The translations under genes and the position numbers were made by a program. The notes under the pieces were generated by a model that was given only the letters and a program-made list of their open reading frames with translations, ran no database searches and was not told the origin of the DNA. This document shows, piece by piece, positions 1-64,000 of a stretch of 64,000 nucleotides of DNA. The stretch is from Bradyrhizobium ottawaense (GTDB taxonomy: Bacteria > Pseudomonadota > Alphaproteobacteria > Rhizobiales > Xanthobacteraceae). Numbering within the stretch: position 1 is the first letter of the stretch; the number at the start of each line of letters is the position of its first letter. Where the stretch lies: the NCBI RefSeq assembly GCF_002278135.3, contig NZ_CP029425.2, positions 7,230,001 to 7,294,000 on the forward strand, given 5' to 3'.

Positions 1-782
1 ATATTGAATGTGAACTCGGTGTCCTTGATCGTGTTGCGGTCGACACCCGTGCAACTGCTACCCCCCTCGCCCCTGTCTTGTGTCCACCAATCGCGATTGG
101 CCACCAGTTTCTCGACATCGATCTTCCATCCCTGTTTGGCCAGGTCGGGAGCGATGGCGAAGTGCGCGGGATAAGTCGAATTCTGACCCTTGCCGCTCAC
201 CTGAACGCGGGGGTGGGTCGAGGTCTCCTGGGACTTCGCCAGGATTTTTGGGGTGATAGTGACCGTTCCGAGGTGCTGCAATTTGGGGCTGGGTGACGGC
301 GACGGCCCCGAACCTCCGCCCTTACCGGAAATGAACTCCCTGATCGCGGTGGCAATCTCCGGGTTGGAATAGGCGCCGTAGGTAACAGTGCTCAATGCGA
401 TCAGGAAGAAGAACGGCGCTGCACTGACGGTCAGACGCCGAATATGTGTGAAACGTTGCTTTTCGAGCTCGGTAACGCTGATCTGGCTCTTGATCTTGCT
501 GTAAACCCGCGACGCGCCGTCGGCCGAGTGCTTCTGGACTTTGGCGAGTTCTTTGAGCGCAGCGAGCCTTGCGCTATCGCTACCGAACGTCTGGAGGATC
601 TCGATCACCTGGTCGGCGTTGAAGATGCCGTCGCCTTCCACGACCTGTCGGACAGACCTGAATTCCGACCCCTCTAGCGCACGCACCTTCTGATAAAGAT
701 AAAAATACGCAACGAGCGCGAGCACTCCCAACACAGACGTCGCGCCGGCAATGACCGTAACCACTTCGACTGTCAATTGCAT
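1..782 (-). CDS. Membrane-anchored protein, C-terminus cut by window edge
   Basis: An open frame of 260 codons runs from an ATG at 782 off the left edge without a stop. GGAGGGG lies about 6 bases upstream of the start. Residues about 5-30 form an N-terminal hydrophobic segment and about 118-138 a second one. A charged, probably helical stretch lies between them. After the second segment comes a Gly/Ser/Pro-rich linker (GGGSGPSPSPSP), then a soluble domain rich in Val and Thr that is cut off. With two membrane spans, both the N- and C-terminal parts would sit on the same side. I do not recognise the family. It is the only intact gene in its surroundings, so the context gives no function. Confidence 0.7.
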   Translation of the reverse strand, partial: MQLTVEVVTVIAGATSVLGVLALVAYFYLYQKVRALEGSEFRSVRQVVEGDGIFNADQVIEILQTFGSDSARLAALKELAKVQKHSADGASRVYSKIKSQISVTELEKQRFTHIRRLTVSAAPFFFLIALSTVTYGAYSNPEIATAIREFISGKGGGSGPSPSPSPKLQHLGTVTITPKILAKSQETSTHPRVQVSGKGQNSTYPAHFAIAPDLAKQGWKIDVEKLVANRDWWTQDRGEGGSSCTGVDRNTIKDTEFTFN

Positions 783-968
783 TATTCCCCTCCGACATCT
801 GCACTCTGGCAAATTGCCGGATTGTTGTCACCGTCACATTTGGCGACGCGACTCCTTGAGGGCCAGGCCACGCGACGGCCTGACGCCATCTGCGGGACGC
901 CCAGACCAGAATGCGCAGCGCAGGTCGGTTTCGTCAAAAACGCCGTACTGCTCTCTATCCCGGTTAGA

Positions 969-1314
969 TCAATCTCGCGACTTGATGAGCCGAGCAACGA
1001 GTGGCAGGACGGCACCGAGGGCGATCAAGCTGAAGATCGGCCGCAACGTTATCGCGTTCGCGTATTGCAACGCAACGATGCCGGGAGGATGAGTACTGCG
1101 AGAAGCGCCTCATAGGCCCCGAGCGCGCCCGCCATTTCACTAATGCGCTCCAAGATACCCTTGACCAGCTGAGCCAATGGTCCAGTTGGGAAATGTTGCG
1201 CGGGGCCAGCGTGGCGATGGAGGGCTCGATGGAGGCAAGCCACTGTCGGCGCCGTTTTGCAGAAGGGCGCGAAGAACCTTTATCCGCCTTCTTGGGTCTC
1301 GTTTTTGCAGACAT
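969..1314 (-). pseudogene. Small two-span membrane protein, frameshifted twice
   Basis: The reading passes through three frames. A basic N-terminus (MSAKTRPKKADKG...) opens at 1314 and reads to about 1170. A second frame continues with LVKGILERISEMAGALGAYEALLAVLILP to about 1085. A third frame gives a hydrophobic end (IVALQYANAITLRPIFSLIALGAVLPLVARLIKSRD) up to a TGA at 969-971. Read together they make one plausible protein of about 115 residues with two transmembrane segments. Either the gene is broken or the sequence has two base errors. Family unknown. It lies just upstream of, and on the same strand as, the membrane gene at the left edge. Confidence 0.4.
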
Positions 1315-1686
1315 GTCTTCAGCTACGGCGAGCCACCAGAGTTCTGCGTTGAGAGGAGTGTCCAGCTGTCAACGGCGAAATCGGCGACTAACCGCGGGGG
1401 TTAATCTTGGCTTTGATGGTCCGCGCCGGCGTTGGACTACCGGGTAGAGACCAAAAAAGCCCGATCCGCCCAGCCAGGATTGGCGCGCGGAGCGCCGCGT
1501 CACGCCCCCCATATACCGGCGCGCCAAGGATTCGACTGCGTCGGATCGCCATCGACGCGGCAAGGACTCGATTACAGTAATCGGCCGATTTGGGCTCGGT
1601 TGTACGGTGGTTGTATGAAAATCGAGAGCGAGCAACAAAATCCGCCCAAAAAGCGTATGCAACAGCCTGCTTTCATTGAATTGCTT
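1315..1686. other. Non-coding stretch
   Basis: Short open frames occur on both strands but none has a convincing ribosome site or a recognisable product. I see nothing assignable here. Confidence 0.4.
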
Positions 1687-1745
1687 TAGAGCGTATGAAC
1701 GGAATCGAACCCTCGTATTCAGCTTGGAAGGCTGATGCTGCCTCG
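1687..1745 (-). other. 3' fragment of a tRNA-Gly(UCC) gene
   Basis: Read on the minus strand, TCAGC-CTTCCAA-GCTGA forms a perfect 5-bp anticodon stem with a UCC anticodon loop. A T-arm with GGTTCGATTCC and a sequence like the acceptor 3' strand (CATACGCTCTA) follow. No matching 5' acceptor strand or normal D-arm lies upstream, so the gene is not complete. Such 3' tRNA pieces are what integrating elements leave at attachment sites, so this may be an att remnant (inference). Confidence 0.6.
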
Positions 1746-1838
1746 AACTCAAGCAATATCGGTCCCGGTCACAGCTGAATCCTGAGGTGGTCCATATGAC
1801 GATCGGGTGGCCTTCTGCAGCGCGATAAGGGCATTGTC

Positions 1839-2270
1839 TTAACAAGCGACAACGCGAAGATTGTTTGTCGCGCCTCTAAGTCCAAACGGCACTCCCGAGA
1901 CAATCAAAGCCAAGTCGCCCAATCGAATATAGCCTTCGTGGTGCACGGCCGCCGAGGCGATCCGCGTCATCTCCTCATAACCAGAAGGACCGCTAGACAC
2001 GGCACTGTGCCCCCCCATAACAAGCACATGCGCCGAGCCGCTTTCTCGTCCGGGGTAAGGGCAAGGTTCGGCACCGGCGGCCGGCTGCGTGAGATCCGAG
2101 CAGCCGTCGTCCCGCCTGCCGTGAACCCGATGATGACCTTGGCGCCAATTTTAGCGGCAAGATCTGCCCCCGCGGCCGCGACGGCATGCGAAGGGGAACT
2201 CTCCACGTCATCTCGAGAAGCCTCAATCAGCGACCGATACATCGATCTAGTCATAAAGACCAAAGCCGCC
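1839..2270 (-). pseudogene. Pyruvate kinase C-terminal remnant
   Basis: Two overlapping frames together encode the end of a pyruvate kinase. The first carries AAKIGAKVIIGFTAGGTTAAR, the phosphotyrosine-binding-like part of the C-terminal domain. The second ends with GDLALIVSGVPFGLRGATNN, close to the usual kinase terminus. The switch falls at a run of seven G (2010-2016 on the plus strand), suggesting slippage. A stop precedes the fragment and the first roughly 330 residues of a normal enzyme (about 475) are absent. It cannot give an active enzyme. Confidence 0.75.
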
Positions 2271-2326
2271 CCTTACGGACTGCGGTCGACGGTAGTTGAG
2301 CCAGCCAATGTCCTCTCGCCAGTCGC

Positions 2327-2803
2327 TCAACACCATGCGATGGAGGCTATTGGCAAAGTAAATCCTGCTTTGAACCGATCCATGACAACCATTGTTTCAA
2401 TGCGCTTTATGTCTGAACTTTCGTCTGTAAGGCGCCGGGCAAACCGCTCGTAATCTTCCATATCGTTTACGGTAACGAGCAAGACGAGGTCAGCCAGACC
2501 TGTAACGCAGAATGCGCTCATCACTTCAGGCATGTTGCGAATTTGCCTCTTTAGACGATCAACGGTATCGGCACGCGCGCGCTCCAAGGAAATGAGAACC
2601 ACTGCGGTCACATTACGGCCAATTGCTTTTGGAGAAATGATGGAAACGTCGGCCTCTATGACACCCGTCGATCGAAGGCGTTTCAGCCGACGTTGAACTC
2701 CGGATGCGGATAGGCCGACCTTCCCTCCAAGTTGTTCACTACAGAGGCGATTGTCTCGTTGGACAAGATCAAGAAGACGAAAATCGATCTTGTCGAGTTG
2801 CAT
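2327..2803 (-). CDS. Lrp/AsnC-family transcriptional regulator
   Basis: The protein of 158 residues starts at MQLDKIDFRLLDLVQ, a typical Lrp opening. The N-terminal winged helix-turn-helix covers residues about 4-60 and includes LGGKVGLSASGVQRRLKRL. The C-terminal RAM/ligand-binding domain follows, with GLADLVLLVTVNDMEDYERF. A longer in-frame start exists at 2929, but the extra 42 residues look unstructured and the shorter form matches family length; GAGG precedes it. Lrp-type regulators usually respond to an amino acid or related small molecule. It lies downstream of and collinear with the FAD, TIM-barrel and Tm-1-like genes and is a candidate regulator of them (inference). Confidence 0.85.
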   Translation of the reverse strand: MQLDKIDFRLLDLVQRDNRLCSEQLGGKVGLSASGVQRRLKRLRSTGVIEADVSIISPKAIGRNVTAVVLISLERARADTVDRLKRQIRNMPEVMSAFCVTGLADLVLLVTVNDMEDYERFARRLTDESSDIKRIETMVVMDRFKAGFTLPIASIAWC

Positions 2804-3132
2804 CACTGCCTCGCGGCCAGCGGATTGCGATCGCGTCGGGGAAGCAGACGCCTGCGCTGCTTGTCCTGACATTTTCGACTTCTCACTACGCCGCCTAGCT
2901 GTTGAACGATCGATTTCTCGCGCTGTCATATGTCTTGGAACACCTGTTGGGAGCCCAGCTCTTTGCGATACATCGTAGACAGTTGGTGCGGCGATCTCCC
3001 CCTCCGCCGGGGCTCACCAAACTCGAACCCGGCCGTCCCTCGAGGATGTCGCGGGTCGGGGCCGACGTTTCTATCGATGCGCGCCCCGGACCGAGCACAT
3101 ATTCCCCGCCACAAGACGAGTGTGGTAGATCG
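2804..3132. other. Intergenic region upstream of the Lrp-type regulator
   Basis: About 330 bases separate the regulator from the flavoprotein gene. It could hold the regulator's own promoter. No clear operator, terminator hairpin or additional gene was recognised. Confidence 0.4.
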
Positions 3133-4890
3133 TCAAGCTCTGGAGGCGACGGTTTTTTGCTCCTGATCAGCGGAAAGCACTATTGCGTTGACGGTGCGAT
3201 ATGCGAATACGATGGCGGGACCGATTGTTATGCCAGCCCCGGGATAAATCCCGCGCATCGGCGACGTCATGTCGTTGCCGCAAGCATAAAGACCCTGGAT
3301 TGCATTGCCTTGTGCATCCAGGACGTTTCCGTAACTGTCCGTCGCCAATCCAGTCGCCGTGCCAAGCGTTGCCGGAACGATCGGCAGCGCGACAAATGGT
3401 CCGTTCTTGATTGGTCCAAGATTTGGATTTTTTCCGACGGTCGGATCGCCGAGCGTGCGATTGAAAGCCGATTCCCCACGCTTAAAGAGGGGATCCCGTC
3501 CTTGGGCAGCGTGCGCGTTGTGTTCCTCGATCGTCTTTTGAAGCACAGCGGGATCTAGTCCCAGCTGCTTTGCGAGCTCAGAAATCGTATCACCTGCCTT
3601 GACGTAGCCAAGGCGGACATATTTACCGATACTCAACGTCCAGGGCCATGGCAGTAGGTGCCCCATGCCCCTCAATCGAACGAACTGGTGATCGCAGATG
3701 AAGTAGAATCGCTTATCTGCTGGATAGCCGTTTTCAAACATTGCCAGGCAAATATCGTGATACGAATTCGATTCGTTGACGAAGCGTCTGGCGTTTGGAC
3801 CGACAGCAATGACCCCAGGACGGCCCCGGTCGAGCCAGCCGTATGGCACAACCTGCGAGCCGCTGCCGCGTTTCAGGATTGAAACCGGCGTCCAGAAGCC
3901 TGCCGATGCGACATCTTTGTCGATGGCGGCCCCGAGCGTAGTTGCAAGCCCAATGCCATCACCGTTAACATCGGCGTGGGCCAACGTAACATCATGCTGG
4001 TGTGCACCACTGACGTCCGTTCTCAACTGCGCGTTCCGGGCAAAGCCGCCAGATGCGAGAACAACACCACGTGAGGCGCGCACGCGGATGCCAACATCGA
4101 TCCGCTTGATAATGGCACCCGTGACGCGCCCGCCTTCCTGCGTGAGCTCGACCGCTGGAGAAGATGGCCAAATTTCTACGCCGTACTCGTGCAGGCTCAC
4201 CAGCAGCCGCGCGATCAAGGCATTCCCACCGCTGAGCTCAGTACCACGCCTGAAGCTGAGCCGGTCCCGCGCATAGCGACTCAGGCGAGTTACGACGTGT
4301 TTGAGCGACGCAACGCTTCTCACCTCGCTCGATGAGATCATCATGCCCCCGAGCACAACTCGAATGGGATCACCAATCAAATCGAAGTCCTTGCCGAGAA
4401 GCCGCCCATCATAGGGGGCCGGGCTCAGTGCCCGTCCCTTATCAGCGCCGCCAAGTTGGCTCGAGTGATAATCGGGCGTAGTGGCCAGAGTAAACTTGAC
4501 ACTCGTGCCGTTCTCGAGCGCGGTTAGCGCCGCCGGGCCGTCTTCAAGATAAGCATCAATGAATTGCGCACGATAATGAACGCCGAGTTCGTGCTGCAGG
4601 TATGTCCTCGCATTGGCGATGGTGTCATCGATGTTAGCCGCGCGCGCCTGAGCAGAACAAGGAACCCAGATCATGCCATTCGAAAGGGCCGTCGTTCCGC
4701 CAAGTCGCGGAGATCTCTCGCATACAATGACGCGCAGTCCGGCCTTTGCCGCATAGAGCGCCGCCGACAGCCCGGCCGCACCGCTTCCGATCACGAGGAC
4801 ATCTGTCTCCCAGTCCTGATCCGCTCTCGTCCCTCCTTTTGAGGCGAAAGCGATCGTGTCCGGCTTAGCTCGGTCATTTGGTGCGTTCAT
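3133..4890 (-). CDS. FAD-dependent dehydrogenase, fumarate reductase/ketosteroid dehydrogenase type
   Basis: The N-terminus carries the dinucleotide-binding motif DVLVIGSGAAGLSAALYAAK with an acidic residue (CERS) at the end of the second strand, followed by GGTTALSNGMIWVP. This is the opening of the FAD_binding_2 family, which includes fumarate reductase flavoproteins and 3-ketosteroid-delta-1-dehydrogenases. Near the C-terminus GIYPGAGITIGPAIVFAY is the conserved FAD-contacting end. Length is about 585 residues, usual for the family. I chose the ATG at 4890 preceded by AGCGAGG; an in-frame GTG lies 15 bases upstream. It probably oxidises or reduces an unknown C-C bond in a pathway shared with the two genes upstream. 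Substrate cannot be read from sequence. Confidence 0.85.
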   Translation of the reverse strand: MNAPNDRAKPDTIAFASKGGTRADQDWETDVLVIGSGAAGLSAALYAAKAGLRVIVCERSPRLGGTTALSNGMIWVPCSAQARAANIDDTIANARTYLQHELGVHYRAQFIDAYLEDGPAALTALENGTSVKFTLATTPDYHSSQLGGADKGRALSPAPYDGRLLGKDFDLIGDPIRVVLGGMMISSSEVRSVASLKHVVTRLSRYARDRLSFRRGTELSGGNALIARLLVSLHEYGVEIWPSSPAVELTQEGGRVTGAIIKRIDVGIRVRASRGVVLASGGFARNAQLRTDVSGAHQHDVTLAHADVNGDGIGLATTLGAAIDKDVASAGFWTPVSILKRGSGSQVVPYGWLDRGRPGVIAVGPNARRFVNESNSYHDICLAMFENGYPADKRFYFICDHQFVRLRGMGHLLPWPWTLSIGKYVRLGYVKAGDTISELAKQLGLDPAVLQKTIEEHNAHAAQGRDPLFKRGESAFNRTLGDPTVGKNPNLGPIKNGPFVALPIVPATLGTATGLATDSYGNVLDAQGNAIQGLYACGNDMTSPMRGIYPGAGITIGPAIVFAYRTVNAIVLSADQEQKTVASRA

Positions 4891-4951
4891 GCGGCCTCGC
4901 TGCACGTTGCAGTGAACATCAATGAGTTTGCGGAAGCGGGACAGCTTTGAA

Positions 4952-5749
4952 TTACGCCGCCGCTGTTTTCACTGCCCGCTCAATTGGAATTCTTTCGATC
5001 GAGGATGCGCCAACAAAGCCAACACACTCGGTCGTCCGATAGACCTCGATCGTATCTTCAGGCTCGGCAATTGCCCCACCATGGCAAAGCGAGAGCACGT
5101 CCGACCGGATGCTTCGCGCCGCCGCGTTGATCTCATTGATGCGCCGGATCGCCTCCTTAAGGGATTGCCCCTCCTCATGACCGACAAGGCCACCGCGCGT
5201 TGCGCCGACATGTGGGACGATGCAGTCGGCCCCTGCACTTGCCATCGCTTTGGCGTCTTGAGGGCTTGCGACATAGGCGAGCGAAAAGATATTCTTCTTT
5301 CGCGCGAGAGCGATCAGTTCGACCTCACGTTCAAAGCCAAGGCCGACGCGGCCGCGGCGGTCACGCCAGTTGTCGCCCATGGTTGAGATCGTCGGATAGT
5401 TGATGACGCCGGAGAGCCCAGCAGCCCAGAACTTGTCCAAGAGAGCATCGAGGTCGAGCCGGAGAGGATCCCAAGCCTCGATACCGCCAACTACCGGCAC
5501 GGAACACACCACGTTACGAATTTCCGCCGCAAGCTCCAGCGTGCGTGCGTTGGAATCGCCAATCCGGCTCGTGGGAAGCCCCATCAGACGCGACAGGCCG
5601 GTCGAGTAGACCACCAGCATGTCGGCACCTCCAAGAACGGCACATTTCGCGACCAGGCCGCAGCTACTTCCTGCCGCGAGAATTGCTTTTCGCTCCGTCA
5701 CCTGTCCTTCGATCCTGGAAATAATTTCGGTTCGGTCAAACATCCGCAT
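4952..5749 (-). CDS. TIM-barrel PEP-hydrolase-like protein
   Basis: The protein of 265 residues has repeated beta-alpha units such as AILAAGSSCGLVAKCAVLGGADMLVVY, PVVGGIEAWDP, GVINYPTISTMGDNWR and DCIVPHVGATRGG. These are features of the TIM-barrel family annotated as phosphoenolpyruvate hydrolase-like or signal-transduction TIM-barrel protein (PEP_hydrolase family). AAGAAGGTG sits 8 bases before the ATG at 5749, which overlaps the end of the Tm-1-like gene by 14 bases, so the two are translationally coupled. This pair is often seen together, and in some proteins fused. Precise reaction unknown. A decayed paralogue lies at 7093. Confidence 0.8.
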   Translation of the reverse strand: MRMFDRTEIISRIEGQVTERKAILAAGSSCGLVAKCAVLGGADMLVVYSTGLSRLMGLPTSRIGDSNARTLELAAEIRNVVCSVPVVGGIEAWDPLRLDLDALLDKFWAAGLSGVINYPTISTMGDNWRDRRGRVGLGFEREVELIALARKKNIFSLAYVASPQDAKAMASAGADCIVPHVGATRGGLVGHEEGQSLKEAIRRINEINAAARSIRSDVLSLCHGGAIAEPEDTIEVYRTTECVGFVGASSIERIPIERAVKTAAA

Positions 5750-6989
5750 GGGATGCACCTTCTTGCGTGAGTTGTTCCAGGATCCATGCCGTGGCAGCCT
5801 CGGCGAACTCGCCATCGTTAATGTGACAGTTCAGGTCGCGGACCATGACGTGCGCGGAGAGATGTCCCTTGACCGCATCCAGCCAAGCCTTGTCGACGTC
5901 GGGATCGTAGAAGATGCCTCCTTGGCGGTCGTAATCGGATACGCCTTTCGCCGGCCAAAGGACCATCGTGGGTCCTTTGGCACGCGATAGCCGTTCTGCC
6001 GTAAGCCGGCCAATGCTCGCGTTCTCAGACGCAGTTGTGCGCATGAGCGTCGTGTAAGGCGTATGGGCGTAGAACTGGCGACCCCGAAACTGATCAGGAA
6101 CGCTCGATGGCAGGCCAAAATTGACCATATCGATCGCACCAGGCGCGATCACTTGCGGAATCTGTTGCCGCGACGCTGCCTTGAGCCGATCCGGACCGGC
6201 GCTTGCGGTGCCTCCAACGATTTCGTCTCCGAGCTCCGTTATGATCAAATCAATGACGGCGTCGAATTCACCAGCCGCGATCAGCTGCTCCATTTTATGG
6301 CCGCCCGCCCCGTTAGCCGGAAAGACGATCGCGTCTACAACGGCGTCGGCAAGCCGCGCTACGCATTGATTCGCGGCCGGCGTGGTCACGCCGAAGGCCG
6401 TTATCGCAACGATCTTCTTGTCTCGCCCAAGCTTGACGGGAGCATAGTGCGTGGCCGCAATGGCCCGCCCCGCGTTCTTGAGCACCCTACTGGTAAAGAC
6501 ATTGATGCCGAACAGATCGACCAGCGTCGGATAGAGGATGATGTCGCTGTGAGTGGCCAATTCGGCGAGTAGCGCAGGCCTTGCGCTGCTCACCAGAAAT
6601 TTCGGAAAGCCATAAGGCAGCTCAGACACAACTTCGCCGAAAACCGCGCTTGCCCTACCCCCCGCAACCCCGACAATCGCGCTGATCGTTCCTGCCCCCA
6701 GGAGGTCACCAACCTTACTGCGCGTCCTTTCAGCAATCTGCTTCAAGAGTTCCGTGGGGGTCTTCGCATCGGCTGGTTTGTCGCCGCCATCCCTCCCAGT
6801 GCCGACGTCGATCAGGATGGTCTTGCGGCCGCACGCCTCGATAATGTCCGCAAGGTAAGACGCCTCGCGGCCCTTGGTATCCAGCGTGGCCACGATCGCG
6901 ACCGCATCCGTAGTCGCGGATCCAGTCGCTAGTTCGGACAGGTTACCATCACGGGCCGACCTCTGGTCGTCCGTACAATGGTGAGACAC
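5736..6989 (-). CDS. Tm-1-like/UPF0261 family protein
   Basis: The protein of 417 residues contains VAIVATLDTKGREASYLADII near the start, then TILIDVGTG, GVAGGRASAVFGEVVSELPYG and VFTSRVLKNAGRAIAATHYAP, and in the second half MVNFGLPSSVPDQFRGRQFY and YHTPYTTLMRT-like text. These are hallmarks of the UPF0261 family, related to the tomato Tm-1 virus-resistance protein with an ATP-binding N-terminal domain. Bacterial members usually sit next to PEP-hydrolase-like TIM-barrel genes, as here. The ATG lies 100 bases from the divergent decayed paralogue region, so 6990-7092 is probably a promoter region. Reaction unknown. Confidence 0.85.
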   Translation of the reverse strand: MSHHCTDDQRSARDGNLSELATGSATTDAVAIVATLDTKGREASYLADIIEACGRKTILIDVGTGRDGGDKPADAKTPTELLKQIAERTRSKVGDLLGAGTISAIVGVAGGRASAVFGEVVSELPYGFPKFLVSSARPALLAELATHSDIILYPTLVDLFGINVFTSRVLKNAGRAIAATHYAPVKLGRDKKIVAITAFGVTTPAANQCVARLADAVVDAIVFPANGAGGHKMEQLIAAGEFDAVIDLIITELGDEIVGGTASAGPDRLKAASRQQIPQVIAPGAIDMVNFGLPSSVPDQFRGRQFYAHTPYTTLMRTTASENASIGRLTAERLSRAKGPTMVLWPAKGVSDYDRQGGIFYDPDVDKAWLDAVKGHLSAHVMVRDLNCHINDGEFAEAATAWILEQLTQEGASHADV

Positions 6990-7008
6990 GATCTTCCTCC
7001 CAGATCAT

Positions 7009-7047
7009 ACCTAACTATAGGTGGTCTAGACCCGGCTCTACCCGGGT
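7009..7047. promoter_or_regulatory. Two short inverted repeats upstream of the Tm-1-like gene
   Basis: ACCTA-acta-TAGGT occupies 7009-7022 and ACCCGG-ctctac-CCGGGT occupies 7030-7047, both in the gap before the start at 6989. Their position suits operator sites for a regulator of the minus-strand operon. Binding by the Lrp-type protein is only a guess. Confidence 0.35.
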
Positions 7048-7092
7048 ATAAGATTGGTGAGGCGGCCAAATGGGTAATATTGGGTAGAAACG

Positions 7093-7694
7093 TTGAGAGC
7101 GAGAGTTCGCGGCAAACTTGCTACACAGATGTCGGACATAGCTAAAGGCGCACAATTGCAAGTCTACGCGCCCTCCTTGCGCAGCCTTCCAAAAGGCTTC
7201 CTGCTGGTCATGGCGACCCTGCCAATCCTGGACTGGAACGACTGTCTTTTGCGAGACTTGCTAACCCTCGACCAGGCAACGACGGCTCTCTATGCGGCGA
7301 TAATCATGATCGACCCGTTCGCCTGCTGGGAGGATAGGGCCGAATCGTTGAAGGATGCCGGCATCACCGGCGTCGCCAATTTCCGCGCGCATCTATGATC
7401 GAGCGGTCGGCGGCGGGCGTACCTGTTGATGCCGGACAGGAGCTCGAACTTCGGCGGAAGGAATGGTTCATAAGCCTTGGCTTCAAGGCGTTGTTTGCCG
7501 TCGCGAGCGATTCTGAAATTACTGCAGCGGAGAAGCGATTTGGCTCCCATCTGGACGGACTCATCCATCTACCAGCAGAGGCTCTTACACGGACGATGAG
7601 CGAGGAGATGGAGCTGGTAAGTCTTGGCCAGCACGGATCGTCATTTCCAATGGCCGCGCTTTTGGATGGGACGACTTCGAAGCGGCCAACTTGA
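7093..7694 (+). pseudogene. Decayed second TIM-barrel (PEP-hydrolase-like) gene
   Basis: Frame 1 from 7093 encodes a start and then TALYAAIIMIDPFACWEDRAESLKDAGITGVANF, which resembles the TIM-barrel family of the intact gene at 4952. At 7395 (overlapping ATGA) the reading shifts to another frame with WFISLGFKALFAVASDSEITAAEKRF and LDGLIHLPAEAL, again matching barrel strands. The total is shorter than the family and the frame is broken. It is a divergent paralogue, facing away from the intact copy. Confidence 0.5.
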
Positions 7695-8604
7695 GCAAAG
7701 TGACGCGCGGGACTGTCTGTGATCCGCAGCTTCCCGAGCATGGGTTTGTCTTGACGACCCCAGAAGACTGGCCGCCTTTCCGCGATGAAGTCTGTGCGGG
7801 TTCAAGCCTTCGGTGAATCGTTGTCGCTCGAGAGAATGCATTTTTCCGTTTGGCTGGTGAGGACGCGCTCAACAGCGGTCTCAGGACGACCTGATATGCG
7901 TATCTGGGAGCGTCAACAGCAGGTTCACGATCTAGGGGGAATTCAGCGCAGTTTGTGCATTTCCTGCTCGGGACTGGCAATGCTGGGCTGCCTCGCGAGG
8001 TGATCTCGTCGATATCGCCGGAATCAATCGCAGCTGGCGTTGCAATAGGCATTAGCTAAAAGTTGGATGCGGCCCCGTCGCTAATTGCTATTCTATGGAG
8101 GCGATCGTGGTGACGCCGCTGAAGAACCCCACGGGATTACAGATTTCCGAGCGATTTGCAGCGGGGGTGCACGGCATCGGGAGGCCGCGACAGCGCGCGC
8201 TTCCAGCTCGATGAACTCGCCGTTCGGGCCTCGGATGAGCCTGAACCACTTATCACATCGTTTCCGGTGCTGCTCCGTCCCATGATCTACTTCGTAGCCC
8301 GTCTTTTTCGTTACATGAGACGGCGCAACGGGCGGGATGTGTCAGGCACGACTATCGTTACGCTATCCGTCCATCGGACCGGCTGCAATCACCTCGATAT
8401 CTCGACTGCCAAGTGGGTATGATGACGCCCCAAAAAAGACCGCCGCCGGATTTCTCCGGCAGCGGCTCAAGTCTTGGGAGAAAGCAGACGAACCGGTCTG
8501 CCAGCGGAGAAGAGATAAGAGCGGAATTCTGGCCCCCGCTCGCTATTATTCAAAAGATGTCGGATTGGTCACAGCGCACGAACTCAGCATCCGGGTAAAG
8601 TTGG
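7695..8604 (+). other. Decayed region with one unassigned coding-like stretch
   Basis: A plus-strand frame at about 7630-7826 reads ARIVISNGRAFGWDDFEAANLSK and then LPEHGFVLTTPEDWPPFRDEV before a stop, which looks like former coding sequence of unknown family. Around 8094-8285 there is another short coding-like piece (VTPLKNPTGLQISERFA). Neither has an intact gene around it. Confidence 0.3.
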
Positions 8605-9093
8605 GTAATCTACTTCGAAACGCATCGCAACAGGATGACGACGGATCTCCTCTTCACGCTCGACCTGATGGATCAGGTTCCGGAGATGCGCCTGCTTGCC
8701 GATCTCTCGCACTTCTTGGTGAGCTGCGAATTCTGGTATCCGATCTCGGACGAGGACGAAGCGCTGGTGCGGCGAGTGCTCGATCGCACTTGGGCATTTC
8801 ATGGCCGTGTTGCGTCTCGCGAGCAGATACAGGTCGAGATCACGTTCCCTCAACACAAGATCTGGCTGGACCTATTTCTTGGATGGTCGAAATACGGATT
8901 CAAGAGCTGGAAGACGCGCTGCTGCGGATGCCCGCCTCACCTTCGCATGCGAACTTGGCCCACAGCCTTACGCAATTAGCGATCGGCTGGGCAACGACAC
9001 CACGGACCGCTGGCAGGAAGCTGTCCTGCTCAAATCCCTGGTGCGCGCAATCTGTTTGAGGAGGCGGCGAACGATGAGCAGTCGTCACCCGTA
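8605..9093 (+). pseudogene. Sugar phosphate isomerase/epimerase-like remnant
   Basis: The frame begins with VIYFETHRNRMTTDLLFTLDL and continues with [37 protein letters not shown] and [11 protein letters not shown]. This follows the second half of xylose-isomerase-like TIM-barrel proteins, where ETHR, ADxSH and HxRV positions bind metal and substrate. After about 8900 the frame changes and [16 protein letters not shown] continues the same family. The N-terminal half is missing, so the gene is dead. Confidence 0.55.
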
Positions 9094-9107
9094 AATCGTT
9101 TAGTCGC

Positions 9108-9480
9108 GTGAGTAACCAATCCACGATAGTGATCGTTGGGGCGGGCGAAGCTGGTAACGCCGCTGCCGTCGCTCTGCGGGAGGCTGCTGGCATGGTGGTC
9201 ATCGGCAATGAAAGTACGCTGCCGTATGAGCGCCCACCTCTGTCGAAGGCGGTCCTGAGCGACGAGGTCAACCCTGCACCAAAATTGATTGTCACGTCGG
9301 AACGCCTTGCCGAGCTTGGGGATCGATTATCGCCAGGGCAGCGAAGTGATTTCAATTGATCGCGCGGCCAGTATTGTCACGCTCTCAAACGGATCAGCAA
9401 TAGCGTATCACCGGCTCATGCTGGCGACGGGAGCCCGACCTCGGAAATTGAGCATCCCGATCGCCGAAGGAGCCAATGCG
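9108..9480 (+). pseudogene. Ferredoxin-reductase-like flavoprotein remnant
   Basis: The opening STIVIVGAGEAGNAAAVALRE is an FAD-binding GxGxxG motif, and LPYERPPLSKAVLSDE is the conserved second segment of rubredoxin/ferredoxin-NAD(P) reductases. The reading shifts near 9290-9350 into another frame with GIDYRQGSEVISIDRAASIVTLSNG and LMLATGARPRKL, the ATG motif of the same family. It then breaks off after roughly 130 residues of a normal 400. Non-functional as it stands. Confidence 0.65.
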
Positions 9481-9545
9481 GCGACTCTGTCGTCTCATGC
9501 TCCAGAGCGGCTGCTGCTGACTGCCATGATTCGGGCATCGATACC

Positions 9546-10210
9546 TTGGGCCCGCAGGCTACGCTCCTACAAACAGATGCGAACGGACAGATAGCATTGA
9601 TCAATTCCCGAGCGAGCGAATTCATCGGCTGCTCCTCGCAGCTTATCCATTCCGATCTTTTGCGAGCCGACCAGGTACCGAGCGATGAATCAACCGCAGC
9701 TGAAATTACCCAACGTGAGGTCTTTGACGACGTCGAAGGATTGGCGAGCGAGGCTCAACTCCCAGATGGACGGTGGCTACGAGTCAGCCGCAGTCCGACC
9801 CAAGAGGGGGGCGTTATCCTCGTTTATAGCGATATCACCAGTTTGAAGCATCAGAAAGCCGAGTTGCATGCGACGAACCTGAGACTGGATGCGGCGCTGA
9901 CGCACATGTCTCAGGGTCTCTGCCTCTACGATAGTGGGGGCGGCTGCGAGTTGTAAACCGGCGCTTCCGTGAGATCTTTGATCTTTCGCCTGAGCTCGTT
10001 GTTCCGGGCACGACTTTCGAAGAGGTGCTCGGTCTGAGTGTTGCCGCTGGAAATCATGGCTGCCAGACGGTGCCCGATCTGCTGGCGGAGCCGGAGAACT
10101 GTTTGCTCCACAACGAGAGCGGCAACTATCTTCAGTCCCGGCAAATGAGACATCTACCGCTTCCTCAGGTGCGGCAGATGATGATCGGTCCAGCTTCATT
10201 TATGATCTGA
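9546..10210 (+). pseudogene. PAS-domain sensor protein remnant
   Basis: A first frame encodes ATLLQTDANGQIALINSRASEF and PDGRWLRVSRSPTQEGGVILVYSDIT, a PAS fold, then LRLDAALTHMSQGLCLYDS. After a frameshift at about 9945 the text continues with LRVVNRRFREIFDLSPELVVPG and GTTFEEVLGLSVAAG, a second PAS domain, up to a stop at 10208-10210. Proteins of this type normally go on to a histidine kinase or GGDEF output domain, which is absent. The reading may begin before 9546 in the debris of the flavoprotein. Confidence 0.6.
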
Positions 10211-11141
10211 CTGAACAAATCATGATCTTCCTGTGTCCAGACGTGCGCCGTTGGTGATTCTGGTGAACGGGCATTATCGATCGGGTTCGGATCCATAAAG
10301 CTCCCCTTTCTATTATGAGAACAAAGGCCACTTGAAGATCTCCCCCAGGGAGTGAGCTGAAGTTCGTCACGAATTCAGACATGGGTGGCTTCGTCATCGA
10401 GAGGCCAAGTTCGAGTGTTAAAGAGGCTGGCTTTCGAGAAGCTGACAAAGGTCAAGCAAGGGAGATAAACCGGCGGCCGCATCTGCCACGTCTGATGCGA
10501 TCATCTCCGAGCAACGTCTCATTCCGCCCGACCTCGCAGTCGGCGCGCAGATTTGCGTCGTGCATCACATTCATCTGGCGGTAAAGCTGGTTAGGAGGTC
10601 CAGGCGATGCGGACCGCGGCCAGACCCAGTCTTGCACCGAACATGTGAATTTCGATCTCTACTCGCGACCAGTCGTTCTGCCTTACAATTTGAGCCATGC
10701 TCGGGCCGCTAATCATAGTCGCGCCAGCGCGAGAACAGACGAGAGCGCGACCTACGTGAGAGTTCCGGCAAGCGCGGAGCGAACTGTTCACCTAATTAGA
10801 TGAAGAACGAAATCGCTCAGACGCAAAGCGGCCGAGCCGATCATCCCGCGTACGGCTAAAGGAGCGGCCGTGCCGGTGATCCCGGGACTGCGGCTGCCAC
10901 TGCGTGTAATGGGCACTTCGCGACGTCCCCGGCGCCTCCGATCCTGCGCGTCATGATGCAACCTCCGACTGACAACCGGAGCTACATCGATCAAGCGGCG
11001 TGTTTCATCTCAGGCGAGGCAATACGAACGGCCAACTTTGTCCCGGCTGCTATTGACGCTCAGCGTGATGCAGATGGCGCTCGTGTCAGGGCGAGCTTGG
11101 AGGAAGCGGACATTTCAGCGGCGACTTCGACACTGAGCGCT
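10211..11141. other. Long stretch without a recognised gene
   Basis: Only short open frames occur on both strands. A minus-strand frame at 10954-10856 has a strong GGAGG site and encodes 32 residues (MTRRIGGAGDVAKCPLHAV...). Its product is not identified. Otherwise nothing is supported. Confidence 0.4.
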
Positions 11142-11157
11142 TGTTAGGTTCGAGACC
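11142..11157 (+). promoter_or_regulatory. Imperfect NifA-type upstream activator site
   Basis: TGT-N10-ACC at this position differs by one base from the NifA consensus TGT-N10-ACA and lies about 75 bases upstream of a sigma-54 promoter match. Spacing is suitable, but a single imperfect match is weak evidence. Confidence 0.25.
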
Positions 11158-11216
11158 AATGTCGGCAAGTTGACGATACGCACGGTCGGACAAAGCGCAA
11201 AAGCGGCAACTTCAGT

Positions 11217-11233
11217 TTGGTATGCGGATTGCT
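11217..11233 (+). promoter_or_regulatory. Sigma-54 (RpoN) promoter of the Nif11-type peptide gene
   Basis: TTGGTATGCGGATTGCT fits the -24/-12 consensus (YTGGCACG-N4-TTGCW) with the invariant GG-N10-GC spacing. It lies 67 bases before the ATG of the peptide gene. It suggests expression under nitrogen-fixation or other RpoN-dependent conditions. Confidence 0.6.
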
Positions 11234-11299
11234 TTGTTACGGCATGATCACCGATCGCTTCCAAGGCGACGGATAGGTAGCAACAGCAGAGGCCCGGCT

Positions 11300-11674
11300 A
11301 TGTCGCAGGCTGAGGTAGAACGGTTTGTCAAGAATCTAACGAAAGAGGGTAGTCTGCTCGAAAACCTTAAGCAGAGTGCTACAGGTCTTGCACCGATTGT
11401 AGCGGTCGGAAGAAGTCACGGCTACGATTTCACGGTTGACGAGATTAGGAGCAGCATCCGAGCGCCAGGCCGACACGAGTTGATGCAGGTCGACGCGATT
11501 GTCGGCGGCAGGCAGGATTTAAGCGGTGCGGGCTTGAGCAGCATTGTGCATACCACTGCGTTGGCTAGTTCATCGTCGGAGGCACCCACGAGCGCCGTGC
11601 AAGCCGCGGAAGCCGGCCGTGACCTGGTCGCTATCGTTTTGCTTATTGTAGTTGTTGTCGCGGTCGCGGCCTGA
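11300..11674 (+). CDS. Nif11-type leader peptide (RiPP precursor)
   Basis: The product is 124 residues. Residues 1-55 (MSQAEVERFVKNLTKEGSLL... GYDFTVDEIRSSI) match the Nif11 leader family used by many ribosomally made, modified peptides. A double glycine follows at residues 69-70 (LMQVDAIVGG), a typical leader cleavage site. The predicted core, 71-124, is Ser/Thr/Ala-rich and ends in AIVLLIVVVVAVAA, a run of Val/Ile/Ala that suits an amino-acid epimerase. GAGG precedes the ATG at 11300; a longer frame opens at 11222 but overlaps the promoter zone. The next gene is a PoyD-like radical SAM epimerase, its likely modifying enzyme. No peptidase-transporter gene is visible in the window. Confidence 0.75.
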   Translation: MSQAEVERFVKNLTKEGSLLENLKQSATGLAPIVAVGRSHGYDFTVDEIRSSIRAPGRHELMQVDAIVGGRQDLSGAGLSSIVHTTALASSSSEAPTSAVQAAEAGRDLVAIVLLIVVVVAVAA

Positions 11675-11922
11675 CATGTTTTCAGCTCTGATCGCATTGG
11701 CTCGTCCTCAAGGAGACGAACCGGTGCGAAGAGAACTGAAATCACGCCTCGTCAGGCGTGAGATCATTGCTTTCAGGCCTAGAGATGCGGCTTTAGGGCG
11801 CACCCGCACCGTATGACGCACACTGCCACCGAACACTGCCGACAGATCTTTGACCGGCGTACCCCCGAGCAACTGCGCACGTTGTCACACATCAAGCGCT
11901 TCATGGAGCGGCTGGCTGTGAC

Positions 11923-13269
11923 TTGGAGTTCCGCAGGGCGCTTTCGGAGAACGTTGATTCTCCTCGCGCGGTAACAGAGCGCTACGGCATCGAAGTTGAC
12001 CCAATGAAGATGCTGCCGCTCTGGCGCGGCGGCTACCTGAAACACCGCTTCAAGCCGGAGTCTACGCCCTGGCCCCTGGCTATGATGTGGGACGAGTTTA
12101 TCTGCGAGATGTTGCGCCATCGCGGCATCCTGCGCGAAGAGGGCGAAATGTCGACGATCAACTCTCGCTTTCATGCTTGGCGCGAGCGCCAAATCCGGCG
12201 CTGCAACGACGAATTGGGCGTAACGGCGGCGTCGGTCACGTACCCGATCATCGCTTTCGAGCTGAGCGACGGCTGCTCCGTCGGTTGTTGGTTCTGCGGC
12301 CTCTCGGCCGACCGCTTCAAAGGCTATTACGAATATAGCGAAGAGCATGCGGCGCTTTGGCGCGGTGTGGTCGGTATCGCGAGCGAGATGTTTGGTTCGG
12401 CTGCCCGTACTGGTTTCTGCTACTGGGCCACAGAGCCTATGGACAACCCACACTACGACCGCTTTCTATTCGACTACTATCAGATCACGGGCGCATTGCC
12501 ACAAACAACGACGGCGGCCCCGATCAGGGATCGCGCGCTCACCACGCGCGTGCTCGAACTGTTCAAGCGCTATCGCACCGTGACAAATCGTTTCTCCGCG
12601 CTGAGCACAACACATCTCGACCAGATTCACATGGCGTTTTCGCCTGAGGAGCTGATCGGTGTCGAACTCGTCCTGCAGGGCAAGGAGGCGCTGACTGCAA
12701 AGGCTTTTGCTGGGCGCGCGCGCGAGCGGAGCGAGAAACTTAGGGTCGCCAACAAAGATGATGCAATCGCCTTGCTGGAGGGCGATCACACGACCATCGC
12801 CTGCGTTTCCGGCTTTCTCGTAAATATGCTGCAGGGGCGTTTACAATTGGTGACGCCGGTGCCGGGTAGCAAACGCTGGCCTCTCGGCTACCGCGTCTTG
12901 AGTGAACGCTTCTTCAGGACGCCTGACGAGTTCCGCGAGGGGCTGCAGCGCATGATTGACCAGCATATGCTCGAGAGCCCAGCTCCCAAATTGCCGATCC
13001 GCTTCCGCAGGGACCTGCAATACCAGGCCGGGAACCGATGCTTTCATCTCCGGTCACGCAACATGGAACACCGGGTGCTCGACGACATCGCTCCGACTTC
13101 CGTTGGCCATCTAATCGCCTGCGGCAACTGCACAGCGTCGGAGCTGGTTAGGCAGGTCACGACTGACGGAGCGAGAGTGCTCGCAGTAGCCGACCTGCTC
13201 GATCAGTTATACGCGGCCGGGGTGATTGAAGAGGACTTAGACGACAGCTTCGCCTGGCAGACCAGCTGA
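11923..13269 (+). CDS. PoyD-like radical SAM amino acid epimerase, N-terminus frameshifted
   Basis: The protein of 448 residues carries the radical SAM cluster motif CSVGCWFC (Cys118, 122 and 125, spacing CxxxCxxC) in FELSDGCSVGCWFCGLSADRFKGYY. This is the arrangement in RiPP-maturation epimerases that turn L- into D-residues. The C-terminal half has LRSRNMEHRVLDDIAPTS and ACGNCTASELV. Upstream, a different frame from an ATG at 11813 reads MTHTATEHCRQIFDRRTP and EQLRTLSHIKRFMERLA, which looks like the true N-terminus; the frames would join near 11918 after one base change. So either the gene has lost its first 36 or so residues and starts at a TTG (11923), or there is a one-base error. It probably acts on the Nif11-type peptide encoded just upstream. 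Confidence 0.75.
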   Translation: MEFRRALSENVDSPRAVTERYGIEVDPMKMLPLWRGGYLKHRFKPESTPWPLAMMWDEFICEMLRHRGILREEGEMSTINSRFHAWRERQIRRCNDELGVTAASVTYPIIAFELSDGCSVGCWFCGLSADRFKGYYEYSEEHAALWRGVVGIASEMFGSAARTGFCYWATEPMDNPHYDRFLFDYYQITGALPQTTTAAPIRDRALTTRVLELFKRYRTVTNRFSALSTTHLDQIHMAFSPEELIGVELVLQGKEALTAKAFAGRARERSEKLRVANKDDAIALLEGDHTTIACVSGFLVNMLQGRLQLVTPVPGSKRWPLGYRVLSERFFRTPDEFREGLQRMIDQHMLESPAPKLPIRFRRDLQYQAGNRCFHLRSRNMEHRVLDDIAPTSVGHLIACGNCTASELVRQVTTDGARVLAVADLLDQLYAAGVIEEDLDDSFAWQTS

Positions 13270-13373
13270 CCTGCTACTGCGCTTTCATCCGGCAGCGGTT
13301 AGAGTTTCGGATTTTGTACGCCAGTGGGTCCGCCGGAAGAATTTCATTGTCGAGTTGCCCAGGCGAACGGTGC

Positions 13374-13625
13374 ATGATGCCCCTGCAGTTCCACCGCGCT
13401 GTCAAAAACATGGAAATTTGGAGTGCACGCAGCGGCGGCTACTCGTTCGTTATAAGCTTGCAGGGCCCGACCGGTCCTGGTTTTCGCGGGAGGTTCGGCT
13501 ACGTCGCTTCGTGGCGTCCGCTTGACCAGAGCCGTGGCGCGATCAGGGTGCTCGGCTCGCCGCTGCAGAGCTTCGCTGAGGCCGATGACGCCTGCAATAG
13601 TATGCTCAATTACCTGAGAGACTGA
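13374..13625 (+). CDS. Small hypothetical protein
   Basis: The frame encodes 83 residues from MMPLQFHRAVKNMEIWSARS, with a mixed beta-rich body (YSFVISLQGPTGPGF, FGYVASWRPLD) ending in a helical AEADDACNSMLNYLRD. An upstream in-frame start at 13314 adds 20 residues. No family recognised. It follows the epimerase gene by about 100 bases on the same strand and may belong to the same transcription unit. Confidence 0.4.
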   Translation: MMPLQFHRAVKNMEIWSARSGGYSFVISLQGPTGPGFRGRFGYVASWRPLDQSRGAIRVLGSPLQSFAEADDACNSMLNYLRD

Positions 13626-13674
13626 ACTGATTCCTGGTCGCGGAAAATGGAAGCATCTTAAAGATGCTGCAGTC

Positions 13675-13983
13675 GTGCCGGGTGCTACCCAGGATGTTCA
13701 CCGGGTCGAGACGTACTTTGTAGCGATTGAGATTATCGCGGCCGATTTCAGCGGGCGCTACACGTTCTATCCGTCGGACGGGCTTGCTCCAAATCGAGCT
13801 CATGTGGATTATCTTGAAGATCATCTGCCGTCCCTGACGCCGCTCGGAGCAAACATGTTCGTCGAAGGCTCGACAGATTTGTTCGCGTTTCCCAATCCGG
13901 TAGCTAAGCCGTACCACAGGATCGTGATCCACGAGACGCCCCTAGCGAACGGCTGGGCCCTACCGGATCTATTCACGAAATGA
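13675..13983 (+). CDS. Small hypothetical protein
   Basis: A GTG-started frame encodes 102 residues with regular strand-like segments (VETYFVAIEIIAADFSGRY, KPYHRIVIHETPL). No signal peptide or membrane segment is seen. The ribosome site is weak. It lies 50 bases after the preceding small gene and on the same strand. Family unknown; a role in the peptide locus is only suggested by position. Confidence 0.4.
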   Translation: MPGATQDVHRVETYFVAIEIIAADFSGRYTFYPSDGLAPNRAHVDYLEDHLPSLTPLGANMFVEGSTDLFAFPNPVAKPYHRIVIHETPLANGWALPDLFTK

Positions 13984-14372
13984 TCAGCACGATCCGTACA
14001 CGGTTGCGAGCCAGAACAGCTTGATGACAAGGGCGGGACAGGTCGTAACGCCGTAGTCCCAATGACTTCACTGATTTTGCCGTCCTGCCACGCCTGTTTG
14101 CGGCGGCCGCCGTAGTAATGCTGCCAGATCTCGCCGAAGCGACCGGCCGGGGAGCGGGCTTGGGCCTTGACGGGCAGCGACCAGAGCCGCGCTCTGGAGC
14201 TATCCGGTTGGCATAGCCCTTTTTCGTCAACGATTCAGCCTGCGCGTTATTTCTTTCGACTATTCGTGCCGACCGGGGGACTAACCTACGAGAGTGGCTA
14301 GACGATCATTGATACCGGTTACTGCCTAACCCGGCGCGCCCCTGCTCCAACCTGAATACGGAGTACAGACAA
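13984..14372 (-). other. Gap with an unassigned minus-strand coding fragment
   Basis: Read on the minus strand, 14210-14080 gives LPVKAQARSPAGRFGEIW followed by QHYYGGRRKQAWQDGKISEV, which looks like a relic of real coding sequence, with no start and no domain I know. The rest of the gap, including the region before the next gene, holds nothing recognised. Confidence 0.3.
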
Positions 14373-14771
14373 ATGCAAAATGCTAAGACGGCACAATTTG
14401 AGCAAGAGGTACTTAACTCGCTTCAGTCCATGGAGCTCGAGCTGGCGCTCCGGGGCAGCATGAACGCGCTACCTGAACAGCCAGTCGACACGAACCCGGA
14501 GAGAGCCGAACAGCAATCTGCGTTGAACGAGGCTGTGTCTCTCGTAAAGAGACGAGATGTGCTGGAGAGGATTTGCCCCGGCCTTCAGTCCGTCGCAGGC
14601 GACGCGCAAGCTCTCGCCAAATGGATTACGCCGGTTCTCCTTCCGATGGCGATTGCAGGCACTGTCCCCCTGAGTCCGCTAGTCTTTGCGGGCGTCGCGG
14701 TACTCTTCTTCCGGGTAGGCGTGGCGACGCTCTGCAAAGGGTGCGTTCCAGCCAAGGACAAAAGCGACTGA
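14373..14771 (+). CDS. Small membrane protein of unknown family
   Basis: The product of 132 residues has an N-terminal charged helical part and a hydrophobic C-terminal region (WITPVLLPMAIAGTVPLSPLVFAGVAVLFFRVGVA, residues about 85-120) long enough for one or two membrane passes, ending CKGCVPAKDKSD. GGAG lies 10 bases upstream of the ATG. It is followed after 25 bases by a further small frame. It may be a helper or immunity-type protein of the upstream peptide locus, but that rests on position alone. Confidence 0.5.
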   Translation: MQNAKTAQFEQEVLNSLQSMELELALRGSMNALPEQPVDTNPERAEQQSALNEAVSLVKRRDVLERICPGLQSVAGDAQALAKWITPVLLPMAIAGTVPLSPLVFAGVAVLFFRVGVATLCKGCVPAKDKSD

Positions 14772-14796
14772 TCTGCCCGGGACCGGAAAGAAAGTG

Positions 14797-17404
<2,608 letters not shown>

Positions 17405-17550
17405 TTGACGCTCCGCGACAATCAAAGCAAACAAAACTCTTGCGCGCGACAATCATCGCGGCGATCATCATCGCGCCGCGACACTGACTCGCCATCCTGA
17501 TCGCCGCGCTCTTCCGACCCAGATCGTCGCGCTATAGTGGGTCGAATCTA

Positions 17551-18864
17551 TTGTGGGCGCCGCCGGATCTGGAAGCACAATTCAAGGTCCTAGGCATCGC
17601 GGATGGGACGTTTATCGATCGCTACTCCTCGTTTCTGAAGCGGACAGACTGGGTGCACAACGCCTTCGAGGACTTGATTTCGAAGTCTCCGGCTCTCCGC
17701 CAAATCTGCCGAGCGGACGCGGGGATCGCGTCCGGAACCGTCAACGACGCAGAATTCAACGGGCACGTCTACTCCTTCAGGTCATCACAAGGACTCGGCT
17801 ACGTGATCGCGTTGCCGATGGGTGCGATGCCGTTAATCTCGAGCGGTGCCGAAATGCTCATGCTGCTCGCGGACACAAGTCTATGCGAGACGCTCGGAAA
17901 CGCATTGACCAAAACGGGGCTTGGAAAGGATTCAGAGCCGTGGCTGCTGCGGCTAAGGCGTCGGCTGGTCCGCTTCTCCAGCCGGCCCTACCTCGCCAAG
18001 CGGTTTTCTAAGCAGATCGGCTGGCAGTTCGGAATGATGATCCACCGGTACGTTCACCTCGGAACAGCTGACACGCCGGACGTGATCAGGGAACTTGGAG
18101 CAATTCCACTTGTCACCGACGTCCGGCGTTGGGGGCACCCACTTGAGGCTGGGAGCAACCTTAGATTTTTCGCGATCCAGTTCCTTCTCCTGCATGAGTG
18201 CGGGCATGTGGCGGCTGGAGACCTGTCCACAACAGATACAAGTCACTTCGAGATGGAATTCGCTGCTGATGGTTTCGCGTTTCGGGAATTGATCGGCTCT
18301 GCCGATGGAGATGATGTGGCTATATCGGGCACTCTGGGGGCGTGGCTGATCCTGTTGGCTGCATGGATTGAGGATCTGTCCCAAGAGACCGCGCCTCGAT
18401 CACATCCACCGGCAAGGGAACGCCTCGAACGTCTCCGCGCCTACTTGCGGTCTCGAGAGCAGGAACAGCCGTCGATGACGCGCGCCCTGGAAGTTTTCGA
18501 CGCCATGGCGAGTATGCAGAAACGGCTTTTTGAGGAAGCGAAGTCAGCTGGCGTCCTCACCATGGAGTCTCCGCTGTCGCGGTTTCTAAGCATGTGCGCA
18601 CAGACCGGCCGGCATGAGATGTTCTACGACCAGCTGCCGCGATGGCTACTATTTGGCGCGCCTTCGCGCCTTTGCCGGGAGTTGGCCCGCCTGCGCGTCT
18701 GCATGGAGCGAAGGATTGAGAGCGATCAGCAGGATGGCCGCGCAAAAGAGCAGTTGGGGCTAATAAACTGGGTGTTCGATGCGGCTCTGGCCGCGCCGAG
18801 CAACTTCTTGTCCAGAAAACTTCAGGCCTTTTATGCGAGAGCGCGAGCGGCGACCGATAGTTGA
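17551..18864 (+). CDS. HExxH zinc metallopeptidase, possibly Lit-like
   Basis: The protein of 437 residues carries LLLHECGHVAAGD with an HExxH motif at residues 215-219, followed about 20 residues later by EMEFAADGFAF, supplying an ExxAD-type third ligand. This is the gluzincin signature seen in M48-like and related peptidases. Predicted phage-exclusion peptidases such as Lit also combine an HExxH helix with a larger helical body. The second half is helical and Arg/Glu rich. No signal peptide is seen. It starts at a TTG directly beyond the IS21 right end, so the original 5' end may have been lost. A defence role is plausible but unproven. Confidence 0.55.
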   Translation: MWAPPDLEAQFKVLGIADGTFIDRYSSFLKRTDWVHNAFEDLISKSPALRQICRADAGIASGTVNDAEFNGHVYSFRSSQGLGYVIALPMGAMPLISSGAEMLMLLADTSLCETLGNALTKTGLGKDSEPWLLRLRRRLVRFSSRPYLAKRFSKQIGWQFGMMIHRYVHLGTADTPDVIRELGAIPLVTDVRRWGHPLEAGSNLRFFAIQFLLLHECGHVAAGDLSTTDTSHFEMEFAADGFAFRELIGSADGDDVAISGTLGAWLILLAAWIEDLSQETAPRSHPPARERLERLRAYLRSREQEQPSMTRALEVFDAMASMQKRLFEEAKSAGVLTMESPLSRFLSMCAQTGRHEMFYDQLPRWLLFGAPSRLCRELARLRVCMERRIESDQQDGRAKEQLGLINWVFDAALAAPSNFLSRKLQAFYARARAATDS

Positions 18865-19256
18865 CTGTCTGCTTTTCGGCGCTCGTCGGGATGCTCGATA
18901 CCTGATACCGGAGGACGCCTGCGTTCAACGCGCGGCTGGCGCTCTACTTCCAGCCTTCTCGATCACGTCGCAGTGGCGGTGCTGTTTGGATGATACCGCC
19001 TCCTGACTTCGAAATCGCGGTTGAGGTCGAGGACGTCAAAGCAACGCGGTCGGTGCGGCCTGCGTAACAGCCGCGAACGACCCCACGTCTTAAAGAACTC
19101 ACGCTCTTGTCCGGCCTTTGACGCTGCAGCACCGAAGCGTTCGAGCAACAGTCTCAGAGCACTTTGCTCCAGCGCACGATTGCTAATTTGCGTCGCCTGC
19201 ACGATTCAGGCCTGCTCTCTCCAAGCCAAACAGAATATAGAGGGAGGGTGAGGATC
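18865..19256. other. Intergenic stretch
   Basis: Only short frames in all directions. I see no recognisable gene or signal. Confidence 0.4.
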
Positions 19257-19340
19257 GTACGGCGGGGGTCACTGTTGCGTTGCTGCTGATTGCCCTAGGA
19301 TCCGAAGCCTTCGCTTCTGGGCCGTGTTCGAGCACAAGGC

Positions 19341-19740
19341 ATGGGGACCGAGGTGGAACGGCGCCACCATGGATTCGCGGGAGCCCAACTCGGATCCCTG
19401 TTGAACGGTGCCGGCTTCTTTCACCATGCGCACAGGGCCGACGACTGTCACGCCCTCATCAAGATCCTGACTACCATCCGCAGGCGCGCCGGCGCTTGCG
19501 GTGCTGCTAGAGCAAGCCCGAAAGAGAACGGTAAGGCTGTGGGCCGAGCAGTCGCCGTTCGATCTGAAGGATGTCCTGAAACGTCGCGGCTACAGATGGA
19601 GCGACGGCAGCCCAGATCCTGGTACATCGACGTCGGCGAGGCGGCTGTCAACGACGAGATCGCTTTCCTCAAGGCGGAGATCTACCTGCGCGAGATCGCC
19701 CTCGCCTGCAGACGTTGACCGCCTTTATCCGTTTTTCACC
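19341..19740 (+). pseudogene. 3'-5' exonuclease C-terminal remnant
   Basis: One frame reads HHGFAGAQLGSLLNGAGFFH and HAHRADDCHALIKIL, which matches the end of the DEDD exonuclease domain. A second frame continues RLWAEQSPFDLKDVLKRRGY and a third gives AAVNDEIAFLKAEIYLREI. This order matches the C-terminal part of a DnaQ-like 3'-5' exonuclease family common in alphaproteobacteria. At least two frameshifts and the missing first half show it is dead. Confidence 0.55.
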
Positions 19741-19889
19741 GTGGGCATAGAAACGTGCCCCCGGGTACTCACCGGGGCCGCGGCACGGTGGTCATGCCGC
19801 GGACCCGCAACCAAGGCGGCGAAGTCGTTCAGGCTGATCGCGGGCGAGCGAGCGAGCGCCGATCGCACCCATATGAGTTTTATGGCCAT

Positions 19890-19982
19890 ATTCTAAAATA
19901 TTATGTAAAACTAATATCCTTTTGATATTGCGTAAAAATCATATTCGGCCTATATGTCTTAAATCTCATACGGGATGACGGC
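19890..19982 (+). promoter_or_regulatory. AT-rich promoter/operator region of hipBA
   Basis: This short segment is strikingly AT-rich against its surroundings and contains repeated ATATT/AATAT elements (ATATTATGT, CTAATATCC, TTGATATTG) ahead of the hipB start. HipB proteins repress their own operon by binding repeated palindromes there. The exact operator boundaries are not clear. Confidence 0.4.
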
Positions 19983-20276
19983 ATGATTTTGAAGACAATC
20001 AGTGACTTAGGACTGGCCGTCCGGGAAGCCCGCCGTCGGCGGAAGCTGACCCAGAAGCAACTCGCCCAGACGCTGGGGACCACCCAAGAGTGGATCTCGC
20101 AGTTCGAGACCGGCCGCCTGGAGAATCCGAGCCTCGGAACGGTGCTAAAGGCCTTCGCCGCGCTGGGGATCGACCTGAACATCGACAGTGTGCCGGGATC
20201 TCTACGGAACAACGACTTGGATACCGGTGATCTGGCGCTCGACGAGCCGAGCTTTCTCAAGGGACGGCGGCGATGA
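19983..20276 (+). CDS. hipB: HipB-type antitoxin, XRE helix-turn-helix
   Basis: The protein of 97 residues has a Cro/CI helix-turn-helix at about residues 10-65 (LTQKQLAQTLGTTQEWISQFE, then NPSLGTVLKAFAALGIDL). The acidic tail DLDTGDLALDEPSFLKGRRR could contact the toxin. Its stop overlaps the hipA start (ATGA), the usual arrangement. It is expected to neutralise HipA and repress the operon. Confidence 0.88.
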   Translation: MILKTISDLGLAVREARRRRKLTQKQLAQTLGTTQEWISQFETGRLENPSLGTVLKAFAALGIDLNIDSVPGSLRNNDLDTGDLALDEPSFLKGRRR

Positions 20277-21565
20277 GCAAATTCATGAACGTCCTGATGG
20301 GCGGCGTCCCGATCGGCCGTCTCGAGCAGATGGATACCGGCGCCCTGGCCATCGAGTACGCCGATGGTTGGCTCGCGGCCGACAGGGTTCAAATTCCGCT
20401 TTCGATGTCGCTGCCTCTCGCCGCCAAGAAGCACTCCGGCGCAAAGGTGGCCAACTATCTCTGGAATCTGCTTCCGGACAGCGACCAGACCCTGCAGAAA
20501 TGGGGACAGATCTACGGCGTGTCGCCGAACAGCGCGTTCGCTCTGCTGTCGAAGGTCGGAGAGGATTGCGCCGGCGCGATCCAGATCGTCACCGACGAGT
20601 GGATGGCCGCCAATGCGGATTCGCCTGGGGAGGTTCAGTGGATCGACGAGGCGGAGGTCGCGAACCGCCTCAAGCGCCTGCGCGAGGAGAGGACCTGGAC
20701 GGGACGTCGCGACGGCGACCGGGGGCATTTCAGTCTCGCCGGCGCGCAGCCGAAGATGGCCTTACTGTTCGACGGAAAGCGATGGGGCGTACCGAGCGGC
20801 CGCCGGGCGACCACGCACATCCTCAAGCCGCCGATGCCTCACCTGCGAGGCACGACCGAGAACGAGTACGCGTGCCTGCGCCTCGCGAACCACCTCGGGA
20901 TCACGGCGGCCGAAGCTAAGGTCGGGAAGTTTGGCGAAGAGGTCGCGATCGTCGTCACCCGGTACGACCGCGAGATCGACAAGGACGGCGTCGTCAGACG
21001 ATTCCACCAGGAAGACATGTGCCAGGCGCTCGGCGTGCATCCCGCCGTCAAGTACCAGAGCGAGGGCGGACCCTCGATCGAGCAGATCACCAACGACGTG
21101 CTGCGCTATGCTACCGATCCGGAGGCGGACAAGGCGGCGTTCGCTGACATGATCGCCTTCAGCTTCCTGGTGCTCGGTACCGACGCGCACGCGAAGAACT
21201 TCTCAGTCATCCACCTCCCGGGCCGGCGGATGTTTCTTGCGCCACTCTACGACGTCCTGAGCTTCGTGCCTTACGACAACGACGAACATGAGCGGCGACG
21301 CCTGCGCATGGCGATGAAGATCGGCGGCTATTACAAGTTCTCAGAAGTCCTGCCGCGGCATTGGAGACGCCAGGCGGAACTGATGAAAATGGATCCCGAC
21401 GAGATGATCGCGCGATTGGTGGTGCTCGGCGAGAAGATTCCCGACGCGCTCAGCGACGTCGTGAAGGAGGCGAGGGTCGAGGGCCTGAAAGAACCGGTGC
21501 TTGACACGATGCTGGACGGAATCTCGGCGCGCGGCAAAGCGATCGTGCAGCAATACTCGGCGTGA
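20273..21565 (+). CDS. hipA: HipA-type serine/threonine kinase toxin
   Basis: The protein of 430 residues matches HipA length. It has FSLAGAQPKMALLFDGKRW around residues 153-171 (the nucleotide-binding segment), the catalytic loop LGTDAHAKNFSV with Asp304 and Asn309, and the metal-binding LAPLYDVLSF with Asp327. All key residues are present, so it looks active. Family members phosphorylate a translation factor or tRNA synthetase, in E. coli GltX, causing growth arrest. Coupled to hipB by a four-base overlap. Confidence 0.92.
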   Translation: MSKFMNVLMGGVPIGRLEQMDTGALAIEYADGWLAADRVQIPLSMSLPLAAKKHSGAKVANYLWNLLPDSDQTLQKWGQIYGVSPNSAFALLSKVGEDCAGAIQIVTDEWMAANADSPGEVQWIDEAEVANRLKRLREERTWTGRRDGDRGHFSLAGAQPKMALLFDGKRWGVPSGRRATTHILKPPMPHLRGTTENEYACLRLANHLGITAAEAKVGKFGEEVAIVVTRYDREIDKDGVVRRFHQEDMCQALGVHPAVKYQSEGGPSIEQITNDVLRYATDPEADKAAFADMIAFSFLVLGTDAHAKNFSVIHLPGRRMFLAPLYDVLSFVPYDNDEHERRRLRMAMKIGGYYKFSEVLPRHWRRQAELMKMDPDEMIARLVVLGEKIPDALSDVVKEARVEGLKEPVLDTMLDGISARGKAIVQQYSA

Positions 21566-22170
21566 ACGCGCCGCGCTCGGGATCGTCGATGAGGTAGGCG
21601 TGACGCCGACGGACGCCGTCGGCGCCCGTCCGACGCTCAAATCCGATGACCAAAGTTTGTGTGAAGATTTGGGAAGGCATCGAAGACACCGCCGAAAAAG
21701 GACGAGCTAATAAAATCGTTCGACCGCGAGGCAGACAATCAACTAAGAAAACAATTATCAAAAGGCATAATATCGAAGGTGTACGATTGGCTCTCGCGAC
21801 CGAGATAGGATAGCCAGCGCCAATTGCCATCCCGACCGCTCAAGTTCTTCGATGTGGATACCGAAGAAGCTGAGGGTTGGCCGGCTTGAGCTTGATATTA
21901 CACGCGCCATGTTGTCGCAGGGTGCTACTTTGCAGAGGGATTCGCGAGCGATCAGCCCGAGCTAACGAGCGGAAACCCCTGTAAGTGGATCACTAGATTC
22001 GGCGCCGGCAGTTATTTGCAACTGAAATCTCCGCGCCGTCCCGGTACATGTCGTGGTTTCCCGAAAACGTATAGACCTGCGCCCGTTTTCCAAGCTTTCC
22101 AAAGACGTCGTCCAAAATGGAGGAGAAGTTCGATTTGCACCCATCCGGGGGGCCCGGCTAATGGACAACC
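21566..22170. other. Non-coding stretch between hipA and the IS630 element
   Basis: Just after hipA, GCCGACG-gacgc-CGTCGGC (21609-21627) can form a hairpin but no T run follows. The rest contains only short frames. No gene was recognised. Confidence 0.4.
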
Positions 22171-22172
22171 TA

Positions 22173-23290
22173 GTACCCACTTTTCTTGGAACGTGAGTCG
22201 TGATTCAAGGTCGGGATGATACCCGAAGCAAGAGAAGTCCACCTTTCGAGGAAAGATCGCAAGGTGCTTGAGGCGTGCTGTCGCTCACCGGTGACGTTGC
22301 AGCGCGATTTGAAGCGGGCGCGGATAGTTCTGTTGGCGGCGGATGGGCGCAGCACCCGGTCGATCGCCAAGGAAGTTGGGGTCCAGCCGCGGATTGTCAG
22401 CCTTTGGCGGCATCGCTATGCCGACCATGGCCTTGAAGGGCTGCAAGACAAGCCGCGGCCTGGCAAGCAGCCGATCTATACGAAGACGACCGACAAGCGG
22501 ATTCTGAAGCTGCTGGATAAGCCGCCACCGCAAGGGTTTGCGCGCTGGACCGGCCCCCTGCTGGCCGAGGCGCTGGGCGATGTCGATGTCCAATATGTCT
22601 GGCGGTTCCTGCGCAGCCACAAGATTGACCTGGTGGCTCGCAAGTCCTGGTGCGAGAGCAACGACCCGAACTTTACGGCCAAAGCCGCCGATGTTGTCGG
22701 CCTCTATGTCGCGCCGCCGGCGAAGGCCATTGTGCTGTGCGTGGACGAGAAGCCCTCGATCCAGGCTTTGGAGCGAGCGCAGGGTTATCTGAAGTTGCCC
22801 AATGGCCGCGCCTTAACCGGCCAAAGCCACGATTACAAGCGGCATGGCACCACAACATTGTTTGCGGCGCTCGAAGTCGCCACCGGAAAGATCATCGCGA
22901 CCCATTCAAAACGCCGGCGCCGCGTCGAGTTTCTCGATTTCATGAACAGCGTCACCGCGACTTTTCCGAACCGCAAGCTTCACGTCATCCTCGACAACCT
23001 CAACACCCATAAAAAGAACGAGGACTGGCTCAAGGCCCACCCCAACGTGCAATTTCATTTCACGCCGACAAGTGCGTCATGGCTCAATCAGGTCGAAGTA
23101 TGGTTTTCCATCTTGCAGGGGCAGTCGCTCAGCGGCACCTCCTTCACGAGCCTCAAGCAGCTTCAGGAACACATCGATGCCTACGTCAACGCATACAACG
23201 ACAGAGCCGAGCCCTTCGTCTGGACCAAGAAAAAGGTCCGTCAACGCCGTTTCAAAGGCCGCCGTATCACTCAGCTCTGATTCCGGGTAC
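22173..23290 (+). mobile_element. IS630-family insertion sequence
   Basis: The element is about 1.1 kb and holds one transposase gene. GTACCC at 22173-22178 and GGGTAC at 23285-23290 form terminal inverted repeats, and each is flanked by TA (22171-22172 and 23291-23292), the target duplication of this family. The pattern CTAGTACCC...GGGTACTAG fits an intact copy. It sits between hipBA and the large protease operon. Confidence 0.8.
22216..23280 (+). CDS. IS630-family transposase
   Basis: The protein of 354 residues has N-terminal helix-turn-helix segments (SIAKEVGVQPRIVSLWRHRY) and a DDE catalytic domain: Asp177 in VLCVDEKPSIQA, Asp260 in HVILDNLNTHK and Glu294 in SASWLNQVEVWF. All three catalytic residues and the full length are present, so it is probably active. 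Confidence 0.92.
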   Translation: MIPEAREVHLSRKDRKVLEACCRSPVTLQRDLKRARIVLLAADGRSTRSIAKEVGVQPRIVSLWRHRYADHGLEGLQDKPRPGKQPIYTKTTDKRILKLLDKPPPQGFARWTGPLLAEALGDVDVQYVWRFLRSHKIDLVARKSWCESNDPNFTAKAADVVGLYVAPPAKAIVLCVDEKPSIQALERAQGYLKLPNGRALTGQSHDYKRHGTTTLFAALEVATGKIIATHSKRRRRVEFLDFMNSVTATFPNRKLHVILDNLNTHKKNEDWLKAHPNVQFHFTPTSASWLNQVEVWFSILQGQSLSGTSFTSLKQLQEHIDAYVNAYNDRAEPFVWTKKKVRQRRFKGRRITQL

Positions 23291-23395
23291 TAGATCGAAG
23301 ACGGCCGACCTGTTATTGGCTGAAGGAGCACGGCAATTTCGATCTGCTCGATGTTGGCGGCAATGGGCAGTTGGACATGGCGGCTTGAGTCGCTC

Positions 23396-26197
23396 TCATT
23401 CATCCACCATTGCGAGATAGTCCGAGAGTCGCATCCGACGATAGCCGGGCCGCTGCGGCGCCTCGTCTCCCGGTGGAACCATCAGGACGCTCTCCTCGCC
23501 GCGCGGCCGTGGGACGAACTTTTTGGGCGGGACCGGGTCGGCGCGATCCCAGTCGATCTCAAACGCGTCCGCAAAGTACTTTGCAATTCCGGCGTGATCG
23601 AAGATCAGTGAAGCATCGCGGTTGGTCGATACCCCCATGCCACTCCAATTGTGACTCCCGATCAGGACGCGCTTGCCGTCGACGACCATACCCTTGGTAT
23701 GATGGTTGGGGATTTGCTTGAGACGCGAGTCGATGTCGACCCCCTTCGACTTAAAATACCAGGCAGAGTGGGTGGGATCCGAGAACTTCTTGCTGCTGTC
23801 CGCGCGCAGGATCACGCGGGCATCGTCCAGCGAAACCAGCTTGTCGGTCAGTTCGCCGATCAGATCGTCGATGTAGCCGCGATGCTGCCGCGGGTTGCTC
23901 GGCATTCCGATATAGGGGATCTGGAAAACGAGGCTGCGCCTTGCGGAGCGGATCAGCTTCAAAACGGCCTCGCTGTACACTCCGCCTTCGCGGTCGGGCG
24001 TGAGCAGAGGGGCCGCGACAATGCTTTCGGTGATCTCCAGGGGCTTCTTCAGCCGCGCTGGCGGCCGGCGTTCGCGCGGCCGCTCGATGGCTTCGAAGAC
24101 GGACTCCGGCACATCGACCAGCGGCTCGCGATCATCCGCTTTCACCGGCACTTCCTTGCCGCCAAGGTCATGCGACCGCCGCACATCCTGAAGGATGTGC
24201 TCGCGAAATCGCTCGGCTATAGTTGGGCTTTGAACAATCACGTGCCACTCGCGATTGCCGGGCAGGTCCTCCTCCGTAGCCCTGTCGCGCTCGGATGGAT
24301 CGATGATCGGCTGGCTCGACGAACTCTTCCAGTTGCCAGAGGACAGCCAGAACTTGTCATCGTTCCGGACGGTGACCTTGATGTGATAGGACTGCTGAAC
24401 CAGGCCGGTTGTTCCGAGCGGAACGGCGATGCGCTTGAACTTGCCATCGCCGAACCGATCGGCCCACTTCTGAAAGATCGCCTCTGCATCGAATTCGGTA
24501 GTCTCGTCGTCAACGTCAGCGAACGTCTTGAAGTCGGCTGCCAGGATGATCTTCGTTCCGGCAGCGAGACGTTTTGCCATCAGGTCGCTAATGGCTGATG
24601 CACGAAATTCGTATATCGCCGAAACCCAGGAGCCTGCATCCTCGCTCATAAAGGCCTTCAGCTCATCGAAGCCGTATTCCGGGCTGACGTGCGCGCGCAC
24701 CGTCATCAGTTCTTCGACCGGACTCAACTGGTATTTTGGATCGCGGCGGGCATCGTCGTCGTAAGCGTTCGGAGCCGCGGCGGCCTCGAGAGACATCAGG
24801 CCCTCGAGCTGCTCTTCGACCGTGGCCGGGGCGTATTGGACCTGATAGCCCTGGAACGAATGCGGTCCGTCCGCGCGCAGCCCCTCCAGCGCGCCTGGTT
24901 GCGCTGACACGGCGATGCAGGGCGTATCGCCGATGCGGCCGTCATCCTCAAGATAGCCGACGCGCGCTGCGAGCACGCCTTCCGGCTTCTGCTTCCAGAA
25001 CGCCTCGGCGGCATGCTCGACCGACATCCCGACACGGGCCGCACCGGCCACAGTCGATATCGTGCCGAGGTCGACCGTGATGGTGACCGGCACCGTGACG
25101 CTCACCGTGCCCCGCCCGCCGGGGGCGGGCTGCGGCGCCTGTGCGATCGCCGGCCGGGACTCGATCACCAGAGGCAGGGTCCAGCGCTTTTTCGCTACGT
25201 AAAAGTTGAGCTGGCTGGCCGGGACCGCCAGGTTCGTCTCCTTATAGATGCCGGCGAAGTGCAGGCCGACGACTTCGCGGGTCTTGAAATCGACGACCAC
25301 CGATCCGGAGTTGCCGCCCAGCGTCGTGCAATCATGCGTCGTGGCACCGGCACGCGGCGCCGTGATGTAGCCGGGGGCAAACCGCTTCACGTCATATATG
25401 CCACGATAGAGCCGCTGCATCAGCGCCTGATCGGAGATGCGCGATGGCGGTGCCTTGGCGGGGTAGCCGAGCGTGAAAACGGCGGTGTTTTCCAGAGCGT
25501 CGGATCCTGCGATCTTGAACGGCGGCAGTTCATCCCCGTGGCCAAGGGACGCAAGCCTCATGAAGGCGATGTCGTTCGGCCCATCATCCGGCTCGATGTA
25601 GAGCACTTCGGCAATCTGGCGGCGCAGCCCACCAGATGCCGCATCGCGAAAATGACCGGTATCCCAAACCGTGCTCATCGTCCCGCCGCCGGCGCCTTGA
25701 CGGAACACAAAGCCCTGCCCTTGTCGCCGCGCGAAGACATTCGCCACGTGGCGGTTGGTCACGATAATTCCGGCATCGATCAACCAGCCTGTCCCCGCGA
25801 ATGGCGCACCGCCCGGAAAGTCCACGAGGTCGATGCGGCCGACCCGGTCGACCAAGCCTTCCGGAACCGCGCGACTTTGCTTCGACAATTCGAACAGCGT
25901 CTGTGCCTCGACACCGATAAGCGACACATCCTCAAAATTGAGACCGGCTTCTCCATTTCGCTCGACGAAGAAAACCGGTCTCTCCTCAGACACGATCGTC
26001 TCCAGATCGGCGATCGGACTGCGTGTCAAAAGGTCAATCACATCACGCGGGCTTGGCGGCGCTTCCTCGAGGTTTGCCGTCTCGAGACCGGCCTTGTCCC
26101 TTATCCGTTTGGCGATGCTCTGCGCCGCGTCGGGATTGCGCGCGAGCAACCGTTTGACGAACTCGATCAGATCGCTTCGTTGGGATTTGTCGGCCAT
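23396..26197 (-). CDS. Trypsin-fold protease fused to a phospholipase D domain
   Basis: The protein has 933 residues. Residues 1-120 are helical and resemble an adaptor or effector-associated region. Residues 130-340 form a trypsin-like domain: His150 in GWLIDAGIIVTNRHVANVF, Asp209 in DDGPNDIAFMRL and Ser297 in TTLGGNSGSVVVD. The C-terminal part is phospholipase D-like with two HKD-type motifs, H605/K607 (SYHIKVTVRNDD) and H833/K835/D840 (HHTKGMVVDGKRVLIGSHNW). No signal peptide, so it should act in the cytoplasm. It is the last gene of the ten-gene operon. A protease coupled to a nuclease or lipase suggests an effector that is freed or activated by proteolysis (inference). Confidence 0.85.
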   Translation of the reverse strand: MADKSQRSDLIEFVKRLLARNPDAAQSIAKRIRDKAGLETANLEEAPPSPRDVIDLLTRSPIADLETIVSEERPVFFVERNGEAGLNFEDVSLIGVEAQTLFELSKQSRAVPEGLVDRVGRIDLVDFPGGAPFAGTGWLIDAGIIVTNRHVANVFARRQGQGFVFRQGAGGGTMSTVWDTGHFRDAASGGLRRQIAEVLYIEPDDGPNDIAFMRLASLGHGDELPPFKIAGSDALENTAVFTLGYPAKAPPSRISDQALMQRLYRGIYDVKRFAPGYITAPRAGATTHDCTTLGGNSGSVVVDFKTREVVGLHFAGIYKETNLAVPASQLNFYVAKKRWTLPLVIESRPAIAQAPQPAPGGRGTVSVTVPVTITVDLGTISTVAGAARVGMSVEHAAEAFWKQKPEGVLAARVGYLEDDGRIGDTPCIAVSAQPGALEGLRADGPHSFQGYQVQYAPATVEEQLEGLMSLEAAAAPNAYDDDARRDPKYQLSPVEELMTVRAHVSPEYGFDELKAFMSEDAGSWVSAIYEFRASAISDLMAKRLAAGTKIILAADFKTFADVDDETTEFDAEAIFQKWADRFGDGKFKRIAVPLGTTGLVQQSYHIKVTVRNDDKFWLSSGNWKSSSSQPIIDPSERDRATEEDLPGNREWHVIVQSPTIAERFREHILQDVRRSHDLGGKEVPVKADDREPLVDVPESVFEAIERPRERRPPARLKKPLEITESIVAAPLLTPDREGGVYSEAVLKLIRSARRSLVFQIPYIGMPSNPRQHRGYIDDLIGELTDKLVSLDDARVILRADSSKKFSDPTHSAWYFKSKGVDIDSRLKQIPNHHTKGMVVDGKRVLIGSHNWSGMGVSTNRDASLIFDHAGIAKYFADAFEIDWDRADPVPPKKFVPRPRGEESVLMVPPGDEAPQRPGYRRMRLSDYLAMVDE

Positions 26198-26257
26198 CGT
26201 TCGCGCTCCGCGGTTGCTGGAAAATGATTACGGCGTCGCCGGCGAACTTGTCGCCGG

Positions 26258-27394
26258 TCAAGCGACGCGCGCCGGAAAAAGTTGTTTGATCTTCTGATGA
26301 AACAAGTCGGCGAATTGCTCAAACCCCGCCTTCGCAGGATGGAGTTCGTTGTGCCAGGAGGACACCTGCGGCGCCAGCACACCTTGCGTCCTGACGACCG
26401 TCACCCGAGGACCGCTCAGCGACTCCAGCATCGCCTCAAACTGCCCGAGCATCTCGCTGACGACGGCTTGGCCCGACGCAATCGTCGGAAAGTTGCGCAG
26501 ACCGAAGGTCGGCTTGAGCCACGGTCCGAATTTGCAGATGCCGCGGCCGTCGGGTATGGCGAAATCATAACCATGAAAGATGAGATGCGTGTCGGGGCTG
26601 CATTTGTCGCGGATTGCAATCAGATCCTCATATCCGGCGCGCACCAGCGCCAAGGCCGCAGCAAAGCGCGGCTGATTGACGTGCGCCGCTGGTGGCTGAG
26701 TCGGATTCCAGTCCTTGACCCAGAGCGCCATCGGATTGTCGACGATGTCGTTTCCACCTCCGGAAAACAGCAGCAGGTCCCAATCGCCGCCCGCGGGACT
26801 GCCGTTCGTCAATCGTTCGGTCAGGGTCGTGCGCTCCTCGACACCCAGCATGAAACGAACCTCATCGCCCGTCTTCGCCAGGTTGAGGATGGGCACGCCC
26901 AGCCGTCGCTCCAGTCGCGGAACGATGCCGCCGCCGAACAGCGGCACGGGATATTCGAACCACGAATCGCCTTCGGCGAGGATCTGCAGAGGCGCGAACG
27001 CCTCGCCGCGCTCGCCTGCCGCCTCGGCGCCGCCTTCCCCGCGTCCCGCTCGCGGCGGCAACGTGCCGCGGGCCTTCATGATTTTCATGACTGCCTGGTA
27101 TTCGCGGGTCCGGCGAACGCGCTCGCTGCGCTGTTCGCGTCGCAGCTTTTCGCGCTCCTGGCCAATTGTCCTTAGCGACGGCGACTGCGCTACCGCTGCC
27201 CGTGCGGTCTCGAGACCAGCCGCGCGTGGCCGCGCCGGCGCTGATACGCCGGCAAGCACGCGCGCTTCGTCCAGGGTCACGGGCCCGGCCGCGACCGCCG
27301 CCTCCCTTGCGCCAGATTGCGAGCCGGCCTTGCCCTTGCCGGACCGCGGCTTGACGGTGACCTTCCTGGTCCGCTTCTGCTTTGCCATACGCAC
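26258..27394 (-). CDS. SGNH/GDSL-type hydrolase
   Basis: The protein of 378 residues begins with a very basic, Ala-rich tail of about 130 residues (KQKRTRKVTVKPRSGKGKAG). The SGNH hydrolase domain then follows. Block I is LQILAEGDSWFEYP with Ser144, block III is LLLFSGGGNDIVDN with Asn215, and the last block is SSWHNELHPAKAGF with the catalytic His. Such enzymes cleave esters of lipids, carbohydrates or peptidoglycan. Unusually, no signal peptide is seen. A start two codons later (MAKQKRTR) is equally possible. It sits 60 bases upstream of the trypsin-PLD gene; 210 bases separate it from the previous gene, the widest gap in the operon. Confidence 0.8.
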   Translation of the reverse strand: MRMAKQKRTRKVTVKPRSGKGKAGSQSGAREAAVAAGPVTLDEARVLAGVSAPARPRAAGLETARAAVAQSPSLRTIGQEREKLRREQRSERVRRTREYQAVMKIMKARGTLPPRAGRGEGGAEAAGERGEAFAPLQILAEGDSWFEYPVPLFGGGIVPRLERRLGVPILNLAKTGDEVRFMLGVEERTTLTERLTNGSPAGGDWDLLLFSGGGNDIVDNPMALWVKDWNPTQPPAAHVNQPRFAAALALVRAGYEDLIAIRDKCSPDTHLIFHGYDFAIPDGRGICKFGPWLKPTFGLRNFPTIASGQAVVSEMLGQFEAMLESLSGPRVTVVRTQGVLAPQVSSWHNELHPAKAGFEQFADLFHQKIKQLFPARVA

Positions 27395-27604
27395 AGCATG
27401 CTATCGTGATTGCAATACACATTCCGCACCCAGGGTCCCGCCATTCGCGCGGGCCCAGGCAGACAAAATAGGATCAACATACTACTTCAAGATGCATGAA
27501 CGACCACCGCTCGTCAATGCGGCACTTGACTCAATCCAGGCAAGCGTACGCCTTGGCTCATATGGCTGCTTGAAATTCGAAATTCGGTCGACGCGGCGAT
27601 CGAA

Positions 27605-28912
27605 CTACAGCTTGTATTTGCCGTCCGAGTTTACCAGGACTCCGGCGCGCAAGACCCTGCACCTGCCGGTATCGACGCAGTCCTGCACCTTTTTCAAGAC
27701 CTCATCGACCTTCATGCCGTCGCCCGCCTTGCGGCCGACCCCGTTGTTGAACAAGTCCATTTGCGTCGCGAGCGGCTTGCCGGGATTTCCGTCCTCATGC
27801 GTAGTCGCCCATTTGTCGGCCCAGACAACGCCCACGCCGCTGTCGGCCGCCATACGGGCGTTCCACAACGCATGACGAAAGGCATCGCCATTGTCGTCTT
27901 CGAGCGCCGTCGACTTGTAGCGGGCGAGAGCCTCGTTCACGGCAGTTTTCGCGTGTAACAGAACCAGAGCGCCGACGACGGGATTTTGCCTGAACAAATC
28001 CCATTCTGGGGCACTGAGAACACCTGAGGTGATCGGCAGCCCGCCGGATTCCTGACCAGACTTTTCATGTGCGAGCCTCTCCGCGGCCCGCTCGCGGCCC
28101 TCGGTCCAAAATCTTTCCGTCGGCTTCGGGGCCGCGGCCTCACCATTGATCTTGGCCTTCGGGACCGCTGCATTTCCGACCTGAGCCACCGCGCTCACGC
28201 CGAGCAAAGCCAACAGTTCGGCGGGAAGACCCGGAAGATGTCCGATAGGCTCGTTGCTGGCAGTTGCCACGACAAGCCGACCTACCGCGACCACATAGGC
28301 AACGAGAACCGCGGCTTGAAGCAGCAGTTGCTGCACGGCCGTCATATCGACGGTGTTCTGAACGCCAAACTGGCTATTGGTTGTAATGTCGGCAGGCTTC
28401 GCGTCATCGATCTCGATATTGCGGTACATCGACCCCTGGCGCCGGGGGTCCGGGGAGAGAGCGCTCTCGTGGGCACCTGCATCCTTTGGCGGGGTCGCGG
28501 CATGGATCGAATTAACCACGCCGTTTCCGACGAGGCCCCCGAGCACGACACCAGCGAGCGCCCAGATGCTTGCATCAATCTCAACGAAGGACTGCACCAC
28601 GCCGCTTCCGCCCGCCTTCCACAAGGCAACGTTCCAGAACGAAATTGCGAGGAAGGCCGAAGAGAGGACGACAAACCACCCGAACGTAATGACGCGCTGC
28701 AGTGAGTAGCAATTGAACTCGTCGACCAGCGCGGTCTTCACGCCGGTGATGCCGCTTGCAAACATAAATACGCCGAGCAGACAGACACCCCCGACAACCA
28801 ATCGCAGGTAGCTTGGCGTCGCCGCCTCCGCATATCCGAGCGAAACCGCGGAAGCCACGATGAATGCCAACATTGCCGCGGAAATACGCCACCACTTCGT
28901 TTGCAGATTCAT
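27605..28912 (-). CDS. Membrane protein with conserved C-terminal DAFRHA/MDLxNN domain
   Basis: The protein of 435 residues has four or more hydrophobic spans in the first 200 residues (MLAFIVASAVSLGYA, LVVGGVCLLGVFMFASGI, FVVLSSAFLAISFW, WALAGVVLGGLVGNGVV) and another near 215 (LLLQAAVLVAYVVAVG). The C-terminal 150 residues contain DDNGDAFRHALWNARMA, ADKWATTHEDGNP and TQMDLFNNGVGRKAGD. This spaced Asp/His/Asn pattern resembles a conserved bacterial domain (DUF6973-like) of unproven function. The start is 19 bases after the stop of the giant gene. It may anchor or export other operon products; no enzyme activity can be assigned with certainty. Confidence 0.65.
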   Translation of the reverse strand: MNLQTKWWRISAAMLAFIVASAVSLGYAEAATPSYLRLVVGGVCLLGVFMFASGITGVKTALVDEFNCYSLQRVITFGWFVVLSSAFLAISFWNVALWKAGGSGVVQSFVEIDASIWALAGVVLGGLVGNGVVNSIHAATPPKDAGAHESALSPDPRRQGSMYRNIEIDDAKPADITTNSQFGVQNTVDMTAVQQLLLQAAVLVAYVVAVGRLVVATASNEPIGHLPGLPAELLALLGVSAVAQVGNAAVPKAKINGEAAAPKPTERFWTEGRERAAERLAHEKSGQESGGLPITSGVLSAPEWDLFRQNPVVGALVLLHAKTAVNEALARYKSTALEDDNGDAFRHALWNARMAADSGVGVVWADKWATTHEDGNPGKPLATQMDLFNNGVGRKAGDGMKVDEVLKKVQDCVDTGRCRVLRAGVLVNSDGKYKL

Positions 28913-28930
28913 TTCGTTAAACCCTTACCG

Positions 28931-31900
28931 TCAACCAGAAATCAACTTTGCGGGAAGGACGCAGCGCCGGATCCGGATGATCGGCCGGTTCGACGCAGCC
29001 TCGAATACACGAAGGTCAAAGACATAATTGCCGCCGGCTGCGGGCCGATAAGACCGGCGCCACGCCGCTACCGATTCGACAAACGGGCCGACCCAGCCCG
29101 CCCAGTCCCCGGTCCGAAGTCCGGAGCGCGCAAGGCCCGACACGTGCAGGCCGTCTCCCTTGATATCGACCTCTTCAGCAAGAAGCGGCTCGAAGGTGAG
29201 GAGCACATCCAATGAAAGTTCTCCGAGAATCGCGTCGTGGTCGGAAGCACTGCCACCGCGCGGCCCAAGCAGATCCTTCAGCATTGCGGCGAAGTGTTCG
29301 CCGAACGAGCGAGCTTGCGACGCCATCTCCACCTCGGCCACGGTGAGTATGGGCACCAGCGGAGCACCCGACGCAACGGTCGGAACCCGATAGACGAATT
29401 CCTTGGCGACAGGTTCCCCCCGGATTTCGGCATTACGTGTCAGATCCAGCTCCGTCTGCACGGAGCGATAGGCAAGAATGTCGAGATCCAACGCATCGAG
29501 CCGTCTCAGTCGCTTCGCCAGATCCCCCTCATTGAAGATCAGCGGACCGACATCGTCGGTCTTCGGATGGGCGGCGTCGGCCGGACAATAAAGCTCAAAG
29601 CTCCCGGGCCCGGGCAGACCGGCGCGGCTCTTATCACGCTTGATGACAAGACGGCGCCGGCTGTCAGCCATGACCTCCTCTGCAACATCGTAAACATCGA
29701 GACGCTCGACCAGCGCGGCCTCGGATTCGATAATCTGTTGCGACAATGCGCTTGCGAGGTCTTGCGCGCGTGCCGCGAGGAATTTGGCAGCAGCCTCGCC
29801 GGTCGCCTCCCTGCCGAGCTGTCGCAGAACGGGCTCGACCGCCTCGGCAAAGATCGCAAACGCCCTTGCTCGCAGCGCGTCCCGGGTAAGGCCGAGTAAT
29901 GCTTCCGTGGGCAATGGGCCGGTTCCCGGATTGTAGCGGAGGGTCAATTTGAGTCGATCGCTTCCGCTGCCTTCGTAGCTCCACGTTCGCGAATGCCTCC
30001 AAAGCCGCGCATCGCCGATCGTGTTCGCCACCGTGTCTCTAATTGATTCAACCTCGATCGCGGGCGTCCGCGGATACCGCTTTCGCACGATCGGGATGTC
30101 CGCATCGGGCAGCTCATAGACCCGTGGTGTCGCGAGCTTGAGCCATGCGGTCGGCCGATAACGCCCCGGATCTCCCGGCACCACGGCCTCGAGTGCGGGT
30201 CGCGGCAATCGCTGCACGTGCGTCAGCCGATACCCGGCCGGCGAAGGAACGGTGTTCTTGTCGTAGTTCGGCGTCACGTCGGTTGTGACAAACAAGTGCC
30301 GTCTCCCGCTCGCCGGAGCTCCGATCTGCATCGCGGACGGCCGCATCGTGTACGGCACGACGCCGGTGTCACGCGACACGATGCTTCCATAGGCCTGCGG
30401 TCGCTTCTCCTCGTCATGCGGGACGGCAGCCTGATCCTCGTAATACGAGATCGTGTCGATTGCATCTGCAGCGGAGAGCCGCATCAGAACCCTGTCCTTC
30501 AAAATCGCGTTTGGAACGTTTCCGATGGCCGGCCGGCCATCGAGAACGGGGCGAAGATCTGCGACAAGTGACGCGGCAATCGACGCCTTGGCGATCAGGA
30601 TCTGCTGCAGAGCGTCGCGGCCTCCTTGCGTGTCGGACAGTCTTTGCACGGCCGGAACATCGAGCACTTCGTCGTACAGCGTAAGCGCACGGGCAGCGGT
30701 TGCATCTGCATCGATCCGGTCGAAGCCAACCGACCGCACGGGCTTTTCGTCCCCGAACGTCGGCACGTCGGCAACGAAGCTGTGCAGGCCGGTTGAAATG
30801 GGTGGCAGTGCGAGGTCGTGGCGCACGGCGGTGGTGAAATGATTGGCCGGCGGAAGCACGTCTTGCCGCACCAGCCAGATCGCCCGCTCGACCAGCCCCG
30901 GGACGCTGCCATACCCCGTTGCGAGCAGGAACTGCGGCGCAAAGTGTGCCATGGAAGCCTCCAGTTCTTCCAGGGTGCGCCCAAAACCGGCGGGGAACGC
31001 CACGGTGTTTGCAGGCTTGGCAGAGCCGTCATGGCGCAGCGGCAGCGGCAACGGCACAACCACGCTCTTCACATCGGAAGGCTCAGTGCCATCCAGCCCA
31101 TCCAGGCTGGTGCGCTCGACCCGAAGCGCCAATGCAAGCTCAGCGAACTCTCCATCCGAAACTTCGACATCAAATCCGAACACGACAGGATCGCGAGACA
31201 ACAGCCGTTCGGCTTCCGTCCTGACCGTCGTCGCCGGAATTGTCCGCAAGTCTCTCACGCTCGTCATCGCACCGAACGCTGCGCTGGCAGCCTCCATGAA
31301 CTTCCAGAGCTTCTCGACGTCGGGCCTCGCAAACGCGACCGACCGCTTCAGGGCACGAGTCTGCTCGCTCCCGCCATCGGTCAACGACACGCCGATGTGT
31401 TCGTCGCGAAGCTGCAATGCCGCCTGGGCGTAGATGACCCTGGCGCGATCTGACATTTCAATCAGCGCCCGGTACTGGTCGTCGGTCAGGGGGCCTTCAC
31501 CTTCCGGCACGATTGACGACGCAGAGCGGGGATCAAGCACCATGGCTACGTTGAGCCGGCCGGCAGTGCTGCCAGGCCACCATGCGAGCAGCAGCCCGGG
31601 CAAATCGTTCAGCGGGATCAGGCGATCGGAGTATCGGATTTTGACCGGGACGCTCGCGAGCGGCGGCCCCGACCAATCGTTGCCGTAGACGTCGCGCCAT
31701 TGACCGGCGAGCTGCAGCGTCTTGCCTACGGCAGCATAGGGCGACCTCGCATTCATCAGCTTGGCGAACGGCAGGGCCAGCCGGTAGGTGAGCATCTCCG
31801 TCACGCCCTCGTCGTCGGTGTGCCCCACAGCGAGGCTCTCGGATATCGAGACCAGCTCGGCATTGTCATCCCTGACCGAATAGGCGAACATGGAGAAGCG

Positions 31901-34900
31901 CGCGGCGAACTGGTCCCAAAGCTCCTCGTTGAGACCGGTCGGAACGGCGGGCCGCTCCGGCCGCGTCACGATGATGGGCAAGACCCCGGCCGGAGCGATT
32001 GGTTCGCTGAGCTCCGCCCGCGCCAACGGGTTTTCGCTGTCGATCTGGAACGTGAACGAGTGACCATCCAGATAAGCCGCAGGATCGGCCTGGTCGGCAG
32101 GAACATCGAATACGACTGCGTTCGCGTATCCCGCGCTCTCCTCGGTCAGGTACAGGATCATCATTAGCTCGATCGGCGGCGTGCTTCCATCACCCTCCGG
32201 GCGAGGCGGGAGCTGCTGGATCGAACTGCCAGCCGTCGGCCAGCCGATACTCGTGCCGGCGCGGTTCGTGACGCCCGCGCGCCGCACGATTTCGACAAAA
32301 GCCTGAAGCTCGTCGATCGAAGCCACATAGGTCTCCGAGATAGCCGTTTCCGCGGCCAGCTCTGTCGCTCCGAAAGGCCTTGCTTCGGCCGACAGGTCAC
32401 TCTGCACGACCACGGCCGAAGTCGCTGCACCAACCAGCGGCTCAAGCCCATCCGGCTTGACGTTGTAGAACTCGGCGCGTGCGATCCGTTGCGCGCCGCC
32501 GGCCTCCAGGTTGAGGGCATCCAGCCAAACGCGATCGCCTTCGGGCATACCGGCGATCTCGAAGCGATCGAGGACGGCAGCACCCGGGGCCGGTTTCACC
32601 AGTTGCAGCCGCAGCGTCACCGCGATGACGGCGTGCGAGCCGATTTTTGCCGCGGCTTCCGGACGCGTCCGCTCGCCGATTCTGAAGGCACGGAGGCCTG
32701 GACGACTGAGAAGGCCCTCGCTACGCGTCCTCGCCTGGTGACGAATGACCTCGGCCGGGAACGGGACCAGATGGGCACGGTTGCCACCGAGAACGCGGGG
32801 GCGCCCCACGGCGAAGTCGCGCGGCACCGTTCGAAACCTGTCGGCGGCGCTGATGCGCCCGCCAAGGTCGGTAAACAGGTGCGCACTGGCCGCGAACTGG
32901 ACCAAGGCATCGCTCTCGACGCCGTCGATAGCAAAGGTGAGCGCCCCGCCACGCAGGAACGAATCTCCCGTCTCAATGACGAAGGCCGGCCGCTCAGCCG
33001 GGACGGCGGGGCGCCCGAGCGGATGTTGCAGCCAGGCGAGCTGGTAGAGACCATGATGCATTCCGGGCGCAAGGTTCGGAGGCATGACGCCGGCGGGCGG
33101 CGAATCCGGGTCGGGGAGCCGCGGTCCATGCAAGAACAGGCGCGTCGCCATTGCGAGAACGCCTGAGCGAACCTCGTCCCGTTCCAGTTCGTCGAGCAGA
33201 TCGCCCAGCCTGAAGGCATGAGGCGATCCATCCGCACGCGGCGCTGCGGTCCTGATCTTCTCCGCGGCGATGGCACAAAGGCGCGAGATCGAGCCGCGGA
33301 TGATCAACCCGACATAGTCCTCGAACAGGACCTGCGCGATCGGGAGCCGCTGCGGCTCCGCCTCGGCGCCGACCGACTCGGCAACTCGGGAAGGCACAAG
33401 AGCGGCCATCTGACGCTGGAGTTCGGCGTCGATCTTTTCGCGGTAGGCATCGTTGACGACCTGCTTGTCGGCAAGGCGCGTCGTCACCGGCCATTCCGAT
33501 TCGGCAAAGCCGCTCCGGGTGATCGTCGCGGTGGGCGGAAGCGGGAAGAACACGCCGCCGATTTGCGCGGCACCATCGACCGCGTCCGGCGCACGCGAGA
33601 TCGTCGCGTCCACATTGGTCCGAAACAGCGCATCGACAAACAGGAAAGACGGTTGGCGCTTCCGACGCTCGGATGCGTGGGCGGTTCCGTCGAAGATCGT
33701 GTCGCCCGCAGCAACCCAAAGCGAAATTCTGTCGAGCGTGTCGAACGTGATCTCGTGATCGCGCAAGGCGACACCGGGGCTCCGGTTCGTGGTGTTTGCG
33801 ATCGTCCAGGCCGCCATCAAGACAGCCAGGCTCGATCCGCCGACGGGATGCCCATCGGCCGTACTATCGGGAATGACGCCGAGAAAAACGGCGTTGGCGC
33901 GAACGGACGCGTCGGCTGCCGCTGCGAGCGTCATGTCCGGCATCAGATACACGGGCATCCGCCATGGCCCAAGATCCGGTGCGAGCCGCCAGTCTGCCGG
34001 ATTGATGTTTTCGGTCCAGGCCGGCGGCTCCTTGAACACCAGAAGCGGCCTGCCGGCTTCGGTCACGACAATCGACTCGGTGCCGGCACGCGGCTGGAAC
34101 AGGTAGTACTGCGTGTTGCGGTCCGACCCGACGTAGACGGAATAGTCTACGGTCGTCGAGAAGCTGAAATGCAGACTGATCTCGATGGTCTTGCCGAACA
34201 CCCTGAAGCGGGCGATCACGACCGAAATCCGCACGCTGACACCGGCCTCGATATAGAGGCGAATGCGGTGGTCCGTTTTCATATCGAAGCCGTAAGCAAC
34301 CCATACGCGAATGGAGACTCCGGCCTTCACGATGCCGAAGTCGACATAGCCGTATATCTCGCCGAGTATGCCGACCTGCCCGCGGATCGCGACGAAGGTG
34401 GATGCTGCCTGCGTCCACTGACGCACCTCCGGGCGAGCCGGATCGTGCCAGAGCACGCCATAGCCTCCCTCGATCTCGGCGAACACCGTGACCGAGAGCC
34501 CGGCACGAAAGATACCCTTGTTGATCTCCTTGCCGAGGCCGACACGAAACGCCATGCCGACCTCGGTGACGGGCTTGTAGGTCAGAAGGCTATCATCGAC
34601 GATCAATGCGCCCGATCCGCCGCCCTGGTGAAATCTAGGCTGTGGGATCAACCATGCAGCAGGCCCCGATACGCGGCGGAAGTAGAGCCCGCCAGATCCG
34701 ATGAACGGGAATACCTGTACGCCGAAGGCGCGTCCATAATCCTTGTTGAAGGGATAACCGAGATCGACGGTGAAACCGCCGTCGGTATAGATCTCAAATG
34801 CGATCGTTGGAAGCGTGACACTGACGACGCCGAATTCCAGCTGACGCCAGGCCGGCGGCGCGACGATCTCGATCGAATAGACGCCGAGCTTTTCACTGAG

Positions 34901-37900
34901 CTTCCGATACAGCACATCCAGCGAGAAGAGATAGTCGCTGGAGCCGGGCGACAGCGTGACACCGAAGCGAATGCCATAGATGTCGTCGTCGCGCATCGCA
35001 AGGCCGAGCTCGACGCGATCGGCGAATACTGCGGAGAAGCCGACGGACCAGCCTCGCGACGGGTCGAAGCGGATGTAGTCCCTCTCGATCGCGGTGGATA
35101 TCTTGTCCAGCGCGGCCGTCTCGTTGTTTCCAGGATCCTGGTCATACGGCGCTTTCGATGTCAGGGCCGTAAAGCGACCGACGACCTCCTTGGTGGTCCT
35201 GGGAGGAGGCTGGGTCGCCGGAAGCGGATCGACACGCTGCCCGAGCGCAATCGCCTTCAGATCGAACACGCCAATCTTGCCATCGATGGGCTTGCGGGCG
35301 GCGAACCAGCCGATGCCACTCGCGGCCTGTCCGCTCCCCAGCGTTTTGGGGTCCACGAACAGGAACAGGGAGATGCCTGCCTCATCCTTCGGAAACTTGT
35401 ATCCGAGAATTTCGAGCTGGGCGCCGATCGCATAGAGCAGCTTGATCTGCGATGAAGCGCCGCCCCCCGGCGGCCGGAACTGCTTGTCGAGAATCTTGAA
35501 CCGTTCGGCCCGCAGCTTGATCACGCCTTCGATGCCGATGTCGAGCTTGCCATCGCTTTCCGGGAATTTGATGCCCAGCGCCCAGCGCGGAGCCCATCCG
35601 CCACCCGTCCTCACTCCGTCACTGAAGCCGAACAGCACCGACAGCTTGAATCCCTTCTTCGGCGCCAGCGAGCCGAGGAATCCGAGATCAAGATCGAACT
35701 CGAGACCAAAGCGGAAGCCGTCGGTCTCCGGAAAATTTCCGAATCCAAAATAGCCGAGATCGGGAAGTCTCAATCCCTTCCCGAACAGGTTCAGAGCCTT
35801 GAACTTCAATGGAAAGGAGGACCAGAATCCGCGGCCGGGCCGCTTGGCGGCGGAGCCGAACTGAAAGCGCAGCCGCCCCGGATTGAAGAACATTCGCAGG
35901 GCTCGCTCAATCGCGTGGCCGGGCAGGTTCGGAATCCTGAACCCCGTCGCAATGCCCATGTCGCTGAAATCGAGGGCCTCGATATCGATGACATCAAGCC
36001 CGCCCAGGGAGCCAAATTTGACCCTGCCGTCCAGAAGAAAGCGGGAGACGACCGATCTTGCATCCGCCCCGTCGGGTTTCGAATCGTCGGTCACATAAGC
36101 AATGCGATTGACGTCGACTATACGGATGATTGCATCTTCATCGCCCTCTTCAGGTGCAACCTGCCCCTCCTTTTTGGCGGCGTATCTGAAGCTTTGCTCG
36201 GGGTCGGTCTCATAGGTGTATACTTCACGCGTGGCTCCGCCTTCGCGTATCCGCTCGTAGCGTCCGACCAAAGACAGAATGGAGTCGTGCTTTCTCTGCC
36301 AGGCCGTGCTCCCTCTCTTCTCCCATATGTCGCCGAACCCATGGAACAAACGTCCCAGGTAGAAGTCGATCTTGGCTTGAAACGTCGAAATTTCGCCGTT
36401 CGCAAAGCTGACGAGCAAGCGCCGGATCTTGAAGCCGTAAGAACCGTCGTGTTCGGGCTCTTCCTCATTTGCTAGGGCAGGTTTGATCGCCGAGCCGTCG
36501 TCCCGATAGTCGACCAGACCGGAAAGGCGCGATTTTGTGGACCCGCCCGAATTGCCGATACCCTTGAGTTCGATTGCAACATACTCGCCGCGCAGCCGGT
36601 CGAGATCCATGCCGCCGAGCAGACCCTGGACCTGCGCGGGGAGATCGCCGAGCCCCAGATCGCAATTGATGATGAGAACGCCGGCCCAGTTGCCGTCGTT
36701 GAGAATGCTCAGCAGTAGCTGGTATTGCCTGGCCGCAGCGGAGTCGGTGGCAGCGGCTTCTGTCTTCGCACGGTTGATGAAGGCCTTAAGGATATCACGC
36801 GCATTCGCGGTCGGATCCTCTTTTCCCTCGGGTCCCGGGCGCAGAAACTGATCCCTGCCCGACCAGGATGCCGGGTCATCGGCGAGTTCGATGATACTTC
36901 TGCTTTCATATCCCTTGATGATGAAAAGCGTCTCGGGGCGTAGTTTTTGACGGTCCGCGCGCCCTTCTGCGCCCGGAATGCCGACATCGAAAGGCCAGCC
37001 CCCGATTGCCAACCGGCTCTCGAGGGAGGTGCCACCTTGCGCCGTCACGTCGGGCATCTTGTTCGCGACCAGGAACAAGCGATTGCGGATCAATGCGTCG
37101 GCAACGGCCGGCAGCACCGGCCCCTTCCCTCCGCCCGGGGTCCGGCCGCGAACGGCAAATTGAAACTGCGCCGGCTGCCCCTTGGCGGTGCCAACCGAAA
37201 CGGCAAAGACGATCGCCGCGATGCGCCCGTCCGGCAGGCGCTCGACCTCGAAGCCGAGCGGCGTCGTCGATCTGCTGATGTCCGGATCGGTTTCGGTCGC
37301 GGGCGAACTCTCGGTGACAGTATATCCCTTTGGGGCCGCCAGCTTGCGGCGCTCATGCGCCAGCCTTTCTATGTCGAACGCCTGAGCGGACTTGCGCTTG
37401 TCCTGCTGAACGCCGCGCGGCGGCAGGACAGGCACAAAACCCGCCGGAATATTCGCGGCGTCCTGCCTCCCGACCGTCAGCTCGAGCGGCGCATGCTCGA
37501 GCACACCGCCATCCATCTTCAGGTTGCGGCCACTGGGTGGCTCGGCGATCATTCGCATGGTGCCGGAGGGATCGCCGCGGTGCACGCTCATCCACGACGT
37601 AACGCCGAGGCTGTCACCTTGCGCCGAGAGCGCGGGCGTGTTCGTGGCTGCAGTGCTCTCGGCGGCTTCGGCAAACCCCTCCGGCGGGCGCTTGTCAATC
37701 GCGGGGCCGAGGTCGAACGTGACGAATATATCTCCGGACGCTTCAGTTCCGGAAGCTGAAGGCCCCAAAGTCTCGCTGGGCGCAAAACCAGGCAGCAGTC
37801 CGAGCAGCGCAAGGTCGAGCGCCGCACCGGCTTCGGTGCCTCCCGCAGGTGGCTTCACCTTTGCCTTGAAGGTCCCGCGCAACGACATCGTGTCGTCGTA

Positions 37901-38854
37901 GTCACTGGCACCTGCTTCAAGTTTCAGCGGCTGGCGCGTGAATACAAAAACCGGTCCGCGCTGCAGCGCCGGGGTCGGATGTGGCACGACTTCAACGTCG
38001 TGCCCGGGCGCTGTCGGGATCGCCAGGACGAGCGCTTCGGTGTCGGAGCGAGGCAATGGCTGGAGAAACGACCGGAGCTGGTCCAGCGGTGCAAACGGAT
38101 CAAGCGAAAGCACGCATCGACCGCTTCTCGTGCCGGCCTCGCCGCCGTGCAGCACGGCAGCCTCTTCCGTAGAGGTCGCGGGCGATCCATCGTTCCGCTT
38201 CAGGTAAGTAAAGCGGTTGACGAGCCCCGCGCCGACGATCTCGTCGATCGACGTCGGCGTCAGGACATCGCTACTCGAGCTGAGGTGACCCTCGCCACGG
38301 AAACATCCGATCGCGGAAGCGTCCGTGAGATCGAGCTCCAATTGCATGATGGCGAAGGGCGAGCGGCTTGTGTCCAGTGCGCGCCGTCGACCGAAAACAT
38401 GTCCGGATCCCTGGGGCGTGAATACCAGACCGATCGGGCCGGCCGAAAGTATCGATCGGTCGAGGTCAAGGACGTATTCCAGCAATCCTGTTGCCGGATC
38501 CTCGAGCTGGACCTGGTTAGCGCCGAGCGGAAAGGACCCGCTGCGCCCGCCTTTCAATACGAACAGCGGCACACCGCCGCCGGCGCGACCGAAAGCAATT
38601 CGCTCCGCTGTCTGGGCGAGCCCGATTGTTGCCTGCTCGGCCGCCCGATGATCGAGCCATGCAACGATCTCCGAAAGTCCGGCAAACGGTTGCGCTGACG
38701 GCAGCACCCAAAAGATGCCGTTGCGAACGACGCTGTCGTCCAAGGTCAACGACGGCTCCGACGCGACATCGTTGATAGGACGAAACAGGATTCTGGGGTT
38801 TACAGCATCGTTGGCAAAAATGGACGAAGTTCCACAACGGGAAAATGTCACCAT
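28931..38854 (-). CDS. Giant beta-rich protein of about 3,307 residues
   Basis: An uninterrupted frame of almost 10 kb. I chose the ATG at 38854, preceded by GAAGGGAG and overlapping the stop of the OmpA-like gene (ATGGTGA); a start 45 bases upstream is possible. No signal peptide or classic membrane helix is seen at the N-terminus. Residues about 950-1600 (roughly 34040-36050) consist of long alternating hydrophobic/polar strands, for example FGLEFDLDLGFLGSLAP, VRISVVIARFRVFGKTIEIS and VDYSVYVGSDRNTQYYLF, the pattern of large beta-grooves, tubes or solenoids. The rest mixes acidic, Pro-rich and beta-sandwich-like segments. I recognise no catalytic motif. Its position beside an OmpA-like secreted protein and several proteases suggests a structural, surface or substrate role (inference). 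Confidence 0.85.
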   Translation of the reverse strand: MVTFSRCGTSSIFANDAVNPRILFRPINDVASEPSLTLDDSVVRNGIFWVLPSAQPFAGLSEIVAWLDHRAAEQATIGLAQTAERIAFGRAGGGVPLFVLKGGRSGSFPLGANQVQLEDPATGLLEYVLDLDRSILSAGPIGLVFTPQGSGHVFGRRRALDTSRSPFAIMQLELDLTDASAIGCFRGEGHLSSSSDVLTPTSIDEIVGAGLVNRFTYLKRNDGSPATSTEEAAVLHGGEAGTRSGRCVLSLDPFAPLDQLRSFLQPLPRSDTEALVLAIPTAPGHDVEVVPHPTPALQRGPVFVFTRQPLKLEAGASDYDDTMSLRGTFKAKVKPPAGGTEAGAALDLALLGLLPGFAPSETLGPSASGTEASGDIFVTFDLGPAIDKRPPEGFAEAAESTAATNTPALSAQGDSLGVTSWMSVHRGDPSGTMRMIAEPPSGRNLKMDGGVLEHAPLELTVGRQDAANIPAGFVPVLPPRGVQQDKRKSAQAFDIERLAHERRKLAAPKGYTVTESSPATETDPDISRSTTPLGFEVERLPDGRIAAIVFAVSVGTAKGQPAQFQFAVRGRTPGGGKGPVLPAVADALIRNRLFLVANKMPDVTAQGGTSLESRLAIGGWPFDVGIPGAEGRADRQKLRPETLFIIKGYESRSIIELADDPASWSGRDQFLRPGPEGKEDPTANARDILKAFINRAKTEAAATDSAAARQYQLLLSILNDGNWAGVLIINCDLGLGDLPAQVQGLLGGMDLDRLRGEYVAIELKGIGNSGGSTKSRLSGLVDYRDDGSAIKPALANEEEPEHDGSYGFKIRRLLVSFANGEISTFQAKIDFYLGRLFHGFGDIWEKRGSTAWQRKHDSILSLVGRYERIREGGATREVYTYETDPEQSFRYAAKKEGQVAPEEGDEDAIIRIVDVNRIAYVTDDSKPDGADARSVVSRFLLDGRVKFGSLGGLDVIDIEALDFSDMGIATGFRIPNLPGHAIERALRMFFNPGRLRFQFGSAAKRPGRGFWSSFPLKFKALNLFGKGLRLPDLGYFGFGNFPETDGFRFGLEFDLDLGFLGSLAPKKGFKLSVLFGFSDGVRTGGGWAPRWALGIKFPESDGKLDIGIEGVIKLRAERFKILDKQFRPPGGGASSQIKLLYAIGAQLEILGYKFPKDEAGISLFLFVDPKTLGSGQAASGIGWFAARKPIDGKIGVFDLKAIALGQRVDPLPATQPPPRTTKEVVGRFTALTSKAPYDQDPGNNETAALDKISTAIERDYIRFDPSRGWSVGFSAVFADRVELGLAMRDDDIYGIRFGVTLSPGSSDYLFSLDVLYRKLSEKLGVYSIEIVAPPAWRQLEFGVVSVTLPTIAFEIYTDGGFTVDLGYPFNKDYGRAFGVQVFPFIGSGGLYFRRVSGPAAWLIPQPRFHQGGGSGALIVDDSLLTYKPVTEVGMAFRVGLGKEINKGIFRAGLSVTVFAEIEGGYGVLWHDPARPEVRQWTQAASTFVAIRGQVGILGEIYGYVDFGIVKAGVSIRVWVAYGFDMKTDHRIRLYIEAGVSVRISVVIARFRVFGKTIEISLHFSFSTTVDYSVYVGSDRNTQYYLFQPRAGTESIVVTEAGRPLLVFKEPPAWTENINPADWRLAPDLGPWRMPVYLMPDMTLAAAADASVRANAVFLGVIPDSTADGHPVGGSSLAVLMAAWTIANTTNRSPGVALRDHEITFDTLDRISLWVAAGDTIFDGTAHASERRKRQPSFLFVDALFRTNVDATISRAPDAVDGAAQIGGVFFPLPPTATITRSGFAESEWPVTTRLADKQVVNDAYREKIDAELQRQMAALVPSRVAESVGAEAEPQRLPIAQVLFEDYVGLIIRGSISRLCAIAAEKIRTAAPRADGSPHAFRLGDLLDELERDEVRSGVLAMATRLFLHGPRLPDPDSPPAGVMPPNLAPGMHHGLYQLAWLQHPLGRPAVPAERPAFVIETGDSFLRGGALTFAIDGVESDALVQFAASAHLFTDLGGRISAADRFRTVPRDFAVGRPRVLGGNRAHLVPFPAEVIRHQARTRSEGLLSRPGLRAFRIGERTRPEAAAKIGSHAVIAVTLRLQLVKPAPGAAVLDRFEIAGMPEGDRVWLDALNLEAGGAQRIARAEFYNVKPDGLEPLVGAATSAVVVQSDLSAEARPFGATELAAETAISETYVASIDELQAFVEIVRRAGVTNRAGTSIGWPTAGSSIQQLPPRPEGDGSTPPIELMMILYLTEESAGYANAVVFDVPADQADPAAYLDGHSFTFQIDSENPLARAELSEPIAPAGVLPIIVTRPERPAVPTGLNEELWDQFAARFSMFAYSVRDDNAELVSISESLAVGHTDDEGVTEMLTYRLALPFAKLMNARSPYAAVGKTLQLAGQWRDVYGNDWSGPPLASVPVKIRYSDRLIPLNDLPGLLLAWWPGSTAGRLNVAMVLDPRSASSIVPEGEGPLTDDQYRALIEMSDRARVIYAQAALQLRDEHIGVSLTDGGSEQTRALKRSVAFARPDVEKLWKFMEAASAAFGAMTSVRDLRTIPATTVRTEAERLLSRDPVVFGFDVEVSDGEFAELALALRVERTSLDGLDGTEPSDVKSVVVPLPLPLRHDGSAKPANTVAFPAGFGRTLEELEASMAHFAPQFLLATGYGSVPGLVERAIWLVRQDVLPPANHFTTAVRHDLALPPISTGLHSFVADVPTFGDEKPVRSVGFDRIDADATAARALTLYDEVLDVPAVQRLSDTQGGRDALQQILIAKASIAASLVADLRPVLDGRPAIGNVPNAILKDRVLMRLSAADAIDTISYYEDQAAVPHDEEKRPQAYGSIVSRDTGVVPYTMRPSAMQIGAPASGRRHLFVTTDVTPNYDKNTVPSPAGYRLTHVQRLPRPALEAVVPGDPGRYRPTAWLKLATPRVYELPDADIPIVRKRYPRTPAIEVESIRDTVANTIGDARLWRHSRTWSYEGSGSDRLKLTLRYNPGTGPLPTEALLGLTRDALRARAFAIFAEAVEPVLRQLGREATGEAAAKFLAARAQDLASALSQQIIESEAALVERLDVYDVAEEVMADSRRRLVIKRDKSRAGLPGPGSFELYCPADAAHPKTDDVGPLIFNEGDLAKRLRRLDALDLDILAYRSVQTELDLTRNAEIRGEPVAKEFVYRVPTVASGAPLVPILTVAEVEMASQARSFGEHFAAMLKDLLGPRGGSASDHDAILGELSLDVLLTFEPLLAEEVDIKGDGLHVSGLARSGLRTGDWAGWVGPFVESVAAWRRSYRPAAGGNYVFDLRVFEAASNRPIIRIRRCVLPAKLISG

Positions 38855-41109
38855 GAAATGCGACTCCCTTCGGTCAACGGCAATCCGAGTAAACGACAAT
38901 CCTTACGGTCAATAATCAGGGGGGCTGGAAGGCCACCGAGTTCAATCGTCACCGCCTTGCCGAGCCGTGCACCGGGCGGCCATTGATCGGTGGCGTCCTT
39001 GATCGGTTCGAAGCAGCCTTTTTGAATATCCGCCGGGAGGACATGTGCAAGGCGTGCTCCCAGCGGCACCTGACGATCCTGCCCGCCGATCTCGATCTTG
39101 ACGTTCGGCGAATAGGTCAGGCCACCGAGGGCGACCGCACATGCAACCTGATATTCCGGCTTGCAAAGGACCGTTCGGTCGAATGCGGTCGTATGAGCGT
39201 CGGCTGTGAACTTGTCCAACGCGGCCAGATCCTGCGCCGCCACGATCAACGTGGCCGGATTTTGAGCGAGCGAGTCAGGCGCCTTGCTGAAATAAATGGC
39301 CGGGCTCGGAATAGTCGCTATGGTCTGGACCTGGCGCAAGTTTCTCGGGAGAAAAACCCGCACAACCCCTTGCTGGAGCAAATCCTCAAAGACGACATGG
39401 GACGCGAGGGCCCCGAGTTTAAGTGTGGTACCGGCCTCCACTGCAGCCCCGGCGGCGCTCTCGGCCTTGGCATTCTCGGCATTGGCGTTCTCGGCATTGG
39501 CGTGCTCCGCCTTGGCGCTCTCGGCCTCGGCACTTTCCGCCCCGAGGCTGCTCGGCCGGTTAAGCCTGCCCGACAACATGTACGCCAAAAACAGGTCAGA
39601 GGCGGCGCGCCCGCGCGGCGCGGCCACCTTTCGCGGCCTAGGAACCAATGCGTAGGGATCAATCGGATCGGCCTGGGTGGCCAGATCCAGTGGCGCGCCG
39701 GGCTGCATCGTGCGCGACACCGGATCCACGCTGGTCGACTTGAAACGAAGCGACATCGCCGGGTGCAGATCGAAGAAATGGAAATTTCGATCCGCCCGAT
39801 GCGTGTGTAGCATCATCCCGTCGATCGTCTTCGGCAGGCGCGAAACCACTTCAGATACGATCTGCCCGTTCAGGAGCTTGTGACTCTCGTCAACAAGTTT
39901 CGAAGCCGTTCGTCCTGCGGCGATGCTTGCGTAGCAATCGACGATCCGTTCCCAGGGCTTCGTGGCCGGATTCTCCACGGCGGGATTTCCGACGGAAGAC
40001 GTAAGTTTTTGAGGTAGCGTCGCCAGATGCAGGGCGACGGCCCAGTATCCGGGGATCAGGTATGGCGTGCTCTCGGCCTTGGCGAGCCGAAGGACGATGC
40101 GCACCCCGTCGGTCGTGCGCGTTCCGTTGAGGCGGCGAACCGGGACGACCTCGACCGAGCCGGACAAGTTCGGCTCGAACTGGTGAAGAGGGTATTTCGC
40201 CGAATCGACGCTGCCGCCAGGTCGAGCGAGCTCGACCCAAGGTGTCGATGGATACTCGAATTCGGCCGGCGGGCGGTTTGCGGGAGCCTCCGACGCAGGC
40301 GCCGCGATCGGTGTCCGGCACGCCTTGCTGATCGCGTCAATCTTCAGGTCGCCCTCCGCGAGCGTGACGCGAAACGGACCATACGGCATGCTTCCTTCCG
40401 GAAACAGTCGAAGCGCCATATCGTCGGACTCGGGCGACGGAGCCGACGCGTGCGTCAGCGCCGCGGAAAGAATCTCGATCTCGACCCGACGATGGGACGG
40501 TTGCGGCGCCGGCTCGCCTGCAGCCTCGGTGGCCGGCCTGGCAGGATCCGCACAAGCGCCGCCTGCTCCTGAATTCGCCTTGGCCTGCCCGCGTCCTTCG
40601 ATCTCGAGCGCGAGCGGCACGCCCGGCGCGCTTTGTCGCAACAGTGCGGCGATCGTCTGCGCGCGCTGGAACGAAAGCTTCAGGTTTGAATCGTCCCCGC
40701 CCTCGCTGTCGGCGAAACCCGAAACGCGGACGAGCAGGCGCGACTTCGACGGCCTGCCACTGTCACGATTCGCCGCGACGAGCAGGGCCCCCAGCTCCTT
40801 GATCTCCCGAATGATGGCAGCTGGCCGCTTCTTGTCGGACGACCAGACATGGCCGCTCAACCTGCTCGCACCGCGGGGAAAGCAGATCAGAGGCTCGCGA
40901 ATGACGATAGTGCCGCCGGTTTCGACAGGACCGCCATTGATGAGCGCCAGTTTCTGATACAGCGCATTCACGCAGGTACCGTGTGCACCGCAGTTGTCTT
41001 CACGGACTGCGGCGGACGTTGCACGAGTGGCGGTCGCAAGACAAAGGAGCGTCAACAGAGCCGCGCATGGCCGGCATGGCGCCCGCCGACTCGTTCGGTT
41101 GTACCTCAT
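38848..41109 (-). CDS. Secreted OmpA-like protein
   Basis: The protein of 753 residues starts with a basic N-terminus and a hydrophobic stretch (PCAALLTLLCLATATRATSAA), a signal peptide. Residues about 100-215 hold an OmpA-C-like domain: LLVRVSGFADSEGGDDSNLK, LSFQRAQTIAALLRQ and the closing SHRRVEIEIL, interrupted by a Pro/Ala-rich insert. OmpA-C domains bind peptidoglycan, so this should be periplasmic or outer-membrane associated. The C-terminal half is uncharacterised and contains an Ala/Glu-rich repeat. A strong purine-rich site (GGGGGTGGGGG) precedes the ATG. It overlaps the giant gene's start, so the two are probably made together. Confidence 0.75.
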   Translation of the reverse strand: MRYNRTSRRAPCRPCAALLTLLCLATATRATSAAVREDNCGAHGTCVNALYQKLALINGGPVETGGTIVIREPLICFPRGASRLSGHVWSSDKKRPAAIIREIKELGALLVAANRDSGRPSKSRLLVRVSGFADSEGGDDSNLKLSFQRAQTIAALLRQSAPGVPLALEIEGRGQAKANSGAGGACADPARPATEAAGEPAPQPSHRRVEIEILSAALTHASAPSPESDDMALRLFPEGSMPYGPFRVTLAEGDLKIDAISKACRTPIAAPASEAPANRPPAEFEYPSTPWVELARPGGSVDSAKYPLHQFEPNLSGSVEVVPVRRLNGTRTTDGVRIVLRLAKAESTPYLIPGYWAVALHLATLPQKLTSSVGNPAVENPATKPWERIVDCYASIAAGRTASKLVDESHKLLNGQIVSEVVSRLPKTIDGMMLHTHRADRNFHFFDLHPAMSLRFKSTSVDPVSRTMQPGAPLDLATQADPIDPYALVPRPRKVAAPRGRAASDLFLAYMLSGRLNRPSSLGAESAEAESAKAEHANAENANAENAKAESAAGAAVEAGTTLKLGALASHVVFEDLLQQGVVRVFLPRNLRQVQTIATIPSPAIYFSKAPDSLAQNPATLIVAAQDLAALDKFTADAHTTAFDRTVLCKPEYQVACAVALGGLTYSPNVKIEIGGQDRQVPLGARLAHVLPADIQKGCFEPIKDATDQWPPGARLGKAVTIELGGLPAPLIIDRKDCRLLGLPLTEGSRISW
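39455..39545 (-). repeat. Tandem repeat coding for an Ala/Glu-rich spacer
   Basis: About six imperfect copies of a 15-base unit (plus-strand form close to CTCGGCATTGGCGTT) encode ESAEAESAKAEHANAENANA and onwards within the OmpA-like protein. It forms a helical, charged spacer between the two halves of the protein. Copy number could vary by slippage. Confidence 0.7.
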
Positions 41110-41168
41110 CCCCCACCCCCTTAGAAAGATTGCCCCATCAGCAAATGACTTTCAACGAGTATAAATTC

Positions 41169-44100
41169 TCAAGCAGTCGGTGACAGCATAGACGTCAGCC
41201 AACGTCTCCATCCCTGAAATGCGGCAGCTATCGCAATGAAATCCTGCGCCCGATCGCTGTGGTGGTCGACGATCTCCGCATATGCAGATAAGGCTTCGAC
41301 GAAACTGCCGGCCTCATCGGCCAGCGAAAGAATGGCGTAGCCATCGAGTGGCCGCCGACTGCGGGCCTGGCGGCCGCCGTTCGCCAGGTATTTGTCGACC
41401 GACGACCACCATCCAAGCTTGCTCGGAATCTCTCCTGGAAATGCCCTGGTCAGGGCGTGCCCAGCCGGCTCTATCCAATCGGGATGTGTCCCGGCGAGCG
41501 TGTTCAGGACACATCGCGCCGCGGCCTCCGAGCCCGATGCGGCCATCTGTGCGACCAACCCCGCGAATTCGCGCGTGAACTTTGGGTCGGCGATCACCGC
41601 GTTGCCCGGAATCGCGGACGAGCCCTTCAGCAAGGTCCTCATGCCGGAGACTAGCTCCGGAAAATTGGGCTGCAATTGGGAAGCGACGGCTTCAAATGAC
41701 TTTCCGAACTCCTGCAACATCCGCGCCCCGATCGTGGAGAAAACGGCGTTGAAATCGAGCTTTCGCAAAATCGGTCGCGCCGTATCCGTTTCATGGAAAG
41801 CGAGCACGCGCAATGCGCCGCTCGTGGTCGCGGCCGCCGGCACCTTTTGTCCACTCCTGCACATCGCTCCGACTGCATCGAGGATGCGAGCTTTTCGCTC
41901 CAGAACGACCGAGCCGGCAACGAAGTCATCCGCATGCACGATGCACGCTGCATAGTCCCAGGCTGCATCGCCCAATCCGGTCGGGAACGATACGAGCTTC
42001 CAGTCGGCCATGCCGGACTGCAGCAGGACGGGAATGGCCTGCGGGTCGCGTGCCCCAAGACGCAAGCAGAAGCGCAACGGCCCGCCGGCAGCTTCATCGG
42101 CCATGCGCGCGGCATCGAAGTCGCCGTCGCCAAGCGCAGCGAACGCAGGCGCCAGCGGTCCGGAGGTCGTGCCTCGATTGAGCCACTCCCGCAGCTCGTC
42201 CCAGTTCCCCGAACGATACTGGGTTTCGCAGACCATCCCGACGAGCGCAGGATTGTGCGCGCCCCTCTGCAGATCGTCCAACACGGAGGAAAGCCCGACG
42301 ACCGCTCCCCGCTGCAGAAGACGCCTGCCGAAAGCCACCAGCAACGAGGACGCCACCCTAGGCGGCAACGTTCTGAGCGCCTCCGCAGAGACCGCCCGTC
42401 CGAGCCTGACCTTGAGGTAGACTTGCGCCGCCCCCGTCAGGTCGTCGACGGCACTGGCCAGGAGGGCTCCCACCTCTGGCCTCCAATAGGAATCCGCCTC
42501 CTCGATTCTCTCCTCGCCGCTCAACAGCAGATGGTAGATCGCTTCCGCGCGCATGTCGGTGCTGCTGTTGGCCCGGGCGCGGAAGAATTTCGTGGCTCGC
42601 AAATTGGCGTTGTCGAACCGCCGGCGATCCTGCCGGCGCATCAGGTCGAGCATCGCAAGCCTTACATCGCTTCGGTGCCGCAGGCACTCGCCGGTGCGGG
42701 TCACAAGCCAGCGCTCGGATTCAAGCCGCCGCAACAGCTCCATCGCTTCGTCCGTTGACAGCGCATCGGCTTTTTCGACGAGGCCGCTGGCCGGGGCCAT
42801 AACCTCGCGGATGACGTCGGTGGTGACGGCGCGCACGACCAGCCCGGGCACCGCGAGCTGCCGTACCTGCGGGTCGTTGATGTGATTGACCATCCGGTTG
42901 ATCAGGATGCCCGTAATGCGCCTGCTCGTCACCAGGTCTGCGCCGGCATCACTGTCATCGTCTCCGGCCGACTCCTGCGCATCCCCTGACTCGCGGTCAG
43001 ATGCCTCGACTTCCCGAATGATCTCGTCCAGGAGAGACGCACGCTCCGCTTGGTCCCTGCTCTTGAGCCAGTTCATGACGATTGCGACATCGAGAGGACT
43101 GCCCCGCAGCAGCTTGGCAAGAGCTGTGATCTGCGAACTCGCGATTCCGATGGCATCGCTTTGGTTGCGCCGGCGGATGAGTTCGACAGTGGCCGCGAGT
43201 GGAAGCGGCCCGAGCTTGATGGGCGGGTGACTAGTCGTGATCTCCGGCGCGCCGGCGCGGCCTGCTACAACGACCCGCAAATTCTCCCAGCTCCCCCCCG
43301 ATCTCGCGCCCGTCGGCGGCGTCGGTGCGCGCAGCGTTGCGATTAGATCTGAGATACCTTTCACCGCCTGCTGGTCGTACTGAACCACTTCGAATGTGTC
43401 GAAGACGAGCAGTACCGGCGCCCGACCCTCGTTGATCGATTCGATGATCGACCTCAGCTCGAAGCAATATGCATTGAGCTGCGATCGCGTCGTATCTTCG
43501 AGCAGCCGCTGCGACGGATTGTTGGCCAGCAGATCGATTGCACCGCGCAAATCGGCTCGGAATTTGGCCAGCGGCGCTTCCAGCCCGGGAAACCACGTGG
43601 AGAATTGGAGGGCAATGTCGATGAGGATCTGCAGCGGCTGGCGCGGTGCCAGCGCGGCGCGATCGAAATCGAGATAGGCGAAGGGTAGATCGACGCCCGG
43701 AAACAAGGCATGGTCGAGAATGAATTTTCCGATCAGACTTGACTTGCCCATGCCGCCGATGCCGCTGATGATCAGCGGCTCGTTGGCTGCGTCGCTGAAG
43801 GTTATTCTCTGCCACAAGCTCCGAATGGCTCGACTTGCATATTGCCTGAGCTCTTCGGGCGGCACGATTCCAACATATGCGCGCAGCGTCTCGATCTGCT
43901 TTTCACGGCCGACGATGCGGTCTCTGCTGCCGTCCGCGCCATCCTGCTCCGTCCGCCCAACCAGGACTCTCAAGGGCTCCAACAATTCGCGTTTGGCGAT
44001 TTGCCTGCGGACATCTGCCGTTGGCGGCACCGCCGCGAAGTCGGTCCCGGCGAGCCAGCCGGACACGACCATCAACTGATCGAGCTCCGAGGCCGTGGCG

Positions 44101-44558
44101 GCGTCTAGCTCGGGCAAATCACCCTTTATGACCCGGCGGAGCATGGCGCCCTCCAGATCGTCGCTGTCCGCAGGTATGTCGATCGCGGACTTCAGCGTGT
44201 TGGACGCGTTGGCATCCAGCAGCACCTGCCGACGGACGCTGGGCTTGAGTTGCCACATGGGCGTCCCGCTCCGCGGCACCAGTTCGGATTGGGCAAGCAA
44301 CGCACGAAGATCCGGACTTTCGTCCTTGTCGGGCGAGAAGCCGATACTGTTGGGAAGGAAGTAGCCGCGGGTGGCGGCGGCCAGCAGCTGCTGTGACGCG
44401 AGGTCACCAGGGAAAGCCGTCTCGGTCTTGCCCGACACGGAATTCGCAGCGTCCCGCACCACGCTCAAATCGCTATCGAGCTTTGCCGTATCGATACCGG
44501 CTGCTCGCAATCGCGCGACGATGTCAGCCATTGAAGACGTGCTATCCGGTGCCGCCAT
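41169..44558 (-). CDS. STAND-type NTPase with helical repeat C-terminus
   Basis: The protein has about 1,129 residues. Residues 1-210 are helical and could recruit partners. Then follow DRIVGREKQIETL, Walker A GIGGMGKSSLIGKF (about residues 266-279), Walker B APVLLVFDTFEVVQY (about 380-394), a sensor-like LRVVVAGRAG and a GxP-type motif LLRGSPLDVAIVM. This order marks the STAND class of signalling NTPases. The C-terminal half is built of repeated helices (TPR-like), typical of a sensing region. The ATG at 44558 has AGAGGTGA upstream; the stop of the preceding gene lies within 20 bases. It is the likely switch of the operon, sensing a trigger and activating effectors (inference). Confidence 0.85.
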   Translation of the reverse strand: MAAPDSTSSMADIVARLRAAGIDTAKLDSDLSVVRDAANSVSGKTETAFPGDLASQQLLAAATRGYFLPNSIGFSPDKDESPDLRALLAQSELVPRSGTPMWQLKPSVRRQVLLDANASNTLKSAIDIPADSDDLEGAMLRRVIKGDLPELDAATASELDQLMVVSGWLAGTDFAAVPPTADVRRQIAKRELLEPLRVLVGRTEQDGADGSRDRIVGREKQIETLRAYVGIVPPEELRQYASRAIRSLWQRITFSDAANEPLIISGIGGMGKSSLIGKFILDHALFPGVDLPFAYLDFDRAALAPRQPLQILIDIALQFSTWFPGLEAPLAKFRADLRGAIDLLANNPSQRLLEDTTRSQLNAYCFELRSIIESINEGRAPVLLVFDTFEVVQYDQQAVKGISDLIATLRAPTPPTGARSGGSWENLRVVVAGRAGAPEITTSHPPIKLGPLPLAATVELIRRRNQSDAIGIASSQITALAKLLRGSPLDVAIVMNWLKSRDQAERASLLDEIIREVEASDRESGDAQESAGDDDSDAGADLVTSRRITGILINRMVNHINDPQVRQLAVPGLVVRAVTTDVIREVMAPASGLVEKADALSTDEAMELLRRLESERWLVTRTGECLRHRSDVRLAMLDLMRRQDRRRFDNANLRATKFFRARANSSTDMRAEAIYHLLLSGEERIEEADSYWRPEVGALLASAVDDLTGAAQVYLKVRLGRAVSAEALRTLPPRVASSLLVAFGRRLLQRGAVVGLSSVLDDLQRGAHNPALVGMVCETQYRSGNWDELREWLNRGTTSGPLAPAFAALGDGDFDAARMADEAAGGPLRFCLRLGARDPQAIPVLLQSGMADWKLVSFPTGLGDAAWDYAACIVHADDFVAGSVVLERKARILDAVGAMCRSGQKVPAAATTSGALRVLAFHETDTARPILRKLDFNAVFSTIGARMLQEFGKSFEAVASQLQPNFPELVSGMRTLLKGSSAIPGNAVIADPKFTREFAGLVAQMAASGSEAAARCVLNTLAGTHPDWIEPAGHALTRAFPGEIPSKLGWWSSVDKYLANGGRQARSRRPLDGYAILSLADEAGSFVEALSAYAEIVDHHSDRAQDFIAIAAAFQGWRRWLTSMLSPTA

Positions 44559-44569
44559 GCCATTCACCT

Positions 44570-46669
44570 CTATTGCATGACCTTGATTGCCTTCAGCGCT
44601 GGGACCACACCGCCAGCCAACGTCTTCAGCCTGAGCCCAGGATCGGCCAAATCCGGCAACGTGGCCTTCGAATATTCGTAGAGCGCTGCAACCGTATCAT
44701 CGTTGTAGCGGCCGTCCGCGCCAGCGGCAGAAACTGCTGCCCGAATGCAGCTCTTCCAGGCTTCGATGCCAATCGTGTCGTAAGCGACGACATCGTGCTT
44801 GTACTGACTTGTATATTCGCGCACAAAATCGGGAATATGACCGATTAGCAGCCAACGCATCGATTTCAAGCCCGGTCCCAACACCTGCTGCGTGTCCGTG
44901 ACACCGATCATCCCCGCGATGAGTTCCTTCAGCCCTCCGTCAGGCGGCGACTTGTGGATGTCATCGATGACGATCCAAACGAGTTCGCGCAATACCAGTT
45001 CCTGACCTGCCGCCGGCCCCGCCGTTCTGTCGATCACGGTTTCGCTCACGGTAAGTCCAGCGTTTTTGGCGCGATCCTCCAACAGCCGACCGAACCAGGC
45101 CGGCAGATCGTTTGCCCACCAGCGGGTACGTTGCCGCTCGTCCGTAGGTTTTTCCGGCATACCCCTCATTTCGCCGAGATCGATGCGGCGGCCGAGTTCC
45201 AGGAGAAAATCCTCCGGCCTGTCGGATTTAAATTCCTTCATTTCCTCGGCGGAGAATTCGACCACGATCGCGGGCCGACGTCGCGCAATGGCGCGCAGGA
45301 TTCGGGTGGAAAAGCTCTTGCCGGACTTTCCAGGCACACCAGATGCGTTCTGCTCGCTGACGACCAGAACCCGCTGCACCGCATGCGAATCGAACATCGC
45401 GAATGCGGCTTCCTTGAAATCCACCCTTCCTAGCACAGGCTCGGGCTTCTGGCGATCATCGGACAACGACCACAGCCCGTCGTTGGTCCCGAAAACGGCG
45501 GATGATTCCAGCAGAAGGCCTGGTTTCTCCACCGAAAGCCGGGCGATCACCTGATTTATAAACACACCCTGATTGCAGAGACTGGTGGGCCTGTTCGGAT
45601 AGGCTGACGGGTGCCCCGCATTGTGAAACCCGACGATATCCGGCGTTGCGTCGAAGCAAGGTGATCCGGAGGAGCCTCCGTTCGTGTTGGTCGAATAAAA
45701 CAATCGGGTCGAGGGATCGGGATCGCTGTCGACAAAGTCCCCCTTATCGAACATCTGGGGACCGGCGGAGGGATGCTGCAGAAGCGCGATTGCACTGCCA
45801 GGACGCGGCGGGCGCACCGGGGCGCCCAAACGCTGCCATCCGCGAAGCTTGCCTCCGCCTCCGCCAATGGATTCGGCACCGATCCGCTCGGCCAGACGAA
45901 TGATTGCGCAGTCGAGGCGCTGGTCAATCGGCGGCGGGCCGAAAAGGTGGGTCCGTCCGTCATCCGGATGCTTCATGCTCGACCATTCGAGCCAACGGCT
46001 GGCTGGCGGATTTTCCCGAGGAGTCACGAGCCTGACCACGCGCAGACCACTCGGCGGGGCTGCGACGGCGAAGGCGCCGACGGGCGCCCAGTAGTCGAAC
46101 ACGAAAGCTAGGCTCTGCTCCGCTCCCGCCAGCGCAACATCCCCGGCCGGGCCGGGGACCAGGAAGCGCTCGACGACGTGACGCGCCGTCAGAACGAGAT
46201 CTGCCCCGATGAGGAAACCGGTCCCCTTGAAGCCCGGCTCGTACGGATCGTCGATCCAGATCGCACACACACGGTAACGGGCGGCCTCCATTCCTTCAAA
46301 GAACGTCTTCGAAACCAGGAAGGGCTGAACCTTGTTGTTCAGGCTCTGGAGGTTAGCCTGATCGGCCACTCCGTCCGCATTCACGGCAATCTGGTCCGAG
46401 AGGATTCCGCGAAGCACGGCATTGGTCTGACTGCGACTGATGAGCTCGACACAAAACCGTTCGAGCCATCCCTGGCTGGCCAAGTGCGGTACCAGCGCTT
46501 CCGTCAAGACGACCTTGTTGCCCGGATCCTGTGGCGCAAGACGCTCGATATAGTTCTTGCGATCGCTCGGCTGCGTGTCGGGCGGCAGGATCGCGTCGAC
46601 CGCCGCCGTTATCACCGCCCACGAGGCGTAGAGATTCAAGACTTTCGGTAAAATCGCCTGCGTCGGCAT
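44570..46669 (-). CDS. Trypsin-fold protease with C-terminal P-loop-like domain
   Basis: The protein has 699 residues. Residues 1-95 are a helical domain reminiscent of effector-associated (EAD) adaptor domains. Residues 140-380 are trypsin-like: His164 in GFLIGADLVLTARHVVE, Asp253 in LDCAIIRLAE and Ser334 in NGGSSGSPCFD. The C-terminal part has GVPGKSGKSFSTRILRAI (about 444-461), a Walker A-like loop one residue longer than usual, and LVWIVIDDIHKSP (Asp569-Asp570) as Walker B, then RWLLIGHIPDF as a sensor-like strand. It starts one base after the preceding stop (TAAAATG). A protease and an NTPase-like module in one chain suggests nucleotide-gated proteolysis. Confidence 0.8.
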   Translation of the reverse strand: MPTQAILPKVLNLYASWAVITAAVDAILPPDTQPSDRKNYIERLAPQDPGNKVVLTEALVPHLASQGWLERFCVELISRSQTNAVLRGILSDQIAVNADGVADQANLQSLNNKVQPFLVSKTFFEGMEAARYRVCAIWIDDPYEPGFKGTGFLIGADLVLTARHVVERFLVPGPAGDVALAGAEQSLAFVFDYWAPVGAFAVAAPPSGLRVVRLVTPRENPPASRWLEWSSMKHPDDGRTHLFGPPPIDQRLDCAIIRLAERIGAESIGGGGGKLRGWQRLGAPVRPPRPGSAIALLQHPSAGPQMFDKGDFVDSDPDPSTRLFYSTNTNGGSSGSPCFDATPDIVGFHNAGHPSAYPNRPTSLCNQGVFINQVIARLSVEKPGLLLESSAVFGTNDGLWSLSDDRQKPEPVLGRVDFKEAAFAMFDSHAVQRVLVVSEQNASGVPGKSGKSFSTRILRAIARRRPAIVVEFSAEEMKEFKSDRPEDFLLELGRRIDLGEMRGMPEKPTDERQRTRWWANDLPAWFGRLLEDRAKNAGLTVSETVIDRTAGPAAGQELVLRELVWIVIDDIHKSPPDGGLKELIAGMIGVTDTQQVLGPGLKSMRWLLIGHIPDFVREYTSQYKHDVVAYDTIGIEAWKSCIRAAVSAAGADGRYNDDTVAALYEYSKATLPDLADPGLRLKTLAGGVVPALKAIKVMQ

Positions 46670-46670
46670 T

Positions 46671-47831
46671 TTAGATACCCCACTCCCCCGTCTGGCTTCG
46701 GACGATCGCAGGGTGATCGGCTATCGCCGACAGGAGCACGGCTTCGTTGCGCGCTCCGGGGCGGCCAAAATAATGCAGTCCCACAACCTTCGACGATGCG
46801 AAATCCACCAGCGGACTGCCGGAGGACCCATTGGTCGTCGAACAGTCGTGGGCCAGTACATCCGTGCCGAGAAGCTCCAGCACGCAACCCGGAGAAAAGC
46901 GCTTGGTGCCGTCGAGCTCACCGAAAACTTTGAATACGTTCTGATCGTCCGCGAGGTCCTTGATCGGGTGCCCTGCGACGAAAACATTCCGTTTCGCCCA
47001 TCCGTTGGACTGTGCCTTCAGATCCATCACGATCGGTGACGGCATGCCGCCTGCCGCGTCCGCCGTCGGCGGCTTCAGCCGGAAAATCGCGAGATCCGGT
47101 TTGTCACCGCCCTCGACATAAAGCACCTCGTCGAGGGCGAACCGCGAATGCTTCGAGCCTCCCTTCTCGAAGCGGAAATCTACGACGCATGGCCGATCGG
47201 TCCGCAACCGCCATCCCTGGCGCACGTCGGTGGCCGCCAGCGCAGCGTTCTGTCGGGCCACCGCACCGGCGACATGCGCATTGGTCACCAGCGTGTTCCT
47301 GCCAATCAACCACCCGGTCGCAACAGGAACGAACGGCTCAGCGCTTCCGACCATGATGCAGCCAACCCGAGCGCAGATGTCCAGGATCGCGTTCTGTGCC
47401 GTATTGATATACGCAACCCAGAAGTCGTCTTTCGCAGTCGCCGCACTGGTGTCGGGCGCATCGCCCTCGACGAACCAGGCTGGCCGCCCAATGACTTGGA
47501 TCACGGCCTCCAGATTCGCCAATTGCCCTGCGTTGAGATCGCGATGGCTGACGTGACCGCCGGCGAGCGAGGCGGCAAGGTCGAGTCCTTCCCGTGCGGT
47601 CTTGTTGGCAACCGCGCGAGCGAGCTCCGTCGCGCCGGGAGACGCCGCTTTGAGATTCCATTCGATGCGCTGCTCAACCTCCTGCAACGACGGTGACTTC
47701 GGCGCGACTGACTCCAATCCGCCGGCTTCTCGCGGCGCCGCCGCTGGTCCGAGCCCCAGCTTCTTGATCTCTTTGATGACTCGTTCGGCGCGTTCCTCAG
47801 TGGACTCCGGGAAGCGGGCTCGACTTATCAT
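46671..47831 (-). CDS. Trypsin-fold serine protease
   Basis: The protein has 386 residues. An N-terminal helical region of about 125 residues (TEERAERVIKEIKKLGLG and onwards) precedes a trypsin-like domain with His186 in GWLIGRNTLVTNAHVAG, Asp246 in KPDLAIFRLK and Ser337 in TTNGSSGSPLVDF, a full triad. There is no signal peptide. GGAGAG precedes the ATG. It is closely related in layout to the protease part of the next gene and of the trypsin-PLD gene, suggesting duplication within the operon. Its substrate is unknown; other operon proteins are candidates. Confidence 0.85.
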   Translation of the reverse strand: MISRARFPESTEERAERVIKEIKKLGLGPAAAPREAGGLESVAPKSPSLQEVEQRIEWNLKAASPGATELARAVANKTAREGLDLAASLAGGHVSHRDLNAGQLANLEAVIQVIGRPAWFVEGDAPDTSAATAKDDFWVAYINTAQNAILDICARVGCIMVGSAEPFVPVATGWLIGRNTLVTNAHVAGAVARQNAALAATDVRQGWRLRTDRPCVVDFRFEKGGSKHSRFALDEVLYVEGGDKPDLAIFRLKPPTADAAGGMPSPIVMDLKAQSNGWAKRNVFVAGHPIKDLADDQNVFKVFGELDGTKRFSPGCVLELLGTDVLAHDCSTTNGSSGSPLVDFASSKVVGLHYFGRPGARNEAVLLSAIADHPAIVRSQTGEWGI

Positions 47832-47856
47832 GGCGTCTCTCCGCAGGGGACCGTCA

Positions 47857-48153
47857 TCAGGGCGGATCGATTGTTACGTCATAGGTCTTGTCCGGCTCCG
47901 CTCCGACATTGATGTCTACGGAGCGGCTCTCGCCAGAGGCGGTGAAGATGCGCAGCCGAACCTCTCCGGTTGGAAGCCCGATCTGGGCATGCCCGTCCGC
48001 ATCCGTTTGATACATCAGTTCCGGCACCGGACCGCTTGCCTGCTCGACCGCGATCCGGGCACCGGCAAGCGGCTGCCCATCGCGGAGGGTCACATGAATG
48101 AAGCACCGGCTGCGCGGCACGGAAGCTGTCAAGCCGAGGCGGCCTGCAACCAC
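47857..48153 (-). CDS. Small CNA-B/Ig-like beta-sandwich protein
   Basis: The product of 98 residues contains RDGQPLAGARIAVEQASG, YQTDADGHAQIGLPTGEV and RSVDINVGAEPDKTYDVTI. This is the pattern of carboxypeptidase-regulatory-like or CNA-B beta-sandwich domains. A GTG start at 48153 overlaps the previous gene; a second GTG at 48120 would begin just after its stop. No signal peptide. As a stand-alone domain it may be an adaptor or a binding module for a neighbouring protease. Confidence 0.6.
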   Translation of the reverse strand: MVAGRLGLTASVPRSRCFIHVTLRDGQPLAGARIAVEQASGPVPELMYQTDADGHAQIGLPTGEVRLRIFTASGESRSVDINVGAEPDKTYDVTIDPP

Positions 48154-49028
48154 TCCTTCACCGTCAACACGATCTCCGGCGAAAGTCGCGGTCCGGAATT
48201 CGCCGTCACGCCGAGACTGGGCGCCGTGCCACCTATTCCATAAGCGTGCACCGCAACGGCAACAGCTTCGCTGGTCGCCGACGCCTGGACCCAGACAGGC
48301 GAGCCACTCTGGCCTCCGTACGTATCGACGTCGTAATAGATGCGGTGTGCGGACGTCCGAAGCACCCTGTTCTGGTGGAAGTACTGGTTTCGCCCGTTGT
48401 CGAGATCACCCGGATAGCCCGAAATGTTGACGAGAGCGTTCTCCAGCTCGGCATCCGTCTGCGACGCGATCTTGAAATAGCCGACCTCCTCGCCCAGCGG
48501 CTCCGCCAGCTGAATGCAACCGATGTCATGATCGGGATCGGCCGAGTTGATCCATTGCTGAAGCGCAAAGAACTTCGTTGCGGTCACGGTCCTGAAGGGA
48601 GATACGCCTGCGTCCTGCCCCGGCGAGACCTCGATCGAACCAATCCAGCCGTTGAAATCCGACGGGCTGTAGACGCAGTGTCCTGCGGTCAGCAGGGTCT
48701 TGGGGCCGATAAACCACCCCGTCCCGATATACGAAGATGTCTGTGGCGGCCGAGGCTTCAATTTCAGCCCGGCAATCTTGCGCCACGGCGGGGCCTTTGT
48801 ATTGGTAATTCTGACGCGGTCGTCGGTGCCCAGCACTGTTTCGTTGCCGACCCGCACGCCCTTCGGTTTTATCTTGACATCCGATTTTCCAAAGACAAGC
48901 AGATCCTGCTGCGATTCGCCCTTGGACTCGGCGCTGCCATCACTGCCGGCAGTTTCGATGACGGGCGCAATGGGTTGATTTTCGGTGGGCGGCAAGGCCG
49001 CTGACGACGACCAGGGCAACGCATTCAT
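48129..49028 (-). CDS. V8-like trypsin-fold serine protease, first gene of the operon
   Basis: The protein of 299 residues has an unstructured N-terminus of about 80 residues and then a glutamyl-endopeptidase-like domain: His117 in IGPKTLLTAGHCVYSP, Asp168 in DPDHDIGCIQL and Ser241 in YGGQSGSPVWV. The triad is complete. GAGGAGG lies close before the ATG, a very strong ribosome site. No clear signal peptide is present, so activity in the cytoplasm or after non-classical export is possible. It opens the ten-gene minus-strand cluster; 500 bases of decayed DNA lie upstream. Confidence 0.85.
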   Translation of the reverse strand: MNALPWSSSAALPPTENQPIAPVIETAGSDGSAESKGESQQDLLVFGKSDVKIKPKGVRVGNETVLGTDDRVRITNTKAPPWRKIAGLKLKPRPPQTSSYIGTGWFIGPKTLLTAGHCVYSPSDFNGWIGSIEVSPGQDAGVSPFRTVTATKFFALQQWINSADPDHDIGCIQLAEPLGEEVGYFKIASQTDAELENALVNISGYPGDLDNGRNQYFHQNRVLRTSAHRIYYDVDTYGGQSGSPVWVQASATSEAVAVAVHAYGIGGTAPSLGVTANSGPRLSPEIVLTVKEWLQAASA

Positions 49029-49079
49029 GCCAAATCCTCCTCAAAAAATAAATCAAGAGATTACGGCTACATCCTAGTT

Positions 49080-49330
49080 GCGTCAGAATTTTCTGCAACC
49101 AAAATCGGATCTTCGTTCCCGTCTCGCCATCGACGACGGGATCTTTTAAGGTCAGGAGCTATTCCATATTGAACGATGAGCTTGTGGCCTGTCTTCTGCT
49201 GGAAAACTGGGGCAAAGTCCGTTGAGCACGTATGCGACTGAAGGGACGACATTCAGTTCAGCTGCATTACTCTGCCGAGAGCATGTGGCGGCGGGCATAG
49301 GCAGAAACTTCACCTCGACATTCCTGATAG
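49080..49330 (-). pseudogene. ModA-like periplasmic binding protein remnant
   Basis: Two frames combine to AAELNVVPSVAYVLNG and then FAPVFQQKTGHKLIVQYGIA, PDLKR, which follows the mature N-terminus of molybdate/sulfate-type ABC substrate-binding proteins. A frameshift falls near 49225 and the remaining roughly 180 residues are missing. Confidence 0.5.
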
Positions 49331-49375
49331 CGTTCCTCCTCCGACTTTCTCGCAACACACTGTAATGACGAACCA

Positions 49376-49845
49376 CTAAAGAATGTTGTTCAGTAGAGAG
49401 AGCGCTCGCGAAGTTTGCGCCGCGCGGGCAATGGTTCCCGTCGCCGATCGCTCGGCAAAGGCGAAAGTCAGTTTGTCCGTATTCACTTCCGACAATCCAA
49501 GAAGGCTGTCCGGCCTTTCCCCGCTCGAGCCCGAGAGTTTGGTAGTGAGGTTAAGCCCTTCGCTCGTGAACGCCATTTCGGCGGATCTGACGAGGCTGAT
49601 CTCTCCAGCCAGACTCGTGTCCACGCTGGGACTGCGGAAGGAGTCCACCTCTGCCCCAGTTTGCGGCTTGCTCCTGCGCCAAGATCATCTCCGTAACCGA
49701 GCCGACTGACAGTTGATCGTGATCGAGGTCGCTGTCGTTTGAGAGTACGCCAATGGCTGCCGACGCTGTAACAACCCTGCCTTTTGCTACGCCATTGCTG
49801 TCGGAAATTGCGACCGGATCGTGGTTGGTTGGGGTGAACAACACC
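49376..49845 (-). pseudogene. VCBS/cadherin-like repeat fragment
   Basis: Minus-strand reading gives TNHDPVAISDSNGVAKGRVV and then SAAIGVLSNDSDLDHDQLSV, a VCBS or Tandem-95-type repeat of large secreted adhesins. The frame changes after about 49680 and the downstream part (ending at 49376) is not recognised. It is joined to an IS110 fragment at its upstream edge. Confidence 0.5.
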
Positions 49846-49857
49846 CACTATCCTTAT

Positions 49858-50150
49858 TGCGACAAGTACGGCGGTCGCACCCAATGCGCCGATACCAGGG
49901 ATTGTCATCAGCCGGCGTGTGACGTCCTCTCGATCGGCGACCGCCTCGATCTCCTTTGTCACTTCGCGAATCCGTTCTTCGAGGCGGCGGAGATCGGCGA
50001 AGAGATCGCCCACCAGGCGACGCATCACTGGTGACAAATCGTTTCTTTCGTCATTCAAAGCGCGCGGCAACTCGAGTTTTAAAGGGGATCAATCGCTGTC
50101 CGCTCAAGCTCCCGAACAACGCCAAACTCTTCGCCGTTGAAGCAGTCCTC
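49858..50150 (-). mobile_element. IS110-family transposase remnant
   Basis: A piece of Transposase_20 type reads LRRLEERIREVTKEIEAVAD followed by VTRRLMTIPGIGALGATAVL, the helical region and helix-hairpin motif of IS110 transposases. Upstream another frame adds GEEFGVVREL. Both ends are truncated, so it cannot move by itself. It is distinct in sequence from the intact IS110 copy at 55898. Confidence 0.65.
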
Positions 50151-50627
50151 AGGGCGATCCGAGACGTCGTGATGAGGCCAGCGCCAGAACACCATGAGTG
50201 TTCAACCGAACAACAGAATGAGAGCGACGACTATCTGTGCTTGTAACACTTCCCCCGGAAAAGGCTTGCGGCACTATTTTGTCCAGAATTTTCGATGGGC
50301 CAACAAGCGCGCCGATGCGACTCAGTTCGAGAACGGGCCTTCGGAGCAAATGCTGGCTTGGTATGCAAAATCGGCAACAGATATTCGTCACTTCTTAAGG
50401 AGAGATCAGCCGCAGGAGACCAAGTTGCCGCGGCCAGAGCTCGGCCGATCAGCGTTGCTGCGCAACTGCGCTGATTCACTCCATCCCTTCGCCTGACCAC
50501 CGTCCCTGCTATGGCGCTCAGGTTGGTCGTCCAGGCAGCGGACGACCTCTTCTCGAGCGTTCGCGTTTATCTGGCGCGCAACTGGTTTTCTCTAACGGAC
50601 GATCTTCTAGACCGAAGGCGGGACCGC
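50151..50627. other. Intergenic stretch downstream of the Ubl operon
   Basis: No recognisable gene. Short frames on both strands lack ribosome sites. It should contain the terminator of the E1-like gene, but I see no clear hairpin with a T run. Confidence 0.35.
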
Positions 50628-52193
50628 TCAACGCCACAGACGAAGATGGCGAGACCTGCCTTCGGTCTGGCAGGTGCAGTTCGGATTTGCGCCTTGCACG
50701 AACCAGCGAGAACTTGGATGGAGAAAATAGAAGAAATTGGAGCAACCACGATCGGTTGGAAAAGCAGCAATTCCGATCGACATCTTAATGTGCTGGGCAG
50801 CCAGAATGATTCCCGCGGCCATGGATGTGAACCCCACCGAGAATTGCGGGTCACCTGGCCGGTTGACGTAGTCGGCAAGTTGCTGGATGCCGACCGACGC
50901 GCACCCTGGATTGCTTAATGCCTCCTCGACCTCGTTAGCGCTCATGCCGCGAGCAGATGTCCACGCTGCCCGTTGCACCTGCGACAACCCGCGCAACTCA
51001 TCAACCAGGGCAACGAGTTCTTTGCGTGGATCGCGAAGCCGGTTGTGGCACTTCAGGCACATCCACGGCGAGGGAACGTCGTAGATGGAGACGCTTGACC
51101 GCAGACCCGTAGCGTGCGTGCTGCCGCCCATCAACATGCGCGGCCATACATTCTGGATCGCGTGCCGGGCGAAGTTTCCATCAGTATCGTCAACACATGA
51201 GAGTATCGTGTCGAACCGGAAGATTGCCTCATCGGACGCGAGCTCCGGAAGCTGATCGCCTCGATCGACGCGACGCAGAAACTCCTCCCACTTCTTCATC
51301 ACATGGTGGGCCGTCAGCCCGCGGGACCGCAGATATTGGGCAACGATCTCAGCCTTCGATCGATCGTCGTTAAAGTCAACGATGCGAGCAAGCGGATAAC
51401 GGTTGAGATTGGTTATATCGTCCAGCGCCTCCGGATCGATGGCCGTCACGTGACCCCGCACACCAGGCACGGAGCCGAGGGCCAGCGCGAAAGCCTGGCC
51501 GACCGCACCGGCGCCGACCAAGTAGGGCTGGCCGATGGACAACGTCTCGGGCAGCTCAGCGGAGGGCAAATCTTCCCACCCCGATCGGGTCTGCAGATCG
51601 AGGAGCGAATACGCAAGCTGATCGACGAAGGAACCGCGTTCGGGGTTAATTCCGCGCAGGTGCTTGAAAACCTCGGCAGCAGCTAGACACCCCGCGAAAG
51701 CAGGGCCGAGTGGATTTTTGTCCCGCGGTATCACGCTAGGAGCTGATCCGAGCGGACCCGCGTAGATATTCCATCCGTCTGCGAAGATCGACAGTCGTCG
51801 ATCCGCGGCGAATCGCGCGCCCTCATTTCCAACCGTGATCTCAACGTCTGCGCGTTTATCAGCGGCGATATCGAGCTCAACGCGGACACGATCGCCTACG
51901 GCTTCCTTCGCCCATGCCAAAAGAGACTCACCGAGACTTCCAGGCTTGGCGTACGGTACGACGCCGTCGAGAAGGCGGGTCTCCGGCACTGACAACGCGA
52001 TGCCCTCGACAAGCTGGTCTTGCCGGACCAGTTGGTTCGTCAGAGTCCAGATCATGTGCTGCCCGGCGAACGTGGACGCGATCGCGGCGGGCACCGTGAC
52101 TCTCACCAAACCTTTGCGGGCCTGATCGATAGGTCGAAGGGCACCGGAAGGGTCCGGCCGCAAATGCCTATCGCCGAGAAGAGGGCCAGACAT
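50628..52193 (-). CDS. ThiF/E1-like adenylyltransferase of a ubiquitin-like system
   Basis: The protein has 521 residues. Residues 1-215 form an N-terminal domain without known motifs. The ThiF/E1 Rossmann domain follows: YLVGAGAVGQAFALAL (GxGxxG, 227-232), TAIDPEALDDITNLNRY with the Asp and Arg that handle ATP, and LSCVDDTDGNFARHAIQN. Cys379 and Cys382 (MCLKCH) with Cys506 and Cys508 (NCTCQ) could bind zinc. Cys431 in NPGCASVG is a candidate thioester cysteine. E1 enzymes adenylate the C-terminal Gly of a Ubl and pass it on. The ATG overlaps the JAMM gene's stop (TGATG). It is the fourth gene of the operon. Confidence 0.85.
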   Translation of the reverse strand: MSGPLLGDRHLRPDPSGALRPIDQARKGLVRVTVPAAIASTFAGQHMIWTLTNQLVRQDQLVEGIALSVPETRLLDGVVPYAKPGSLGESLLAWAKEAVGDRVRVELDIAADKRADVEITVGNEGARFAADRRLSIFADGWNIYAGPLGSAPSVIPRDKNPLGPAFAGCLAAAEVFKHLRGINPERGSFVDQLAYSLLDLQTRSGWEDLPSAELPETLSIGQPYLVGAGAVGQAFALALGSVPGVRGHVTAIDPEALDDITNLNRYPLARIVDFNDDRSKAEIVAQYLRSRGLTAHHVMKKWEEFLRRVDRGDQLPELASDEAIFRFDTILSCVDDTDGNFARHAIQNVWPRMLMGGSTHATGLRSSVSIYDVPSPWMCLKCHNRLRDPRKELVALVDELRGLSQVQRAAWTSARGMSANEVEEALSNPGCASVGIQQLADYVNRPGDPQFSVGFTSMAAGIILAAQHIKMSIGIAAFPTDRGCSNFFYFLHPSSRWFVQGANPNCTCQTEGRSRHLRLWR

Positions 52194-52741
52194 CAGCGCA
52201 AATCCAGAAAAGAAACCGTACCGGCACCTTCGAGAACGAGACGGCGGGCCGCGTCGGCGATCGAAAGAAGGTGCCAGTAGTTGATCTGGAATTCATGGAT
52301 GCCGGCCCGATGCGGCCATGGACCGGTCCAGTGACCGTACCGCGGAAAGACCACCGACAAGACCCCTCGACTTATCGCACGGGCGTCGTCGTATCGGGAA
52401 TGCTCGACCCAGTCGCCCGGATGCGAATGCACCTGAGCGAGCGCGACCCAGCGCTTTGCTCGGGTGGCCGCCGACACCGCCGCCATTGCCTCGCCGGTGA
52501 CGTCGTAATTGCCCCACGTGCCGCGCTGTGGGGGCACAACAACGGCTTCCACGCGCCCGCACCCTCCAGGCAGATCGCGACCGTACCAGAAGCAGCACGT
52601 CTCGACGCGCCCGGCCCCTTGCAGCACCCCGACCGTTTGTTCGAGGGCATTCTTGGGCGCGTAGAGGATAGCGGAATTGGCTTGATAGGGCTGCTGCGGC
52701 GGCGATCGGCGTATCTGGTCGTCCTGATCGAAATTGCTCAT
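52193..52741 (-). CDS. JAMM (JAB/MPN) metalloprotease, deubiquitinase-like
   Basis: The protein of 182 residues has a perfect JAMM zinc motif: Glu47 (RVETCCFWYG) and HSHPGDWVEHSRYD, that is His105, His107, Ser115 and Asp118 in H-x-H-x7-S-x2-D spacing. In bacterial and eukaryotic Ubl systems such enzymes trim the Ubl precursor or remove it from targets. The Ubl here carries one Ala after its last GG, so processing may be needed. The start at 52741 (MSNFDQDDQI) lies 5 bases after the E2-like stop and has AGGGG upstream. Confidence 0.88.
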   Translation of the reverse strand: MSNFDQDDQIRRSPPQQPYQANSAILYAPKNALEQTVGVLQGAGRVETCCFWYGRDLPGGCGRVEAVVVPPQRGTWGNYDVTGEAMAAVSAATRAKRWVALAQVHSHPGDWVEHSRYDDARAISRGVLSVVFPRYGHWTGPWPHRAGIHEFQINYWHLLSIADAARRLVLEGAGTVSFLDLR

Positions 52742-52745
52742 GCGG

Positions 52746-53234
52746 TTACCCCTGACGGCCCCTGTAGTAGAGCCGCATGGCCTCGGTGATGGTGAACAAG
52801 GTGTGGTTGAAATTGTGGCGCTCAGGGTCCCAGACATGCCGCGCCTCTACCGAGTGGCGCAAGTCGTAGAACTCCAGCGTCGTGGAGTTGCAGATGAGCT
52901 GCCGCTTTTGGTCGTTGTAATTTGGATGCACCCTAAGGTGCGGCGCCTCGATGTTGGGAAGCCACCGATCATCGTCGCCCAGCTTGTAGTCCTTCGTAAT
53001 CGGGTTCACGAATTGCGCGCTCGGTGGCCATTCGGGATAGCAGTGAAATTGAAGTCGCAGCAGGAAGAAGTCGGCACTCGGGCTCCAGAGCGGCACGCAC
53101 AGGGTTAAGGCGTCGATTCTGCACCAGCCGGCCTCTTCCAAAGTCCGTCCCTTCAGAGCGAGAGGAAGATCCCGCTCGAGCGCCTCGCCGCCACGAGCAG
53201 GATCTGGGACAGGTGTCTCGTTGGCATTGGCCAT
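52746..53234 (-). CDS. E2-like ubiquitin-conjugating protein
   Basis: The protein has 162 residues. The central part follows the UBC fold: LTLCVPLWSPSADFFLLRLQ, then CYPEWPPSAQFVNP, the YPxxPP loop typical of E2s. VHPNYNDQKRQLICNS then gives an HPN motif (103-105) and Cys115 where E2s carry their catalytic cysteine. The C-terminal helices (TLFTITEAMRLYYRGRQG) complete the fold. It would receive the Ubl from the E1-like protein and pass it to a target. The start (MANANETP, 53234) overlaps the Ubl stop as TGATG, so translation is coupled. Confidence 0.82.
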   Translation of the reverse strand: MANANETPVPDPARGGEALERDLPLALKGRTLEEAGWCRIDALTLCVPLWSPSADFFLLRLQFHCYPEWPPSAQFVNPITKDYKLGDDDRWLPNIEAPHLRVHPNYNDQKRQLICNSTTLEFYDLRHSVEARHVWDPERHNFNHTLFTITEAMRLYYRGRQG

Positions 53235-53545
53235 CACGCCCCGCCGGTGCCACCGACGATCTGATACTTGCGTGCCGGACAGATATGCTGCTCTTGGGCC
53301 TGCCGCAGCGTGAGCCCGAGATAGGGCGTCAGGTCGGCGCCGGCGTGTTGGCACTGGAACTTGTCGTCAGCGTCCTTGTGCTCCGCCGGATTAAACTTGC
53401 CGTAAGAAGCGTCCCATACAGCCTGCAGCGTGGTCGCCCACGAAACCTTAAAGGTCACGTCGCGGTTTGTCTTCGTGTTCAACACCACGACACGCGTTTC
53501 TTTCGCAAAATCAACAACTTCATTCTCATCGGCAACTTCAGCCAT
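53234..53545 (-). CDS. Ubiquitin-like modifier with GG-x-GG C-terminus
   Basis: The protein of 103 residues carries a beta-grasp-like core: TRVVVLNTKTNRDVTFKVSW, ATTLQAVWDASYGKF, and LTPYLGLTLRQAQEQHICPA. It ends in RKYQIVGGTGGA: two Gly-Gly pairs at 98-99 and 101-102, with one Ala left beyond the last. Such tails are the site of E1 activation after trimming by a peptidase. AAGGAG stands 8 bases before the ATG at 53545; a start 18 bases earlier would place that site inside the gene. It is the first gene of the four-gene operon. Cytoplasmic. Confidence 0.8.
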   Translation of the reverse strand: MAEVADENEVVDFAKETRVVVLNTKTNRDVTFKVSWATTLQAVWDASYGKFNPAEHKDADDKFQCQHAGADLTPYLGLTLRQAQEQHICPARKYQIVGGTGGA

Positions 53546-53566
53546 CTGCTCGGCTCCTTCCAAAAT

Positions 53567-53580
53567 CAGCTAATTAGCTG
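53567..53580. promoter_or_regulatory. Perfect 14-bp palindrome before the Ubl operon
   Basis: CAGCTAATTAGCTG is its own reverse complement and lies 22-35 bases upstream of the Ubl start, just ahead of the ribosome site. This is a good place for a repressor operator. No regulator gene adjoins it, so the binding protein is unknown. Confidence 0.5.
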
Positions 53581-53599
53581 AGCCCCTCAGACTAGAGCA

Positions 53600-54126
53600 G
53601 CGGCGGCGCCGGCTTTTTGCGTTTTCACACGGAGTCACGACGAACAAGGGCGCGGGGTGTTGTTTTCAAGCCGCAAGACGTCGCTAACGACGGCCATTCG
53701 ATCGCAGCTTCGTCGCGGACAATCTCGCACCTGTGCCTTGCAAGCGCGCATTCTCTGCAGGCAACGGTGCAGTTCGTGCTGAACGTTCGCATCAGGCCTT
53801 GTCAGCCGTCCCAGCGGGACATACGTCGGCAAGCTATTCGCCGAGCGATGCAAAGAAGTCGGGTCATTCGGAGGAAAACTCTGCGATCGCCGCGTACAAG
53901 ATATCGACAAACCCGGAACACTTCTGTAGGGAAGTGCACAATATTAAACGCGCCACCTAAGAGCGTAGCCGTAATTCAATCCGTTTCAAGTCGCCCGTAT
54001 GGTTGGGCTCAATGCTTTCAATGTGAGCTAGCGCGAATGCCTGGTACCGGAACCATTTCAGTGGTTTGCCAGCGCCCCCCATAAATATGTGAGAAGATCA
54101 CGCGATGACTGTGCGCGAGCAGCTGT
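53600..54126. other. Upstream region of the Ubl operon, no gene
   Basis: No convincing open frame. It should hold the promoter for the Ubl operon. No clear -35/-10 pair could be assigned. Confidence 0.35.
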
Positions 54127-54329
54127 TTACTTTGTTGCGCAACCTGCCTCTTCCAAGGCCCTCAGCCGCTTCGCCTCGGAAACCTCCATGCCGCCGAATT
54201 TGGCCTGCCAATTGTAGATCGTCGCCTCGGAAACACCCTGCTTGCGAGCCAGGTCGGCTGTCTTCGCCCCAGCCTATGGTCCTTTAATACCGCGATAACC
54301 TGCTCTTCCGTGAACCTTGCTCGCTTCAT
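54127..54329 (-). pseudogene. IS3-family OrfA remnant
   Basis: From an ATG at 54329 the minus strand reads MKRARFTEEQVIAVLK, then after a frame change ADLARKQGVSEATIYNWQAK and [18 protein letters not shown], the helix-turn-helix OrfA of IS3 elements. It ends at 54127. There is no OrfB. It is a different, diverged relative of the intact IS3 copy at 57022-58272. Confidence 0.7.
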
Positions 54330-54549
54330 CTGTCCTCCTTCTTCTGATATCTGAGGCCGGCAAACTGGACCATTTTTGGCTAGAGTTCTCGCTGCCGATC
54401 CGTCGACATCCGGACGTACTGCGCAGCCCGGAGCTCGCGCTCCCGAGGCCCGGGCAGCGGGGCATGCTGGACGGTGAGCTCTGTTTCCATGGAAGGCTCC
54501 CGAACTGTGCAGCGGTCAGCCTATTCAACCCGCCTGAAAACCAAGAAGT

Positions 54550-54696
54550 GTGAAGCTGTTCACCCCCGCCGAATCCCTCTTCGCCTACAATAGGAACGTC
54601 CCGGTCCGGGACGCTCATCCGGGAATGGACGAGTCGGAGCTGGGGAAGCTGGAGGCCGGCCATGAAGCGCCACGCCATGAGCAAGTATTTCGGTAG
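54550..54696 (+). CDS. Small frame of 48 residues, first of three
   Basis: A GTG-started frame encodes VKLFTPAESLFAYNRNVPV and an acidic tail. It overlaps the start of the next small frame. No family recognised; weak evidence. Confidence 0.25.
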   Translation: MKLFTPAESLFAYNRNVPVRDAHPGMDESELGKLEAGHEAPRHEQVFR

Positions 54697-54883
54697 TGGC
54701 GCCGGCCACGTTCTGCGCCAGCACAACAGCGCCGTGCTGCTGTTCAGCTGGCGCGGCAAGTCCGACGGATCGGCCCGATATGTCGAGCGCGTCAACCGCT
54801 ACGCGCGCGATGGCGTGGAATATCCCTGTCTTGCCGCCTTGCTCCGCGCGGTCGAGGCCGAGCACGCTCAAAAGGAGCGCTGA
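54662..54883 (+). CDS. Small basic protein of 73 residues
   Basis: The frame reads MKRHAMSKYFGSGAGHVLRQ and onwards through SAVLLFSWRGKSDG to EAEHAQKER. It contains one short hydrophobic stretch. The gene overlaps the frame before it and is followed one base later by a further frame with its own ribosome site, so the three may form a tiny operon. Family and function unknown. Confidence 0.3.
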   Translation: MKRHAMSKYFGSGAGHVLRQHNSAVLLFSWRGKSDGSARYVERVNRYARDGVEYPCLAALLRAVEAEHAQKER

Positions 54884-54884
54884 T

Positions 54885-55076
54885 ATGCAACATCAACGGC
54901 ATCGCCCCACCGACCTGTTGGATCTGTACATCGGCGCTAAGCGCGCGTTGGAGCAAGCGATCACGGCGCTCAATGCCGGAGCGGCAGGGCCGCGGCAGCG
55001 AATTCGGTGCCGGCCTCAAAGTTTGCGACGGCGGAGCTGTTCCAACCCATCCTTGATCAATCGGAGATCTGCGTGA
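54885..55076 (+). CDS. Small protein of 63 residues
   Basis: AAAAGGAG precedes the ATG, a strong site. The first half, TDLLDLYIGAKRALEQAITA, is a regular helix; the second half is basic and Arg-rich and may be out of frame debris. Function unknown. Confidence 0.3.
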   Translation: MQHQRHRPTDLLDLYIGAKRALEQAITALNAGAAGPRQRIRCRPQSLRRRSCSNPSLINRRSA

Positions 55077-55897
55077 ACGTGCTTGCTTGCGGAGCCGGAC
55101 GCGGACTCGAGCAATTCGCGCCGAAGGCCCCTCATATCTTCAAGCGCCTGCTGGTTCCTTAAGCGAACGTAAGCTGAGACTATTGCTTTACACCACATGT
55201 CGTTCCAAATGCGTTACAAAATGAGTTCTCAAGATTGACTGAACTGCAGTGACCCGCGAGTACATATGTGAATCGCAGATGCCGAAATCTCAAATATCAT
55301 GTGCAAACGGCACACGGGGAGACTGTAAACCCAGCTCGCAGACTTCGGCAACAACCTGCGCTCGGAGGGAAACACGCCGGAAGAATACGGAACCCAATCC
55401 GCTGGACGCACTCGGCGCCGCGCGGAACTTCGACGCGCCGGAGTGGACCGGCCCCGGCCTGGAGGTTTTTTCCGGATCGAAAAACCGAGCTGGGACGGAG
55501 AGGTCTGTCACTGTCTGGGCGGCAATAAGCGACAAACGCAGCTTCATCCCCCAAAAAAGCCGGGGAGTGATCCGCGGAACCCAGCTTGCCAAAGCCAAAG
55601 AGCTGCTCAGTGACCTTTGACCTTGCCCCCATATGTGGAACGGCCCGCGAGGCAAGAGCTTTTTCAGTCGATTTCACACATTGGAACGGTGCGGTCATAT
55701 GTCCGGCCTTTGCGCGCGGCACAATATGGCCGCTGGCCTCGATGAGATCCGCGGAACGAGGAGCTAAATCAAGTTTACGCGCTTGAGCGCATTGGGGGCA
55801 GTAGCTTCACTCGTTTCGGGATTTCGTCCCATGGGTTCATCGCCTGTTGTTGCACCTCGCCCTCTGCCGGCCTGCGCCGGTCAGATCGTTTTGGCGG
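55077..55897. other. Long stretch without a recognised gene
   Basis: Several short frames on both strands, none with a ribosome site and known product. It lies between mobile-element debris and an intact IS110, so it is probably decayed DNA. Confidence 0.4.
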
Positions 55898-56941
55898 TCA
55901 CTGCGTCACCGCGGCAATCGCCAATGGGTCGGGACGCCGATAAATTCCGCCCTTGTTCAGGAGCGCCCAGATGATCCGCGCCGTCTTATTGGCCTGCGCG
56001 ACGGCGGCAACCTTGAAGGGGCGTCTGGCGAGAAGCGCCTTCAGCCACGGCCGCGCCCGAACGTCGTTTCGGACAAGCCGCAAGACGGCCGTTGCCCCGA
56101 CAACGAGGAGAGAGCGGAGTTCTGGATTTCCCATCTTCGATATTCGTCCCAACCGCTCTTTGCCTCCGCTTGAATGAGGCCGCGGCGTCAATCCCAGCCA
56201 GGCGGCAAAGTGGCGAGCCGACTTGAACCCGCCGGGATCCGGCACAAGCGCTTTGATGGTCGCCGCCGTAATGGCGCCGACGCCAGGGATCGTGGTCAAC
56301 CGACGCATGTCCTCGTCGTGCTTGGCCTCCGCGACGATTGCGCGCTCGAGCCTCTCGATCTGGTCGGCTGAAGCTTCAATCTCGTCGGCAATAGCCATCA
56401 GCGCGAAGCGCGCTGCTGCGGGCAGGCGTGCATCTGTCTCATCCCGTATGATTGCGACCAGCGCCTCAACCTTTGCCAGGCCGGCGGTGGCGATGATCCC
56501 CAATTCTGCCAGATGCGCGCGCAACGCGTTGACCGACTGCGTTCGCTGCCGCACTAGAAGAGCGCGGGTCTTCAGCACCATCGCGGCAGCCTGTTGCTCA
56601 GCCGTCTTAATCGGCACGAAGCGCATGGTCTTTCGGGTCACCGCTTCGCTGATGGCCTCAGCGTCCGCCGCATCCGTCTTGCCACGCTTGACGAAGGGTT
56701 TGACATAAGCCGGCGGAATGAGCCGGACCTCATGACCGAGAGCTGCGATCTCGCGCGCCCAATAGTGGGCGCTACCGCATGCTTCCATCCCCACCAGGCA
56801 TGCTGGCAGCTTCTCAAAGAAACGCAGAACTTCGCTGCGCCGTAGCTTCCGGTTGAACACGGGTGAGCCCTCGGCATCCGCCCCGTGAACCTGGAAAACG
56901 TGCTTGGCCAGATCCAGCCCGATGGTGATAACCTGTTTCAC
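55898..56941 (-). CDS. IS110-family transposase
   Basis: The protein of 347 residues starts with a GTG giving VKQVITIGLDLAKHVFQVHG after GGAGGGA. The N-terminal RuvC-like DEDD domain shows Asp in GLDLAK, GMEACGSAHYWAREI and VKRGKTDAADAEAI. The C-terminal Transposase_20 domain has RRLTTIPGVGAITAATIKAL and the serine-containing FAAWLGLTPRPHSSGGKERL. All regions are present and length is normal. Elements of this family lack inverted repeats, so I set no element ends. Confidence 0.92.
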   Translation of the reverse strand: MKQVITIGLDLAKHVFQVHGADAEGSPVFNRKLRRSEVLRFFEKLPACLVGMEACGSAHYWAREIAALGHEVRLIPPAYVKPFVKRGKTDAADAEAISEAVTRKTMRFVPIKTAEQQAAAMVLKTRALLVRQRTQSVNALRAHLAELGIIATAGLAKVEALVAIIRDETDARLPAAARFALMAIADEIEASADQIERLERAIVAEAKHDEDMRRLTTIPGVGAITAATIKALVPDPGGFKSARHFAAWLGLTPRPHSSGGKERLGRISKMGNPELRSLLVVGATAVLRLVRNDVRARPWLKALLARRPFKVAAVAQANKTARIIWALLNKGGIYRRPDPLAIAAVTQ

Positions 56942-57030
56942 GGAACGGTCCCTCCTTTGTGGCGTTCGAACAACGACCACGTTCTAGCACTTTGATGCTG
57001 TTGGAGCGGGCCGTTCCACCACATCAAGTT

Positions 57031-57960
57031 TTATCCAGTCCTGAGTTCGCCCCGGCTGTTGGATTTGCCCGGTTGGGCGGTGGTAGCGACGGGAGCTGGC
57101 GCGGAGCCCTCGGCATAGCGCAGCGCCAGATCCCGGCGCGGATCGCAGGTGAAGGCGAACTCGGACGGCGTCTTCCATCCGAGCCGCGAGTGTGGTCGTG
57201 CGTCGTTGTAATCGGTCCGCCAGCATCGGAGCGCGACGCGGGCATGGGCCAGCGACGTGAACAGCGTCTCGTTCAACAATTCATCCCGCAGCCGGCCATT
57301 GAAGCTCTCGATAAAGGCATTCTGCATGGGCTTGCCCGGCGCGATGTAGTGCCATGCAACACGGCTCTGATCGGCCCATGTCAGGATGGCGTTGCTGGTG
57401 AACTCGCTGCCGTTGTCGCTGACCACCATCTTCGGCTTGCCGCGTTCCATCAGCAGCCGGTCCAGCTCCCGCGCCACACGGGTGCCGGAGAGCGAGGTGT
57501 CGGCTACCAGCGCCAGGCACTCGCGGGTGCAATCATCGACCACGGTGAGGATACGGAAGCGGCGGCCATCGGTGAGCTGATCCGACACGAAGTCGAGCGA
57601 CCAGCGGTCGTTCGGCGCCATCGGCACCATCATCGGCGCCCGGGTCCCGATCGCCCGCTTGCGGCCGCCGCGGCGGCGCACCGCAAGCCTCTCTTCCCGG
57701 TAGAGCCGGAACAGCTTCTTGTGGTTGATCAGATAGCCTTCCCGCTTGAGCAGAACATGGAGGCGCCGATAGCCGAAGCGGCGGCGCTCCTGGGCGATCG
57801 CCTTCATGCGCTGGCGAACGCCGGCTTCGTCCGCCCGGGTCGTCCGGTATCTCATGGTCATGCGGCAGCAGCCGATGGCTTTACACGCCCGCCGTTCACT
57901 CATCCCGTGGGCAGCCACGAGATGCGCGACAGCCTTCCGCTTGGCCGCGGGCGTCACCAC
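57031..57960 (-). CDS. IS3-family transposase OrfB
   Basis: The integrase-type protein of 309 residues starts near [19 protein letters not shown], overlapping the end of orfA by a few bases as expected for programmed frameshifting in IS3. The DDE triad is seen as Asp in [13 protein letters not shown], Asp in [13 protein letters not shown] and Glu in [12 protein letters not shown]. Full length and apparently active. Confidence 0.9.
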
Positions 57961-58220
57961 TTCTTTCCCAAGAGGTCCTTCAACGCCGCATTGTCCAGCA
58001 TGGAGTCGGCCAGCAGCCGTTTCAGTCGCGTGTTCTCGTCCTCCAGCGTCTTTAGCCGCTTGGCCTCCGACACCTCCATGCCACCGAACTTGGCCTTCCA
58101 TTTGTAGATGCTGGCGTCGCTGACGCCATGCTTGCGGCACAGATCGGCGACCGACACGCCGGCCTCATGCTCCTTCAAAATCCCGATGATCTGCTCTTCC
58201 GAAAAGCGGCTGCGCTTCAT
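57954..58220 (-). CDS. IS3-family OrfA
   Basis: The protein of 88 residues begins [20 protein letters not shown], has a helix-turn-helix ([20 protein letters not shown]) and a leucine-zipper-like region ([20 protein letters not shown]). It binds the element ends and works with OrfB. Confidence 0.9.
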
Positions 58221-58281
58221 GCTCTGGTCCTTGTGGTGGGCCAGAACGAACTTCAAACTGGATCAAGCCCGAGGGGCAAGG

Positions 58282-58985
58282 TCAGATGTGATCGGGCACG
58301 ATTGGTAGCTTTTGGAGCGCTTCCAACATCTGCTTGAGTTTGGCCGAACTGGCGTATCGCTCTTCCGTAATGTTGTCGCCGCCATGGCCGAGTATGTCGG
58401 CGCGGAGTTCAGAAGCCACGCCAGCGTGCTTCAGATCAGCGCCTCCGCTTTTGCGAAACGAATGGAAAACCTTCTTCTCGGCGGCATTGGGCACCGCGAC
58501 GTTTGGCACTTTGATCCAATCACCATAGAACGTGTCGCCGAGTCCGGTCATTAGCCGCTCGCAGCTCCGGAAATAAAAGCTTGTGGCCCAGCTTTTTAAT
58601 GGCGGAGTGGTATTGAAGAAACCCAAGTCGGAGAACTTCACTTATGAGCGGCACTCGCCGCATCGACTGCAGATTCTTCAGCGCTCGGTGCTCGTTCGGC
58701 CGAATGAAGATATAGGGGATTCCATTCTCTTCGAGAACGTCATCGATGTCCAAGCCGCATAGCTCCTCTCGGCGCCCGAAAGTGTATCTCGCGAGGTACG
58801 GTACGACGTGCAATGCGTCGTGATAGACGAGCGAACCGGCCTTGATCCTGTTTTCGGAATCCTTGCATCCTCTCCATGGAGCTTGACGGAATATAGCGGC
58901 CAAGTCTTCAGCAGAAAACGGATTGCTTTGGTCGCGATCCCTACCTTTCTTCGTTACCCCTAGGCCTGCAGCGATCGCATTCGTC
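58282..58985 (-). pseudogene. Tyrosine recombinase (integrase) remnant, frameshifted
   Basis: A first frame reads FSAEDLAAIFRQAPWRG, LHVVPYLARYTFGRREELCGL and LGHKLLFPELRAAN; after a frameshift near 58550 a second continues with TGLGDTFYGDWIKVPN, KVFHSFRKSGGADLKHAGVA, DILGHGGDNITEERYAS. The catalytic Arg (RREE), HxxR (HSFR), His (GHGG) and the Tyr (EERYAS) are all recognisable, but spread over two frames and with no N-terminal half. It touches the 3' end of nodU, so a former integrating element ended here. Confidence 0.75.
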
Positions 58986-60738
58986 AAACAAGGCGGCCTC
59001 TGGCGGGAGGTATCCGATCTTTGGCGTACGGTTCCGCCTCCGCGCGCTGAGAGAGAAAGATGTCGTTGGCCAGCACTGAGTCTCCGCCCGCGCGTTTCGT
59101 CCACAGCACGCCATCGCACCACACGTGGTCAACGCGGTCCCACTGGCAGGCAGATGCCGCATTCGGGAAAAACCCGCGTCCATTGTGATTGGCGCTTGTG
59201 TTGCATAGTAGCGGAATGCCCGTGAGGCCCTCGTATTCGACGAGAAGTTCGGCGATTTTGTGCTGAGAGGTCCTGCAAATAGTCTGCAATCGAGCAGATC
59301 CGTCCAGATGCACAACAGCGGGGATCTTGGCCCGCCATTCTGCTCGTGTTAGGTGCTCGAAGAGCATGTAAGGGTCTGGCGTTCCAGGACTAAAAATATC
59401 CGGCGCACGATCCTCCAGGCATATTGGCGCTACCGGCCGGAAGTGCTCGCGAAGTTTGATGTCGTTGAGACGGTCCTTCATTCGCGGCGATGTCGCCGCG
59501 GCCAGTATGCTTCTGCTACCCAAAGCCCGAGGTCCAAGCTCCGCGCGGCCGGCAAGGAAAATGACGGGCTTGTTGCTGGCGAGAATCGTTGCAAGTTCAC
59601 GCATGCTACATGGTGAGCCGTCCCATCCGGGCGGCACGTCGCCTCGTTCCACGGCTGGACCACTATAGACGGACCATTCCAATGGTACAAAGCCTTGGTC
59701 CGCCCCTAATGCGGAGCAAGCGGCACCTATTGCCGAGCCACTGTCATTCGGAAAGGGTGGCACCCAGATAGCATCGAACAAGCCGGCAGCTCGTAGTGTG
59801 CTATTCCATTTTATGTTGAGACCGCAACCGCCGGCGATGCACAGATTGCGCGCGGGAAGCCTCGAATGTCTCTGTATAGCACTCGCGAGCTTGGTAACGA
59901 GCAGACGCTCTTGGAACCAATGAAAGGATGCAAGCACATCTTCGGGGGCTTTGGCTTTTAACCGTAGCGCGCTGGCATCGAAGAACTCGTGGACAGGCTC
60001 AAGCGCGGCGTCCTCGCTGCAACGATCGACTGGCTCCGTAAACGTGCTAAAGTGCTTTTCGTAGAGCTCCTGAAACACCTCGACGATGCCTTCGTCGACC
60101 GAACCGAGCGCGATATAGGCCATCAACTTGCCCGCAACACCGAGGTCCCACTTGGTCCGGTTCGACTGCTTGTATGGTCCGAAGTGGTAGCCTGCGGCAG
60201 CATAAGCATGCCCGATCAGCGGGAAGAGGCACTCGAGGAACCTGGCTGCGCGGCGTTCTATATGGTAGAGACGTGGAAAGGAGGCGCCGTCCCACACCAG
60301 ACAGAACGCGGGCTGCCCGGCCTTGGCGAAAGGGCTAGTACAAAAGGCCGAAGCCACATGGGCTGTGACATGCGGATAGCTTTGATAGGGGAAGGCGCTC
60401 CCGTTGAGCATTAGCCCAGAGCCGTCGTGCGCTATGAGGAGGCCTTCGGCATCGCCCTCAACATACGGCGCCCCTTTAAGGGTAATGGGTGCAGTCCCAC
60501 TGAAAACCTCAAATTGTGACTCGACCTCGCCCCACCATCCGTCGATGACGAAGCGATCAACGTCTCGCGGATCAAAACCGTGCTCTGCCAGGGCGACAAC
60601 AACTGCATCGAGATTGTCGATTTTTTGATATCGCGGATTATTGCCCCGCTTCTCCTGCTCGATACAAAAGACAAGCCGTCCGTCCTCGATAAGAGCGACT
60701 GCTCCGTCATGGGTCAGTTTGATACCGCAGATGCGCAT
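58984..60738 (-). CDS. nodU: NodU-type carbamoyltransferase
   Basis: The protein has 584 residues from MRICGIKLTHDGAVALIEDG; upstream in-frame codons extend to 60948 but do not look conserved. Typical family segments follow: LVFCIEQEKRGNNPRY, the nucleotide-binding GYHFGPYKQ region, IAGGCGLNIKWNSTLRAAGL and ELGPRALGSRSILAAATSP, and near the end IPLLCNTSANHNGRGFFP. NodU adds a carbamoyl group from carbamoyl phosphate to the Nod factor, giving host-range variation. The last 20 or so residues run into integrase debris and are probably not original. No nod box was found upstream, and no nod genes adjoin it, so expression is doubtful. Confidence 0.85.
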   Translation of the reverse strand: MRICGIKLTHDGAVALIEDGRLVFCIEQEKRGNNPRYQKIDNLDAVVVALAEHGFDPRDVDRFVIDGWWGEVESQFEVFSGTAPITLKGAPYVEGDAEGLLIAHDGSGLMLNGSAFPYQSYPHVTAHVASAFCTSPFAKAGQPAFCLVWDGASFPRLYHIERRAARFLECLFPLIGHAYAAAGYHFGPYKQSNRTKWDLGVAGKLMAYIALGSVDEGIVEVFQELYEKHFSTFTEPVDRCSEDAALEPVHEFFDASALRLKAKAPEDVLASFHWFQERLLVTKLASAIQRHSRLPARNLCIAGGCGLNIKWNSTLRAAGLFDAIWVPPFPNDSGSAIGAACSALGADQGFVPLEWSVYSGPAVERGDVPPGWDGSPCSMRELATILASNKPVIFLAGRAELGPRALGSRSILAAATSPRMKDRLNDIKLREHFRPVAPICLEDRAPDIFSPGTPDPYMLFEHLTRAEWRAKIPAVVHLDGSARLQTICRTSQHKIAELLVEYEGLTGIPLLCNTSANHNGRGFFPNAASACQWDRVDHVWCDGVLWTKRAGGDSVLANDIFLSQRAEAEPYAKDRIPPARGRLV

Positions 60739-61238
60739 ACTGTCTCCGAACCTAATGCCGGTGATCCACTCGACTTGAAGGCGCCGCAACTGTTGCTCAT
60801 CGCGAGACTCAGATGGGCTCCCATCTGTCACGATGCACGCTCTGGGCCAGTTCAAATCAGTGGAATCGCTGGCGATTGTCTGATCAAAGTCGGAGTTGGA
60901 AGCGACTTGACCGATTCGTGACACCGGACGCGTTCGGTTTCGGACCAAGCACTCCCGCCTACGGCGACAATTTGCGTGCGTGCGACCTGCGGCCCTTTGT
61001 GCCTTCTCCGACGTCGAGCGAACGAGTGCATCGGAACTCTTTACCGGATGGTGAGATCGTCGACCAGATCAGGAGACGTGACCTCCAGAGGCGGCGACGA
61101 AATGCGGTCTTTGACGTTACGATTCGACCGATGCTCGCCGTTAACGGACATAGGAGCTGCTTACATTGCCGAGTGCAAGTCATCAGCTGAAGCGCAGATA
61201 TTCACAACCATGCCTTTCGTCTGGAACTGGACCGGCCG
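60739..61238. other. Gap between nodU and the aminotransferase gene
   Basis: About 500 bases. The nodU reading frame remains open up to 60948 but is not family-like. No nod box, sigma-54 site or further gene was recognised. Confidence 0.4.
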
Positions 61239-62432
61239 TTATTTGATCCTAAGGCTATTTAGCGCCTGGACGACGCGCGTCAGGCCGATGGCCGATGCCC
61301 CCGGAGGGGCGCCGAATGAGAGTCGCAGACCGTTGACGTCGCCAAACGCGTCTCCCCCAACGCAAGCCACGTTAGTTTGCTTCAGGAGCCAGCTTGCAAC
61401 ATCATCCGTCACTCCAACGCGACCTTCGTCCTGCAAAGCAGATGCAAGCCTGTTCAGATCAAGATAGAAGAATAATGCCCCGTCGGCACGAGGTGGCGTT
61501 ACATCACGTAGATTAGAAAGGATGTTAAGACCTATGTCGCGAGCGTCGAAAAGCCGTTGGTATGTCTCCCGCTCAATACGGCCGCCGACCTGAAAGTGGC
61601 TCAGCGTAGCCTGCTGCGCCTCTCGACTTGGTATCATCGCTGCATAGCCCTGAAGCTTTCTAGCGGCGGAAACGATGGCCCTTGGAGCCGCGAAATAACC
61701 CAAGCGAGAGCCTGATATCTCCAGCGCCTGTGAACATGGATTGACCATGATCGTTCGCGATCGCACGGCGGGGTGCGCCACGACGATCGACTCATGGCGG
61801 TGTAAACCAGTGAATACCAATCTTGAGTAGCGCTCGTCCGAAATGATCCATATTCGGAATTCGATAGCAAGCTCGCCGACGTCCTGCAATGTTGTTCGGC
61901 TGTAGACTGCGCCCGTCGGATTGTTGGGTGAATTGATAATCATCGCTTTAGTCCGCGATGTAATGGCAGCTCGGATTGAGTTGCCATCAGGAGTATATCG
62001 TGGGCGCTGAGCGTCGACGAACACTGGTACTGCGCCAGCGGCGTGAACCAGTGCTGGGACAAACGGTTGCCAGGGGCGGATAATGATAACTTCGTCGCCC
62101 CGCTCTAGGACAGCCAGGCCCGCACAAAGCAGCGCTTCCTTTGAGCCGGCAGTGATTGCGATCTCTTCCGCACTCCAATCAAAGCCTGTCTGGGCGGCGA
62201 GCCTTTCCGCAATAGCTTTGCGGAGCGGCATGAGGCCAATGGGATCCAGGACGCCGCTCGCCCCAGAATCGACAGTAACCATCGCCCTCTCGTGCGCTAA
62301 TGAGAGTGACTGGAAGATCTCGTCATTTGCGAGATCGATAAACTCATGCCCGCCAAAAGCAGAACCCGACGCCACGTCCTGGGCGCCGGGCACACGCTCT
62401 GTAAAACAGAACGATATCGAGTCTGACTGCAA
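61239..62432 (-). CDS. PLP-dependent aminotransferase, catalytic lysine replaced
   Basis: The protein of 397 residues is a fold-type I class I/II aminotransferase: EEIAITAGSKEALLCAG binds the cofactor phosphate, MIINSPNNPTGAVYSR carries the Asn, and IWIISDERYSRLVF the Asp that contacts the pyridine. But where the Schiff-base lysine normally lies (SxSKxxxxxGxRxGY) the sequence is NPCSQALEISGSRLGYF: Gln235 instead of Lys, codon CAG at 61728-61730, one base from AAG. Arg243 of the same motif is kept. The start is a TTG at 62432 directly after GGAGGTCAC. Either a damaged gene or a non-transaminating PLP protein. It follows no known rhizobial pathway in this window. Confidence 0.85.
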   Translation of the reverse strand: MQSDSISFCFTERVPGAQDVASGSAFGGHEFIDLANDEIFQSLSLAHERAMVTVDSGASGVLDPIGLMPLRKAIAERLAAQTGFDWSAEEIAITAGSKEALLCAGLAVLERGDEVIIIRPWQPFVPALVHAAGAVPVFVDAQRPRYTPDGNSIRAAITSRTKAMIINSPNNPTGAVYSRTTLQDVGELAIEFRIWIISDERYSRLVFTGLHRHESIVVAHPAVRSRTIMVNPCSQALEISGSRLGYFAAPRAIVSAARKLQGYAAMIPSREAQQATLSHFQVGGRIERETYQRLFDARDIGLNILSNLRDVTPPRADGALFFYLDLNRLASALQDEGRVGVTDDVASWLLKQTNVACVGGDAFGDVNGLRLSFGAPPGASAIGLTRVVQALNSLRIK

Positions 62433-64000
62433 GTGACCTCCTACGGTCGTCGAACTCGAGCAGCGAGCCAAAGCTCGCGACCGCCGTACTCTCGCGGTCT
62501 AGCCATCGAACCATATTCGGCGAGGCTGGCGATCTCACCTACACCGACACAGCCCCCCTACACAAAGCCGACAGCCTAATCGCCCGTCGCTCCATGCTGA
62601 GTGCTTGGTGCGACAATTGTGGCTCAACATCAAACTGACGGCTCTTTGGCTCGACTACGCTGCATAGAACGGCTGGACTGCTTGCAAAATGCGGGCCCCT
62701 GCCATCCTCCTACTTGCGAAGCGTTTTGCAGCCGGCACGTGGATACTTGAACGACCTCGGGCTCAAAGGATTTCGCAAACGTGAGGACTAGGCACGTGCG
62801 CCGCGACAGAGCCGTTGACGGTGACATATTGCAGTTGCTCCTGCCAAATTCGTTCAAGGTGCATCGGCGCCCGATCCGCGCAGGCGGCACGGTGTGTCAT
62901 CGCCAGGAATTTTGGTGCCTGATCAATCACCAGTGTTAGTAGTTGATCCGGTACGCGTTGAAAACGCGCGTTAAGATGTTGCGACCTTTCCAGACAATCA
63001 TGCACCATGCAAGCTGATGATAGAGGGTCAATATGTAAGCCAAATGGAAGCGAAGATTACAATGGCGTGAGAAGGACGGTTTTCACTCTGTGGAGGTTGA
63101 GATCGACAAAGCCGTTCTATTCGTCACTCGCCCCCTGAGATTGATTAGGGTAAGGCAGGAAAACATCGGGCCGCGAGATCGGTCAGGCGCTCGCTACCCC
63201 AGAGAGCCTGTTCGTAGCAGTGTGCGCACAGCGGCTACCAAATGTGAGTTGGCCAAAGAACGGAGGGGCTAGGTTGCCTATAAGTCCATTCGTTACTCTG
63301 TCCCGCAGACGGACGTGCGCACTTCGACTGTCCAGGACCCGGCTCTCGGTATCGGCAATCGCGCAATGGGTCGCTTTGCATCATCTGCCGGGTCTTACTC
63401 GCAAAACACGAAAATACCAACGCGCCGCTACCAGGCCTGCTTGGAGCCCTTTTCTAATGCTGGTCGTCCGTAAGGACCCGCTTTGGTGGTTTCCCCGCAG
63501 AATGGAAGGAAATGAGTGGAACATCAGAAGGCTTTCACTGACTTCAAGCACTCGCACCTTCGCTCCGGTGTGGCGCTTTTCGCACACAGTCGTAGCATCT
63601 TGAACATCGTGTGAGGGCCTGAACGAGGCACAACACTCAACTGAGTGGCTAGAGTGGCTCGTGTTCCAATTTTCCTCGCTCTAGAAGTGCCAGCCAGTAT
63701 TTTCAAAGGAGTGGTACGACGCTTGCTTAAGGATGAAGCGAACTTCCGCCTTCATATAGCCATGCGAGGCGCCCCGCCAGATCGGCTTCTTAAGAAGTGG
63801 GTGACTATATGTCCGGTGTCGCCGGTGCGTTTCTCTGCGCTTCAAGCGAACCATGGTCGCGTGTTGTTGATCAGCTGAAGAAAATGATTCCGACGCTTGC
63901 ACTCCGTGGGCAAGCAGGTGTCGCGGTCTATGCTTTCATGCAAGAGCGTGGGATCCGATATGCAAGGGCGATTCAATCGAACGATAATTCAGTGCGCATC
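62433..64000. other. Right end of the window, no gene identified
   Basis: Short frames only. A minus-strand frame at 62763-63008 (81 residues, LTLVIDQAPKFLAMTHRAA) looks regular but I cannot name a family. A plus-strand frame at 63645-63878 (EVPASIFKGVVRRLLKDEAN) is equally unassigned. No terminator, nod box or repeat was clear. Confidence 0.4.

What the first reader, a model, noticed from the sequence alone, without database searches (positions are those of the whole stretch)
23396..49028. Ten-gene operon with four trypsin-fold proteases, a STAND NTPase and a giant protein
Seen: ten minus-strand genes, several overlapping or within 20 bases, from a V8-like protease to a trypsin-phospholipase D fusion. 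Four separate complete Ser-His-Asp triads sit beside a STAND-type NTPase, an OmpA-like secreted protein, a 3,307-residue protein, an SGNH hydrolase and a membrane protein. Known: STAND NTPases act as switches in bacterial conflict systems, and trypsin-like domains occur there as effectors or activators. Inferred: one machine in which the NTPase senses a trigger, the proteases cut partners, and the lipase, nuclease or phospholipase parts do damage at the membrane. I know of no described system with this full set.
Basis: partly seen in the sequence, partly recalled or inferred. Interest (0 to 1): 0.92.

Follow-up and report, generated by a model that had tools for sequence, protein, structure and literature searches.

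The report
STAND-protease-nuclease operon with giant protein
A soil bacterium carries a ten-gene switch in which a sensor-like protein and four protein-cutting enzymes probably free a DNA-cutting enzyme, coupled to a giant protein of unknown kind that recurs beside similar enzymes in distant bacteria.

Summary
In detail: ten minus-strand genes, four trypsin-fold domains with His/Asp/Ser motifs, a STAND-type NTPase and a 3,307-residue protein.

The protease/STAND half is not new in kind. It matches 'System 3' of Kaur et al. 2020 (NucA-trypsin systems), with NucA replaced by a PLD domain on the same pro-segment-trypsin protein. Protease-unlocked nucleases are proven in Hachiman and AVAST (Tuck et al. 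2025).

The giant is the new part: no Pfam family, no PDB relative by profile, a predicted beta-barrel-like domain, an OmpA-like gene before it. In other phyla its core is divided between two proteins at one point inside that domain, with an EEP or MBL hydrolase gene between them in 8 of 15 loci. Yet giants often occur without STAND or proteases.

Best reading: a STAND-triggered proteolytic cascade freeing a nuclease, coupled to an envelope-linked giant. Cascade order, PLD acting on nucleic acid and the giant's role are inferred. Verdict: new variant of a known kind.

The parts
48129..49028 (-). Trypsin-fold protease, 299 aa (trp299); first gene of the operon
   Evidence: Trypsin 43.8 bits, Trypsin_2 43.4 bits; His, Asp and Ser motifs starting at 114, 168 and 239
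47857..48153 (-). 98-aa CarboxypepD_reg-like protein (sm98)
   Evidence: PF13620 35.1 bits, over cut-off; relative in L002 near a giant
46671..47831 (-). Trypsin-fold protease, 386 aa (trp386), with N-terminal pro-segment
   Evidence: Trypsin_2 47.0 bits; motifs; PADLOC model 'nacht' PDLC03010 52.4 bits; shared pro-segment; same order before trp699-STAND in relatives
44570..46669 (-). Trypsin-fold protease, 699 aa (trp699), 2-base gap to STAND
   Evidence: Trypsin_2 49.3 bits; motifs; parallel divergence with STAND
41169..44567 (-). STAND-type NTPase, 1132 aa, putative sensor/switch
   Evidence: AAA_16 34.7 bits, Walker motifs, weak TPR in the C-terminal part (16.0 bits, below cut-off); 48 database clusters with 89-100% of the query covered at 36-100% identity
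38848..41109 (-). OmpA-like protein, 753 aa, signal-peptide-like start by eye, overlapping the giant by 7 bases
   Evidence: OmpA 24.5 bits, below cut-off; homologue in the same position in L003
28931..38854 (-). Giant protein, 3307 aa, no Pfam family
34055..35542 (-). Beta-barrel-like core of the giant (residues 1105-1600)
35273..35284 (-). Point (residues about 1191-1194) at which the core is divided between two proteins, A and B, in other phyla
27605..28912 (-). Membrane protein with C-terminal DUF6973, 435 aa
   Evidence: DUF6973 85.1 bits; six hydrophobic stretches; relative in L002 next to a giant
26258..27394 (-). SGNH/GDSL hydrolase-like protein, 378 aa
   Evidence: Lipase_GDSL_2 28.1 bits, below cut-off 32.9; GDS and GGGND motifs; relatives in G516 and in an S8-containing protein of L033
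23396..26197 (-). Trypsin-PLD fusion, 933 aa, putative protease-nuclease effector
   Evidence: Trypsin_2 60.0 and PLDc_2 57.8 bits; HKD at 833; 835 relatives, 116 of the 120 listed with both domains
25808..26197 (-). N-terminal pro-segment of the trypsin-PLD protein, shared with trp386 and the trypsin-NucA proteins
   Evidence: profile built from 13 sequences, this one included, also matches two left out: G774_21 2.9e-16 and G540_29 4.9e-15, in a set of 27 short sequences

Best explanation
It is a conflict (probably anti-invader, self-destructive) operon of the NucA-trypsin kind in which PLD stands in for NucA. The STAND NTPase senses a trigger and oligomerises. It activates its neighbour trp699, which by limited cleavage activates the pro-segment proteases trp386 and trypsin-PLD. 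The freed PLD nuclease, helped by the SGNH and DUF6973 proteins, destroys nucleic acid and envelope. The OmpA-like protein, giant and membrane protein form an envelope-linked assembly that holds, gates or is opened by the cascade. Shown: gene set, domains, catalytic motifs, shared pro-segment, co-conservation and nuclease swap. Inferred: trigger, cleavage order, PLD acting on nucleic acid, and the giant's role.
For: Domain calls and motifs. Trypsin-nuclease, trp386, trp699, STAND lie in this order beside a giant in a Burkholderiaceae and a Verrucomicrobiaceae MAG, with NucA in the PLD slot. In 13 further STAND places examined, a trypsin gene is directly next to the STAND in 10 and one ORF away in 2. 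STAND and nearest trypsin diverge in parallel: r = 0.88, 11 loci, permutation p = 5e-5; r = 0.82, 10 loci, p = 1e-4. Shared pro-segment. Kaur et al. propose for System 3 a proteolytic cascade that deploys the nuclease (PMC7159879, section 32 read). Trypsin activation of gated nucleases is demonstrated in Hachiman and AVAST (PMC12799240, abstract and passages).
Against: No protease-substrate relation is shown. The PLD is not proved to be a nuclease: named models hit it only weakly (NucT 19.9 and DrmC 16.7 bits; DrmC 23.1 and MkoB 22.3 bits) and only one canonical HKD was found. Giants occur without a STAND match in 14 of 17 genomes searched and without a trypsin or S8 match in the fetched flanks in 20 of 27 loci, or 21 if a weak one in L026 is not counted, so the giant does not need the cascade. 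In 11 of the 13 further STAND places no giant was found in the fetched stretch. No EAD1 was found in trp699 or STAND. The correlation rests partly on two groups of closer loci; most other pairs are near saturation.
Confidence: 0.55

Rival explanations
1. The operon makes an antibacterial (inter-bacterial) weapon: the giant, anchored by the OmpA-like protein, displays or delivers the hydrolases to neighbours, and the proteases mature them.
For: Giant neighbours include enzymes against peptidoglycan and nucleic acid: Amidase_3, trypsin and Exo_endo_phos in one protein of L002, S8 with a Tlde1-like domain just below cut-off in L003, NucA in G388 and G390. LysM in distant giants and OmpA-like or (by eye) lipobox-bearing partners point to the envelope.
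Against: No signal peptide was noticed on the giant or the trypsins by eye; the hydrophobicity scan flags only a mild stretch at residues 10-28 of trp699. No secretion or immunity gene was recognised among the ten, though neither was searched for in the rest of the genome. A STAND switch fits self-directed defence better.
Confidence: 0.2
2. Two independent modules were put together: a mobile STAND/trypsin/nuclease defence cassette, and an envelope giant with its partners.
For: Each half occurs without the other. In G388 and G390 the trp386-trp699-STAND block lies downstream of the giant, in the window upstream.
Against: The same two halves meet in three lineages at low identity, and the block partner-giant-(membrane protein or other)-(hydrolase)-trypsin-nuclease is collinear. 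Giants in one chain have a linked trypsin or S8 in 6 of 12 loci against 0 of 15 for divided giants (Fisher p = 0.003; p = 0.02 if the weak S8 of L026 is counted).
Confidence: 0.2
3. A housekeeping envelope operon (outer-membrane protein or lipid handling) with its own proteases.
For: The barrel-like domain resembles outer-membrane porins in fold; OmpA-like and membrane proteins are present.
Against: Patchy distribution: STAND in 13 of 265 and giant in 7 of 265 genomes of the genus, own genome counted; a recently truncated copy at 99.4% identity in G413; transposases nearby; giants in Gram-positive bacteria without an outer membrane.
Confidence: 0.05

Closest known systems
NucA-trypsin systems, 'System 3' of Kaur, Burroughs, Iyer and Aravind 2020 (PMC7159879)
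   Same: Several trypsin domains in one operon, a trypsin-nuclease fusion, a STAND NTPase, S8 or a lysozyme-like protein in relatives, alphaproteobacteria. The relatives G283, G388 and G390 carry the defining NucA fused to trypsin.
   Different: Here PLD stands in place of NucA, the STAND is not fused to a trypsin, no EAD1 was detected, and the giant, OmpA-like protein, DUF6973 and SGNH are added. Section 32 does not mention them; the word phospholipase occurs once elsewhere in the main text in a passage I did not see, and figures are not held.
Gated MBL nuclease with trypsin in AVAST, Hachiman, Lamassu and DRT (Tuck et al. 2025, PMC12799240)
   Same: Works alike: sensor, trypsin, pro-nuclease. 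Divided giants in other bacteria have an MBL gene between A and B in some loci (family of five); the one of G580 matches LmuA at 43.0 and RTasMBL at 34.1 bits.
   Different: No MBL match in the window operon. Its nuclease candidate is a PLD fused to the C-terminus of the protease rather than a separate gene.
PADLOC model 'nacht' PDLC03010 (378 positions)
   Same: Matches trp386 over residues 40-368 (52.4 bits), trypsin-PLD (27.5 bits) and the trypsin-NucA protein of G390 (50.1 bits): such proteases are already in a defence database.
   Different: The model has no description there; which system it stands for was not established.
Bacterial gasdermins (recalled)
   Same: Protease genes beside a protein that could make beta-strand pores.
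   Different: Gasdermin rows in Foldseek are weak (E 0.04-0.1) and the giant is far larger; kinship is not shown.
Outer-membrane beta-barrels (porins, autotransporters)
   Different: No Foldseek match at E <= 0.001 for the domain alone, no signal peptide seen, and homologues in Gram-positive bacteria.

Membership tests
NucA-trypsin System 3 (Kaur et al. 2020) | NucA (Endonuclease_NS) nuclease in the operon | tested here: not met
   No Endonuclease_NS in eight of the ten proteins, in the giant or in the 98-aa protein; PLD in its place. Met in the relatives G283, G388, G390.
NucA-trypsin System 3 (Kaur et al. 2020) | One or several trypsin-like peptidases in the operon, which may be fused to the nuclease | tested here: met
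   Four trypsin domains, one fused to PLD
NucA-trypsin System 3 (Kaur et al. 2020) | EAD1 on one trypsin paralogue (a subset of the systems) | tested here: not met
   No EAD1 match at E <= 10 for the N-termini of trp699, trp386, trypsin-PLD and STAND. A diverged EAD is not excluded.
NucA-trypsin System 3 (Kaur et al. 2020) | STAND NTPase fused to a trypsin and a Death-like domain (certain operons) | tested here: not met
   STAND is a separate gene 2 bases after trp699; no trypsin in it. The Death-like domain bDLD2 was not tested.
AVAST type I / gated MBL nuclease-protease systems | MBL-fold nuclease gene beside the trypsin | tested here: not met
   No MBL family among the Pfam matches of the ten proteins. 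PADLOC was run on eight of the ten; its LmuA match there (24.2 bits) is on the trypsin part of trp299.
AVAST type I / gated MBL nuclease-protease systems | Trypsin fused to the STAND protein (Avs1) | tested here: not met
   Separate genes; Avs1b model only 12.4 bits, on trp299
Zorya (ZorB, OmpA/MotB-like) | ZorB beside a MotA-like ZorA | tested here: not met
   ZorB at most 18.9 bits on the OmpA-like protein; the membrane protein matches no PADLOC family. The giant and the 98-aa protein were not in that scan.
Outer-membrane beta-barrel proteins | Barrel fold | tested here: inconclusive
Outer-membrane beta-barrel proteins | N-terminal export signal | tested here: inconclusive
   No hydrophobic N-terminal stretch in the giant (sequence; scan), but that scan also missed the signal-like start of the OmpA-like protein and no signal-peptide program was available
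Bacterial gasdermins | Gasdermin fold | tested here: inconclusive
   Weak Foldseek rows only

The most novel reading that the evidence does not exclude
The giant (one chain of 3,307 residues here, proteins A plus B elsewhere) founds a new class of conflict machine: a very large beta-barrel container or pore that holds a nuclease (EEP or MBL encoded between A and B; PLD or NucA through a trypsin fusion) and is opened by its own STAND-controlled proteases to release it or to breach the membrane.
Probability: 0.17. Interest if true: 0.93.

Novelty: new variant of a known kind. Interest (0 to 1): 0.7.

Why it matters
If right, the operon shows that the proven protease-unlocks-nuclease logic also works with PLD and NucA nucleases, and ties it to an uncharacterised giant family found, by the organism titles, in Proteobacteria, Actinomycetota, Bacillota, Bacteroidota, Acidobacteriota, Cyanobacteria and Verrucomicrobiota (phylum names recalled). 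The A-hydrolase-B gene order gives a direct test: do A and B form one barrel, and does the enzyme encoded between them bind to it? It would add a large structural component to bacterial immune systems built from proteases and STAND proteins.

Tried and rejected
Led nowhere: no giant relative confirmed in viral contigs and no PDB chain for the giant profile at E <= 1; no NCBIfam match and no PADLOC match for the STAND protein; promoter scans found as many promoter-like sites as chance on two stretches, and terminator-like sites were 8 against 4.7 expected on one and 1 against 6.0 on the other, so operon limits rest on spacing alone; DUF6973 is in no paper of the library; BFVD gave no match at E <= 0.001. 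In the VIA-align list of the smaller model (50 entries shown) I saw outer-membrane and TOM-complex barrels only; that is absence from a list.

Rejected: (a) 'the four proteases are a chance cluster' (density, conserved order); (b) 'the giant is a strain oddity or mis-assembly' (41 database hits including its own; 27 loci; 99.7-99.9% identical copies of the operon's pieces in another assembly); (c) 'OmpA partner homologous everywhere': apart from L001 only L003 matches by profile; elsewhere the gene before the giant is alike in position only; (d) the M15-peptidase look of the gene after the giant in G388 is a motif seen by eye and recalled; Pfam gives nothing.

Limits: ORFs were picked by length and some in high-GC DNA are in the wrong frame (L022's A half was missed and recovered). 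The Verrucomicrobiaceae giant and the G490 and (probably) G540 STANDs lie in more than one ORF; they were left as they are. Of the 13 genus genomes with a STAND match (own genome included) I fetched the neighbourhoods of five (G516, G450, G490, G509, G540) besides the window and L001's genome, and not those of the other six; of five hits in the genus of Pseudomonas sp. GM50 I fetched one; of four plasmid hits I read three, the fourth being a near-identical Paracoccus plasmid. In one search, 18 of 27 giant loci were given and 17 genomes were held. One search used the window and 11 of the 13 further STAND places (not G540, not L033), one of two STAND pieces for G490, and for L032 a trypsin one gene away.


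Full report
WHAT IS THERE. The window lies at 7,230,001-7,294,000 of an 8.59 Mb single-contig genome whose operon is almost identical to one in Bradyrhizobium sp. CCBAU 43298 (L001, 99.7%). On the minus strand, in order of transcription, lie trp299, sm98, trp386, trp699, STAND, OmpA-like, giant, DUF6973 membrane protein, SGNH and trypsin-PLD. Five of nine junctions overlap or are within 20 bases. Four of the genome's 17 Trypsin_2 matches fall in these 25.6 kb, and each has the catalytic motifs. The sub-threshold calls (OmpA, SGNH) should be read as likenesses.

THE PROTEASE-STAND HALF. The STAND protein has 48 database clusters with 89-100% of the query covered at 36-100% identity (the first is identical) and a tail of distant ones, two of which are listed with both Trypsin_2 and PF19955 (that PF19955 is EAD1 is recalled). 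It is patchy: 2 of 385 genomes of the class and 13 of 265 of the genus, own genome counted in both, and 5 of 298 in the genus of a Pseudomonas genome. I looked at 13 further STAND places (G283, G388, G390, two in G450, G490, G509, G516, G540, G774 and three plasmid loci). A trypsin gene is directly next to the STAND in 10; in G540 and L032 one other ORF lies between (in L032 an annotated EAD1 protein); the exception is a 366-aa STAND fragment in L033. By profile a NucA domain lies in the fetched stretch in 7 of 13 and S8 in 7 of 13, one of them weak. The order trp386-like, trp699-like, STAND is found in the window, G388, G390, G283, G450 (first place) and G490. Distances between STANDs and between their nearest trypsins are correlated (r = 0.88 for 11 loci, 0 of 20,000 permutations as high; 0.82 for 10), though two groups of closer loci contribute.

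THE EFFECTOR SWAP. In G388, G390 and G283 the first protease is fused to Endonuclease_NS (NucA) at 98.9-114.3 bits. In the window the same pro-segment-trypsin protein carries PLD. The pro-segment profile, built from 13 sequences including these, also finds two that were not used to build it (2.9e-16 and 4.9e-15), while trp699 (0.009) and STAND (0.69) score poorly; E-values are for 27 short sequences. Trypsin-PLD fusions are a large family: 835 relatives at E <= 0.001 among the scored candidates, 116 of the best 120 with both domains. On plasmids tblastn finds 42 records, 29 typed conjugative; of the 20 rows listed, 8 have a PLD-like and 10 a DNA/RNA non-specific endonuclease protein annotated under the match, one a trypsin-like protein and one no annotation. 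Six contexts were read: between them they show M12 metallopeptidases, caspase-family proteins, S8, further trypsins and peptidoglycan-active enzymes, though one (L097) shows only S8 and the NucA protein. None has a gene recognised as a giant; L098 has a 7.8-kb hypothetical gene at its edge, which the giant-core search of plasmids did not list. The PLD is therefore best read as a nuclease by position; direct nuclease-model evidence is weak.

THE GIANT. It has no Pfam match, its profile finds no PDB chain, and relatives of similar length go down to 22% identity in the alignment. A scan of genome contigs gave 27 loci from many phyla. A profile of residues 560-1660 shows two layouts: both halves in one chain (12 of 27 loci: L001-L009, L011, L012, L017), or divided between a protein A (830-1,441 aa, match at its C-terminal end; weak in L020 and L021) and a protein B (2,741-4,707 aa) in 15 of 27 (for L023 only part of B is held). 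The division falls at window residues 1188-1194 in 6 of 9 A rows and 11 of 12 B rows of the alignment; the other rows have stray residues beyond it. B usually has about 170-940 residues of its own before this point, so the one-chain form is not a plain end-to-end fusion. Between A and B lies an EEP-type hydrolase in L015, L016, L022, L024 and L027 (a profile seeded with four of these finds the fifth; Pfam supports L027, and gives nothing for L015 and L016) or an MBL-fold hydrolase in L020, L021 and L025: 8 of 15. The others have none or something unidentified. Bradyrhizobium G631 (EEP, read by eye), G580 and the plasmid locus L034 (MBL) add three more. The G580 MBL matches PADLOC's LmuA and RT-associated MBL models (43.0 and 34.1 bits), the kind that Tuck et al. 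show to be unlocked by trypsins in other systems (PMC12799240, abstract and passages).

LINK BETWEEN THE HALVES. STAND was found in 3 of 17 giant-bearing genomes searched, each time on the giant's contig and in the same gene cluster: L001's genome, a Burkholderiaceae MAG and a Verrucomicrobiaceae MAG. The latter two are 24-28% identical to the window in STAND and trp699. Partner, giant, membrane protein or other, hydrolase, trypsin-nuclease are collinear with the window; the trp386-trp699-STAND block is upstream in one and downstream in the other two. A trypsin or S8 gene is linked to 6 of 12 one-chain giants (L001-L006) and to 0 of 15 divided ones if a weak S8 match on the other strand in L026 (E 3e-5) is left aside: Fisher p = 0.003, or 0.02 with it counted. 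Against a single obligate machine: L002 and L003 lie in genomes without a STAND match, G486 has a full giant with no trypsin or S8 match in 40 kb, and 11 of 13 further STAND places show no giant.

MECHANISM. Shown: composition, motifs, order, shared pro-segment, co-conservation and swap. From the literature: System 3 was proposed to work by a proteolytic cascade that deploys its nuclease, and trypsin-gated nucleases are demonstrated in Hachiman and AVAST. Inferred: STAND as trigger, trp699 as its first protease (by adjacency and parallel divergence), cleavage of the pro-segments of trp386 and trypsin-PLD, nucleic-acid destruction by PLD, and an envelope-linked giant assembly as platform, gate or pore.

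MOBILITY AND LOSS. Two other assemblies lack the IS630-type transposase (family by resemblance) next to the operon's 3' end: there window 22173 is followed directly by 23290. In G413 the downstream half is 99.4% identical, but at that place everything upstream of giant residue about 1429 is gone, and G413 has no STAND match. The operon is thus recently transferred or lost, as defence loci often are.

LITERATURE. What was seen: PMC7159879, section 32 whole and passages; PMC8195603, passages; PMC12799240, abstract, start of the introduction and passages; other papers as listings only. In the listings of the searches for the combination and for DUF6973 (none) no title or abstract start points to the giant or a PLD version; subscription papers, preprints and figures are not covered. 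AVAST type I details beyond Tuck et al., Mokosh and gasdermins are recalled.

Counts and wording were corrected against the calls (STAND coverage, adjacency 10 + 2 of 13, sizes of A and B, the division point, the alternative Fisher test, the larger model's Foldseek matches, the PADLOC 'nacht' match, and the export-signal row set to inconclusive).

Noticed in passing
window 50628-52837 (-): ThiF- and JAB-like gene pair with PADLOC matches BilD (63.3 bits) and BilC (26.3 bits): possibly part of a Bil (ISG15-like conjugation, recalled) system upstream of the operon.
   Followed up: partly
window 22216-23280 (+): Transposase (DDE_3; IS630-like) next to the 3' end of the operon; the stretch is absent at this point in two near-identical relatives, so a recent insertion or a loss in those.
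   Followed up: yes
L092 (G413), 420-11621: Recently truncated copy of the operon (99.4% identical): trypsin-PLD, SGNH, DUF6973 and the C-terminal part of the giant remain; STAND and the other trypsins are missing there.
   Followed up: yes
L091 9670-11286, L034 15996-17435, L025 11365-13218, L020 6429-7586, L021 5367-7490: MBL-fold hydrolases encoded between the A and B proteins of divided giants; the one in L091 resembles Lamassu LmuA and DRT-associated MBL models.
   Followed up: partly
L094 9361-14727 and L098 10519-14868: Very long trypsin-PLD proteins on rhizobial plasmids directly after a caspase-family gene: possible caspase-to-trypsin-PLD cascade.
   Followed up: no
L032 (Paracoccus plasmid) 16952-40909: Trypsin, EAD1 protein and STAND followed by seven annotated hypothetical proteins of 698-818 aa, one of 233 aa, a PLD protein and a tyrosinase: another unexplained payload behind the same switch.
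   Followed up: no
window 20273-21565 (+) and 58984-60948 (-): HipA-type protein and a carbamoyltransferase (NodU-like, recalled), with an IS110-type transposase at 55898-56980: a mobile, possibly symbiosis-island setting.
   Followed up: no
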